64,000 nt of DNA from Chytridium lagenaria (lineage: Eukaryota; Chytridiomycota; Chytridiomycetes; Chytridiales; Chytridiaceae). Where the stretch lies: positions 124,001-188,000 of the forward strand of contig JAHLKC010000052.1 in assembly GCA_025449115.1 (NCBI GenBank), written 5' to 3'. This document shows, piece by piece, positions 1 to 64,000 of the stretch. Within the stretch, counting starts at the first letter, position 1; every line of letters begins with the position of its first letter. The notes under the pieces are model-generated. The model made no database searches, had not been told where the DNA came from, and saw only the letters and a list, made by a program, of their open reading frames with translations. The position numbers and the translations under genes are program-made.

Positions 1-2779
1 CTTTAATCCTTGCTACCGGATTATCATAGATGGAATATTGACGAAAGTTGTTTTTTGATCATTTTTTGAAACATCATCCAGTAAGCGTGTCGTTCGCGAC
101 CATGCTACGATGGAGAACGTTTAATGTGTGCATGGAAAATAATGTATGAACTTTGCTTTACTTAGTGTGCTTTTTCCGTAATCATAAGCTCATGTTGTTT
201 CATATATTTTTTTTTCAAGCTCTTACACAGCGTCAAGAACAGGAAGCGATTTAAATGGCCAATTGCTTTATTCCACCTCACAAAGTAGCAATTCCAATCT
301 CGCTAAACCAGGTATTTATGCGATAAATTTATTCTCTTTTCTTTCTTATCGTTCTGGGAAGAAGGATATCAGCTCACAGCCTCATAGTATTTTCTTTCGG
401 CAATAGATTATTAAGCTTCAGGCTTAAACTGCTTACTCACTTGCCTCGCGTATATAAGATCTTGCTCATGAGGAAAAATCTGTCAACGTCGACACTTATG
501 CTGTCCTAGTTTTGGGACGATGTCCTCGCCCATGTTCGAGTTTTTGCCGTCGCGTGAGAAGTTATCTTCGCGTAAGCGGGTTACGATGACGAACGTGGTT
601 CCAACTAGACTAGCATTTTCTCGGCCGCTGATTTTCCGACGCATTTTTGCCCACCTGGCCTTGAAGTTTTGCGCCTTGCCGAATCTTAAGGTCTGCCTAT
701 TCATGACGTCCTTTTCACTTATAAGGCGGCGCTTTTTTGGTTTCAGGATATTTTAGAGATTAGTTTTGTTGACACTTTTTTATTTACACGTGTTATTAAC
801 GTATCATTCTTATAATTTATTATCTTCGTAGCTTGAGTTTAACTGATTTATATACCTTTTGATTAAACGACTGTTGTTCATTCTATTTTGAAGTGTTTTG
901 TTATTCTCTCGCATAATCATTTTATCAAGTTTATCGTTCTCTTCATTTGTAAACAGTGGTGTGTTTTGGTTTGCTTTTCAAAGGGGTTTACTCTTATTTC
1001 TTTTTTCTTCAAAATGCATGCAATAACGAACTGCGTTTGAATAAAGCGCTTTTGAAAAACATGACCATTAAGAATGCTGTGGCCATTTTTTGAACACATA
1101 TATGTCGCATCAAATGGCGGTGTTTAATCCCAAACTTTTTCTTTTGTTGACGTAATCCAGAACCCCCTGTGATCTCTGACCCACCGTTATCGATAGAAAG
1201 TACGCAATGCAGATGGATGCGGTTTTGAATGATGTTTTGTACAAAGTAATTACAAAATTTCAAACCTTTTACAAAAAGACCACCCCTGCTTATGGCATGC
1301 ATAGAAATGATACCGTCTGTACCCATCATTTATCGAATTCTTGAGATATCATGTAGCGGCATCCTTCTGCAAAGGTATGATTTCGTCTTTTTTTGTTTGG
1401 AATGGCGAGGCTTAAATCCGGTTGTGGTGGTGTTGTGGACCATCGGACGTGGAACATGCTATGGTGGTGCAATGAGGATATCGTCATCACTCCAGTTTAT
1501 ACAGACTATTGTGATGAATTGAGTAAAAGGAAGGAATGTTGTATGGCCGCCCTTGCTGGATTCGTTTGAGACAGACTTCACTTCTGGCTGGTCTTGTGGT
1601 GGATCAGGATGATCACTCGACCATATACTTTTACGTTCTGATGATATTGGAGGGAGTCCGAGCGCTGTTCCGTAGACGTCATAGTTTTTGGGGCCGTCTA
1701 CTTTACTAATGAGCTTCAACATTTTCTCTAATACTATGCACACTCGGGTCCGCCTTTCGCGACAATTACCTCTAAAGAAACCCACGGCATACCGTTACCT
1801 TATGCACACAACATGTTACGTGACAAGGTACGATGTTATGTTGTCTGTTTATGAGTAGCTTTCCCCCTAATTTAACATTCATAATTAATCATGCTATCTT
1901 TAACGTTGCAATTTTCGCTTGACTTGTTTAATGACCACCGATGGATTTCTTAATTTGTGCCTTAAATCGCCCGACTCGTCGACACGCACGAGATGTGGGT
2001 GGATTGGCGGTGTCTCGTGATTTCGCAGTCAAGTTTGCCCTTCAAGTGGATGCTCCTAGCAACAACCGATATGGATGAACGAATCTTTGATCAGAAATCA
2101 CCGCAAGCTTAACATTAACGAGTATGTTATCAGCCGGTTTGTGGAACTGGATAAGTTATCCTTCATCGAGGCTGCACGAAGTTCTCGACTAAATCATCTT
2201 TATTTTCCTATTATCGACCAGGTTTAAAACTTCCGCACGGCTCCATCGAAGTTCAAGCACTACTCAGTCGGCAGTCCTGGATCTTTCCATTCAATCATAC
2301 GCCACTTTTCGAACTCTCTCCAATCCCACTCGCAGAATTTATGGAGGATTTTGGGGCAAAGTCTGAGCTTCCTGTACGCCAAGCTGATGCCAGGATGACA
2401 CGGTACCGATGGATTTTTGCCATGGCCAGGAATCGAATCATTATCTTATACGGTTACTTCATCTTCATTCAATTTTTGAATTACCCACTTCTTTGAAGAC
2501 CTGTGAATCATAATCTATATTATTTGGCCTTAATCATTTCAGCATCTTTGAGCGTATCAACACCTCCAGCAAATGAACACGATTGCGACAACTTCTTTCC
2601 AAGTGTGAACATACCATACCTCTTACGTCTTGAATCTTCAGCTGTTATGCGAGATTATACTGTTTCCGAACAAATATGAAGGCATTTGAAGGACTGCCTT
2701 GAAAAACAACAATTTTCTTTAACTCTTCAAGTGAAAATCTCTGCCTAAACAAACATTTCTGTAGACGTTGTCAACAACG
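1..2779. other. AT-rich stretch without a confident gene
   Basis: Only short open frames are present. Two minus-strand frames (1459-1785, 108 aa; 1009-1329, 106 aa) overlap and could be fragments of one decayed gene, but I recognise no domain in either. I see no RNA gene, LTR or clear repeat here. Confidence 0.4.
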
Positions 2780-4987
2780 ATGCCCTCCGCGTCGAGATCC
2801 CACGACTTAATGTCGGATGAGATAAGGGCTGATGAGCTTGAGGCAGCAGGCCTCATGAAGTCATCGTTAACCATTGCCTCCGTACAATTGAGTGCGACCT
2901 GCTTGTAGAGGACGGTGGCTCTCGAGTCACCTTTACCCTTGCTGACAAGCAAGACTATCACCGCAAGCCACAAGTCGAAAAGACCCGAAAAGCGGTAAGC
3001 TTCTACGCACAATTAGTATACTTTCTTTTGTCATAAGCTGCACTGCTTCAACACATCATATGGATATATTTTCTTTTGTTCTAAACATTCGTTCTTCCAC
3101 CACAGGTTGCAAAGGTTCTCCAAGACTTCTCCACAACGGGTACATGGATTACTTGGAGGCGTACCAGACTCCTGCCTGTGGCGTCGTTTTTACCGAAAGG
3201 CGTTCTCCAGATGTCGGTGCCGAGGGACAAGGTGGGCGTGCTTCCTTTCCATTTTGTTTAGCTCTTCTCCACGCCACTTTTTGTGTGACATATTGACCTG
3301 GGGTTGCTCCTGCCACCCTCTCACCCGTTGGGCTTTGATAGGCCCAAAGTGCATTTTTGTTGTGATTCCATACACAGTATTCGCACCATTCGTTCCGCTT
3401 CTACTTTTCTTTATTTATACGGTCTACTCTGCTATTATTTTTACTCAACATTTTGATGCATTTATATCGCATACAGCTATTCCCGTGATGGAGCAGGTGA
3501 TCGAGGAGCCCATTCAGCTCGCTGCCGCTCCAGTCGGCGCAGTGGCTAGCGACTACGCTTCCTCAAGCACCTGTGCGACACGGGCTTCAAGTCCTGACAT
3601 GGATCTGGACCAAAACAGTGATCTCGCTGTCGGGAACGACGAAGGGCTCCCTGCAGCACCCGTGCCTCTTCTCCAGTTATTACCGAGGAGGTGGTAAGAT
3701 CCAGCTGGCGCGGAGCCTGTCGTCGCAGCCCGCCGGCAATTCTGCCCGTGGAGGGCTTGGCTGATCACTTGGATGACGACTCGTCTACTTTGTACTCGCG
3801 AGACTCTATCAATGAGGCCACAGAGTTGGAGCGCGGACGGTGAGATTGAGGACATTCAGGCCAACGGCAGAAAGAACGGCTGGAGAAGATGACGTCAGTA
3901 GTGAGGCGACATTGTACGAAAATGAAGTCATTGAAGATGACATCGAGGATGACATCGAAGATGAAGAAGAAAACATGCAACCTGAACGTGAGTGGCTTGA
4001 GTGTGCTCGTGTAGGTTTTAATCTTTTTACAGCGGTGCCGGATTTTAACTTCCACACTGTCGAAGGAAGGGAGTGGCTCGACACCCACTCAAGCGAACAC
4101 GCCGAAATAAGTTGGATTCTGACCTTATAGATACTGAAGAAGGTATGTATTTGATACACCAAGAGAAAGTTAATCCTTTCCTTCTTGCAGAGCTGGCGCT
4201 TCGCAAAGTGGATTTCGAGGATAGAGGTTTGTATATAATTTTTCACCATCACCTTGTGAGACACTTTTTAACATAATATGACCATTTGACAGCTACCAGG
4301 AAAGCGATGGGCTTTCCCAAGTGCTCACCCAACAGTTTATCGAATACAAGATTCACGATCGGCTGCTTTTGGTCTATTGTTCCAGAGGGAGGTGAGATCT
4401 TCACGCGATAGGTTGTTTCTGATACGACTTTAGACATCCCTCGAGCTGAGCGCTTGTCGACTCATGAAATTGAGATCTTTAGGATTCAAAGAGGACTGAA
4501 AAAGGAAGATGAAGATGTTGTGAAAAGTGACTATGGTGATGATGATGAGAATGAGAAGATGGATGATGAAGCGCAAAAGCCTTCCTCTTCCAACAGGAGG
4601 AAACGTAAGAACAATTCAACATATTCTTCTTTCATCTAATCATAATGATTTCTATATAGGTCAGGATGACGACGACGACAACTCTTCCGACCGTCCAGCT
4701 ACTCGTCGTAGAGTGGCTGACGAAAGTGAGCAGAACGGTGATGAAGCTTCAAGACCTTCATCATCTAAAAGGAAGCGTACGTCTTCCTGACTTTTTCATA
4801 TTTCTCATAATTATTGTTGTATAGGCGAGGAAGACGACGGTGGCAGTTCTGACCGCTCCGCCCTCGTCCTAGGGTTAATGAAGACTCCCAGCTGGAGGTG
4901 CAGCAGGCACTTCCTGTGATGGCACACGAGCCCGAGCCCGCCATCGTGCTTGCCCCAACTCCCCTTTACTCCGACTGCATGTGCTAG
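2780..4987 (+). CDS. Uncharacterised acidic, multi-exon protein (probably nuclear)
   Basis: No family recognised. A frame opens at the ATG at 2780, shifts by one base near 2870-2885, and continues through a conserved-looking block ending in a basic/aromatic segment (residues like TWITWRRTRLLPVASF, about 3105-3230). Several short GT..AG introns follow, at about 3232-3480, 4009-4031, 4142-4190, 4605-4660 and 4780-4823. The later exons are strongly acidic (runs of D/E at 3925-3975, 4500-4570, 4668-4690) alternating with K/R patches such as SSSKRKR and NRRKR, a composition typical of nuclear chromatin or RNA-binding proteins. The exons at 4661-4779 and from 4824 are paralogous repeats: (D/E)DD..SSDR....R.RV..(D/E)S. 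Comparing them shows a one-base frame change near 4858. The last frame stops at TAG 4985-4987. Exon borders are inferred by eye; function is unknown. Confidence 0.45.
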
Positions 4988-7900
4988 ACGCACAATGCGC
5001 TGGCTCAGGAAGATTCAGAGGCTTTGGGGGCCAAACGCGCGTCGCTAGTGAGCGTGTGGGTTTGGGTTTTGAGTTTCGTTTCGTTCGATTTTATATTTAA
5101 CTTCAGTATAATTATGCTCCACCTGTTTAATATTTCTCTTTCTTATTTATCTGTTTATTCACTCGATGCAAACTTTTTGCATTTTTTTTTTACTTTAACT
5201 TGTTTTGCCTTTGAGTGTTCGTGGTTTTGGAGAGGGTTTGAAGTCGTCGCTGTTTGAATATTTTTTTCGGTTGTGGAGTTCTCTGCATGTTTACGGTTTT
5301 AGAGGGGTCTCTTTTTTTGAATGCGCGAAGGCGTTTTATTTATCCCTTTGTTTTAGTTGTTACGTTATGATTCAGTTTTATGACATTTCTTCTTAGGTCA
5401 TATGCACTGGCTTCATGTGGGGGTTTTATGTTTTTTGGAGGGTTTCGTTCTTAGGCCATTCATTCTGTTGCAGAATTTTGCTGCGCTTATTTTTTCTACT
5501 TCGCGATAGGGTTATGCGAATTTCCCTTTTTGGTGTTATGGATGGGTTTTACGGGTTTTTTTATTTGGTTTGCTGCGCCGGGTTTTTCTTCAAAGGCCAG
5601 ATGTGGGTTGTTATTTGTTAGTTCTTTTGGTTTAAGTTGTGGTGGAAGATCGGCGAGTTTTGAGGGGAATACTTGAGAGACGGTGATGCGCTTTAGTGGT
5701 ACATTGGTGGTGGACTTCACCATCTCCGATGCCGCGATAGCGTAGCCATCATTTGCATATAGTTTAAGTATGTGATACGCGTTTGTCTGATCACTAATGT
5801 GTTAGGAGGTTTTGATTTGTCTGTAAAATGTCTTGATGTTGAAGGGGGCTGGTATTTTTCAATGTTATCAATTAGATAGGTATTAGAGTAATAGAGGTGA
5901 GGGTTTTGACTGTGTAATTTGTAGTATGTTATTTTTTCTCATGTACAGCGTCATTAGTTTCAAGTATGTTGATGTTTGAGGGTGGTCGATGTAGATGTCG
6001 TCATGAGGCTTTTTAGAGGGGCAGTATGAACATTGTTGTGATCCGCAATTTTAGTATGACGTGGTGAGTATGTGACGGAGTTATGGATTACTTACTTCTT
6101 GTTAGTTAAATTATAGATTGGGTGTTGACAAAACAACGGTTAGTATCAACGTTCTCCGGCGAGCCATATAGTAAAGGCAGACACATGGACTGAGAAAGTA
6201 CAGGTATACTCAGTCAAATTCTTTTTATACAAACTGTTGTTTCTAGTAATTCGCAAGCTGAAGCTCTGCGGTATCAGTATTTATGCCTGCTTTCGTGTAA
6301 GCTGAAGGAGAGAAGATGCCCTGTTTACTTCATAAGGTATCTTCATATTATTTACTTTTTTTTTTTGCATTATTCTGACCAGCGTTGTTACTTCAGTTGA
6401 CGAGCATGGTTTCTCGAGGATAAAAAGTTCATTTCCCGATGAAACACCGGAGGGATAGCGCTATTTTAGTGACATCCACGGTTAAAATATGAGGTCTAAG
6501 GCTACTTTTGGTAAGTGCTTGTTGCATCCAATTCCATTAACATGTGTAATATCTTCAGCTCCATCAAGCTTTAGACCTGGCTCGATCAACTTTGAAAGTA
6601 TAGAGGGTATCTGTGGATGATGCAATTATAGAGCTGTGAATCACTGCCGGGGCACTGAGGGACCGAGGCTACACGTGATCCTACTGCAGCCGTGATCTCG
6701 TTTCGCCACAGTGCCGTGCATGATTAATGCAGTATTTGATGCATTGCGTACGCATATCTATATATGGAAGTCATTCTGGCAAGAGAAGTATGACAATATT
6801 GTAACAACGCGATCGTTGTGAAGTACAGCAATATTCAACCACGGTAAACAGTTTTATTTCTTCACGTAATATAACATTAAGTAGGTCATATTTGTCTCTC
6901 GAAAATCAAACTTTCGATTGAGACACCGGAGGGATGCTGCCGATCCGGTTAGTATCCACGGCATAAAGGCGGGTTCTGGATATTCGTGTGGTATGTACAA
7001 TGTGTCAAGTCCGAATTATCGATACCTAACCGCCTGTTTTAGTTTTTCGAAATTCAGCTCCCTACATGACTTGCCGGTTAAGAAACTGCGTTGTCTACCC
7101 TCTTACAGTCCGTTCACTCGCTCTACTTCTTACATGGATTTGGTTGGACTCTCGTGACTTCAAGAAACTCTTTTGTCGGATCGAACAATTTCGCGGCCTC
7201 TTTTCACCGCTCTTCCTTGTATTTCTTAACGTTACAGCTTTAAGAGGTATTTCTTCTTACTTTCGCGTTATCAACAGACTTTTAGATTCCGAGCTGATGT
7301 TTTAAGCAGAGTCAAATTGTTGATGTGATACTATAAGGATTGAGCGTCACCCTCCGCATTCAACGTTGGCATCCGATGTATGAGTAAGTCTCATTTTCTT
7401 TACAGTTCTGACGTTAGCAGGGATGATAGAGCATATGAGCCCGCATCAAAGAGTTTGGAGCGATATGGTCAAAAACGTGAATCAACCCAACTGTTGTCAA
7501 GCATTATACTAAAGAGATTTCGGCAACTCGCGTGTGGAGGCAAGGATCTGCTGTCATCATTGTGTTTTTTTGGAGTTCTTTTGGGGGTTATTTATTCCTT
7601 TTGTGAATTCAGTTTTCGTGTGTGTGATGTATGCCATGATCCCTTTCGTGATATGTGTTGATTTCATTTTTGATCTTGTTTTATTTTATTTTTTTAAAGC
7701 GGCTAAAGGCACTTGAGCGCTCCAACCCCAAACTCCTCTGGCCCTTTTATTTTACCTTTACGGCATACTTTACTTATGACGTCGCCTTAATAGATGGATT
7801 TTTGGTTACCAAATGTATAGCGATGCTTTTAACAGGGAAGAAAAAAAAAATTAGACCCTATCCAGAGCAAAATGGGACACAGCACGATCATGGATTTATC

Positions 7901-8130
7901 ACCATCGAGCATTGATACAAAGTCTCTTCACAAAAGGCTCCTCCATTATAGCATTCAGTCACGGCACCGGCTGTGTTGGTACGTATCGCAAGATTTGACA
8001 TTTGCGTCGATCATGATCCATTCGGTTCTTCAAGAGCCTACTCTAGAGCTGTATATCGCAACTTGAGGAACGAAGGCACGGTCAATTTCCCTGCGACCGT
8101 TTGCTTTTCTCTCCGGCCGTCTCCTATATA
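4988..8130. other. AT-rich intergenic stretch, no gene seen
   Basis: T-rich DNA with short unrelated frames only. The one structure noticed is a short direct repeat centred on ACACCGGAGGGAT near 6443 and 6922. Confidence 0.4.
6418..6963 (+). repeat. Pair of diverged ~50-bp direct repeats
   Basis: Two segments (about 6425-6482 and 6908-6963) share TTTC.CGAT..GA.ACACCGGAGGGAT and, 20-25 bases on, TATCCACGG or CATCCACGG. They are about 480 bp apart. They may be relics of a duplicated exon or element. No function is proposed. Confidence 0.35.
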
Positions 8131-8139
8131 CTTTGATTC

Positions 8140-8390
8140 ATGTTGATACGTGTATCCAAATTGAGGCTTGCTGTCGTCCGGGTAGGACTAGAAAGATGCG
8201 TGATCGAGGTGGCCTATGACGGTGTACAAGAGTCCCATGCAAGTCTCGGTGCTCCAATCGTAGCGAATTATGCATTCACCGAATTTCATGGGGGAGGGTT
8301 TCCCATGTGTCTTGCCGCGACGGCCAACTGAATAAAACTGATGTCGTGTTTGCGTTGCCAGGTACAAAGCCACATTTAACTAATTTATAC
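8140..8390 (-). mobile_element. Decayed Ty1/copia pol fragment (RT C-terminus/RNase H start)
   Basis: On the minus strand the translation keeps the landmarks LYLATQTR, HGKPS, a YDWST-like match to YVWST, LLYT and SDPDDSK in order. These are collinear with the full copia element in this window at about 48370-48610. The nucleotide strings TTTCCCATGTGTCTTGCCGC and CTTGCTGTCGTC are shared. The frame is broken by indels and there are no flanking LTRs, so this is an old 5'/3'-truncated copy. The homology tapers off beyond about 8390. Confidence 0.7.
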
Positions 8391-8852
8391 GCGCTCTTGC
8401 TTTCATCGATTTGCAACCTTGCTACGGCTATGTCTGAATGAAAGATGCTGGGTCTAGCCAATATATGAACGTGGGCGGTAAGGTAATGCGGTGTTCCAAG
8501 ATACAGGCGCGCGCTTGCAGCATGAGCATTAGCACCACAGCCACTTGATATAACAGCCAGTTGATGTATCCCACTAATGTCTCGTGGAGGGAGAAACAAT
8601 GGATAAGTTACGTGTGAGGACCAGTATTCATATTAACCATTTTTGCACGTTTTACTACTAGATATAAATATTTGATCGCTCCAGCTCCTGTCGTGCTAAT
8701 GTAAACTGCAGCACCTCTCAAAAAACCAAAAAAAATTTCACCCATAATTCGATATAAGAGCATTGGGTATATACCCAGGCATCAAGGTATATCTGAGTTA
8801 AAGCACTAACTCACCATCTGTTTTTCGGTTTTTTTCTTGAGTCCATCATCTG

Positions 8853-10833
8853 TTGCTTCGTCACAGCTTCCACCACCGCAGTCCCTCTCAACGTCTATCC
8901 CTCCACGCCACCGGCACCTCCCTCGTCTTCCTCTCTTCCTATGCCGCAACCCGTCTCCCACCAAAATCCAACGCAATCCCCTCCAGCTCCGCTCAACGCA
9001 ACCCTGCCTTGACCCACTCGAGAGCGCACACAAAAGACAGACTTGAACGGGACAACTTCCATGCACTGTATATTGCGTTTCTTGTAGAGTACCAATCCAC
9101 CGACATTTAATCATCCTCCGACGACTGGGAATCCGGGGAAGAAGGACAAATTGAGGCCGTGCAAACTTCATGACCATGTCGGGAAGTTGAGAACCCACCA
9201 TCATATCACGGAAAGAAGATTATGCATTCTCATTATTTGGAGCTGTTTAAAGAGTATAAAGGAGTTGCGCAAGTAAGATTTCGGCCTTTTCTCCTAAATG
9301 GTTTTATGACAGCTTTTTTTTTCTTTGTTTGGATCTTCAGTCTGTCCGATAGTAACTGCCGGCAGTAAAGTTTAATATCGTCTGTATTCATCTAGATCAA
9401 GGCATGGTCTGATGTGGCCAGACGTGTGGGTTACGATCCCAAGGAAGCAATATTGCAGCAAGGATAAAGAACTGGATTGAATTCAACCACCTCAACTCAT
9501 TTTACGACTACCTTCTTGGCATACCAAATTCCTTTTTTTACTGGAAAAGTTCCTCGGAGCTCGATGGCTCCCACTGATACTGAAGAGGAAGTCAATCAGG
9601 TCATCAGTTCATTTTGGCGAAGACTGGACCTCAGGCGAGAGAGACTATGAAAATGAAAAGACTGAGAAGGGACCAGGAAGCTATAAATAGGGTGCTGGAA
9701 GAGGCTACAAGGCCGCGGGGGGAGACGGGTGAGGCTCCTGTACAGAGAACCCCATTACCTCATCTCCCTAGTCGCGTTTCATCGGCAAAGAATGGGGCTG
9801 CCAAAAAAACTAGAGATCCAGTGATCGATGGGGCATGGATTCTTCGTCGAGTTCCGAAGATGATTCGGATAACTCTTCATCGTCTTCTGGATCATCATCA
9901 GAGTCTGAGGATGAGTGGAGGATATGCAGCGACCTTCACGGCATACGCCTTCCGTGCCTCGCCGAGTTCCTCAACCTGCATATATCCCTGTAACTTCCCC
10001 GGCGGCTGCTGTGGTTGCCTTGCCGCAAATAATGCAAGTCCAGTCTGGCCCTAGGAGACCTGCACCTCTTCTTGACTCTGAGATTAGGATTTTGAGTGAA
10101 GTAGAAGAGGCACTGCGCATGCCTATCCTGAACCAATCTCCATCCATTTTCGCCCTTCCCAGCCCGCCGAGCATCCTCTTCATCAATGGACGTGGATAAC
10201 CCCGGAACCGCACTCGTCCTCTCCTCTAAATCTCATAACGCCGAAGAACACGAATACAGCACCTTCCTCGTCTCCTCAGCCTCAACACGACTCACTGAAC
10301 TCGCAAACGACTTTGAGCGAATTCGTGACCTAGCTGTGTCCAGTGGCATCATGGATGCTCCTGGGCCACTTGGTTTACATTTTGGGCAGGGCGACGAAAC
10401 GGCAGTTGATCATGGATCTGTACTACGCGCTGTGCGCTTCCCATCGTTGCCCGATTACCTACCCCCTGCGCCTGTTGTGCATGTGGGACTATGACGGACC
10501 CTGTCTTGCCAAAGCGGGGCTGTCGCTGAAAGCGGGGCTATTGCTGAAAGCGGTGGGGATCTGGAGATTGTGGAGAAACTTGAAGCGCAAAATCGGGAAT
10601 TGAGAGATGGGGTTGCATTGCTGATGGAAGTTCTTTTGAAACAAGGGACGGTTGTGGAGGGGTTGAGGGGACGGCTTGTGGAGCCTGGGAGTGCAGGGGT
10701 TGGGAGTGGGCGGGGTGTCGAAATGGAGGATTGGTTGAGGTGGAAGAGGGATTTGACAAAAGTGTTAGATAGTATGCCGTCACCTCCGCCGCCTGTTGTT
10801 TTGGTGCCGGCTGTGGCGGAGGACGAGGCTTGA
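8853..10833 (+). CDS. Abp2-like (ARS-binding protein 2 family) DNA-binding protein
   Basis: The N-terminal S/P-rich region is followed by NFHALYIAFLVEYQ, then PPSYHGKKIMHSHYLELF, then an intron (GTAAGA at 9271 to TAG 9395). Next come IKAWSDVARRVGY, AARIKNWIEFNHLNSFYDYL and LGIPNSFF. That series (AYI.F, PPs..GK, elF, IK.W..lA..lG, .R.k.W...h...f.dYLlg.p) matches the fungal Abp2 domain, a putative replication-origin/DNA-binding fold. Downstream are a basic patch (MKMKRLRRD, likely NLS), a Ser/Asp-rich stretch (9836-9900) and a C-terminal coiled coil (EIVEKLEAQNRELRDGVALL, 10556-10620) ending at TGA 10833. Several one-base frame changes (near 9172, 9555, 9905, 10180, 10492) separate the blocks, so exon borders and start are uncertain. 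DNA binding is inferred from the family. Confidence 0.6.
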
Positions 10834-11213
10834 TGGGTTATCTTGTTGTTTTCTTTTATTTTCTTTTATTGTTTTTTTTGTTATATTTTGCTTAGCAGCT
10901 GGGTATTGTATTGTGTAATTCCAGGGCTTCCTTGTTGCATATTCTGACTCCATTTTTTCTTTATATATATAATTTTTGTTATAGGAGGGGGGCTGTTGTC
11001 GTCGTCAATCCTTACCTTCCTTCCGTTGACCCCCCTCTTCGTATAGTACTCTCTTTTGTTATCCTACTGGCTTTCTCTTACTTTAAAAAGCCATGGGTTG
11101 CTGTATTTAATAAATTGACGAACCGGCTTTGTCCGGCTTTTAGCCTTTTTGTTTTGCTTTCTTACTTTGCTCTGCTCCCTACTCTAAACAACTTGTCATC
11201 AACTTGAACCAAA
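10834..11213. other. Short intergenic T-rich spacer
   Basis: T-rich spacer between two plus-strand genes. No feature is supported beyond a likely 3' UTR for the upstream gene and a promoter for the downstream one. Confidence 0.4.
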
Positions 11214-11782
11214 ATGATTGCATGCCGAAGAATCCTGTCTGGACCTTTCATCACCCAAAGACTGCTATCAAGACCATTCTCCACAGATCCACCCATCAAT
11301 GATCCCCAATACCGCCCATCCCTAAAACCAAACAACCCATCGAAATCCTTGATCAAGACCTCGAAGAAAAGTTTATAAAAGTACCCTAATCGCCTTACCG
11401 CAAACTTACTTGACGCAAAAAGGTTCGGTCCAGGTGGACAAAAAATCAACAAACGTTCCAACTGTGTTCAGCTTCGTCATATCCCTACAAACCTCAGTGT
11501 AGAGTACGAAGTCCACTCTATTTTCTAAACACCTTATTGATTGTAAGTTAGTGTCAACGATTTAGGGATTTGACGGCGAATCGAAAAGAGGCGAGGAAAC
11601 TGTTAAAGCTGAAAGTGGATGAATTTTTAAATGGGGAGTTGAGCGTGAGGGGTATTAGGATTGCAAAGGAACAAAAAAGGAAACGGAAGCAGGCACAGAG
11701 GAGTAAAAAGAAGGGGGAGGCGGAGGAGGAGGATGAGACGAAAGATGGAGGTAGTGATGGCGATGGGTCGTCTCTGAAATAA
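11214..11782 (+). CDS. Mitochondrial RF-1-domain peptide release factor-like protein (MTRFR/Rso55 type)
   Basis: The N-terminus (MIACRRILSGPFITQRLLSR) is Arg-rich without acidic residues, as in a mitochondrial presequence. The block ILDQDLEEKF precedes FGPGGQKINKRSNCVQLRHI, which contains the GGQ motif that triggers ester hydrolysis on the ribosome. A downstream exon gives TANRKEARKLLKLKVDEFLN and a Lys/Arg-rich tail of about 45 residues (KEQKRKRKQAQRSKKK). This order and the lack of a codon-recognition domain fit the C12orf65/Rso55 group, which rescues stalled mitoribosomes. There are probably two short introns: donor at about 11370 or 11380 with acceptor at about 11422, and a second between about 11500 and 11566. 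One base appears to be missing near 11331-11336, where the presequence frame and the LEEKF frame meet. The gene converges on the ABC transporter. Confidence 0.75.
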
Positions 11783-11919
11783 GCGAATTATATTTTTATT
11801 TCAAATTAATTATTCAGAGGATTGTATTTATTATAACGAATATAGAAAAAAAATATGGTAAATAATGAAAGTCGTTTATCAGTCAGAAACATATATAATC
11901 CCATTCATATATGTCCTCG

Positions 11920-14900
11920 TTAAGTATTCATCCTTGAACGTTCTAATAGCAATTTAAAATGTCCATCCACCTTCCTCTTAAGCTCCCCAGCACTTCCAGC
12001 CTCCACTACCCTCCCTCCATCTAAAACAACAATGGTCTCACAAACCTTTCTAAAAACTCTACGCGATGGCTTACAACAATCACCGTCAAATCGTGATACA
12101 ACGAGAGGACGCGTTGGACTGCGCTTTCGGATTCAATATCGAGAGCCGAAGTGGATTCGTCAAGGATAAGGGTTTTAGGAGAGCGAAGGATGGAACGAGC
12201 GAAACAGAGGAGCTGTTGTTCGCCTGGAGGTTTGGTTAGTTTGAGAGAGAAGGGAAGGAAGGAGTACCTGATGACCAAGGCCGGTCAATGATCATGGAGT
12301 GGAGACCATTTTTTAATGATTTAATCGGCTGTGATAAACCAAGCTGTGTAAGAAGATCCCAAATGTCGCCATCTAAAACATATCAGAAATAAATAATTGT
12401 ATTAAAGCTACCTTTGACTTTATCATATGGGTCTAAGTTAAATCGAATGGTCCCTGAGAATAGGAATGGGTCCTGTGAGACAACGATATCGAAGACCGAA
12501 GAGTGTTTGCCGTCAAATCTTTTACATCAACACCATCCACTTCAATCCTTCCATTGGTTACATCTACAAGCTTCACCAACGTCGACACCAACGTCGTCTT
12601 CCCCGACCCCGTCCTTCCCGCAACCCCAACCTTCGCGCCAGCCGGAATAATTACCGAAATATCCTCCACCTCCGCCGCCTGTCCGAATCCCCATGATACT
12701 TAACACTAACCCCCTTAAACTCAATCGCATTTCCACCCTCCCCGTGCATTAATTCCCGACCGTTATACTCTTCCCTCCCTAAACTCCCCGCAAACTCTAC
12801 AAGCCTTTCTCCCGCCATCATTAACCTCTCCGTCTCCGAAACCTGTCTCACACACCAAGTCAATGAAGCCGATATACTCAAACAATAAACTAAAGTCATC
12901 CCACCCCAGCCCATCCCCGTTGTCCCCCACCTTACAACATCAACAAAACATAAAAGCGCCGTCATCGAGCTTAATAAAGCAGCGCCCATTTCAAGTCGAA
13001 TCGACAGCCATCGCTGCATATGAAAGAATAGGAATATCGGGGTATTGTAGCGATCAAGATGAGATGCAAACTTGGCCTCAAAGAATGTAAACGCGTTAGA
13101 CCGACGGATCGTGTCACGGCCTGTCATCATTTCAACCATAAAGCCGTTGAGTTTGCCGCGTTCCATGTTTTCCAGGCGTTTCATCTGTTTAGAAGACTTC
13201 CTGTAATATTTCTGCACCAGTCAATATTATAAAATGAACTTAACTCACCTGTAACGAATACAAGTACATGAGGGTCGGTATGAGAACCCCCAAAAAAGTG
13301 TAATTGGAGAATGCCGCAGTGAAAAGATTGAAAAGAACCAATGATAGCGTAAAGAAAAGGATGCGAATTGTTTCAGGAAGAAGCGTATCAAGGTCCATCA
13401 AATCTTTACTGAACCTAAGATATTATGAGATTTCAATGAACTAAATAATAACTTACCGACTGGTCACAGCGCCAACAGGGTTTTGAATCATAACTTTGTA
13501 TGGTGCGTTCATGAGGCCTCCAATGCTCTTCGGTGTAATGTATCCGAAGCTTTCAAAGCAAAAGCACCAATTACCCCTCCTTGCACGAGTATAGAAAAGA
13601 CTTGAGCAACACCCATAACAAGGAACAAAGCAATCCCATTAAACCGAGATGAGGAGTCCTGTCTTTTAATAAAACTAATTAGCCTAAAAATACATATTAG
13701 TAACCACTAAGAATAGAACACAAAAACCATGAATCCGTCAAAACACGTAGAAACTGTGTTCCTAGAACCAAAACTGCGATAACGACAAGAGGCGGTAGAC
13801 CACCCGCAGCTTTGCTATACTCCATAAACATGTTTCGGCTTCCTTTTGCTATGGGAGGTTTAGACGGTTTTTTATCTAGCTCCATATTTCCTTCTTTCTT
13901 CGGAAATGACGCCTTCGTTGTGGCTTTTCCGACAGACGTATCCGCTTCAACCGTATAAATAAGCTTGTTCACAAAACTATCAGGGTTTTTCTTTAAGTTT
14001 TCAAATGTTCCGTCCTCCACAACAGATAAATCGTTCATCACAATAATTCGATCGAATAGATGAAGGAACTGGAAATGTGTCGTTGCGATGATACGGGTCT
14101 TATTTGTCCATTTGTTCAAAATCGTATCATGAAAAAGTTCATGAGCGACCGAAGCATCTATCCCAAGCAACGGCTCATCCTTTTCAAACAAATTTAGCAG
14201 ATATAGCCACGTGTCCTCTCTCACCATTAATATGATATCAGCATTCGAATATACCGCCCTGGCCAATCCCACACGATTCCTCTGTCCACCACTCAGCACC
14301 GCCCCATTCTCTCCAACAGCCGCGTCCTCTTTGTCCTTGAACCCAGCCACGTCTTTTTCCAAACGCGAAAACTTCAACGCGTCACTCAAAGAGCGCCTTT
14401 CCCCGCCAAAAGTGATGTTATCAGCAACGCTTCCGTTGAAAAGCCAAGCGGGTGATGAAGAAACCGTTGATACACCGGTAATGCCAATACTTTCGGTCCG
14501 TTTGGTTCAAGGTCCCAGCGAGGGCTGACATAAACAAGGATTTACCTGAACCAGTGGGACCAATTACGGCAACTAAGGCCCCGGCTTGAATGGATATAGG
14601 CTTAGGTATCTTGAGACCTTCTATTCCTTTTGATGGTGATAGCTTAAAACTTGTAGTTGGAATTCGTATGGATCCAGTTTTGGAATCAGAGGTATCAAGC
14701 TTTTGAGTCAAAGATTTTCGGTCTTCGGCAGCAAGGAACGCCGAGATAGTTTGTAATGAATTGAGAGCGTCGATTGCCTACAGTATTAGTACTTGATAAA
14801 GGGACTAAGCTACCTGCGCAACAACTTGCGGGAAGAGAATCATCGGAACCCTAAGACTCTGAAATACCGTAACAGATGAAAGAACAAAAGAAACTTCAGG

Positions 14901-16052
14901 CTTATCCGTCGCTTAAACAAATAATACGCTCCAAGCGTCAATGTCAACGCGGAAAAGGGTACAATCTAAATAGGTTAATGTCATTATAATAAATATTTCA
15001 AACCTGCGTCATCCCGGCAAGCGAACTCTTCCCCAACAGATACATCTGGGTCAATCGAGTTTCGTTTCTCCTCAATCTCAAGATTTTTTTGGTAATCGCG
15101 TTCTCCATTACCGCCAATTTAAGTGCCTTGAATCCTGTAAAAGCTTCCCGGGTCTCCTTCACTCTCCGATTCGCGGCTAAACTCAAAACCTTAAATAAAT
15201 CGCTCAACTTTTGCATAGCAAAGGAATTCATGTACACGAATACAAATATGAAGAAAACTCCGATAAATGCTGGGAACATTAGAATCATAATAGGGGTAGA
15301 CTTTTTTCTTAAGGTACCTGATTTTCCAAGCCAACTGTAGAGCATAATTAAGGACAGTGTGATTATAAGAGGTGCTGAATATAATGTATGGATTGATCCA
15401 AGTGATGTAGCGATTTTGTTGCAGTCTATAAAACGTCAAGAGAATTATCATTTCGCCAATACCATTTTCGATCAAACTTATAATATAATCAGTCGAGTAT
15501 TGCGCTTGAGACGCTTTCGAAATTGTAGTGCTTTTACGGAAAATCTCGTGTGTTAAAGCTGTTCGAACCTTTTAAAATTTAGGATAAATAAAGCCTCTTT
15601 AGAAATACCTGAAAAGCAACCTTAAGGGCTCCCTCCAAATGCATATTCCCAAAAACCGACTGTCCTAATTGCAACACCAAAAGCCCGATAACAAGAGCCA
15701 ACCCTCTCCAAACTTCTCTGTTGCAATCCGATCCAGATTCGCACGCATGACTTGACCATGCAATGAATTCTCTCAAGACAAACGGGATCATTAAAATGCA
15801 TGCGTCTGAAGTCAACTTGAACAACACAGTTATTAACGCTGAACGTCCGAAAGATGTGGTGAATGCTTGGATGAGAGAGGTGTATAGTTTCTTCCCGTCC
15901 TTGATTCGTGTCGACCCGATAGCGTTTGAAAACGTTTGGTGGATTTGGACATCTTTGAAGTTTGATGGAAGGGAAGGAAGGTCCTCCAGTTTCAGGAATC
16001 GACGGTTTCCCAGTTCGAATAGGGGATCCAACCATCCATATGGCAGCTTCAT
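11920..16052 (-). CDS. ABCC/MRP-type full ABC transporter (frame interrupted)
   Basis: Reads leftward from MKLPYGWLDPLFELGNRRF, the usual start of TMD1 in short ABCC proteins. NBD1 has Walker A GPTGSGKS (about 14550), signature LSGGQRNRVGLARA (about 14270) and Walker B IILMDEP formed across a 45-bp GTGAGA..AAAG intron at about 14170-14215, with H-loop ATTHFQ. TMD2 covers about 13800-12700. NBD2 has Walker A GRTGSGKTTL, Q-loop SQDPFLFSG in another frame, an altered signature TKPPGEQQLLCFARSIL, Walker B TLILDESTSALD and H-loop VVSHR. The tail (CETIVVLDGGRVVEAG) is in yet another frame and stops at 11920. ABCC proteins export conjugates at the vacuolar or plasma membrane. At least four one-base shifts are visible (about 14525, 14495, 12490, 12050). 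Either the locus is decaying or the assembly has indels; all core motifs except the NBD2 signature look intact. Confidence 0.8.
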
Positions 16053-16085
16053 AATTAAAGTTTGTCAAAGTGTCAAGAAGTCGTC
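16053..16085. promoter_or_regulatory. Very short divergent intergenic region
   Basis: Only 33 bp separate the start codon of the leftward ABC transporter (16052) from that of the rightward Bmt5-like gene (16086). Any core promoter must overlap the 5' ends of both genes, or the transporter must have an unrecognised upstream exon. No TATA-like element is visible in the gap. Confidence 0.4.
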
Positions 16086-17075
16086 ATGGGGAAATTGCAG
16101 AAAGCATTGAGAGCTCAACTATCAAAGAAGCCAGACAAGAAAGATAAAGGAGATGCACTAAAAGGGGTTCAGGATAAGCAAAAGATGAAGAAACCCTCGG
16201 GTCCGATCAGAGTACCAGCAAAGCATAAAACTTTATCATTATTTAATGATAACGACAAGATTTTACGTAAGCTTTTGATGCGTTTAGCAGCTATCTTCCC
16301 TGCATCCAGCAACTAAAAAGATGAACTAACCTTTTTTTTTCAATAGTCGTTGGGGAAGGCAACTTTTCATTCGCAAGGTCACTCTGTGATATCCTTGGTC
16401 CGAAAGTCCTCATCGCAACATGCTACGATTCGGAGGAAACGTTGAAAGAAAAGTACCCAGAAAGCACCGAAAACATTGAAGCCATTACTCTGGCGGAAGG
16501 AAAAGTGATGTATGGTATCGATGCAAAGGGAGCTTACAAAGCATCGGCCGCTAAAGGGGAAGAAGTTTTCAAAGATCGTCTTCAACTTTCCGCATGCAGG
16601 AAAAGGTACATTTTATTCCCCATTGGATGACCAATAAACTTGTTACGACAGGCATAAAGGATCAAGATAGAAACATAAGATCAAATCAAGATCTATGCGG
16701 GAACTTTTTTAACAGTGCGAGACATTTTTTGGAACCGGATGGCGAGATTGTAAATATGACTTTTATCACGATAACCTGTATTAACACTCTCAGCTTTTAA
16801 CACTGCGCTCAGGTCAGCCTTACGACTCATGGGACGTCAAACCACTTGCTAAAAGCGTCGGGTTGGCAACAAAAACAACCACCATCTTTACTCCAGACGA
16901 CTTTCCCGGTTACGCACACCGCCGCACGATTGGTTTCGACGAGAAAATATCTAGTGACGCCAATGAAGATATCCTTCGATCTAAATGTCATACCTATGTG
17001 TTTGTTTTGAAGGCTGCAGCCGATAAGCTGATGGCTGCGCAAATCGCGAATAAGAAGGGCGATGAGAGCGAATGA
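16086..17075 (+). CDS. BMT5: 25S rRNA (uridine-N3)-methyltransferase, Bmt5-like
   Basis: Four exons: 16086-16266, 16347-16605, 16652-16749, 16794-17075. After a Lys-rich N-terminus come ILLVGEGNFSFARSL (SAM-binding motif I, split by intron 1), YDSEETLKEKYP, then KIVFNFPHAGKGIKDQDRNI (split by intron 2), SGQPYDSWDVKPLAKSVGL and PGYAHRRTIGF. These are the diagnostic blocks of the DUF2431/Bmt5 family, which methylates a uridine in large-subunit rRNA in the nucleolus. The exons total 820 nt. Removing one G from the G4 run at 16556-16559 gives 819 nt (272 aa) and joins the two frames exactly (..AKGKKFSKIVFNFPH..), so one extra base in the sequence is the simplest reading. The gene is head to head with the ABC gene and 72 bp upstream of the next gene. 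Confidence 0.92.
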
Positions 17076-17147
17076 AAAGGAAAACGAAAGAATTGTCAAA
17101 TCGTTGGGACTAAAACAAACCTGTGTTTTTGAGACAACTCAGCAAAA

Positions 17148-19137
17148 ATGGGTGCGAATCGGCGGGAGAGGTTCTCTCCGACAACGCCATTCTCACAATT
17201 CATCCATCCCACCTCCTTTCAATACATCCTATCCGCTGGGAAACAATTCTCTGTTCTATCTCATAGATGGGTTAGAACAAAAGGCTTTGTGCTGTCATTA
17301 TTCATCCTTCTCATGCTGTCGTTTGTGCTGTACTCTCCATTCTCCAGAAAAGCTTCCACAAGGTACATCCATTATTCCCATCATCCCTAACTCTTCTCCA
17401 GCATAGTAACTTCTGATGCATCCCTTGGCTCCTTTCCTCAACCCGATTCTCGCACAAAAGCTTTAACAAAGGAAAGTGCAGCAGGTCTAGGCGTCATGTC
17501 TTTAAAAGACCGATACTTTCGGGTTTCAGGCTTCAAGTTCTGCGAGACCCTTAACAACGCTAGTTTTGATTCATTGGCGTATATCGAGAAATGGGGTGAG
17601 ACGGTTGCTGAACGAAAACCTACCATGTCAGAGTTTACGACTTTTTTGGATAATGAGGCAAAGAGGGTCATGATGGTGTTGATGGCGAAAAATCGGTTCT
17701 TGTCGATAAAAGTAAATACTCCTTGTTCTTTCTTAAGATTTGTTTTAATACTGGAATTAGGAAATCGGACGGTTTGCTTGCTATTGTGTTGCTGAAGGGT
17801 CGAATAGCCTGGCTAGTATATCGCCTACAAGACTTTTGGATGTCGTAGACCCGCTTAAATACTTTAAAGGCGTCATCCCCGCGTACGCCCCAAAACCATC
17901 CAAGCTCCCAGCTCCCAGAAGAAACTATAAGGTAACCCTCTGCACGGTGGTATTTTATCAAAAAATGAAGAAAAATGAAACAAAGCAACCTGACTATTAA
18001 TATTACCAGCTCGCTTTCCTCCTCATGGTCCATGGTGACAAAACCATGCTCGAAAACATCAAATTCCTAATCGACGAACTCGACGATGGTTCCTCCATCA
18101 TTCTTATCCACGTTGACCTTCATTCCATCGAACTCTTTGAGGCCGTCGCCGAATACATCACAGACGTGACGCTAAAATGAATTCCATCCTTCGACCCAAC
18201 TCGGACCCTCTACCTGGAAACGTTCATCTCGCTGAATACAGATACCATGGTCGATGGGGACATATCAGTCTTGTATGGATTCAATTAAGCGGGTTTTGGG
18301 AGTTATTGGATTTAGCGAATTTTCAACATGTCATTAATCTCTCTGGGGTTTAATGTACCGCTGAGGAAGGGGAGAGAGATTCAAAGAATCTTGGGACAAG
18401 CGAAATTCGCGGATAAGAATTTTATCAGCCATTGGGGGCAGTATTGTACGTTAGTTTGATAAAAACCCATTGCTTATCCACCTCTTTTCTGTAGATCATA
18501 TGGCTCAAAGAATCACTCGACCACATCTTCCACGTATGGATAGAATGCATACCGAATTCAACGTCTTTCATCCAGAAGAATCCGGACTCATGTTCCCTCC
18601 ATATCCTCGTTGGGCAGTCTGCAAACACCATCAATGGCTCATCCTCACAAGAGAAGCCGTCGAACACATGAGGGAAAGCAGTCAAGTCGCCACAGTTCTA
18701 GGTTTCTCCGAACACGCATGGATCCCAGACGAAGGTTTCTTTTGTTACGGTAAAAAACCCCACGCTTTTCCTCTGTGTCTAACCTCCCCCCAAAAAAAAC
18801 AGTTCTCCTCAACTCCCCCACCTTTAGCAAAAAAATTATCAACGACAACAAACACTACCTCACCTTCCCTCCCAACAACTACCACCCCAAATTCCTCGAC
18901 ATGGAAAACACCATCGATATCGGAACGGGCGATGAGGAAGTGGATCGTGATAACCCGCGGTTCTTGTTTGCCCGAAAAGTCGATGTGAGACATGAAGGGG
19001 GGAGGGAGCTTGCGAAATGGATATCACAGCAACATCTTTTGAAACATTTGAAAAAGGATCACGAGTATGGGATTTTGGGAGGGGAGGATTTCGTCGTACC
19101 CGCACATTTCGATCCCTCGGATTTCGTGGAAAGATGA
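17148..19137 (+). CDS. GT14-like (core-2/I-branching, xylosyltransferase-type) glycosyltransferase, copy 1
   Basis: Six exons: 17148-17362, 17402-17711, 17761-17931, 18010-18445, 18495-18749, 18803-19137. This is a type II membrane protein: a basic N-terminus, then a TM segment FVLSLFILLMLSFVLY at residues about 47-62, then a lumenal part. The family blocks are YKLAFLLMVHGD, FLIDELDDGSSIILIHVD, ISLVWIQLSGFWELLDL, FQHVINLSG..VPLRKGREI, FISHWG, CKHHQWLILTREAVEHM and the C-terminal DNPRFLFARKVDV. This matches the Branch domain (GT14), Golgi enzymes that add GlcNAc or xylose. It is a paralogue of the gene at 32884 with the same intron positions. Exon 4 contains an extra G in the G4 run at 18345-18348 and a compensating one-base loss near 18175-18200; the total (1722 nt) is divisible by 3. 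The acceptor sugar is unknown. Confidence 0.82.
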
Positions 19138-19505
19138 TCATCCCACTATGCTTTGTTTTGATGTCTGATATTTGGACATACTTTTAAATCACTATAAATT
19201 TCTATAAATTCTGTCAAAAGGTTTCATATCATATGTTGGTTTTCCGCTGTATTTTAGTTTGGGAGATTCTTTCTCCATCCGAAAACGATCAAGAAGAAAG
19301 TAAAATGTTTCGATGATAAACGACAACATTTGAGAAAGGACGAGTATAAGATTTTGGGGGAGGATTTCGACGTACCCGCACATTTCGATCCCTCGGATTT
19401 CGTGGAAAGATGAAAATCCCACTATGCTTTGTTTTGATGTCTTGATATTTGGACATACCTTTAAATCACTATAAATTTCTATAAATTCGGTCAAAAGGTT
19501 TTACA
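19085..19505 (+). repeat. Tandem duplication of the 3' end of the GT14 copy-1 gene
   Basis: The last coding ~50 bp, the stop codon and about 95 bp of 3' UTR (about 19085-19232) recur at about 19357-19505. The offset is 276 bp, measured at the stop codon (TGA 19135 versus 19411). Differences are few. The extra copy lacks an upstream exon and is presumably non-coding. Confidence 0.85.
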
Positions 19506-20009
19506 TCATATTACTTTATTCTTGATGGTTTTCGTAAGCGACATCTTGATTAAAGATAATTCCACGTTATTTCAATGACACATATTGAAATGTCAAAAAA
19601 AACCTATCATAAAACCGCGAACAAAATAAAGTGGGATGGTGTAATGGTAAACCATGTATTGAAATGTAAGGATAAAACACGGTGTATGTTTCGATGACAA
19701 CCATCGTAAACATGATCAAGACTAAAATCGAATGGTTCAACGTTATTTCAAAGACACATACAAAAACAAAAAAATGTACCAAAAAGGGAGGGGGAATATC
19801 GCGAAAATGAAATTTCACAACATTCGATTAAAGGAATCAGGGAGGTTGAGATTTTGTGGGGTATGGAAATAACAAAAGAATCTTTTCAAAAAAAACCCCC
19901 CCCCCCCATATTAAAAATCATAAAACCACCATCACGACAAGAATGAAACACAACAACGCCCACATAAAAAAAGAACCCCCACCTTTCCCACCCCAAAAAA
20001 CCACCACAC
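19506..20009. other. Intergenic spacer, no gene
   Basis: AT-rich DNA with a C9 run near 19900, lying between the end of GT14 copy 1 and the 3' end of the GMC gene. No gene or structured element seen. Confidence 0.4.
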
Positions 20010-21536
20010 TCAAAACCTTCCCCTCATCATATCCGCACACACCTCCCCAACCATGATAGCCGGCGCGTTCGTGTTCCCACTCACAAGTGTTGGCATGACA
20101 GACGCGTCGGCAATTCGGAGGTTAGAGATGCCGTGGACTTTAAGGGTACGGGGGTCAACGACGGACATGGGGTCGTTCCGGGGTCCCATTTTGCAGGTGC
20201 CGACTGGAGGTATAGGTTAGTGATGAGATGGGAGTGGGTGTAGGGGTGTGAAATCAAAAGGAGGCGTTTGCCGAAATAAGGAGGGTAAGGAAAGAATTGG
20301 GGTATGAATAAGGGCCCCAAAAAACGGAGGGAGAATAAAAGCAACAAAAAAGTAAAGAAAAAAACAAACAAAAACGAGTTCTTATAAGTAGGTTGCGTAG
20401 TAAACCCCCAAAGTATTCTATACTTTTCCCGAAACAAGGAACGAAACAAAGAGGGAAAACAAAAGATTGCTAAATCTTACCAGGATGATACAACGTGACC
20501 GCACCCCTCCTAACCAATTCCCTCAAATACAAATCACTTTCCACAGCCTCCCCCTCCCCACACCCCAAAACCCTCATCACCTCCAACACAACCCCTCGAT
20601 CCACAACCTCCCCTCCAATAGCTCCAGGTCGAATCTTCTCCATCCTCTCAAACACTTTCCGTGCAGCCCTCATTCCCCTTCACCAGCGTGTCAACATCAT
20701 CATCGCGGGAGAGGTATTGGGGGTCAATGAGTGGAGGCGTCGAGGCATGCGCAGAGGAGAGACGGATGGTACCGGTGGAACGGGGGTGGAGGATCGTTGG
20801 CGCGATGCTGATGTAGGGACCGGGGAGAGAGGGGTTGAGGGTTGGGAGGACGTGGAGGGAAGCTTCGGCGGGGTCGTGGGCGTCGGGACGGGTGGGATCG
20901 ATCGGGCCGAGGTGGCGGGTTTGGAGACGCATCTGTTTTTTAAGTGTTAGTTGAATAAAACACACAAACAACAAAAAAGCTCAAGCAAAAAAAAAAGCCA
21001 AAAACAAAAAACAAAGAAGCGTACAACATCTTATAAAAAAAAAACAAAAACAAAACTCTCTACCTTATTCGCCTGCTCCCCCTCCACCGAAATCCCAATC
21101 AAATGCAACTGCATATCCGGTTGTCCATGCCTCTCCTCCTCCCCATCCTTATTCACATTCAGAAACGCATACCCCTCAACCCCACTGCAACTCAACATAC
21201 CAGACTTGAAAAACTGGTATTCCAACAACGCCTTGACAATCGCTCCCGGTGTGGTTCGATACACGCTGTTGGTGAAATCTTGCCGGGATACACCTACACA
21301 GAGATGGTCACGGAGGTTGGATCCAACTCCAGGGAGGGATTGGACGATGGGGATGTGGAACTTGTCAAGCTCCGAGCTGGGGCCTGTGGAAAAAGAAAGT
21401 AAGAACAAAACCCCGCCAAGCGTAAAAAACAAAACAGAAGGAAGCATGAAAAAACGAAAGATGCAAAAAAAACGATCATTCAACAACAACAAAAACAACG
21501 TAAACGACAACAAACCCCAATCCCCCCCCCCCAAAA

Positions 21537-21572
<36 letters not shown>

Positions 21573-23076
21573 GAAAGAAAGAAAAGAAAGAAAGAAAACA
21601 ATCAAACTCACCAATCCCTGACAACATCAACAATTTAGGCGTATTAATCGCTCCACAACTCAACACAACCTCCTTCCCAGCCCTAATCACCCCGTTCCGC
21701 CTCCCCCAAAACCCTTTTTCCCCTCTTTATCCACCGCCCAAACCGCAACCCCCTTAACCCTTGTTGTCTCTTGACCCTCCTGGTCATACACAAGCCTCAC
21801 CGCCATCACATCCGTCACCACCGTCAAATTCTTTCGGTACTTGGGGACCTCCGGTTCATAAGGTCAGAGAGGTAGGCCGTGGCCGTATCGCAGCGGGTGC
21901 CGTTGGGAGATGGTCACCTTTTTTTTTAGAAAAAAAATAACGGTTTAATGGTCATTGCTGGGAGAAGGAGATACCTGGCTGACGCACGCGCCATATTGTT
22001 CGTCACCGTTAATGTCAACACCGACGATACGGCCTTTGGAGTCCTTCTTGTAGCGATCACGTTTACCAATCCCGGCTTCCATGCAACCTTCAACAAAGAG
22101 ATGGGTGATGGGGACGGGGTTCCCGCGTGTTGACCTGGACACCTTTAAAGGTCCATCGCGTCCATGGTGATCCTATTTCATCATACGTTAAAATCATCAA
22201 GAAAGACAAGAACCAATAGAGGAAGGGGACAAAATCACCTTATCCAACTCGTCTTCATCAATCTCACAGCCCTCCATCTTTTCAAAATAATGTTTCAGTT
22301 TGTCATACCCCCACCCTTCACATCCGTGTTCACTCTCCCATCGATTATAATCGTTATGAGCGCCCCGGACATATAACATGGCATTAACAGAACTGCAACC
22401 CCCCAACACCCTCCCACGAGGCCAATAATGAACACGATTTCGCGTCAACGGTTGACGGACTGTCAGGTCTTTCCAGTCTTTGCCCGTTTCTTGGGTTGTG
22501 GAAAAGAGGAGCGGCGTGTTGATCTAAAAAAGAGGATAGGAGGGGTGAGTTCACGATGCATATTTATCTTGGGGAGGAATAACGAGTGACAGATATGATG
22601 AGAAAGGGTAATAAAAGGAGAAGGAAAGAAAGTTTCGATCCCGTCGAGGGTAATCAGTGAGAGATTGATATAATAAGGAGGGTATACACTTACACTCGAA
22701 TCCTTCATCCCATTCCCTCCAGCCTCAATAAGACAAACCGTCACCCCCTCATCCTCAGACAACCGACTCGCAACCGCGCATCCAGCGCTCCCACCACCCA
22801 CAACAACATCTAAAACCACACAATCAGTTTTCATCCGCGCAAACCCAAAAACAAATAAAAGGGTGCTTACAATCATAAACCTTGTCAGCAGCAGCGAGGG
22901 TTTTCTTCTTCTTGCCTAAAAGTTTAGAGATGATGATGGTGGGTGTGTAAAGTACCTAGGATGAGCGCAAATGGCCAGATTCCGAGTTTTGCGAATAGAA
23001 ATGGAAGGAGGGATGTGAGGAGGACAGTGGTGATGGTCTTTTGACGGGGTTTGAGGAGGTTTACGATGTCGAGCAT
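20010..23076 (-). CDS. GMC oxidoreductase (glucose-methanol-choline family), membrane-anchored
   Basis: Starts at [13 protein letters not shown] followed by a hydrophobic anchor ([20 protein letters not shown]). FAD-binding [20 protein letters not shown] is split by an intron (22809-22871). Then come [22 protein letters not shown] (GMC signature 1), [32 protein letters not shown] (signature 2), a substrate-binding region and the C-terminal [11 protein letters not shown] across an intron, then RIADASVMP and [13 protein letters not shown]. The catalytic His (HPVGT) and the second conserved site (Asn in NTNAP) are both present. These enzymes oxidise alcohols, sugars or choline with FAD; the substrate cannot be told. 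At least six introns, one containing an A20+/AAAGA tract (about 21536-21600). One-base shifts occur near 21700 (G-run) and 21860. Confidence 0.88.
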
Positions 23077-24690
23077 AGTGGTGGTGGTTGGTTGGTTAGT
23101 GTGGGAAAGTACTAAATGTATGTGAGTATGCGTAGGTGTGTGTGTGTGTGTGTTGTGTGTGTGTGTGTGTGAGTGATGGGCGATGCAGAATAGGGAAAGT
23201 GATGACTGATGGTCCCTTTTTATACTTACTTCTTCATCTGATATAAAAGTATATAATAATAATATATTAATTACTTTTGAATGCCGAATAAAATGCTTGG
23301 ATGTGCTACCCTACACACCATGTTCAACACCTGTCCTCTAATTATTATATACAGCCACCTGACTGGCTGGCTGACTATATACTTGCAGGCTGACTGACTG
23401 GCACTAGTACTGACTGACCAAGGCATATTAAAATTAATTACTAATTACCTATTTATTTATTACTAATACAGAATAACCTCTGTGCCGGCTTGTCACATTG
23501 TGTTTATTTACTATTACTATACACTATTTCTGTATGTCATATTCGTCAAGTATATTTGGACTTTTCATAAATTGCTTTTACAAGAAAACTAGAAATATAT
23601 GTGGCCGTGACGGCGAGTCCGCATCCCTGAAGATCCCACAACTTCAACGAGGTATTTGCTAGGCTCCTCTGGATGGATTGTCCGGAAGCAACGAAAAACA
23701 ATAGCCCAACCATCGCAGGTGCCAGCACATATATCGGCAGCCCCTGACGTAAATGATCTTCCTCCCCTGGTTGCAGCGGCAATGGCCTTCACTCCATCTG
23801 TACCAGAGGATCAAGATGAGATCCGCATTGACGATCAAGTTCGCCAATTGTTCAACTTAGCATTGAGACGTACCACATAATCTCCTGTAGCCCACCCTCT
23901 GTTAAATTTGACACGCTGGAAATACCACGGCTTGTGGCAATCACCCAGCAAAAGCTTGCAGAGGAGGCTGTCTCAGCTAAAGCTATGCAGTTAGCCTCAG
24001 AAATATATTGGCAAACACGTTACTTTCTTACAACAAGAAGCAAGAAGAATGGGCGCGTTGGTGTGGTCGCGAGTATCCCAACATGCCAGGTCGCTACTTC
24101 GTTACTTCCAACAAATGAAGACGGAGCGTCTCCTTGAAGGCCACAAGCTGTACAGGAGACCGAAGTCTGTGAAATCCCGAATGTAGAAAACGGTGTTCCT
24201 TTGACAAGAAGTTTGCACTCGGAAGGAAAAAATCGCAAAAGAGGAATCCTGCAGGAGAAGCACCGGATGCAGAGCAGCACACTGGTGACTTCCACGCAAG
24301 AAACGTTGTGTTGGGATATTGACGTATGAGCAATTTTGGCAGTTTTAAGCGATTGGTGGAAAGCACATCTTAGTGCCTAATTGTAACTACCACATGAAAT
24401 CGTTCCATATATTCATTTTTATTCTGATATTTGTCATGTTAGACCATCATCGCTCCGAATCTGGGCCAAACCCACGCATGAGCACTTACATGCATTTTTT
24501 AAACAAGCTCTACAACGTCTTTTGTCGGATTTTTTGAAATCTCCATGGATTTCCGTTATTTCTTTGGACTTTCATCAATCACCTGTTGACACCCCTTCTT
24601 CTGGTCGATAAGAGTCATGTTACCGTTAACTCTGGAGCTCTGGTGGTAGTCTCACATCGTGCTTGGGCATCCGCCCTGGTCCTCGGATCA
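23077..24690. other. Intergenic region with a GT microsatellite
   Basis: A (GT)n tract lies at about 23140-23172, and a CTGACTGGCTGG-type short repeat at 23355-23420. Frames at 23656-23880 and 23934-24137 (a Q/A-rich 67-aa frame) are on the plus strand, but neither is recognisable; they may be remnants of one broken gene. Confidence 0.35.
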
Positions 24691-25935
24691 ACGCAACCTC
24701 AAACCTTCCAAAAATTCCAACAAATACGCGCAAAACGTCATCAACACCGAACCCACCCTACGCATCCAACCCCCCGCACCCCAACAACATCTTCTAGTAT
24801 CCAATAAATGCATTCACGAAAAAACACAAGAACAAGATTAAACCACGAAACACACCATCAACGCATCCTCCAACCTTCCAAAAACACCAACAAATACGCG
24901 AAAAACGTCATCAACACCGAACCCACCCTACGCATCCAACCCCCCACACCCCACCAACATCTTCGGACATCCAACAAACACATTCACGAAATAACACAAG
25001 AACAAGATTAAACCACGAAAAAAACATCATCACCGCATCCTCCAACATTCCAGAAACACCAACAAATACGCGAAAAACGTCATCAACATTCCACCGAATC
25101 CACCCTACGCATCCAACCACCCACACCCCACCAACATCTTCGAATATCCAACAAACATTCACGAAAAAATACAAGAACAAGATTAAACCACGAAAACAGC
25201 ATCACCGCAACCTCCAACATTCCAAAAACACACAACAAATACGCGAAAAACGTCATCAACCTTCCACCGAATCCACCCCGCGCTTCCAACCACCCACACC
25301 CCACCAACATCTTCGAATATCCAACAAACATTCACGAAAAAATACAAGAACAAGATTAAATAACGAAAAAAACAGCATCACCGCATCCTCCAACATTCCA
25401 AAAACACACAGCAAATACGCGAAAAAACGTCATCAACCCCACAATCCACTCCACGCCTCCAACCCCCATACCCCAACAACATCTTCAGATATCCAATAAA
25501 CACGTTCACGAAATAACACAAGAACAAGATTAAACACGGAAAAACAGCATCAACGCATCCTCCAACGTTCAGAAACACCAACAAATACGTGGAAAACGTC
25601 ATGAAACTTCCACCGAATCCACCCTACGCATCAACCACCCACACCCCAACAACGTATTCAGATATCCAACAAATACAATCCGATAAATACAATGACAAGA
25701 TTAAACCACGAAAAAACAGCATCACCGCATCTCCAACCTTCCAAAAACACACAACAAATACGCGAAAAACGTCATCAACCTTCCACCGAATCACCCCGCG
25801 CTTCCAACCACCCACACCCCACAACATCTTCGAATATCCAACATACATTCACGAAAACAAGAATAAGATTAAACCACGAAAAAACATCATCACCGCAACC
25901 TCCAACCTTCCAAAAAACCAAAAAAAAAACGTTCC
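24690..25935. repeat. Satellite array, ~165-177-bp unit, about eight copies
   Basis: The block CCTTCCAAAAACACCAACAA, followed by ATACGCGAAAAACGTCATCAAC, recurs at about 24698, 24862, 25037, 25211, 25388, 25556, 25731 and (degraded) 25898. Each unit also has a CCCACACCCCA motif, an ATCCAACAAACA motif and ACAAGATTAAACCACGAAAA. Copies are similar but not identical, with small indels. A-, C-rich on the plus strand and almost G-free. Confidence 0.9.
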
Positions 25936-26600
25936 TCAACACCACTCTTCAGATATTCAGCAAATAAATTCAATATAAAGCATATGCCCAGCACAAAAAA
26001 AAACTCAACCACGGAAATAAAATATTCCTGCACCAGCTACACCCTCTTCAGATATCCAACAAATATATTCAATATAAAGCATATGCCCAGCACAAAAAAA
26101 AACAACCACGAAAATAAAATATTCCTGCACCAGCTACACCCTCTTCAGATATCCAACAAAAATTCAATATAAAGCATATGCCCAGCACAAAAAAAAAAAA
26201 AACTCAACCACGAAAATAAAATATTCCTGCACCATCTACACACCTCCCCAACAACACTCTTCAGATCCAACAAATAAATTCAATAAAAACATATACTCAA
26301 CATCAAATAAAACAATAAAAAAATCAACCACGATAATAAAATAATGTTCCTCCACATCCATCTACTATCCTTCCCTCCAACAACTCTTCAGATATCCAAC
26401 AAAAAAAATTCAATAAAACATGCCCAGCACAAAAAAATACTCAACCACGAAAATAAAATAGTCCGGCACCAGCTACACCCCTCCCCAACACCACTCTTCA
26501 ACCATCCAACAAATAAATTTAATAAAAACACGCCAAAGAAAAAATCACAACCACGAAAATAAATAATATTCCTCCACACCCAGCTACGACCCCTCCACAT
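25935..26600. repeat. Second, shorter satellite array (~95-125-bp unit)
   Basis: Six copies of CTCTTCAGATATCCAACAAA, then TTCAATATAAAGCATATGCC, then CAGCACAAAAAAA..CTCAACCACGAAAATAAAATA, at about 25946, 26042, 26140, 26256, 26383 and 26494. It shares ATCCAACAAA and ACCACGAAAA with the longer unit, so it probably derives from it by internal deletion. Confidence 0.8.
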
Positions 26601-26700
26601 TCCACCAACTCAGCCAAAAGAATCCCCCAAAAAGAACAATTTTAAAAAATCAAAAAAAGAAAAAAAAACAAAAAAAAAAAAACAACCACCAACCACCATA

Positions 26701-27265
26701 TCACCCTTGAAAATAATTAAAATACGCAATACACGGATCCCGATACCCTCCCTCCGTATTAGGGACAACATGAATGCTCAAATTAGTGTGCGGCTCGCTA
26801 CCAATGATGGATGCGAACCCAGGTCTAATCACGTATGGCCTGTACCCACGTCGACGCGCCCAGCCTGAAAGGTAGACGTCGTCGTGTCTACAAAAGATGG
26901 ATGCGGGGGGTGAGGGGGGCAGGCAAAAAAAAAAAAAAAAGGTTAGATTGGGTTGCGTGAATGGAAGAATGTAAAGAGGTTGGGGGGTAGGAGAGGTTGA
27001 GAAAAAGAGAAGACGAGAAGGTTTGCGAAACATCCAACAAAACGTTTTGTGTATAAAGAGAATGAAGAAGCAATCCAAGCAATCATCGGAAAGCAAATGG
27101 AAAAAAGAAAGAAGAAGAAGCAGTTGACTTAAGCATCGACAAGGATAGGTCAAAAAAAAATAAAGCAACAAAGCAATCATCGACAAGGATATGGAAAAAA
27201 AAAACAAAAAAAAAAAAGAAGAAGCTTAAAAAGCAAGCATCGAAAAAAGGTTGAAAAAAAAAAAG

Positions 27266-27297
<32 letters not shown>

Positions 27298-29016
27298 AAC
27301 TAAAAAAAAAAAACACACACAACCGCATAAAAAAAAAACTCTTACAATTTACATCCATCCGGCACCCCCTCATACGTAAACACCTCCTCATCAAAATACC
27401 CAACCCGATACGCCATACTCGCAAACGCATTCCCCCATCCATCACAAAAATCCTCAGTATTAAAATACTCTGAATGCCCTTCATACCACATCTCACAGAT
27501 AAAGCACGGAATGGCATCAGAGTGAAGCTCAATGGCGCCTACAAGGACTTTGACAATATTGGGGTGATAGGACATGTCGTCGTCAACTGCAAAAAAAAAA
27601 AAAAAAACGGGTGAATATCAACGTTTTTGGGGGAAAAAAAAAAGGGGTGAATATCAACGTTTTTGAAAATTTTGATAGTGGTTTTGATAAAGAGGATGGA
27701 TGGAGGGGTGATGAGGTGGATGTGTACCTGTGATGACGATGGTTTCGGGATCTTTTTCGACAAGGAGAGACCCGAGAAGTTTAGTGCTATAAAACAACAC
27801 CAAAGAAAATTAATTTTTGGGTTTCCCGCGTTATGGGGTGAACAAAAAAAGAAACGCGATAATAAATCGCTATAAAACAACACCAAGGAAATCTAAGTTT
27901 TGGGTTTCCCGCGTTATGGGGTGAACAAAAAAAAAACGCGATAATAAATCGCTATAAAACCAAAGAAATCTAAGTTTTTGGGTTTCCCGCGCCATGGGGG
28001 TGAACAAAAAAAAAAAAACGCGATATAAATCGCTATAAAACAACACCAAGGAAAGTTTTCGGTTTCCCGCGCCATGGCGGTGAACCCCAAAAAAACCACG
28101 CGAAATCAACCTACCTTGGACCATAATCCTTTGGATGGGTGACAATCAACCACCCCTCATATTTTTCAACCAACGCATCGATAACAGTGGTATCCGCGGC
28201 GCCCGACTGAATCCGTTCAATCTTTTCAGGAATGTGGAGGTACATGGCATCGGGTCTTCGAGTTTGGTTGTAGATGGAGTCGATGGTGTTTCGGATTCTT
28301 GCGGATCTGTGACCAAATGTGGAGAGGGAGACGACGACTCGGGGACGGAGGTAGCCAAAGGATTGGGGGGGGTGAGAGAGGGTGTTTGGGGGGGTTGAGA
28401 GAGGGTGGTGTTTGATGGGGGTGGGTGGTGGGGTTGCGTGGTGTTTAGGGTGGTGTTTGATTGGGATGGGTGGGGTTGAGAGAGGGTGGTGTTTGATGGG
28501 GGGATGGGTGGTGGGTTGAGAGAGGGTGGTGTTTAGTGGTGTTTGATTGGGATGGGTGGGGTTGAGAGAGGGTGGTGTTTGATGGGGGGGATGGGTGGTG
28601 GGGTTGAGAGAGGGTGGTGTTTGATGGGGGGGATGGGTGGGGTTGAGAGAGGGTGGTGTTTGATGGGGGTTGAGAGAGGGTAGTGTTTGATAGAGGGAAG
28701 AGTGATGGGATTGAGAGAGGGTAGTGTTTGACGAGGGATGGAAAGCAGGTTGTTGTTGTTGTTGGTCATTGAGCAAAGGTGCCCACAAGTTGGATTGAAT
28801 GTAAAAGATGTGTAGAGACACAAGCACCGCGACAGCCAGGAGGATGGTGAGTTTTGGAATGGCCGTGATGGAGGAGAATGCTGAAGACAGGAAAGAGGGT
28901 GGATGCGGTGGTGATGGTTGTGGTGGGAGTTGTTGTGATGGGGATGATGGTGACATGAGTTGTGATGGAGCAGGGAAAGGTGATGATGGTGATGATGAAG
29001 GCTTTCGGACCCTCAT
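26701..29016 (-). CDS. GT-A-fold glycosyltransferase, type II membrane protein (462 aa)
   Basis: Four exons (28115-29016, 27728-27786, 27346-27586, 26701-26887) total 1389 nt, in frame throughout. The cytosolic tail is S/P-rich. A TM segment (LTILLAVAVLVSLHIFYI, about residue 55-72) is followed by a repetitive stem of Thr/His/Pro/Ser. Then RVVVSLSTFGHRSARIRNTI and SIYNQTRRPDAMYLHIP form the donor-binding beta strands. VITVDDDMSYHPNIV gives the DXD-like metal site, split by an intron. HDDVYLSGWARRRGYRPYVI supplies a second conserved acidic motif. This layout fits GT2-like lumenal glycosyltransferases of protists and fungi. Donor and acceptor are unknown. The stem is encoded by a minisatellite and intron 1 holds another. 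Confidence 0.75.
27787..28112 (-). repeat. Intronic minisatellite, ~80-bp unit, four copies
   Basis: CTATAAAACAACACCAAGGAA, then a GGGTTTCCCGCG motif and GGGTGAAC followed by A-runs and ACGCGATAATAAATCG, repeats about four times (starts near 27787, 27868, 27950, 28032). On the coding (minus) strand each unit contains TTTTATAG, the same acceptor that begins exon 2. Confidence 0.85.
28355..28740 (-). repeat. Coding minisatellite in the glycosyltransferase stem
   Basis: On the plus strand, variants of GTTGAGAGAGGGTGGTGTTTGATGGGGG(GGATGGGTGGG) repeat about a dozen times with unit lengths of about 25-45 bp. The reading frame stays open through the array, encoding variants of SLNP, HHPLSTPP and TLSQP depending on the local phase. 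Confidence 0.85.
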
Positions 29017-29741
29017 TATTTATTTTGTAAATTGTTGGAATAAAATTATTTTTGTTCATTGAAATACCAAGCATCACCCGCTCTCATCCAAAATCATAAC
29101 CTTGTTAGGTATTCCCTTGAAAACATATAATAATATTCCGTTTTTTTTTTTTAACCCAACACAAAATAATACTTGTGGAAAACAACAACAAAAATAATGG
29201 TTTATAAAAGTGTAATAAAAAGAAAAATAAATGAAAACAAAGGGATAACCCCACATTCCTACCCATTATTTCATAAACGCGGTGGTGGAGGGGGTGAAAT
29301 GAAAACAAGAATCCATCAACCATCCATGCAACAGAACATGATAACAAAACTAAAAAAAGTATGTAAAGAAGAAGTATGAATGAAGAAGAAGAAAACAAAA
29401 CATGATAATGACGATTGATAACGATGATGGTATTGTAGGGGTAAGATTTTTAAAAAAAAGCATATTCCCATTCCCACCGCACCCATCACAACAAAAAAAA
29501 AAACCCATCAAACATAACAAAAAGAAAAAGAATTTTAGACAGAAAAAAAACAAAAAAGAAATAAAGATAAACCCACATCCCCCCTATATTTTTCACAATT
29601 CCACAACCATCCCTTAAAAAAAACCAGACACGAAACCCAGTATAAAACCAACACAAAAAAACCCCCCACCTCCCAAATCCAACCATCTTTTCAAACCCAA
29701 CCTTCTTTATAATGTCACATCTTTTCCCCCTTTTTAACAAC
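29017..29741. other. Intergenic, purine/pyrimidine-tract rich, no gene
   Basis: A-rich stretch with many short homopolymers between the glycosyltransferase start and the 3' end of the USP-like gene. No gene seen. Confidence 0.4.
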
Positions 29742-31810
29742 TCAATGCTTCTTCTCCTGCAACCTATACAAAGCCAACAACACCCCTTTACTAGCAACCC
29801 TCGCCCCCAAATCCGCCTCCGCCACAACCTCATCCTCACACTTGAACCACTTAAACCCCCCAAACTCCTCGTATAAGCCAAAAACCGTCCCTCCGTCTGC
29901 GTCACAAACCCATGCAACTTATAAAAAGTACTCCGCTCCTTTCCCCCATGCTCAATCACTTTAGCCGCCTTTCGATCCAACGCAAACCCAAGATCAAGAT
30001 CCATCGGCATCTCCACTGCAGTTCGATGATACACACCGGATAACGTCAACGGACGCTTGAAACTAAGAACAAGAAGTTCGGGGAGCCGCGTGAACCGAAC
30101 CGTGGGGGTGGCCGCGGTGGGTTTAGAGATGGACCCGGACCGAGGCCGAGAGAGAGGCGTGGGAGCTCTCGTCACGTCTTTGAAAAAATCGAGTTCCTCA
30201 CAAGCCCGTTGGAGGCGTTTGGGGTGGGTCCACCGAAAAAAAAGGTGGGTTGTGGTTGCAAACCCAGCGTTTTGTTGATGAGCGCAATCACATTGACTGT
30301 ATCGTTTCAGTGTAATCGTGAAGAGGGAGGGTGACCATGTGTGGGGAATCACCCAGGCATAGGTTCCCTGTTGATCCTTTATCCTTTTCAGCAGCGGCGG
30401 CGCAACCGTCATTGTTGTTGACGAGAGAGGACGCGCTGAATTCTGATGAGGAGGGGGTGGTTCGGAGGTGTCTTGGATGAGACTAGAGGCGGAAAAGGTG
30501 AAGCTGTCTTTACGGGTGGGGCCAATGGAGGAGGTGGAGGCGGAGATGGGTTTTGGGGTGGGGGGGATATCCATTTTGCGTTCTGACACGAAACGGCGAC
30601 CGATGCGAGATGGGCCGAGAACATAGTCTAGAAGCGAGCGGCTCAGTTTTTCATAGTCTGCGATGGATTCAATGAGGTCCTACACCCATTATAAGTGATT
30701 TTAAAAAAGAAGTTTTCAGTCAGTGTTGGTAAGAGGTAAAGAAATAGATGGCTCCGCTTGGGGAAAAAGAAAAAGAAAAAGAAAAAGACTAGTTCTATAT
30801 ACATACATCTTCGGGGGAATCAGAGGAAGACGGGAGACTTGATAACTCTCTCCACCAATCCATGTCCACTTTATCCGCTTCGGCCACTTTGGTGGCATTG
30901 CAATGAACGTATTTCACAGTTGTCACAAATCGACGTGTACTCTCGCTCGATGATGAGAAGGGTAGCTCTTCAGTCATTTCTGTTTACAGTATAAATAATA
31001 AAGGGTGATTAATGATAATGAATGAGCATGTCCATGGAGATGAATACGAGTTTTGTATGAAAAGTCCTTTAAACTCTTTCCCGTGCACTCGCTCTTGCTG
31101 TTTAAATCCATTCAACACTATTTAATCTCCTCTCTACCTATTGCTCGCTACGCTCGCTCTTAACTACCTATTGCTCGCTACGCTCGCTCTTACTACATAT
31201 TGCTCGCTGCGCTCGCTCTTACTACTCTCGCTCTTTACTACATATTGCTCGCTGCGCTCGCTCTGGCTGCGCTCGCTCTTACTACATATTGCTCGCTGCG
31301 CTCGCTCTCGCTACGCACGCTTTTCCTACATATTGCTCGCTGCGCTCGCTCTGGCTGCGCTCGCTCTTCTTACATATTGCTCGCTACGCTCGCTCTAAAC
31401 TAACCTGGCACGGCCAAAAACACCTGAAAGGTTGAATTCAACGCCGACTGCACCCTCGACTTTCTCAGATTGGGCAAACCACTCAAATAATCATTTGCGG
31501 CAAAGGAGATGGAGGGTTCATCGCCATCTTCTTGAGGAGGATGAACAATGATGAGGGAGCAATGGGACGGGATGAGGAGGTGAGGGATGTTGTGGAGGAG
31601 AGGAGGGAGGAGGTGGAGATGGAAGAGGTTGCGACGGATGTGAGGGAAGAGGCGGAGAAGTGGAGTCGGTGAAGGTTTGGGAAGAGGAGATGGTGGACAT
31701 TGAGGTGGGGGGTGGGGATAGTGGTTGGTGGTGGTAGTAGTGGTGGTGGTGGTAGGTAGTGTTTTTTTTTTGTTGTTTAGAGGATGAGAGATGGGATGAG
31801 GATCATTCAA
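29742..31810 (-). CDS. USP-family deubiquitinase-like protein, catalytic residues not evident
   Basis: Starts at MNDPHPISHPLNN with a Thr/Pro-rich N-terminus. The block YLSGLPNLRKSRVQSALNSTFQVF aligns with the USP Cys box (GL.NLGnTCy.NS.lQ.l), but there is no Cys and the loop is three residues longer. A minisatellite-containing intron (about 30978-31403) and a second intron (about 30680-30795) follow. The later part has LPELLVLSFKRP, VEMPMDLDLG, YKLHGF and EGRFLAYTR where USPs have GHYvAY, so the His is replaced by Arg. Then in a shifted frame come FGGFKWFKCEDEVV and the C-terminal KGVLLALYRLQEKKH with stop at 29742. The family cleaves ubiquitin; this member is predicted inactive or scaffold-like unless indels have altered these sites. 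A C.C pair (SQCDCAH) may belong to a zinc finger. Confidence 0.6.
31135..31400. repeat. GCTCGC minisatellite inside an intron
   Basis: Roughly eight copies of a ~25-30-bp unit, TACATATTGCTCGCTGCGCTCGCTCT with variants, lie within the first intron of the USP-like gene. The unit is partly palindromic (GAGCGCAGCGAGC and its complement). On the coding strand it carries GTAAGA-like strings resembling splice donors. Confidence 0.9.
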
Positions 31811-32883
31811 TCAATCAATGGTGGTTGGTTTTGTGGTGTTTGGGTTTGTTGGTGAGTATAGAGAAGTAGTATTTAGTAGTGGACGTCACTCTATAATATA
31901 ATAATTAAATAATTATTTACTTTTAATAATAATAATAATAAATAATTTATTTTTGTTGTGGGTTGTCTCACTTGCAAGCAGGCAAGCAAGCGTCAGACCC
32001 TCCTCTATATATATAATATAATAACAAGTAAAAAAATTTAATAATAATTTCTAATAAAATTTATTTATTAATTAATTATTCATTCATTCATTCATTCACC
32101 ATCATCATCATCATCATCATCGTCATCGTCATCAATTGCAAGATGCATAGGTCTACATACATTTACATACATTTATTAGGTATAAGTGTCAACAGTAGTT
32201 GATTTTTAAAGTAGATCAATAGGATCATGAATGAATGAATGAATAATTATCACCACCTTTTACTTTTACAATAGATGATGTGTGTAGGAGAGAGAGAGTG
32301 TGAGTAAGAGAGAGTGTGTGTGTGTGAGTGTGTGTGAGTGTGGTAGTGTGTGTATGTGATTGAATACATACATTATCACATCCATTTCATACTGCTAGTG
32401 GTGTATATATATAAATACTTTCATGTGTTTACTTATTACTACTTTACACGCGCTTTTCATTATTAATAATTCACATTCATTATAAATAATAAGTATTATA
32501 TATTTTCAATTCCAGCTTTGTATCACCTTTCTATTATCATTAATTATTTATTTATTTAATATTAATAATTAAATAACAAAATGGGAAAAGCCCAACCTTC
32601 AAAACAAACATTCAGTTCCATATATTATATTGACTATTAGTATTTATACTCAATCCATCACACACACACACACTCTCTCTCTCTCACACTAAAACAACCT
32701 CTGCCATCACCCAAAACATACCCCGTCATTCATTCATTTCATTTCATCCAGTCATCCATCCATCCATCCAGTCAACCTCTCTTTCGTCTATTCATTCCAT
32801 CAACCTCCTCACCCTTCCCCCCCACCACCATCCATCCACACAACCGATAAAAGGGGCTCTTCCCCAAGAGCAAACGAATAGAA
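31811..32883. other. Divergent intergenic region with microsatellites
   Basis: Separates the start codons of the USP-like gene and GT14 copy 2. Contains (CATT)n at 32080-32095, (ATC)n at 32100-32130, GA/GT tracts at 32288-32352, (CA)n(CT)n at 32659-32687 and AT-rich DNA. No gene seen. It probably holds both promoters. Confidence 0.45.
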
Positions 32884-35800
32884 ATGACCCCACTCAACTC
32901 CCACTGGTCCTCTCCACCAACCCCCATCTCCACCCCTCCTCAAAACCGCAACCCCGCTCCACTCTCCCCCGCCACCATCCTCGACGTCCCAGATTCCACC
33001 ATTGACAAGAAATTCCGTCGTCGTCCTTGGCTCTCACTCTTGAAATGTTGGGGAAAGAATGTCCGTGTGAGAACGGTCGTTGTCACCGTCGTGCTGGTCG
33101 CCGTTTACGTGGTCTTGTCGAGAGCGTTGGAGAGAGGCGTGGCTGTGAGACATGAGTATGTATCCCTTTTTCCTGTTTTCTCTTTCTTTTTCTTTTAAAG
33201 AGGGATGCGAATAGAGTACTGTGGATTGTGTTCCAAGATAGATATCAACATTGACGTGAGCTTAAAGATCAGATATTGTAAATTCATGGTTATTCTATCG
33301 ATTGGCAGAGATCATGCACATATTTATTCACACATTCATATTTTCTGTATACATTTCTAACCTCATCCTTCATCTCCCTTACTTGAATCTACACAAAACC
33401 AGCGGCCAACAACCGCCACCACCACCACCATCACCACCATTCCTCCTCCCTCCTCCCCTCTCCCCCCAACCTCGACCCCCACCACCTCTCCTACGTCAAC
33501 CTCAGCGGCGCTGGTCTCTACTCTCTCCGCAAAAAAACCTCCTCCCCCTCCGGCTACGACCCTGTCTACCTCGACTCCCCACCCATCCTCAGCGCCTCTG
33601 CCCAAACCGTCATGACCACCATTGCTGCACTCGGTTCCCAACGTTATTTCACTGCAACGGGATTCGAGTTCTGCACTGCACTCAATAACGCTACGTTTGA
33701 TAGTCTTGCCGTCATTAGTGAATGGGGGGATGTGACTATTGCGAAACGAAACCCGAATATGCAAGAGTTTACAGAGTTTATTGATCGACATGCGAGGAGG
33801 ATCATGTTGATGTTGTATGGTCGAAATCAATTCTTGGAAGCTCAGGTATTTATTTGCTCACAATCACCATCATATATTTTTTTTTTGCATTATTTATTTA
33901 TTTTTCTATTTTTTTTTTATTTTTTACGAGTATCCCGTCTTTTTCTACTGTATCTCGCGTAAACACTTTTATTTCACTTTATGTCTTTGTTTCACTTACC
34001 ATTTTCATCCCACCTCAACTTTTATCTTTTAACACGTTCCCACCATCAACCCCGTCCATTTTACCCCTTTACATTAACACGTTGCCAATTCACAGGAACT
34101 CTCCCGCTTTGCCTGCTACGCCGCCGCAGACGGCGCCAACTCTGTCGCCAACCTCAGTGACACCCGCATCCTCCACCTCGTCCACCCCGACCACTACATC
34201 TCCCCCATCATCCCCCTCATCAAACCCTCCCCTCCCGGATCCCAGGCCCCCGTCGTCACTACAAACTCGCCTACCTCATCATGTCCCACGGCGACGACAC
34301 TGTCCTCAAAAACATCCGCACCCTCCTCGACTCTCTCGACGACGGATCCGCCATCTTCCTCATCCATCTCGACCCCGACGCCGACACGCTCCATCAATCC
34401 CTCCTCACCTACATACAGGAGCGCGAAAAGACCCTCAAAAACACACCTGGAAACATTTTTCTCTCGAGTTTTCGGTATTCTGGATTGTATGGACATGCGG
34501 GACAGGTGTGGATGCAGTTGAGCGGGTATTTTGAGTTGATGGATTTGGCGGATTGGGAGAGTGTCATTAATTTGTCGGCTTTTGATGTGCCGTTGAGGAA
34601 GAGTAGAGAGATTGCGAGGGTTTTGGCGAGGCCGGAGAATAAAGGGAATGAATTTATTGCGCATTGGGGGATTATCGTGAGTTTTTTTTTTTTTTTCTAT
34701 TGTTTTCTTTTCTTGACGTACTTTTTTGTATCGCCCTTTTTCTGCCCCTTTTTTTTCTTGTAACAATCATCGTCAACCACAACCCTCCTCTTTTGAATGT
34801 GAACCATCAGTTTCCAATTTGCAATCATTCAACCTCCCCATCACGTTTCCATCCCTCCTCTTTTTAAGACAAACCATCACGTTTACATTTTACAATCATT
34901 CAACCTCCCCATCACGTTTCCATTCCCTCCTCCTCTTTTTAATACAAACCATCACGTTCCACTTTACAATCATTCAACCTCCCCATCACGTTTCCATCCC
35001 CCCTCCTCCTCTTTTTAATACAAACCATCACGTTCCACTTTACAATCATTCAACCCCCTCCCCTCAACCCCCTCCATCCCGTTCCCATGATGCACTCATC
35101 CAACCATCCCCAAACTAACCCCTCTCTTTCAGAGGAAATGGCTGTCCGTTTCGTCCGTCCCCACCTCCTCCGCACGGACCCCTCTCCACCCGAATTCATC
35201 ACCTTCCATCCCCCAGAGGCAGGACTCATGTACCCGCCCTTTTACAGTTGGAGGGTGTGTCGACAGCATCAGTGGATGATTTTGACGAGACGGTTTGTTG
35301 CGCATTTGAGGGGGAGCGCGGAGGCGATCACGGCTTTGGCGTTTGTGGAACATACTTGGGTGCCGGATGAGAATTATTTTTGTTATGGTGGGTGGTGTTT
35401 TTTTTTGGTTTTGGAGGAGGGGTTATGGGTGTGGGTTTTTTTTTTTTCTTTTTTGGTTTGTTTGTTTCCTTTTGTTTAGAATTGGGGGCGGGTTTTTCTT
35501 TCTTTCCTTTTCTTTAGATTGTGGTTCTTTTTTTTTCTTTTTTTTTCTTTTTTCGTTTCTTCGAACCCTCTTTTTTTGGAGAGGATGAGTTGATACTTTC
35601 AATTTGCTGTTTTTTGTTTGTTTTTTTTTTTTTTGGTTGAGATGAATTACACCAACGCGCTGTTCGCTGTTCGCTGTTTTTTTTTTTTTTTTTTTTTGCT
35701 TTCTGATTGAGTTGATGATACACACCACTTTTTTTGTTTTGTTCTGACTATCATTTTTATTATATTATTTTTTTTGTCTATTCATCCAACCCGGTTTTCT

Positions 35801-36203
35801 TTTTTCTTTTTCATGTCATCACTATAGATATCCCAACTAACTCTTTTTTCAATCAGTCGCCCTCAACACCCCCCAATTCACATCCAAAGTGATCAGCGAC
35901 AACAAACGCTACGTCACCTTCCAAAAATGCACGCCCGCCACCTCGAATACGACCAACGCAACGAACTCGAAGTCCCCGGTCTCTACGACGACCCCGGTTT
36001 CGACCCCCACACCCTCAACGACACGGACAAGAAGATCTCCCAAGAACGAGACAACCCGCGGTACTTTTTTTGCACGGAAGATTGATGTTCGAACGTTGGG
36101 TGGAGCGGAATTGGTGAGATGGATTCAGGAGACGCATGTGGAGAGGTTTGTGGCGAGGGTTGGAGGGTTTTATGGGGTTTTGGGGGGAAGGGTGGACGAA
36201 TGA
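32884..36203 (+). CDS. GT14-like (core-2/I-branching, xylosyltransferase-type) glycosyltransferase, copy 2
   Basis: Exons about 32884-33155, 33403-33845, 34096-34676, 35133-35387 and 35857-36203, matching copy 1 in position. Type II topology with TM segment VVVTVVLVAVYVVLSRAL (residues about 65-82). Conserved blocks: YFTATGFEFCTALNNATFDS, YKLAYLIMSHGDDTV, LLDSLDDGSAIFLIHLDPDA, GQVWMQLSGYFELMDL, SVINLSAFDVPLRKSREI, FIAHWG, CRQHQWMILTRRFVAHL, FVEHTWVPDE and DNPRY-F..ARKIDVR. It likely acts in the Golgi, transferring GlcNAc or xylose to a surface glycan. Comparison with copy 1 pinpoints one-base changes: a missing C in C5 at 34247-34251 (restoring APRRHYKLAY versus APRRNYKLAF), a shift at the A5 run near 35925, and an extra T in T7 at 36065-36071. 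The true C-terminus may extend beyond 36203 in a neighbouring frame. Confidence 0.82.
34790..35085 (+). repeat. Intronic pyrimidine-rich minisatellite, ~65-73-bp unit
   Basis: Four to five copies of TACAATCATTCAACCTCCCC, then ATCACGTTTCCATCCCTCCTCTTTTT and A(A/T)ACAAACCATCACGTTC, fill the intron before exon 4 of GT14 copy 2. C/T-rich on the coding strand. Confidence 0.88.
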
Positions 36204-38914
36204 TGGGTATGCGAGTGAGGTGGGGAGGGTGAGGAGTGTGGAGTTTCCGCCGGGAGTGTTGCGGAGGAGGTTTTTGGCGGCGACGGGGGGGGCGGGGGGG
36301 TGACGGGGCCTGAGCAGGGACCGAAGCAGGAGAAGGTGGATTATTTTTTTTTTTTGTGTGGAGGGTGTGATAAATTATAGAATTGTTTATTTCATTGAGG
36401 GGTTTATTTGTAGATCTCTTTTTCTATTTGGGAGTGTTGGAATGATTTAATTTATTTGTTGTGTGGTGGGATGTTCTAATTTATGTGTTATGTTTTTGGT
36501 GGTGGAGGGTTTAATGGAGTTTTTAATGACATTGGGATAGTTGGTTAGGTAGGGTCATTCTTCCTGGTTTTACTTTTTGGGAAGGATTTTGGGGTATAAA
36601 ATAAACATGTATGGGTGAAGTACGCTTTAGTGGTGTTTGAAGAACTTTTTATTTTTCTCACTATTCCTATTTTTCTCACTATTCCTAAAAAGCAAAGTGT
36701 TTAAAGAGGAATCTGGGTGATAAGTAAAATAGCATCGGAATTATTTTTTTAAAGTCGTGGTTTAAAGTCGTGGAAATAGGTTTTTTTGGTTTTGTTTTGA
36801 GGCGTGTTTTTTCTTTGTGTGGAGGCGCTTGGCGCTTTTGAGTTTGTCAATTTCAATTTGTGTTTTTGTTTTTTGTTGTTGGCGTTCTGCGCCATTATTT
36901 TGCCCGTGCCAGCTGCGGGAGGGTGAGAAAGTCTATTAACCTTTTCTTTCTCACGGCTATTTACTTTGTAAATTGAGTCCAGCTTATACATCACTCTTGT
37001 TGTATTTGCGCCACTTTTTATTTACCCATATTTTAGTGCTGACGCTTTTTATAAGTCATTTGGGTTTGGTTCTTTGCTTGGGAAGTCACTTTTATACAGT
37101 GCTCACGCTTGACACCTCATCACCTGCATCTCTCGTTACTTGCTCTACGACAACCCTTAACACCGTCATCTCTATCCAACCATCACCCTTTTACTATCGT
37201 CAACTCCTTCCAACCGTCACCTTTTATTACCGTCACCTTCTTCTAACACCGTCAGCAACATCAACCGATCCTTTTTATCACAGTCACATCCTTCCAACAC
37301 CGTCACCTCCATTCAACACCGTCATCACCAACCAACCGTCACCTTTTCCACCGTCACCTCCATCCAACCGTCCCCTTTTACCACCCCCGTTTCCTTTCAC
37401 CCACCTCCACAAATGGAAAGCCTCAACCCCCTCCTCTCCACCCCGACCTCTTCTCCTACCACCACCCCACATCCCCTCGCTCCATAGCCCACCACCTCCT
37501 CCTTCTCTCAAAACATCGCATCCACACGTCATCGTTGGAAGGGATCGTCGGATCTGGTGAGAGGATGGAGGGGCGGAAGAGGAAGGAGATGATGGATGAG
37601 GAGGAGGAGGAGGTGAGTATCGTACCTTGAATTTTTGGCGCTTGCTTTTTAGTACCTCCACTCGTTCACCTTCTACTTTGTAAAAGCGTCGCTTGATGAC
37701 GTCTTTTTCGTATCCCTTTTCACTTCTTTACCCTCGTTTTACAAGTAAACTGGCGCTGGTCATCTTTTTAGTACCCATTTCCACTTATCCACCTTAACTC
37801 CACATATGAAACTGTGCTTGCCAACGTCTTCCGTACCCCTTTCGTCCACTTATCCACCCTCAACTCCGCAAAAAAAAACTGTCGCTTGCCAACGTCTTTA
37901 GTACCCCTTTCATCCACTTATCCACCCCACCCACAAAAATACCGCTTTCCAACTTCTTCAATACCCTTTCATCCACTTATCCATCTCAACTTAACAAAAA
38001 AAAACTGTCGTTGCCAACCTCTTTAGTACCCCTCGTCCACTTATCCACCCCCACCCACAAAAATGCCGCTTTCCAACTTCTTCAATACCTCTCCCCACTC
38101 ATCCAACCCCACAACAAAATACTAACCCTCACCCAAAAAGCCCATGCTCTCTCCCCACCTCACAACAACAACCTCCGCAGACGCCCTCCACCATCTCCCC
38201 AAACGCACCACCACAGCCTCCCACGATACACTCCTCCCATCATCTTCGGTACGTCACGGGGTCCCTCCATCCAAGCACCATTGTGAAACGAGCGGAAGCC
38301 CCGACAGAGTCGTTTCCGTCTACAAAGGCGTCGCCTTGGTGTATACCGCGTTATCGGGTGCCTGTTGCTAGTGCGGCGGAGAGTGAGGATGTGGTGATGG
38401 GGTGATGGAGGGGATGGGCGTGGGCGGTGGAACGCGTTGGTGGAGGCGTGTTGCTTGCGGCGGAGAGTGAGGACGGGGGCGATGGTTGGAGGGATGGGGG
38501 GGTCGTGGAAAGGATAAGGGGGCTGAGGGTAGGGTGTTATTGGTGTTATTTATTTATTTTGTCTTTGGAATAGGGATTTCTATGATGTGGTGGGTTTTCT
38601 TTTGTTGGAGATATGTCTCCGTTGCTCACATCTCTGCTTTTTTTTTTCTCTCGTCTCTTCTTTTTATTGCGTTTATTGTGGTGCTTCACAGAATTCTGTC
38701 CACCCTTCCCCATACCACAAAAAAAAACTGTTATGTTTATTGTTTATATCTTTATTCCTGATTGAAATATGGTTTGTTTTTAAAAACCGCTTGTTTTCTT
38801 TTTTTTTTTTTTTCGTTGTTTCTGGGATTCGAGTATCCCCTGTTGTTGAAAAATGGTATCCATTTGCAAATAAAAACGCCTTGTCAACGGCTGTTTTTTT
38901 TTTCTTACACCGTC
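36204..38914. other. Gene-poor region with pyrimidine-rich minisatellites
   Basis: About 37140-37400 has imperfect repeats of CACCGTCA(C/T)C..TCCAACC. About 37640-38110 has five or six copies of an ~80-90-bp unit containing GTACC(C)CTTTC, TCCACTTATCCACC and AACTGTCGCTTGCCAACGTC. Frames in between (37407-37481, 38144-38371) are low-complexity Ser/Thr/Pro and I do not call them genes. Confidence 0.5.
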
Positions 38915-40866
38915 ATGCCGAACCCATTTGATATGATTGAGGGATGGGATAGCGTCGCCCTCCATGATTTTCCTGAAACAGGACGAGGCCTTCAAGCACT
39001 CCACGATATCCCTAAACATCACGCCATTCTCTCCGCCCCTCCCTCCATCCTTTGGACGTCCCAAGCAGCCCTCACAGACCCGATTCTAGGTCCCCTCATC
39101 ACCCCATTCAACCTCTCCACTGACGACACACTCGCCATCCACCTCTTGTACGTCAAACACTCCCCTGCGTGTACTGATACAGGGGTGAGAAGACATCATG
39201 TGAGGATTCTGCCTGAGACTTATGAGTCGAGTGTTGTGTGGGGGAGGAGTTGGAGGTGTGTCGGGGGACGTCGGTGTATGGGGTTACTGGGAGGTTGAGA
39301 GAACAGATTGGAGAGGATTTTGGGGGGTTGGTGGAGAGGTTGTTTGGGAAGAATCGGGAGGTGTTTCCGTTGGATCGGTTTACTTTGGAGGAGGTAAGTC
39401 CTGGTTTATTTTTTTTGAACGTCCTGTTGTTTGTTTTTTTTTTTAACTGTGGATCCCTCCATTTTTGTCTGTTTGGGGTCTGATCTTACCCGCTTTATTC
39501 CTTCATTTACATCTTCTGTTTGGGTACTCGGTTTATTTCTCCATCTTCTTCTGTTCGGGGTTCCCTCTTACCTGTTTTCATCTTCTTTTCGACATTCCCT
39601 CTTACCTGTTTTCATCTTCTGTTCGACATTCCCTCTTACCTGTTTTCATCTTCTGTTCGAGGTTTCCTCTTACCTGTTCAATATCACCATCTTCATCTCC
39701 CCCGTTTCAATTCTCATCTTCATCTCCCAACCATTTACTTCCCCAACCCTCCTACACGTTCGTTTAACCATGACATTAATTCTATAATGGGGAACATTAG
39801 TACACATGGGCCCTCCTCACCGTCTACTCTCGAGCGATGGATTTCAACGTCCCCGCATCACCTGGTGTCCCGGCCTTTTCGTTACGATGCATCGTGCCGT
39901 ACATTGATATGGTCAATCATTCGGGAGAGGCGGAGCAGTGTCATTTGTATGATCAGAAGACGGGGTGTGTCAAGATTGTGGCGGGGAAGGACTTTAAGAA
40001 GGGGGATCAGGTGAGAGCTTTTTTGATGGGTGGGGTTTTTTTTTCGGGGATGGGAAATTTCACGTTGAAGAAGGAGAGTTGAAGGATATACATATGGATG
40101 AAAGCAACAAAGTGTGAGCTTGAAAGCAACAATTTATTGCTTATGTTTAAAAGATTGAAAGCAACAACATTGCTAATTTAAAAGCAGCAATGTTGTGCTA
40201 TATCTCGTTTTCTCGGACATAGTGGGAAACACCATTTTTCCATCCGTTTTCTTGTCGAATAATCCCGCTGTTCTCTATGTCTTTTTCGTTCTCATCTCTT
40301 CATACCGATCCTTACACTTTTCTTTTCCTTCCTCTTTTTAACATCACCCTTCAAAATTCCAGATCTTTATCAATTACGGCCCTGTCTCCAATTCCCGTCT
40401 CCTCCGTCTCTACGGTTTCGTCATCCCCAACAACCCTCACGACACCTACGATCTCATCCTAACAACCCACCCTCTCGCCCCCTTCTTCTCTCGCAAACTC
40501 TCTCTTCTCCTTTCCCAAAACCTTACAACAGACGCTACAACCGCAACCTCCACCTTCTCACTCTCCCTCACCGACCCGCTCCCAGAACCCCTTGTTCAGT
40601 ACCTCCGCATCCAGCGTATTGAGGATGAACGTGACTTTGAAAAGGCTGTGGGGTTTGTGGGGGTTGGGAATGAACGGGTTGTGGTGGGTGCGGTTGTGGA
40701 TGCGGTGTGGGATATTTTGGAGGGGATGGGGGAGGAGAGTGGGGGCGGCGTTGTTGGGAGTCGGAGGTGGAGTGCTGGGGTTGTGGTGGAATCGGAGAGG
40801 AGGATATTGAAGGCGACGTTGGAGGTTGCTAGGAAGAAGTTGAGGGAGCTTGATGAAGATGAGTAA
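38915..40866 (+). CDS. SET-domain lysine methyltransferase (Rubisco-LSMT/SETD class)
   Basis: Three exons (38915-39393, 39801-40010, 40363-40866). Motifs: ETGRGLQALHDI (SET start), TWALLTVYSRAMDF, SLRCIVPYIDMVNHSGEAE (the NHS motif that binds AdoMet) and IFINYGPVSNSRLLRLYGFV (the NYG..s...L..YGF signature), followed by a C-terminal helical region. This is the split-SET architecture of LSMT-like enzymes, which methylate lysines of non-histone proteins such as ribosomal proteins, cytochrome c or actin. The exons sum to 1193 nt. One extra G in the G5 run at 39240-39244 gives 1194 nt (397 aa) and joins the two halves of exon 1, so a base is probably missing in the sequence. The last ~220 coding bp are duplicated downstream. 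Confidence 0.87.
39540..39690 (+). repeat. Intronic minisatellite, ~37-bp unit
   Basis: Four copies of CCCTCTTACCTGTTTTCATC followed by TTCTGTTCGACATT, in intron 1 of the SET gene. Pyrimidine-rich on the coding strand. Confidence 0.88.
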
Positions 40867-41147
40867 GGGGGGGTTTTTTTTTGGAGGGATGGTTCATTTT
40901 GTGTTGAAAACTTTTTTTGGGTGCAGTGGGGGTCGGGAATGAATGGGTTGTGGGTGCTGTTGTGGATGCTGTGTGGGATATTTTGGAGGGGATGGGGGAG
41001 GAGAGTGGGGGTGGCGTTGTTGGGAGTCGGAGGTGGAGTGCTGGGGTTGTGGTGGAATCGGAGAGGAGGATATTGAAGGCGACGTTGGAGGTTGCTAGGA
41101 AGAAGTTGAGGGAGCTTGATGAAGATGAGTAAGGGGGGGTTTTTATT
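40653..41147 (+). repeat. Tandem duplication of the 3' terminal exon of the SET gene
   Basis: About 40653-40880 recurs at about 40920-41147, offset 266 bp measured at the stop codons. The second halves are nearly identical. The downstream copy keeps an open frame to the same RELDEDE end, differs by one in-frame 3-nt deletion, and is preceded by TTTTTTTGGGTGCAG, a good 3' splice site at about 40926. It could act as an alternative last exon. Confidence 0.85.
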
Positions 41148-41610
41148 GATACCATTGTTGGATTTTTTTTTTTGCGTATGTTTGCGAGGAGGGGGATAAC
41201 CGTGCCTCTTTAAAGATTGGATATTTTCTTTGCAATCATGTGGATGGTTTGATGTTTCCGTTTTTTCAAGATGACCGGTTTCATCCTTTAAATTTTATGA
41301 TATCAATGGAGAACACGACGCTGTATGAGCTTATGAGTAATTCTTTACCGCCCAACTGTGCATTAGCCAGACCACAAAAAAAAAACACTTACACTTAAAC
41401 ACAAAGTATCGACGCATCAGAGGTTGACATGCTTTGGGTTGGGTTTTGATGTCGCGTTGCGGGTTCATTTGCTTACAGAACGACGTACTATCTCACACAA
41501 TGAGCACTTGAATGCCATCGTCGGCAACTTTTTTCATCAAGATAACGGTGTGATGTAAATAGCTCATGCAAGTAAGTGTTTATTAGGCTCATAAAGACAT
41601 TATCGCCTTG
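41148..41610. other. Intergenic spacer between convergent genes
   Basis: No gene seen between the SET gene duplicate and the 3' end of the four-TM gene. Confidence 0.4.
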
Positions 41611-42609
41611 TTATGGTTTAAGCAGGGTTAAACGAGGTATGATGTAAGATACAGCAAAATAGATGTAAAGAAACACAAAAAAATTATGCCGAATTGGGAA
41701 CAAGGAACAATTAAACGTCCAACGGATCAAATTTCCTCCCTCATTGATAGTAAAGAACGTCAACTTATCAAACACCATAAACGCAACAACAAATATGGCA
41801 TCCGTGATCACAGCCGCCACGCCCATCCATAGACCCCAGAATAACTCTACGTTGAGGCTCTGACGGATACGAGGACGGAGATCAATGGAGAGGATGATGG
41901 CGATGAGAAGGAAGGAAGCGTGGAGGGAGGCAAGGATGAGGATGGCGAGACGGAAGGAGTCGCGGACGCGGGTGACTTGGTGGGTGGTGTGGGCACGGGG
42001 TTGGTACCAGAAGGAAAGGTTACGCCATACGAGAATGTTATCAATGTACTTTTTTTATGAATGTAGTTGTTAGGTTTAGTAAAAAAGAGGATGGAAAATA
42101 AAGATGATAGTAATAAATAAAGAGAATGGAAGAATAGATGAACTTACAGCTAACATGGCGGCAGCACCAGCAATCACAGCTAAGATGGCAAAGGCTGCGG
42201 CAGCCTTTCTCTCACCACCACAAAGGGCGTCCGAAAGATCAATAGCAAAGGGATCCTTGTCCTCTTTCACGTCCTTGCACACATCCTGGATGTACCGACA
42301 ATTGCTTGTCGGATCATCCGTGCAGATACGGATGAGACCAATGTAAGAATCTGAGAAGAAAAGGGTGGGTTGCAATTGCGTGGAGACGTTTGTTGCGCGG
42401 TAGATTGTTGGGGATGACAGGAATGCGATGGAGAAGACAAGGGGGACAAAGAAGAGAGAAAAGTAGAAGAAGACGCGGGGTGCGTGGATGGGGGTTGATG
42501 CGTGGGATGGATCGCCTGTAGCTGACTTTGCGGCGTCGGTGGCGACCAGAACCACTGCCGGGGTGGTTTGTTTTGGATTGGGAGATGGTGTTGATACTTG
42601 TGATGCCAT
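41611..42609 (-). CDS. Uncharacterised four-TM membrane protein (299 aa)
   Basis: Two exons (42148-42609 and 41611-42048; intron 99 bp, GTAAGT..AAAAAG) total exactly 900 nt, in frame. The cytosolic N-terminus is S/T/P-rich. TM1 is YFSLFFVPLVFSIAFL. It is followed by an extracellular loop of about 75 residues with three or four Cys (ICTDDP..NCRYIQDVCKD..LCGG). TM2 is AAFAILAVIAGAAAMLA, TM3 is FRLAILILASLHASFLLIAI, TM4 is GVAAVITDAIFVVAFMVF, and there may be a further hydrophobic stretch near the C-terminus. The topology recalls SUR7/claudin-like or MARVEL-like fungal proteins, but I see no diagnostic motif, so no function is assigned. Confidence 0.75.
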
Positions 42610-44609
42610 TGTATGTAAATGATGTGAAGTAGTTTGGATGAGGTGAGGATGAGGTGAGGTGAGGTGAGGTAGTGTGAGGTGTGAAGAAAGCAAAGAGAGT
42701 GTTTTTATATTGATTAATGAATGGGGGAATGGTAATAGTGACGACATCATAGACATGCTGTAATTTGTGTAACACAACTAAATCTGTGATGTCATTGCTG
42801 ATAAAAATACTATTAATAAAATACTTTGTACTGTTTGTTATGTAAATAGTAAATACTATAATAATTATGTAGCATTATGTAGTATTAGTAATCAATAATA
42901 AATACATATAGATAGATAGAACTGACTCATTGATGCTCTTGCAACGTCATGATGCATCTCCATCCTTACCATTGAAATTCTTCTCTCTGATCAAATATTA
43001 AAAGCTGCGCATTATTCTCGCACTTGAATGGAATATATTCCCCTGATATGTCCAACTACCAGAGATATCTCCACAGCAATATGTTATGCACTCTCTTTCT
43101 CACATTTCGTTATCATTGAGTGTCGTAAGCTTTGTTTTAAAAGACTCCATGACAGCAAGCAGTACAGTGCTTATACTCTTTCCCGTCAGCATAACATTTC
43201 AAATTACCGTTAACAACCGGGATGTTGCGTAATTTTTTTCTAAAAAAAAATAGAACGCTATAGGGAAAGGATGCAAGCAAATATAGTAAGGCGACAGCGG
43301 ACACATACCACATTTCTGCTGCTTATACACGCACATGGGCGACGTCTATATTTCCCTTACAAATATTCATCAAGTTTCATGAATAGTATACACAGATCAT
43401 AAAAGACAACTTACAAAACTAGCAGAGTGGAAGAAAAGCTTGCATGGCAAACTATTGAAGGATTCACAGGTATCGACGTAGTCTTTCGACATCAACTAAT
43501 GTTGATGCTCGATCTTGTGGTCACATCGTCATGCAGACTGCTCCACAACAATTGGTCATATCCCTCTTGAGCTCCTTGCTTACTTTCTGAGAACTATGTA
43601 ACCATCATGATACAAAAAAAAAGACATGCCTCAGCTGTATGCATGGTTTTAAAAAGATCATCCTGAATTTCTACTGTGTCGGGAGCTTGCAGGAGGGAAG
43701 GGAGAGGGCGATGGTTGGAGGCGATGTAAAGTTGGCAAGCCCTGCTCTTTGTTTTGGTGTTCCCCACGATGTTCTCTGATAACCCCCTAATTGAATTCCA
43801 TCAGGGTCGGCGAGATGGCTGCATACTGTGTAAGGCAGCCTCCTTGCAGACTCTGTTATATCGTCAATTTGGGGCTGAACTTCAGTCTGGAATTTGGTCT
43901 TTGGGACCTTGGCTCTGTCAAACAGTATTTTTGACCACCCCTTGAATCTTCAGTGGTGAAACCATAAGAACAAACACACAACAACAACAACAACAACACA
44001 ACGCCTTCACCTCCTGAGTTCTGCGACGAAGCGTTGCGCTCAAAGTAAACAGATCCTTGCTACTACGTCTTTAGTCCCGTCAACTCCATACTCGTTTATC
44101 CTCATATTCGACATCAATATTCAGTACCATATTTATAAAGACGTCATTTAATCATCAGCCCACTACCTCTTACTACTCAACACTTGACTCATCATCAAAG
44201 TAAGTTTTGTAAAGGCAACACGCGAGAAAAGGCAAATCACTCCAAGAGACGCCCACCCTTCATTCATAGATCGCGTGCCCATTGCCGTTGGTGGCTGGCT
44301 TCGAACAACTATCAGCCCTTTGAAAAGTAAAACAATTTCCAAAAAATCACCGCATTCCGTTCCGCCCCAACAACTAACAAGGGGAGACACACCTTCCCCT
44401 TCATTCATTTCAACGTCACCGCTCACCGCCTCCGTTTCTGGTTCTCAGAGAAAAAGATATACCCTGCGGTTATTCTGTGGCGCGCATCATACATACCCCG
44501 CTGCATTCCCGCTGTCGGATCTTTTGAGCATCACATCAGTGTGAAGGACACAAGTATCCAAGCAACAAATTCAAAAGTCTTCTGATCTCTTAACGTTTGA
44601 AGAGTCATC
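42610..44609. other. Divergent intergenic region
   Basis: Between the start of the four-TM gene and the start of the WW-LEA2 gene. It has a GAGGT microrepeat (about 42640-42670), AT-rich DNA and a (CAA)n tract near 43980. Open frames at 43754-43945 and 44163-44544 overlap on both strands and are not recognisable. The upper part probably holds the WW-LEA2 promoter and 5' UTR. Confidence 0.4.
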
Positions 44610-46743
44610 ATGGTGCGTTCCATCATCCATCCCACCCATCGTCCTTGCGTCATATCGCATCTCCTTTCTATTCTTATTTTCTTCTTTCTTCATAGTCTTA
44701 CAGCGACTCAAGACCCCTCCCGACAGGATGGTCTGCAGCATGGGACTCGAACTACGGACGTTTCTATTACATCACCCCAGAAGGAACCTCCACCTGGCAT
44801 GATCCAAGAGCACCTGTTTCCACAACAACTACAGCCCCATCTGCCTCAACATTCACCTCTGCCCCCTCTACGGTTATTTCTGAACCAACTCCACCACCCG
44901 ACACACAGGTATAACTTGTTTACTAAGACATCTGTTTAACGTCGTAGGATCTACCTTCTGTTCCGGCTATGAGGACGGCCTCGCCGTTGCCTATTGAACC
45001 CACACCTATGTATGAGGAGAAAGGCATTGCGGGTAAACCTTCAATGACTTTTTCGGATGTGCCGTTGGCGGATGGGAGGAGTTCGTATGCGGCGCCGGAT
45101 AGCTATCAGAGTGGAGCCCCAATATTGGCTGGAGCAGGTTTGTTTTTTGCTCCTACTTTATATTTAGTCCAAAATGATGGTTTATCGTTTACATTATTTG
45201 TTCAAACCTAACCCTTTTTCCATTACCTGTTTTTCGGTTAATTCCCAAATAAACAGCTCCCGTCGCCTACTCCAACATCTATGACCACGCCAATTACAGT
45301 TACGACAACGGAGGCTCCATGCCCTCCCAACCAGACCCAACCATCCAAAAAATGTTTGACCATGACCAACCCCGTCGTGCCTCCGCCGCTGGACTCCTTA
45401 CTCACCCCCACGACCCCAACAGTGGCTACTACGACCCCAATTACAACGCCTACGCCTCCCCGCAGGCCGCTCAACTCCGCGATCGATCCGGCAGTATCCC
45501 CAACACTGGAACCTACTATGCTCCTGGAGTTGGAAATGGGCCTGGGGGCATCCATTACTCCCAACTCCCCACTCAGGACGCCAATTACGGCACTTCATCG
45601 TCTGGGTACCTTACCGACCAACCATACCGTCAATCCCTCGCTCAGCCCCACAACCCTTCCACGACAACCCCATACCGTCCCAGCACCGCTCCCACCCGCG
45701 TGTCTTCCCCACCCCCTTCTACCCGTCGTCCATCCGACCCTACCTTCCCACCGCCCTCCTCCACCGTGAATCCCCATAAGCGGTCTCAACGCTACTGTTG
45801 CGGTTGTTTCCGTACCCGTGGTGGGTGTTGTGCGTTCTGGTGGATCCTGGTCTTGTTGTTCCTCGCTGGAGCTGGTGTTGCTGTCTTCTTCTTTTTCCCA
45901 AGAGCGCCTATTGTTGTTGTTGGACAACCTTATGTCAATCCTGGGACTACTGGATTGAAGACGTCGGGGGATTTAGCGACGGCGAGTGTTGCAAAGCCCT
46001 TTATTATTGAGTTTGATTTGAGGACGGATGTGTCGATTTTCTCGCCTAATAGAGTTAATGTGAAGGTGGATAAGTTGACGTTTGTGGTAAGTACCCTTCT
46101 TTGGTTGGCTTATATCTAGTTGTTTTATTGTAAATGACATGCGCCAAAATCGAATTGTTGCTTTAAGATGTGCAACTAATTACGTGTTTTTTTAGGGCAC
46201 TTTGCTTGACGCTGCCCGTAAAAAGTTGAACGCAAGGGCGAATGGACAGGCTAACAGTGTCACTTTTAAAAGCAACGCCAACACTACCTTTACACTCGTA
46301 AGCCCACCTCTCTCATCTATACGTATTTCTTTACCATACCAACAAACTCATACCCCCCTTTTTTCCAGCCCGTCACACTCGCCTACTCTATCACAACGCC
46401 CGCCACATTCATCGCCCTTGTTCCCGACCCTGTCGTTGCGGTTCTCTACCAATCCTGCTTGGCGCCTGGCAGTAAACCGAATCTTCGGATGAGTTATACC
46501 ACGCAGGTGGAGATTGGATTGATCAGTTGGACGGGGTATAAACCGAGTTTTGATGGGGATTTGGATTTCCCTTGTCCTGTCAATGGAGCGACTTTGACGA
46601 GTTTGTTGTCTAAACGAGGGGGGAGTAGGTTTTCGGGGAGTTTTTTGAGTGTGTGGGGAAGTGCTTTATGTTTATGTGCTTTATGGTGGAAGGAGACTTT
46701 GGTTTTAGGTGATTTGGGGGTGGTGCTTGGATTGTTTTTTTGA
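44610..46743 (+). CDS. WW domain - TM - LEA2-like protein (570 aa)
   Basis: Six exons: 44610-44612, 44696-44908, 44948-45137, 45257-46086, 46196-46297, 46369-46743. They total 1713 nt, in frame throughout. Exon 1 is only the ATG. A WW domain opens the protein: RPLPTGWSAAWDSNYGRFYY, ITPEGTSTWHDPR, with both Trp and the final Pro present. Then come a long Pro/Ser/Tyr/Asn-rich linker, a Cys-rich juxtamembrane motif (YCCGCFRTRGGCCAFWW), a TM segment ILVLLFLAGAGVAVFFFF, and a lumenal or extracellular LEA2-like beta domain (FIIEFDLRTDVSIFSPNRVN, then KVDKLTF). WW domains bind Pro-rich ligands on the cytosolic side, often ubiquitin-ligase adaptors. LEA2/NDR1-like domains occur in membrane-attached fungal vacuolar proteins. 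The fusion suggests an adaptor; its partner is unknown. Confidence 0.82.
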
Positions 46744-47215
46744 CTGCGACAGTAAAGTATAATATATGCATTATATCAACGAGTTGGGTTGTTTTCTTTT
46801 CTGTGGTGTTGAGGATGAGGTGAGTGAAGATGGTAATAGTACAAACCTCTATCGCGAAGATGTTAATGTGCTTGCAACCCATAAAAAGAACACCCTAAGT
46901 ATATACTCTGAGACTTTTTTCGTGCACGTTGAGGAGGTATAGGAAGGAAGTGGTGATTGATACGACGCGTTTTTTTGGTGGTGCTTGGTGCGGGTTTTTC
47001 TTTTCGATTGAGATCCATCGGATAAGGGGAAACTGGATTTGTTACGGCTTATTATTAACCCTAACACTAATAAATCACGAACTGATTGTTCTCGCCGCGA
47101 CAAGTAAGCTTTGCCTTTTGTAATTAGTCAAGGTCAAAAGTAAACCCCGGACTTTGCATGCACTTTGATAGTTAAATCTGCAGCAGGTGTAAGCCGAAAA
47201 GTGTAACTTTATAAA
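46744..47215. other. Spacer between WW-LEA2 gene and the repeat-flanked copia element
   Basis: No gene seen; short frames only. Confidence 0.4.
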
Positions 47216-47514
47216 GATTGATGGACTATCAAGCACAGAATAGGAGGAAAGATTAATAAAAAGGTATGATGTAGGTATGTCTCGTCTAAATGGTCTATGG
47301 ATTTCTTTACTGTCCACCTTCCTTCCCTCACGTCTATCGTAGATACCAATAAGATTTTGTAATAACAATATACCTTTAAAAGATGACACTTTTTGTTGTA
47401 TGGGATACGCGACCAAGGTTCACTAATATAGTAATTATTGTAATAATTATAAGCGCATCCACTATATTCCGAAAAGAACGTAAGCATCCACTGTAAATAT
47501 TCCGAATAGAAAGC
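47216..47514 (+). repeat. ~300-bp direct repeat, left copy
   Basis: Nearly identical to 54757-55050 (from GATTGATGGACTATCAAGC to CCGAATAGAAAG), with a 6-bp indel (CCACTG) near 47490 and scattered substitutions. It abuts the outer end of the copia 3' LTR. Not part of the copia LTR; it may be a solo LTR or MITE-like unit of another family. Confidence 0.85.
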
Positions 47515-47926
47515 GTGGAAAACACGAAAGGAAGTTTGTTTGCACCAAAAGTGTGAATAAAGAGTGGTTTATTAAGTAAGTTGAGTGAAAAGTTGGAGTG
47601 TGTCAACTAGAGGGAAAGCGCTTGCAAGTGCAAAAGGTGGTGTGAGGGAAAGGAGGTGAGTGCTCCTTTTATATGCGAGCGCTGTTCCCTTCAGAGTTGC
47701 TGCGGGCTGCTTCAAGGGAAGCGTACCGCCACTTTGGCGTTTTGAGACGATGGGTGAAGGGGGTGAGTTGAAAGGACAGTCAAATCAATGAGTGTAACCT
47801 GTTTATAACCCAATAAATCAGTATACTTGTGTAACTTGATTCTTTATTTGTTTTGTCTCCAAGGTTGGTATCCCAGGAGTCCGTCGGCCTTTGGAGGCGG
47901 CAACGGAACCTCACTGGTTTCCAACA
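47515..47926 (-). repeat. Copia 3' LTR
   Basis: 412 bp. On the minus strand it begins TGTTGGAAACC and ends near GTGTTTTCCAC. Differences from the other LTR include GGTGGTG/GGTAGTG, GATGGG/GACGGG and a 2-3-nt indel. Confidence 0.92.
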
Positions 47927-47929
47927 CTT

Positions 47930-50900
47930 CCCCCCAGGTTTGGAAGCTCGGTAGCTTGCAAAGATGCAAGTTGACGCATGCCGAGGGATTCTCTATGTTT
48001 GAGAAAAATGGTTGGAGCGAGTGCTTTGGTAAAAATGTCAGCGATGTTGTCGGTGGTGCCGACTGCCTTACTTGAAAGAAGTTCTGTTCAACTAATTCGC
48101 GTATATAGTGTACGGAACGTCGAATATGCTTGGTTTTCTCGTGATGTTCAGGATTGTACGCGAGGTGAATGGCTGACTTGTTGTCGTTGTAAAGGTTAAC
48201 AGGATTTAGCGTGACGCCAAGTTCTTCAAGAAGTTTGAAGATCCAAACAATCTCTCGTGCACTCTCAGAAACGGTTTGATATTCTGCTTCTGCGGTTGAG
48301 AGAGAGATGGTTCCTAACTTCCAACTTCGCCATGAAACCAGGTTCCTCCAAAGAAGAACGCGTACCCGACTTGGGACTTGCTGTCGTCTGGATCGGACTG
48401 AAAGGATGCATCGCAGAAACCGACGACGGCATTGTGTCCCTCATTTGTATAAAGGATGCCTAAGTCACGAGTGCTCCAGACGTAACGGAAGATACGTTCA
48501 ACCGTTCTCCAGTGTGTTTGGGAAGGATTTCCCATGTGTCTTGCCGCAACAGAGACGGAGTAGCTTATGTCGGGTCGAGTTTGGGTTGCTAAGTACATCA
48601 ACGCACCCACAACTTGAGCATATGGACCGCTGGAGGCTTCTTCGCTCGGTTTCTTGCGGAAGATCTTGGTCGTGGAGTTCATGGGAGTGGACTCGGGGGT
48701 AAGGTGTGTGTCCGAGAAGAAACGTCGTTTAAGTTCGTTGACGTACTTATGCTGGTGTAGCAGAAGTCCTTCTGGCACCTTGGTGAATTCGACACCTAGA
48801 CCAAAGCTGGCAGATCCAATGACCTTGACCTCGAAGCGGGCTTGTAAGTAGTCTAATGCCGTCTTAACGGCTTCGTCCGTTCCAAAGAAGAAAAGGTCGT
48901 CGACATATATGGCGATGAGAACACCAGGTGTGTCCAGAATGAAGAGGCAAGGGTCAGCGCAACTTGGAAGGAAACCAATTTCCTTCAAGTAATCTGTAAG
49001 GCATATATTCCAAACGCCGTCCAGCTTGCTTGGTGCCATATAGTGACTTGACGAGTAACCATACTCTCTTGGTGCCATCGCCGAAACCTTCAGGCTGTTC
49101 CATGTAGACGGCGTGGTCCATGTCGCCGTAAAGATACGCGGTAACCACGTCGGCCATGTGAACTTCGAGGCTGCGAGATACGGCAAAGCTGAAGAGCCAA
49201 CGGAGTGTTTCAGCACGAACTACGGGAGCGAAGGTCTCAAGGAAGTCAATCCCGTACTTCTGCGTGAATCCTTTGGCGACCAGTCTTGCCTTGTACCTTA
49301 TGGTTCCGTCGGGATTCTTCTTGAGGCGAAAAACCCACTTGGCGCCTATGACATGCTGACCTTGAGGTCTGTCTACGAGGGCGTAAACACTTCGAAGTTT
49401 GAGGGCTTCGATTTCAGCCATGCATGCGTTTCGCCATTCTTGACCATCGGGGTGAGAGAATGCTTCTTGTTCGGTTAATGGATCAGGTTGGTGTCTTGGT
49501 TCATAAGGTTCAGTAACCTTGGTGTTGTAGAGATGAGTTGGCTTCTTGACCTTGCGGCCAGAGCGAGTCCCATCCGTTGTTGGCATAACCTCGTCAATGC
49601 TGCGGTCACTATAGTTGCCGAGGTTGGATTCTTCGCTCTCGCTTGATGCTATTGAAGCGTCATCCAATAGGTTGGTGATGGGAATGGTTGCAGAAGTCCC
49701 GTCGTCCTCGCTTGTGGACTCGTCTGGTTTGGACCATAGAGATGTGTATCTCTCGTGTTCAGGGTTGGTTCCTGAATTTGTGGGTTCCAAGTCAGAGTCC
49801 GTGTCAACGTGGCTTGATTGTTGCCTTCCCCCCGGACGAGGGACGTTTGGAAACACGGGGGTCGTGAGGAGGTGGACGATTCTCACGGGAACGCTGTAAG
49901 TATAAGTTAATAATTGAAATATAATGAAATAATAAACAAAATTAAGCTTTTTGTGAGAAAAAGAGTATATTAATGGATGATGCGGGCATAAGAGCCAAAC
50001 AACTTTGCGATGTTTTCCACTCATTAACTACAACATAAAGGTATGTGCTCTGTGGCTACACATGTCAATCCACAATATTGATATTTTTCATAAGGTAAAT
50101 TATTTTCTGAAGTTTATCAAGCAATACCTTAGCGGTAAGGGTGGTTGAAGCGAATTCTTGCTCATCCTCGCTAGTGGAGTCGATCTCGACGTTATCTTGT
50201 TCATCTGCACATGAAAGACAAGGTGAGAAGATGAGAAGAAGCATTGACACGGTTTGTAGTTACCATTAATAAACTGCAAAGGTTCCCTCATGTGAGAGTG
50301 CGAGAAGACGCGGTGCAATCTTTGAGCCGTAGATTGCGGGAAAACGGCGATCAAAGAAATCGCAGTTTTTGAGGTGAGCCGCATGCTCATGGCCTGTGTG
50401 GATGTCGAGGACGATTGCTTTGGAGGAGCTTTCGAGGCCGACAAAGATGTTCTTGGCCATGCGAGGCGCCATGCGGTGAGTGCGGTTGATTTTAGTGACA
50501 TGAATGCCTACTAAACAACCAAAAGGATGAAGATCTTGAAGAGTGGGTTGCTTGCCGTAGAGTGCTTCATGTGGAGAGAGAGCGCCTTTCTTGGTGGATG
50601 GTATGAGGTTATGGAGATATGCGGCATGGTTGACTGCATAACCCCAACACCAAAGAGGAAGGCGGCATTGAAGCATGAGGGCGAGAGCTTTCGTGAAGAT
50701 GGTGCGGATATGGCGTTCAGCGACGCCGTTCATCCAAGATGAGTCGGCATCAGTCCATGTAGGTTTGATGCCACTCTTTTCGCACCAACTAACGAAGTCG
50801 TTATTCTTCATTCTTTAGCTTGATCGGCGCGTAGTTCAGTGACGATGGGATCTTCAGGAGTGTGATGAAATTCTCGTCGAAGTGTTTCGATGAGAGTGAT

Positions 50901-52130
50901 GACCCTGTCAGCAAGCTGGCTTTTGGTAGGGAGTAGACTGACCCAAACAAACGAGGTTGATGAGTCAACGATGACTGCAACCGTGGTGCTGCCCTTGTGG
51001 GGTGCTTGACTCGGTCCGAATCCGAGGTCCACGTGTATACGCTGAAGACGTCGAAGTTGAGCTCTTGTGGAGTCATTCTTGGAGGTCTTGCGTTGTCGTG
51101 TTGAGGAACAAACGGTGCAAGGGTCGAGTGCGTCTAAGTACCGTACCAGTGCCTTTGATCCGATGCCGTAAGCTTGTTTCTTGCGAAGCATGCGCTTCAT
51201 TACTTGCCGTGATGGGTGACCGAGTGAGGTGTGAAGTTTCTCAAGTTCTCGTTCCATGACGGTTTGGTTGGCAAGATCGAATTGCCCATCAGCATGGAAC
51301 GAGGAGAAGTCGTTGGAGTCAACGATGTGGTGATTGCTCCAAATGTTGGTGGGAGCTCGAGTCCTTGAGGGGAAAGCGAGAGGATCATTAAGCCTGAAGG
51401 GGAATCAATGATTTCTGCTACTTCACCGTCACCTGGTCTTGTGAGGAAAGACCCTCCTGGACCATCTTGCATGTAGAGTCCAGCATCTCGAAGAGTGTTC
51501 CTTGAGACTAAACGGACGCGTATGCTGGGAACATACAGAGCAGGGAATTGGATGGGATGGCCAAGGTTTGTGAAGCCTTTGACGATCCCAAGCATTTCAC
51601 TTTGTTCACCAGCAAAGGCACCGTCAACGCCAGCGCGATACGGTGTTGGGTCTTGGAGGTCCTCGAGGAACGGGGTGAGAGCTTGGTCGGTGAGTCCTGT
51701 GTCAAATGCCCATTGACTCACGCCGTCGTCAAGGTCCGGTGGATACGAAACTTGCAACTTGAAGGGCGTCAATGTTGACAGCGGCAAAGAAAGCAAAGCG
51801 GGGTCTCTTGGGAGGTATGCTAGAAGTATCAATCTTTCGTTTGCCGTGATCTTGTCGTTCGACGACTTCAATTACTGGGAAGGTCTCGTTCCTTGACTGG
51901 ACGTGGTTGACTTGGGTTTTGCGCACAGACGACGAGTTCTTGAGTTCCGAGAGTTGCTCCTTGAGTTCGTTCACCGTTGTGAGTAAGGCTTGCATGGTTC
52001 CCTTGTAGCCTGTCTGGGTGTGCGAGACGGTCTTGGTACCAGCAACTTAGACAGTCGATGGAGATTGCCCTTTGGTGTTGCAGGCAACGCAAGTTAGGTC
52101 TTTGCAGACTCAAGCGTCGAGGCTTGGTCA
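47930..52130 (-). CDS. Copia Pol (protease, integrase, reverse transcriptase, RNase H), interrupted
   Basis: A degenerate zinc knuckle (CVACNTKGQ) is followed by protease with WAFDTG. Then the GAG-pre-integrase zinc site (H..LGHPS..CTVC) and the integrase with DDE residues in HVDLGF, ELRADQAKE and GVAERHIRTI. The RT has KWVFRLKKNPDGTIRYKARLV, VVRAETLRWLF, VTAYLYGDM and the catalytic IYVDDLFFF. RNase H has GFCDASF, STAEAEY and YNDNKSA. These enzymes copy the RNA to cDNA and insert it. Frame changes occur near 50810, 49825 (G6), 48960-49000 and 48315. Segments 50205-50263 and 49894-50127 have GT..AG ends and look like introns. All catalytic motifs are present but no intact frame exists. Confidence 0.88.
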
Positions 52131-52329
52131 TTCTTTGAGTTGGCCGAATGTAAAGCCGGTCGAGTGCACGGAGTTTGGTCCTGCCTTGGCGATCAGCTTT
52201 GCATCTGGGTGCAACTGGTGGAGTCTGTCCTTGCCTTGACCTTTGCCTTGTTTTCCTTGCGCTTGAGTTTTTCCTTGCGGAGGACCAGAGTTGGTTACCG
52301 ACAACACGAGGGTTTTGAGTCGGAGTTAG

Positions 52330-53270
52330 TGCGATTGTGAATGCTCACGAACGACTCCATGCTTTTCAGCATTGTGAAGAATTACATGATTCACATGGCC
52401 TATGGCTCATAAGGACATTCCGTCTAAGTCCGTTGAGTTCCGTTATATCCCGCGTCGACGCGTATATTTACGCGTCATATTGAATCCTCCCTTCTTTTCC
52501 CTTTGGGTTTTTTATATATATACTTTTTCCCCACGTTTATAGGGTTTTTATTGAAGGAGGTAGCGCGCATATGTGCCGTTTATATGTGTGTGCATATGTT
52601 GTGTCTATTATTTATTTGTATTTTGTGTATTACTTTAATAGGAGAGATTTCTTGATTTAATTTGTACCTTGTTGAATTAAGTAGTTGATATTGAGTTGAT
52701 CCCCCATCCTCTATCACCACGCGCGTGGCCTCGCGGCGTGATCTCCCCTTCACTCTTAGTTGGATGACAGTCGACCCCTCTGCCCCCTTACCACCTGGTG
52801 AAGCTGCAATCCGGCCGTTTGAGACGGAAGGCTGTGATGGAATCCCTCCTCATTCACAGTGTCCTTTAGTCGAGGCTTGGTCAGCTACATTCCACCTCTG
52901 GTGCTCTCTGACCCGATGATCAGGCGCTAACGGCAGGCAATGAGTGAGGTTACCCTGTTCTAAGCTCTGAGAGGCAAACGAGAGCCCATGTTCCAAAAGG
53001 TGCCATAGTAGGATGGCATGGAGACTTATAGCCATCCCCGATCGCCAGGAGACGATCTGGTGCTGATATTGGTTTAGCAGCAAGGTAAGTCGATAATGAA
53101 GATACTAAACACGTTCCCTTCTCCCTTTACATAAGCAGAACCTCGTGATCACTCACCCACACCATCGCCAAACAACAACAACATCACTTAGATTCAGGAG
53201 TACATCCTGTCCCTAGGTGCTCTGTGGACTTGCTCTGCTGGAGCAACTCCTTTACTCTTCTCCCCTACCC
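52330..53270. other. Non-coding spacer between gag and the pol region of the copia element
   Basis: About 0.9 kb without a credible frame separates gag from the Q/K/G-rich segment (PPQGKTQAQGKQGKGQGK) near 52240-52300. An inverted repeat, CCCTACC..TAG/CTAGGTAGGG, at 53262-53290 marks the gag-side edge. It could be a nested insertion, although no second terminal repeat or duplication was found. Confidence 0.5.
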
Positions 53271-53891
53271 CTAGTCGAAGCTAGGTAGGGAGGGATGGGT
53301 CAAGAGAAGATCACAGCATGTTCTTGGTTGTTGTCTCCTTGGCGAGGTCATCACAGCGTGACGATGTCCAAATCGGGTTGATTTGCCGGCAATTCGGAGT
53401 GCCTTGATGAGATGCTCGCAAAGAAGACTTTCCGTGGCTTGCTCGGCTTGGTTGGCTTTGGACAAGGTGTCCCAAAGAGATCTCGCGCGAGAAATGAAGG
53501 ACACAGGCGTGTCTTTAGCCTCGTACTTGATGTCACGGAGCTTCTCGCGGAGTTCACCAACAGCCGAGGTGTTGTTCATGCCGTAGGTCTTCTTAAGGAA
53601 AAGAAGAAGTTTCCTTGCCGTCTTCGAAACCTCTGGAGGCGCCTCGTTGATGATCTTGAGGATGTCCCCAGAGACGTTGCTAAGGATAGCTTGGACAACC
53701 TTGGCGGAGTTCCTCATGCGCTTGTCGTATTTCCTGTGATTTTCGTCATAGTACGCAGTGGTGAAGACGCCCTTGAAACTCGAAGTTTGACGAGCAACCC
53801 AGTTCTTGACGCCGTTGATGAACGCGGGCCAATCAGACGGGTTGTTGAGCGGGACGATACCAATGTTCTTGAACGACTTGTCAGAGGACAT
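53271..53891 (-). CDS. Copia Gag (UBN2-type capsid)
   Basis: Begins MSSDKSFKNIGIVPLNNPSD. The frame covers WPAFINGVKNWV, a helical capsid core, TARKLLLFLKKTYG, LREKLRDIKYEAKDTPVSFI and ALR, the layout of copia Gag that coats element RNA. After about residue 165 the coding sense moves to another frame (LPANQPDLDIVTL), so the last ~40 residues of the open frame are probably spurious. The zinc-knuckle region lies about 1.2 kb downstream. Confidence 0.85.
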   Translation of the reverse strand: MSSDKSFKNIGIVPLNNPSDWPAFINGVKNWVARQTSSFKGVFTTAYYDENHRKYDKRMRNSAKVVQAILSNVSGDILKIINEAPPEVSKTARKLLLFLKKTYGMNNTSAVGELREKLRDIKYEAKDTPVSFISRARSLWDTLSKANQAEQATESLLCEHLIKALRIAGKSTRFGHRHAVMTSPRRQQPRTCCDLLLTHPSLPSFD

Positions 53892-54001
53892 AGCGACGCG
53901 ATGAAGAAACTTGAACGAGGGACGCGAGTGCGACTTTGAAGATGGAAGGGAGTGGGGTTCTCTTTAATGTACACGAGTGGTGTGCACTTGACTGCGAATC
54001 T

Positions 54002-54415
54002 GTGGAAAACACGAAAGGAAGTTTGTTTGCACCAAAAGTGTGAATAAAGAGTGGTTTATTAAGTAAGTTGAGTGAAAAGTTGGAGTGTGTCAACTAGAGG
54101 GAAAGCGCTTGCAAGTGCAAAAGGTAGTGTGAGGGAAAGGAGGTGAGTGCTCCTTTTATATGCGAGCGCTGTTCCCTTCAGAGTTGCTGCGGGCTGCTTC
54201 AAGGGAAGCGTACCGCCACTTTGGCGTTTTGAGACGACGGGTGAAGGGGGTGAGTTGAAAGGACAAAGTCAAATCAATGAGTGTAACCTGTTTATAACCC
54301 AATAAATCAGTATACTTGTGTAACTTGATTCTTTATTTGTTTTGTCTCCAAGGTTGGTATCCCAGGAGTCCGTCGGCCTTTGGAGGCGGCAACGGAACCT
54401 CACTGGTTTCCAACA
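54002..54415 (-). repeat. Copia 5' LTR
   Basis: 414 bp. Near-identical partner of 47515-47926. It carries the element's promoter by position; an AATAAA string lies in it on the plus strand, but no signal is assigned. Confidence 0.92.
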
Positions 54416-54756
54416 TGGAACATTTTGATCAAGTTTCGTGAGTGTGGCACTGGTGGAGTTTTTACGCAGAGTATCTTCATTCATCTACTTTTAGCGTCTT
54501 TGTGTGTGAAGTCACATTATATGTTTAGAGTTAAACAACTCTTTCCATAATATGGCAAGATGTGGTGTGGAAGATCTCTAATGCTGTTAATTATTACACA
54601 GCTGCTAACCACAATAAACTTGCACCTTACTAAAAAACCGAAAATACTCACAGTGTCTTGATGAATCAAAAATTTAAGGAAAAAGGTGAGGAACGTAGTT
54701 ATAGGATCAACTACAGATGTGTAAATAAATATGGAAAATACTTACGATAATATTGA
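54416..54756. other. Spacer between copia 5' LTR and right ~300-bp repeat
   Basis: AT-rich; no gene seen. Confidence 0.4.
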
Positions 54757-55050
54757 TTGATGGACTATCAAGCACAGAATAGGAGGAAAGATTAATAAAA
54801 AGGTATGATGTAGGTATGTGTCCTCTACATGGTCTATGGATTTCTTTACTGTCCACCTTCCTTCCCTCACGTCTATCGTAGATACCAATAAGATTTGTAA
54901 TAACAATATACCTTTAAAAGATGACACTTTTTGTTGTATGGGATACGCTACCAAGGTTCACTAAATATAGCAGTTATTGTAATAATTATAAGCGCATCCA
55001 CTATATTCCGAAAAGAACGTAAGCATGTAAATATTCCGAATAGAAAGACG
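54757..55050 (+). repeat. ~300-bp direct repeat, right copy
   Basis: Partner of 47216-47514 in the same orientation. After CCGAATAGAAAG it continues into unrelated single-copy sequence. It lies 341 bp outside the copia 5' LTR, unlike the left copy, which touches the element. Confidence 0.85.
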
Positions 55051-55580
55051 CGCGTCGTCCTCTGGATACTAAATCATGTAGACGTGGTAGCGCGTGTCTT
55101 TTTATTATAAAAACAGAAACTAAATATAACATTTGGTCGTGTTTGTAATGCAGGTCACAAAAGTGTCTGATTTTCCTTAAAAGGCAAACCATTGCTATTA
55201 GGGGTCCTTGACATATGTACTATAATTACTTGAATTAATCTTTGGATTCTCATTGGTCATGAATTGTATTGAGGATTGATTAAATGATGAATATTTATAT
55301 GATATTCATTCACTTGAAGCCTGTTTCTTTATCAAGAAAAAAAAGGGAGAGAGAGACGGACTCTGAGGAGTCCATCGCCTTTATTTGGTTAATAAGACGT
55401 CCTGGCATTGTGAGCAGTTCAACCTACTTGTATACCTCATCTCCTCTCGTCGACCATTCATCATCACTCGTCGTTGATCATCATCATTATCTCACCTCCA
55501 ATACCTAAATCATCGCTGTCAAGAATCATCAACACTAACCCCACCATCCACTTTCTCACCCGACCAACTCGACAAAAAGA
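55051..55580. other. Upstream region of the WSC/SAM gene
   Basis: AT-rich, then C/T-rich from about 55430 (likely promoter and 5' UTR). No gene seen. Confidence 0.4.
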
Positions 55581-58137
55581 ATGTCCACTTTTCCTCCCCC
55601 CATTTTATCCATCACTCCCAGCAAATGTGAATACGTGACCTGGTACGAGCCTCCCCCAAACACTGGTCTGACCTCCATGGCCTCGTGTGTGCAAACATGC
55701 CTCAATGAACGCAATGGCGACTCTACCCCCACCGGCCTCCCAAGACCCATCCAGGTCGGCGTTTCTCGTTCAAACGGTACAGAGTTCAGAGTCACGTGTG
55801 TATGTCCCAGGCAGCGCGGGTTACTTTGAAGTCTCCAGAGCTCCCAACGGAAGAAACTGCAACACGCCTTGCGCGCAAGGAAGCATTGCTTCAGGATATG
55901 CCCCGTACAGTTGCGGTTTCTTTCCTATCCCAACGAGACCGGGTATTCCTGGTACCATTAATTACCACAAACGTTGTATTTGGCTCATCTCCCTCTCCGT
56001 CTCCTTCCCCTTCCCCTTCTCCATCTCCATCTCCATCACCATCGCCATCACCAGATTCTACCACCATCACATCACCCCCTCCATCCTCATCCGTCTCTTC
56101 AACCCAAGTATTAACAACTTCCGTTGAAACCCTCGTCTTGACCTCCACCCTTTCTGGAACCGTTGTCACGTTTTTGAGCACGAGGACATTTACTGGCGTC
56201 ACGGATGTAGCTGGGAGTTCCTGTCATCACTGATTCCAGTGGAAATGGAAATCCCACCATTGGTACCGTGGAAGCCACTGGTCTAGCCCCGGTTCAATCG
56301 TCTTCTGGTACGCCCGTCAATGTGGTATGTATTTTATTTTCATCCTTTACCCATCCCGCTGCTAACCTTCCCTCTCTCTGTAATGTCAGCCCGTCGTCGT
56401 CGGCGCATCCCTCGCCTCTGTCGCCGTGCTAGCAGCTGCAGCTACCGTTCTTTACTTGAAGATGAAACCGCGTGTCCCGAAAGTTCCTCTTCCTTTGCGT
56501 CAAACCGGCAGCACCTCCTACCACTACTACTACACCTGCGCAACCAGGGCAGCCTAATCAGCATTTGCAGCATCATCATCATCATCATCATCATCCTGGG
56601 ACTGGTGGAGGTGGTGGTAGCTATGGACCGGCACAACCACCTGGAGGAGGAGGAGGTGCAGGAGGGGGCGGTGCTGGAGGAGGAGGAGGAGGGGTGGTGG
56701 TGCTGGAGGAGGAGGTGGTGCTGGAGGAGGAGGAGTGCTGGAGGAGGAGGAGGTGCTGGAGGGGGCGGTGCTGGAGGAGGAGGTGGAGCGGGAGGTGGCG
56801 GAAGCAACGTTCCCGTTACCGGAGGAGAATCATCATGGGGTCAATCCGGCGGCGGCAGCAGCGCTCCCACAAACGTCCCAGGTACAGAATCCACCTGGGG
56901 TCAATCCGGCGGAGGCGCCAGCGCTCCTACCGCCCCCACCGGTGCAGAATCATCTTGGGGCACCAGCGCAACTCAACCCACCGTCCCCGTCGATCCCTCC
57001 GCAGGCGTCTCATCCCCGCTCCCGCTCCCACAGCTCCCTCAAACGTCCCCGCTGGCGGTCCCACTGGCGCCGAATCTGTCCCCACAGGCAACGGCGACTT
57101 CCTCTCAAACCTCACCGACCCCTCCACCATTGCTCAAACCGCCACTCCCAACATTCTAGGCGCCATTGGCCGTATCGCCCGCAAAAAAAGCGAAGAAGAT
57201 CGACGAAAAGCCCTTCAAGCCACCGCAGGCGTTCACACTCTTCCCCCTGATTTCTCGGGAACTACACAGGTTATTACCATGGATCCCCTTACACCGTCCT
57301 CAAAACCCTTATGCAAATCAAGCCGAATACATGGCGTCCGCAGAGTACCAGGCGGCGTATAATGAATACTTGAGACAGTATGCGCAGTATGAGAGAGACA
57401 TGGTGGCGTATCAGGAACAGTCAGAGGCGGCAGCGGTGGGGTCTTCGTTCTTCCCTGATCAACCTTATGATGAGGTCGCGGGGCAAAACTATGCAAAGGA
57501 GAAGTCGGGGCATCATGGACAGGGAGCTTTGTTTGGGGCGCATACGCAACAGGGGTCTTCGAGCGCATCGGCTTATGATGGGAAACCGATTGTGAACGAT
57601 AGGGTGTATGGAGGGGATGTGAAGGTGCCTTTTGCGAATACTGGAGATGTCAAGGTGCCCTTTTTCGACGACGACTACGACGGCTTTGGAGCTGGAGAAG
57701 AAACGGTTAATGTATGAGCAGCCTTATGTGGAGATGGAGAAGGTTGTCGTGCCATTGACAAGGGTTGCACCACCTAGGACTTGGAGTGGAAGCGTTACAG
57801 CAGGGGTAATTTTCTTTCAATATATTTCTGGAATTGTTCTTTTTTTTTTTTTTGGTATACTTTTACTAATGGACATGTGTAGAATGCGCTTTCGTGGACT
57901 TCTGATCAAGTGCGAAATTTCTTGCTGGGAAAGGGTTCACGCCTGATGTTGTTGCGGCGTTTGCAGGTACGATTTCTCCTCCTGTGTCGAATTGTAACGT
58001 ACTTTTTTTTTGGTTAGTTCAACGTATTGACGGACTCGTGTTCCTTGCCACTCACCGACGCTGATCTTGTGAGAAGGAGGATTGGGAATGAGAAAGTTAG
58101 GGAACGGATTTTGGAGGTTGTGGAGGAGGTGAAAAGT
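55581..58137 (+). CDS. WSC-like ectodomain - TM - SAM domain membrane protein
   Basis: Exons about 55581-56324, 56390-57805, 57883-57966 and 58018 to at least 58137. The N-terminal region has the Cys spacing of a WSC/wall-sensor domain (KCEYVTWY, SCVQTCLNE, VTCVC, NCNTPC, YSC). It is followed by a Ser-Pro repeat (55990-56055), a Ser/Thr-rich stalk and a TM segment VVVGASLASVAVLAAAATVLYL with a basic stop-transfer (KMKPRVPK). The cytosolic part is Gly-rich (56590-56800), with WGQSGGG-type repeats and a Gln/Tyr-rich region. It ends in a SAM domain: WTSDQVRNFLLGKGFTPDVV, IDGLVFL, LTDADLVRRRIG, VRERILEVVEEV. WSC sensors report wall stress; SAM domains recruit MAPK-cascade partners. No signal peptide is evident at this start, and one-base shifts occur near 55810, 55920, 56220, 57230, 57710 and 58050. 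Later exons may exist. Confidence 0.65.
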
Positions 58138-59646
58138 AAGAAGGTAGTCTGGTTTTTGTGTAGAGGAATATTTCCAAATTTTGGGAATGTTCTATATCAA
58201 GTTGTGTCCTTTCCTTTCTTTAAGTTCCTTTTCTTTGGGTGGACGCGGTGTTTTCGGTTTCAAGTGGATCTTTTTCCTCTCTTTTTCGATACTGTTCCAT
58301 CTCCCCCTTTTTTTTCTTTTTTCTGTTCCAGTTGTTTTCCTTTCCGTCTTTTTTTTCTGTGAAAAGAATGTATCGTGTCGGTTTTTTTTTTTTAATTGCT
58401 CTCGTCCCCTGGTGGGAAAGCGGAGATGATATAACGCCCTTCCCATATTTTTTTTTCATTTGTGTTTGGCTGTTGTTCACTTTATATGATGATGGGTCTT
58501 TTGAGGGTGGGGATTCTACATTTGTGTTTATAAGTAATCAGTAGATCTGGATATCAGCTTCTATGAAGCAATGAATAACATTGAAGTATACATTCCATTT
58601 AGGGACCCCTCTTAATGAAATATGACATGCCGGGCCAGTTCCGGAGGATTATAGTAATTCTGATAGAAGATAGGAAAATGCTGCTACAGAAAGTTTACAA
58701 AATATGACTATCAGACTCACCCTTCTCACCATTCAACTTCTTTCATCGTAATTACGCGTGGGCAGCGGAATATCGTCCGGCGAAATCCATGACACAATAT
58801 ATCGAAGATCCCTTTACCTTTCAAATTCCTCACAGATACTACTTTATTTGGCTCAATAACGCTTTCACCCCGTATAGAGTGAACCCATTCTATCGCGTTT
58901 CACATTCACCTTTCGTATGCGAAAGCTTTGTTAAAATATTAGCAGGAGAAAATGGAGGGATTACCACTGAACTGCCCAATATAGCCTTAGGAAAAGGATT
59001 TGTAAGACGGTTTTGATGAATTAGCGTCTATTTCGTCACCTCCCTCTCGTCCCCGGTTCGGGTGGGCTGGTGTATTTGGTGAGAAGATCTGGTATATATC
59101 ATCGGCCGTAATCTGCGTAAAAAGGCACCGGCCACTAGATTCACGAATGAGAAAGTAAAGAAAAAAAATATACAATTTATAGGTGCACCCTGTCTTCCCT
59201 GTATACTACTCTTAAGTGCTTTTTTATCGTGCGTGCTCTCGATTGATTGTAAAGGCGCGAAACTGTATGGTTGTCTAAGTCCCAAAATTGTTTTCAAACT
59301 GACCTGGCCATAAAACTTCAATTAGGATAATGTCATAATACACAAAGTTGAGAATTGCAGATTAGGGTCGAAACGAAGTTTACATATTGAGAGGAGAATG
59401 ATGTCCGAACGACAGTGACCAGGTCATTATCGTGACGAGCTTTCAGAAGGTCTGCAGAGAGCTGCAAGTTTTAGATCTCCTGCTGATTATTGTTAAGAGA
59501 AATCGTACGGAGTGTGAGCAATCGCACGGGCTTACTGTGTACAGGTATTTGCAATATGGTGGACTGAGCCGATTGCCCAAAGATCATCGCAACAACACTG
59601 TATTAATAACTACGCGTCACTGTAAAATTTTGGATCCAATTCCATC
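58138..59646. other. Intergenic region, no confident gene
   Basis: T-rich to about 58420, then mixed. A 75-aa plus-strand frame at 58789-59016 has no recognisable domain. It includes the promoter side of the PI31 gene. Confidence 0.4.
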
Positions 59647-61229
59647 ATGTCCTCCACTTCGAACATCACAGGAAACAACGACGACGACCTAAGTCGCCGC
59701 GCGGCTACTTCTATTGAGGCTTCACAGGCTCCTCTCAGCTCATCCGTCATTCTCAACCTACTTGCGGACTCCGTATCCACCGCTACACAGCAACAGGATG
59801 CGTCAAACGGTCTTCGGTCACCAGCTGACCTCGTCTTCGCCACCCTCCATGCCATCATGATCAGTTTAGGATTTCGATTCAGAGGACTTGGTGAGAGTGG
59901 ATCCACACCATCTTCTGGGAGGAAGAGACTAGCCGTGCCGAGGGGGTGACAGGGATCGAGGTAGTGCAGTTGCCGGAAGGTTGGAACGCGCGGTGGTGGA
60001 ATGTATGCTTTTCGATATACACATCCAAGGTCGGCCTTTACGTTTTTGTTAAAAGGGATGGGTATTGCGGACCGACTAGTCATTCACTGTCTTGCTATTG
60101 AAGTAAGATCCTATTTTAATCCTGTGTATGATACGTCATTTATCTAACCTATCACTTCAAAAAGGATAACCGCCTTCAGAGCGTAGAATTGACCGTCCCT
60201 ACCATCGTTGCCAAGTCCGCCACCTTCCCGCCGTCTGCCCCATCTTCATCATCGTCTGGCGATTCATCATCATCCACCAGCAACCCCCTTCTGTCCCTCT
60301 TCGCCAGCGAGAAGGCACTCGTTGACCTCATCTTCAAGTTTAAGAAGGACATTGTTGACAAAGTTGCACCAAATCTCGGCAAGGAAGGATACGAGCCTAC
60401 CGCCATCGATGCGGCATCGTCGTCGTCTGCTGCGAGGCAGGCTGAAAGGAGAAGGTTCCCTGAATTTGGCGGGATCGTAGATCCGGGGTTCGCGCCACCA
60501 CCGGTGGGCGGTGGGTTTGGGCCGAGAGGTGGTTTACCGATGGGTGGACGGAATCCTTATGGTGTTGGGGATGTGGATTTGGATCCGTTTGCGGCTGCAC
60601 CTGGAATAATTCCTCCTCGGTGAGCTTTTAAGTTTACATTGTACTCGTCTCTGCCATCATTTTTTTAACGTGATTATGTGCGTTTTCTTACACCTTTTCA
60701 TTACAGTGGCGGAATGCATCCAGGTGGTGGAATGTTTGTTGGACCTGATCACCCCATGTTTGGTGGTGGTATGGGCGGCATGGGAGGAGGTGGTGGGCGC
60801 TTCCCACCCGGTGGAGGGGGCTCTTTCCTGCCGCCAGGTGCGGTTCCGCCAGGTGCAAGGTTCGATCCTATCGGTCCCTTTGGTCCGCGACCAGGATTTG
60901 GAGGTGGAGGTATGGGAGGTGGACCTCGGGGACCTTTTGGACCTGGAGTTGGAGGTGGACCTTTGGGACCGTTTGGGCCCAATGCAGGTGGTGGGGCTCT
61001 TGGACCGTTTGGACCAGGTGTGGGAGGGGCCTCTTGGGCCGTTTGGGTCGGGTGTAGGAGGTCCTAGACCAGGGCTGGGGGTCCTCGGGACCCAACGAGG
61101 AGGTGAGCTTTGTTCGTTGTTCTTTTACGCCTTTGGATTGCTAATACAGTTCAACTTATATCTACTTTAAGATCGGACCCTGACTTTGATGAATTGCTTC
61201 CCCCTGGGTACGACAACATGTACCTTTAG
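59647..61229 (+). CDS. PI31-like proteasome regulator (FP domain)
   Basis: Starts MSSTSNITGNN, with an N-terminal PI31 domain: ADLVFATLHAIMISLGFRFRG, then LPEGWN, then YAFRYTHPRSAFTFLLKGMG and LVIHCLAIE. An intron (60099-60164) is followed by a Ser-rich linker, helical EKALVDLIFKFKKDIVDKVA and DVDLDPFAAAPG. After a second intron come GGMHPGGGMFVGPDHPMFGG, LPPGAVPPGARFDPIGPFGP and Gly/Pro/Phe repeats. The last exon gives SDPDFDELLPPGYDNMYL, the classic PI31 C-terminus that contacts the 20S proteasome. The protein modulates proteasome activity and transport in the cytosol and nucleus. One-base shifts occur near 59945, 59990 and 61030 (GGGG). Confidence 0.9.
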
Positions 61230-61630
61230 AATATAGCTTTGTGCCATACTTGCAATCTCCGTTGTTAGTGAGCGTGACCCCTTTACTTTAGAAAAATTCT
61301 TGCTCTATTGCTATAAGCTGTTTATCTGTATCATTTTAGAATATTATGAGGGGATTTAATGAGCGAGCTGGAAAGATCTGGAGATTTTATTTTATCACGC
61401 CCGCTTTAACGCTGGTTTTACAGTAATGGCCCTCCATTATATAGAAGTGTAACCTTGCAATTTGCGACGGACAAGGGGCCAACCAACACCTCCCAAACAC
61501 CTTCCAATACTGCACCCGTCATTCCCTTATCACCACACGGGGTCAGGCACCTAACGACGACGTACTCTGCAGTTTTCAAGTGTTTCCTTGACGCATTTCA
61601 CCCATAACGACCTGCGCAAGGAGACCGAGC
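61230..61630. other. Intergenic spacer
   Basis: About 400 bp between PI31 and the TBC gene. No feature other than a probable promoter. Confidence 0.4.
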
Positions 61631-64000
61631 ATGCCTCCGCCACCCTCTGATAGCACCTATGTTGGTGGAGGATCCAATTCAAGTTCATCGTCCTCTACGG
61701 TCATCGACCCACTTCTTGGTGGCCCGTATGATGTGCTGCTCCTAGATGGAGATTCTTCTGCCAATCCACTCAGAGCAGTACGTTCGTTTGTCCGTTTGGA
61801 TCCTACCATTGCAAAAACTGATTGTGCTTTTTTAGGCTGTCAAGGAAACGGAATGGTCTGTTCTGGAACGGTTTTCACGGGTCACCCGACTATATAGAAA
61901 TACTGCCGGTGCGTTCCTTGCATCTCAATGCATTACTTTGCAATTCTTTGCAGGTTCGAACTATATACTAACAAACAACAAATACAGCTCATTTTCTTGG
62001 ACCACCCCATGGCTAAACCTCTCCTCCCCTTCATCCCCTCCGCCCTTGCCCCCGAGCGTCATCCTATCCCACCCCCCCACCATGAATACGAGCCCGCAAG
62101 AGTCTACCTTGCCCGCTTCGCTCACGAAACTCCAAGTCGCACGTTCTCGCAGTGACTCTGTTGATCCAGGTTCTAATCCTCACAACCCTTTTCCAAATGC
62201 CAATTCTCCCTCGTCCAACCCTCCGTCTCCTATGCTGTCGTCATCTATAAGCTTGTTGTCGGGATCGGCGATTGCGCATGCAAGGACGGCGATCCCAGAT
62301 ACGGCGGGGAGGTTAAAGATGTTGAAGGAGGAGAGTATTGTTTGGGATGAGACTGTGGAAGCTCTTACTGGACTTGGTGCTTTTGAAGTGCTTAGCGTGA
62401 GTACCTCACCGGTCTTCTTTCTTGGTTTTTTGTTGCTTATCTAATTTAAATATCTTTTAGACCGACACAAACTCCCCCACCTCCAAAAGTTGAACGTCTT
62501 CGCCCACTCTCTCGCGCCGAATGGGCTCTCTACTTTGATGTTCATCGTGGCCTTCCAAAGCCAATCGATCCACCACCTATGTCACTCAGTGACTCTATAA
62601 TTCACGTCAGTCACGAAGAATCACCAAAGGAATTCAAAGGAGGACTTGGCAAAATCGTGGTTCCTGTTATGGAGATTCGGAGAAGGATATTTGCAGGGGT
62701 AGGTTTTGTTTGTTTCGCATCTGATGTGACGCTAGTGTTAATCCTTATGTATTGAAGGGGGTGGATCCCGAGATTCGACCAGAAGGTACGTATTGATTCG
62801 TTTTTTTTTTACTAAATTAGTTATGTTTCCAAATTCTAACATTGGCTGTTTTATTTCAGTCTGGCGTTTTCTTTACGCATTGTACCATTGGGACTCCTAC
62901 TCATTCCGAACGTATTGCCACAAAGCCGCAAAGACGTGAGTTATTTCAAGTTTCCTGAGTTTACCTATATTATCTCTATTTATCTAATTTCTGTGTAATC
63001 TGGGAAGTGAGGAGTATTATCGTATGAAGCGTGAGTGGCTGGACATTGCGGAGCGGCTTGGAGAAGATGCGGATATGGAGGCACCCGGCAAAGGGAGAGG
63101 ATCCAGATGCCGATATGTACCGAGATGCAGTTGTACGTGTTGATAAAGACGTGCATCGAACGGGTGAGCCTTCTGCTTTATTTTTGGTTTTTGTTTTTTT
63201 TGGAAAAGGAATCCTTGAGGGCTTTCACTTTGGGGAATTTTTCACGATTTTTTCCACATTTCTTTTCTTTCTAATCGCATTCATCATTTTTTAGATCGTG
63301 GCCACCCTTTTTATGGCCAGGAATCCATCTCGTATTGCCACACCCGAATCTTTACCCAGCGGCCAGTAGGCGTGGACCTGGAACTCCCAAATATGAACAA
63401 GTTACGGGATATACTCATCACCTACGCATGCAGTACCCTGGATCTGATCGCCTTGGGTTGTTCAAGGAATGGCCGATTTGGCGTCTCCAATATTGATTAC
63501 TCTGGAGGGCGATGAGCGGACGCGTTTTGGTGTTTTACAAAGTTAATGACAAGAATGGTTAGCATAAGTTCTATTTGGTGTTGTTTTTTTGTGCTATTTA
63601 TTCAACGATTTATCATGATATTTAATCTTAAATCATTTTTAAATCATCGCAGAAATCAAATTTCCGCCATGACGGTCTCGGCATGCGGACTCACCTTACA
63701 ACCTTACCTCCCTTCTAAAACTCACGGACCCTCATCTTTACATCCACTCGACCTTGCAACGCTTCCAACCTCTTCTGCTGTTTTCCGCTGGTTCTTTGTC
63801 TTATTTAAACGAGAATTTGCATTTGCTGATGTGCTAAAATTATGGGAAGTTCTTGCTTCGGGGTGGGGAGGGGACGAGTTTGAGTACTTTGTGGCGTTGG
63901 CTATTATGGATGAGCATCGGGATGCGATTGTTGGTGTTTAATGAATTTTGATGAAATATTGAAGGTGGGTTTCGTCGTTCGTCGATGTTTGTTATTTATA
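61631..64000 (+). CDS. TBC-domain Rab GTPase-activating protein, Gyp7/TBC1D15-like (partial, runs off right edge)
   Basis: The N-terminal part has WSVLERFSRVTRLYRNTA and FLDHPMAKPLLPFIP, the Gyp7 landmark before the TBC domain. The TBC domain follows in pieces: RPLSRAEWALYFD, IRRRIFAGGVDPEIRPEVWR (the IxxDxxR-side Arg region lies further on), EEYYRMKREW, then RVDKDVHRTDRGHPFY (D and R of the dual-finger motif), VQGMADLASPIL (Gln finger VQG) and RWFFVLFKREFAFADVLKLW. It ends FVALAIMDEHRDAI then NFDEILK. Gyp7 proteins switch off Ypt7/Rab7 at the vacuole or endosome. Introns: 61778-61835, 61909 to about 61990, about 62400-62458, 62700-62758, 62787-62860, and others. One-base shifts near 62910, 63095, 63455 and 63930. 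The gene continues beyond 64000. Confidence 0.87.

Follow-up and report, generated by a model that had tools for sequence, protein, structure and literature searches.

Many coding segments of the chytrid Chytridium lagenaria are C-rich at their start and G-rich at their end on the coding strand, and the pattern restarts after long introns. Within this 41.9-Mb genome, a stretch of 64,000 nucleotides (hereafter the window) and 20 random 10-kb pieces were sampled. Exons were modelled with an unsupervised ab initio gene finder, which gave 317 in total: 67 well-scoring exons in the window and 250 outside it, the latter set taking in seven Branch loci (L002–L008). The second half of the exon was more G-skewed in 237/317 (53/67 in the window, 184/250 outside), and 33 of 39 Pfam-anchored exons ran in the C-to-G direction, a set from which L001, a near-duplicate of L003, was left out and in which BrL005 is mis-modelled. 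A selected set of 29 host exons in the window, comprising the genes named in the earlier note and high-scoring neighbours, gained G skew in 28 cases, with Fisher p<0.01 in 19 (Table 1). Among exons of at least 240 bp, 96 of 182 changed significantly from C to G and 13 significantly in reverse. The swing is present in 179/236 internal exons; terminal exons follow the expected direction in 23/35 by halves (p=0.09) and are more G-skewed overall than initial exons. The switch lies at a median of 0.52 of the exon (10–90% range 0.40–0.73; exons not selected on half differences). This polarity is a tendency. A strict law for every exon was considered and dropped, given that exon 2 of L003 reads as C-rich up to its donor; by reading, exons 2 and 3 of this locus form a single C-to-G block spanning a 47-bp intron, a stretch that the gene finder models differently.

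A second line of evidence requires no annotation and is blind to gene direction. In the window, the period-3 signal had a median of 1.85 at C-to-G switches vs 0.97 at G-to-C switches (47 of each, p=6e-6), and of 1.95 vs 1.21 in the random pieces (129 and 123, p=4e-5); in both samples, C-to-G switches are located in coding-like DNA and G-to-C switches in non-coding-like DNA. It is extremely improbable that gene modelling or chance produced the pattern. The gene finder was unsupervised, and with block-shuffled sequence (looser penalties, two rounds) 134 of the 244 exons predicted still ran the same way, with a mean difference of +0.07, but the annotation-free test is concordant, the Pfam-anchored exons agree and the hand-read exons are extreme. 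The earlier note described the pattern as holding regardless of gene orientation, which is uninformative because a C-to-G change reads as C-to-G on either strand.

The C:G hand counts given in that note for SET exon 2 (37:22 in the first 102 bp, 12:41 in the rest) and for GT14 copy 2 exon 4 (48:19 then 20:53, with the split at 110 bp) were reproduced exactly. Not every exon it named bears out the claim: the GMC exon at 20481–20637 is G-rich in both halves, and the GMC exon at 20684–20932 and the GT-A exon are C-rich throughout. The gene names WW-LEA2, GT-A and GT14 copy 1 and copy 2 are those of the note itself, and a Pfam scan of the LEA2 and GT-A ORFs gave no match among the ORFs scanned.

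Table 1. Features counted in the window, with C:G counts (or skew) from the earlier to the later part of each feature.
Feature	Position	Strand	C:G or skew	Remarks
SET-type gene exon 1	38915..39392	+	91:39 to 27:99	translation; apparent single frame change, likely from an indel in the assembly
SET exon 2	39799..40010	+	37:23 to 12:41	acceptor not fixed to the base
SET exon 3	40363..40866	+	114:22 to 16:123	strongest case, p=3e-36; Rubis-subs-bind PF09273, E=7e-7
SET intron 2	40011..40362	+	skew +0.47 to -0.45	G-skewed then C-skewed
GT14 copy 2 exon 2	33403..33845	+	117:22 to 43:57	
GT14 copy 2 exon 3	34096..34676	+	140:42 to 49:88	Branch domain; PF02485, 23.4 bits, just at cut-off
GT14 copy 2 exon 4	35133..35387	+	49:27 to 19:45	
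GT14 copy 2 exon 5	35857..36158	+	63:23 to 30:49	predicted end
GT14 copy 2 intron 4	35388..35856	+	skew +0.41 to -0.21	G-skewed then C-skewed
GT14 copy 2 intron 3	34677..35132	+	skew -0.59 to -0.87	C-skewed throughout; tandem repeat 34784-35055 inside
GT14 copy 1 Branch exon	18010..18445	+	70:34 to 32:60	predicted end; tblastn with L002 exon
GT14 copy 1 last exon	18803..19137	+	55:24 to 28:52	predicted
GMC oxidoreductase exon	21064..21383	-	52:37 to 16:63	polarised
GMC exon	20684..20932	-	67:17 to 55:22	weak case, p=0.27; ORF matches PF05199
GMC exon	20481..20637	-	5:37 to 7:35	counter-example
GT-A exon	28115..28880	-	185:19 to 151:54	tandem repeats
UCH-type exon	29840..30679	-	149:74 to 105:120	PF00443, E=2e-4, 21.9 bits, below cut-off 23.9
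WW-LEA2 exon	45257..46086	+	172:69 to 114:105	
WW-LEA2 later exon	46369..46624	+	48:24 to 19:43	
PI31 exon	60165..60619	+	76:43 to 53:84	PF11566, E=2e-5
Copia-type element	47911..53891	-		no polarity; 6 segments, none significant

The C/G skew affects all codon positions together with amino-acid use. It is common to silent sites, introns and gene flanks, and selection at the level of protein or translation was therefore rejected as its main cause. AT skew moves from 0.012 to -0.003 between exon halves, and at fourfold sites A and T are flat along the exon; since A and T are flat, C-to-T deamination alone does not fit and was rejected as the sole cause. Introns have T over A (AT skew about -0.11 to -0.35).

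The size of the swing depends on the adjacent intron. At introns of at least 150 bp, skew is +0.30 in the last 50 bp of the exon and -0.24 in the first 50 bp of the next (n=65), and the acceptor side of long introns is itself at -0.21 to -0.35; at introns shorter than 80 bp, skew at the borders is near zero on average (n=103). These splice-site profiles bear out, for long introns, the claim that C-rich domains surround acceptors and G-rich domains surround donors. The accompanying claim that introns start G/T-rich held for two of the five long introns counted in the SET and GT14 copy 2 genes and failed for the others. The polarity of an exon end correlates with the length of the intron on its own side (rho 0.30 on each side) and less, or not at all, with that on the other side (0.16 and 0.06). 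Where an exon had a long intron at one end and a short one at the other, the end facing the long intron was more polar in 31/45 (p=3e-4). Longer introns (t=8.2) and longer exons (t=4.6) go with stronger switches, as does higher AT content (t=-5.2 for GC; n=261), the effects of intron length and AT content resting on ab initio introns, some of which are surely false. Exons between two introns of at least 120 bp rise in 37/46 cases, and those between two introns shorter than 90 bp in 37/49, by a smaller amount. By reading, the 58-bp intron of L003 has a sharp switch or C-rich exon start despite its short length, and L005 and L008 also hold short introns with sharp switches or C-rich exon starts.

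Fourfold sites are more strongly skewed than the adjacent intron, both at donors (+0.31 vs +0.09) and at acceptors (-0.38 vs -0.27). Third codon positions of the Branch paralogues have C at.50–.74 and G at.03–.15 at the start in 4/5 copies measured, and C at 0–.14 and G at.41–.55 at the end in 5/7 copies; three matches to the pattern elsewhere in the window do not belong to Branch genes and were excluded from this comparison. The L006 copy is without the C-rich start (C.26, G.26) and, by reading, continues across the position of the upstream intron.

Gene ends behave in a similar way. Upstream of predicted starts the skew is -0.26, and within 250 bp downstream of them it is -0.11 to -0.20 (n=55, decreasing to 28); over the final 100 bp before predicted stops it reaches +0.30 and +0.34 (n=36). 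It extends into the flanks of both, the presumed UTRs. In an apparently intronless Tc5-type gene of L014, which has one match in the genome, C:G goes from 181:62 to 79:175 across a first ORF of 1.0 kb; the second ORF is rich in G throughout, with a slight fall between halves (42:129 to 61:108). In this gene and in Ofd1 the skew domains are far longer than 250 bp. The expected direction was found in 2/5 predicted single-exon genes only. The earlier note held that transposons are without polarity, which is true of the copia-type element (0/6 segments at p<0.1; three up, three down) but not of the Tc5-type ORF, and the distinction between host genes and transposons was dropped on account of this strongly polar, single-match gene. 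A tie to splicing, also suggested there, is doubtful, given the flat average at introns shorter than 80 bp, the polar predicted gene ends and the polar apparently intronless gene, even if single-exon predictions mostly do not follow. An effect equally strong in intronless genes had been named in the earlier note as grounds for refutation, and in part this is what was found. The exon-scale reset that the note described is supported; structural exon definition is not.

We tentatively propose that the skew is a border effect, most likely caused by mutation or repair that differs between the strands and is linked to the opening or breakage of long AT-rich stretches. Where coding DNA borders non-coding DNA that is long and AT-rich (an intergenic stretch or a long intron), the strand heading towards the latter is on average G-rich and C-poor for about 150–250 bp, and the strand leading away from it C-rich and G-poor. 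An exon flanked by two such stretches therefore starts C-rich and ends G-rich, with its switch near mid-exon because the two borders meet there. As far as the data go, each border acts largely independently and which strand is transcribed is irrelevant. If, for example, exposed 3' single strands on both flanks lost C on the exposed strand, the observed sign would result. Several observations run counter to this scheme. Exons between two introns shorter than 90 bp still rise, though less, and fourfold sites are more polar than the adjacent intron, where plain mutation pressure predicts an intron effect at least as large. The single-exon predictions (2/5), the terminal exons (23/35), domains well beyond 250 bp and some short introns with switches likewise do not sit well with borders as the determinant.

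Selection on pre-mRNA is a possible, if doubtful, alternative. Sequence rich in C and poor in G following acceptors and starts, with the opposite composition ahead of donors and stops, would keep these borders free of local hairpins or bind splicing and processing factors, mainly where long introns need exon definition. This would agree with silent exon sites being more polar than neighbouring introns, with the dependence on long introns, and with the folding of the 36 most polarised exons: in 33 of them local 60-nt structure is weaker than after global synonymous shuffling, the mean difference being 2.0 kcal/mol. However, any segregation of C and G weakens local structure, and against within-half shuffles the difference is just 0.16 kcal/mol (22/36); predicted stops and the apparently intronless gene are polar without splicing, and an effect on every codon position and on amino-acid use is costly. 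Structural exon definition, in which the two halves of an exon, one C-rich and one G-rich, pair with each other and join acceptor to donor, was put forward in the earlier note and is very improbable. Composition permits it, with cross-half pairs making up 61% of pairs in polarised exons vs 42% after global synonymous shuffling, and stability is very slightly above that of shuffles, but the gain in the 36 exons of strongest polarity among 134 (mean z -0.29 vs synonymous and -0.40 vs within-half shuffles) resembles that of 20 non-polar exons (-0.285 and -0.23). Duplexes were no stronger between cognate than between swapped exon ends (165 exons, p=0.22) or intron flanks (88 introns, p=0.46 in one version and 0.66 in another), and start and end polarity of the same exon are nearly independent (rho 0.15, p=0.054). 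With duplex, correlation and folding tests all against it, pairing of exon halves or intron flanks was rejected.

A transcription-phase effect, as proposed for yeasts, in which Pol II cofactors, repair or CTP use differ between 5' and 3' portions, is improbable and is disfavoured as the sole cause. It agrees with C-rich gene starts, G-rich gene ends and the greater overall G skew of terminal than initial exons, but introns are not points at which Pol II initiates or terminates, and internal exons nevertheless swing (179/236), the swing restarting after long introns. Going further than the border effect itself, long AT-rich introns, like intergenic gaps, could be local sources of strand-asymmetric mutation through recurrent breaks or openings and 3' single-strand exposure, the skew wave a fossil record of DNA opening, and fungal gene skew in general an effect of borders and not of transcription; this wider proposition we consider unlikely.

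A known and unexplained asymmetry of fungal genes may mark the borders of coding and non-coding DNA, not the start and stop of transcription. With a swing that recurs from exon to exon, increases with the length of the adjoining non-coding gap and is weak where introns are short, transcription-phase explanations can be told apart from border-based ones, and each gene provides many natural replicates on which the cause can be tested, through mutation spectra or the gain and loss of introns. Caution is also called for, as in such fungi the position within an exon affects codon bias, amino-acid bias and gene prediction.

The accessible text of McLean and Tirosh (2011) describes fungal genes whose coding strand is C-biased at the 5' end and G-biased at the 3' end, with A and T flat along the gene, a shift in amino-acid use, and fourfold sites and UTRs included. 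It treats whole ORFs, exons not being separated, with one swing per gene, and offers two transcription-phase explanations. The chytrid genes likewise start C-biased and end G-biased, with flat A and T and with fourfold sites, amino acids and flanks affected; unlike the single swing in the portion of that study available, theirs repeats per exon and is reset at long introns. The chytrid pattern is thus the known 5'-C/3'-G fungal gene skew at the scale of exons, reset by long introns. This reset argues against purely transcription-phase explanations in this chytrid.

Strand bias at start sites in plants and fungi was the subject of a 2005 study, reportedly by Fujimori, and a strand asymmetry coupled to splicing in mammals was reportedly described by Touchon in 2004. 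The accessible part of the 2005 study (PMC555766) concerns a GC-compositional bias between strands near transcription start sites, with an excess of C at gene starts as in the chytrid; as far as that part goes, the bias concerns starts, and the exon-level repeat and the 3' G excess are features of the chytrid. In human and mouse, according to the available section of a review (Zhang, 2008, cited in PMC10030826), G exceeds C in introns and C exceeds G in exons, while genes that have no introns are without bias. As in this mammalian asymmetry, chytrid introns have T over A and base bias changes at splice sites. Unlike what that section describes, one apparently intronless chytrid gene is strongly skewed (predicted single-exon genes, 2/5), long introns are C-skewed on the acceptor side where mammalian introns have G over C throughout, and the skew reverses within exons as well as within introns.

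Polarity here means that an exon is C-rich at its start and G-rich at its end on the coding strand. From the source genome (41.9 Mb, 356 contigs), the window (G000:C52:124001-188000), 20 random 10-kb pieces, eight Branch-domain loci and nine short CCT/HSP70 regions were sampled, about 0.3 Mb of 42 Mb. One of its proteins matches a deposited protein at 100% identity over 91% of the query, followed by matches in Dinochytrium kinnereticum (75%) and Phlyctochytrium bullatum (69%), and the source is taken to be a chytrid, probably Chytridium lagenaria. The hand C:G counts of the earlier note were reproduced exactly on recount, and in SET exon 3 the ratio goes from 114:22 in the first half to 16:123 in the second. 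That polarity holds regardless of gene orientation, as also claimed, is uninformative, since a C-rich-to-G-rich run is identical on either strand; the same symmetry makes an annotation-free test possible. Among switches of cumulative skew (160 of each kind), those from C to G showed stronger 3-base periodicity (period-3 p=1e-9) and longer ORFs than those from G to C. The contrast in periodicity also held for the window and for the random pieces taken separately, and C-to-G switches were about twice as frequent as in fully shuffled sequence (47 vs 18-26 in the window; 129 vs 63-74 in the random pieces).

Exon models were predicted from the sequence and are least certain at gene borders and short introns. 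The gene finder was trained with a coding score conditional on local skew and should therefore favour neither direction. The second half was the more G-skewed in 237 of 317 modelled exons (mean half difference +0.22), a count covering exons of at least 120 bp that scored at least 10 and lay outside three transposon regions (table). With looser penalties, a block-shuffled control still gave the same direction in 134 of 244 predicted exons (mean difference +0.07). When boundaries were set around Pfam-matched ORFs, 33 of 39 exons agreed, 16 significantly, with one significant reversal. This set comprises seven Branch loci and 32 of 90 scanned ORFs, several below the Pfam cut-off and two (BT1) overlapping, and omits ORFs with no or weaker matches or with transposon matches. 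Transposon exons rose in 11 of 16 cases, which is not significant, and the copia-type element, as previously noted, lacked polarity in all six segments counted.

Exon models and polarity by class, with positions of individual features
Feature	Position	Strand	Expected direction	Remark
Exons 120-200 bp			61/98	
Exons 200-300 bp			65/87	
Exons 300-450 bp			56/60	
Exons 450-700 bp			39/47	
Exons >700 bp			16/25	
Internal exons			179/236	
Initial or single exons			37/51	
Terminal exons			23/35	
Predicted single-exon genes			2/5	
Copia-type element	window 47911-53891	-		
201-bp direct repeat	window 40681-40881, 40947-41147			98% identical
173-bp tandem repeat	window 24687-25925			A/C-rich, ~7 copies
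C/T-rich tandem repeats, 34-76 bp	window 34784-35055, 37780-38063, 39547-39678			inside or near long introns
Tc5/DDE_1 transposase-derived gene	L014:6926-8783	-		single match in genome; one frame change

The assembly contains single-base frame changes, in SET exon 1 and between two Branch loci, L001 (G000:C214) and L003 (G000:C32). The two contigs have 2.6 kb in common at 99.5%, with small indels; they probably represent haplotigs, or duplicates created in assembly, that carry homopolymer errors. In the 201-bp repeat, the 3'-terminal part of SET exon 3 is duplicated just past the SET stop. The long ORF within the array of 173-bp repeats is probably not a gene. Intron growth through tandem duplication, as hinted by the C/T-rich repeats, may account for introns whose C skew begins already at the donor.

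Within exons of 200-700 bp, composition at fourfold sites passes from C ~.36-.41 and G.13-.15 to C.20 and G.32, while A and T stay flat. NNY codons fall from 62% to 33% C, and the G share of NNR codons rises from 40-50% to 63-68%. The shift extends to first and second codon positions, and P, N, T and S are replaced by G, W, E and R. In Branch paralogues, the codons of conserved residues end in C close to the exon start and in G or T towards the exon end. The Branch locus L006 has no C-rich start and a weaker G-rich end; by our reading, its coding sequence continues across the site of the upstream intron. L007, a more distant paralogue, lacks polarity.

The polarity of each exon end tracks its own adjoining intron. 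At introns of at least 150 bp, skew is +0.30 over the final 50 bp of the exon and -0.24 over the opening 50 bp of the next, and at introns <80 bp the adjoining ends are near zero. The switch is stronger with longer introns, higher AT content and longer exons. In the CCT/HSP70 regions, nearly all introns measure 41-136 bp and exons are nearly flat (25/42 in the expected direction; introns 24/42), with clearly polar exceptions in two loci (two in L030, one in L037). Polarity at predicted gene starts and stops is about as strong as at long-intron borders. The Tc5-type gene, a candidate domesticated CENP-B/pogo-like gene, is a single ~1.9-kb coding stretch with no evident intron, C-rich over its first ~500 bp and G-rich thereafter; the Ofd1 exon is C-rich over 80% and G-rich over the last 20%. 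Skew domains can thus be longer than 150-250 bp, their typical extent.

A direction-blind border effect accounts for most of this pattern, a mid-exon switch arising where two borders meet within an exon. A mutational source within long AT-rich gaps would give the correct sign, and we tentatively prefer this combination, at less than even confidence. Transcription-phase models as the only cause do not explain resets inside genes. Structural exon definition through pairing of exon halves, suggested in the earlier note, fails, as does pairing across introns. Simple mutational versions are opposed by the flat A and T and by a skew that is stronger at silent exon sites than in the adjacent intron, and selection on the pre-mRNA is for these reasons kept as a serious rival, only slightly less likely than the preferred reading. 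Furthermore, 37 of 49 exons between two introns <90 bp still rise, with smaller amplitude, which counts against a clean intron-length rule and slightly lowered our confidence in the border and mutation reading while slightly raising that in RNA-level selection.

A literature search, with most subscription journals outside its coverage, found no report of a skew repeated at exon level among the papers listed. For whole genes of unicellular fungi, the same polarity was described by McLean & Tirosh (2011), whose data list includes Batrachochytrium and Spizellomyces. In the accessible parts of that study exons are not separated, whereas the present analysis is made at exon level.
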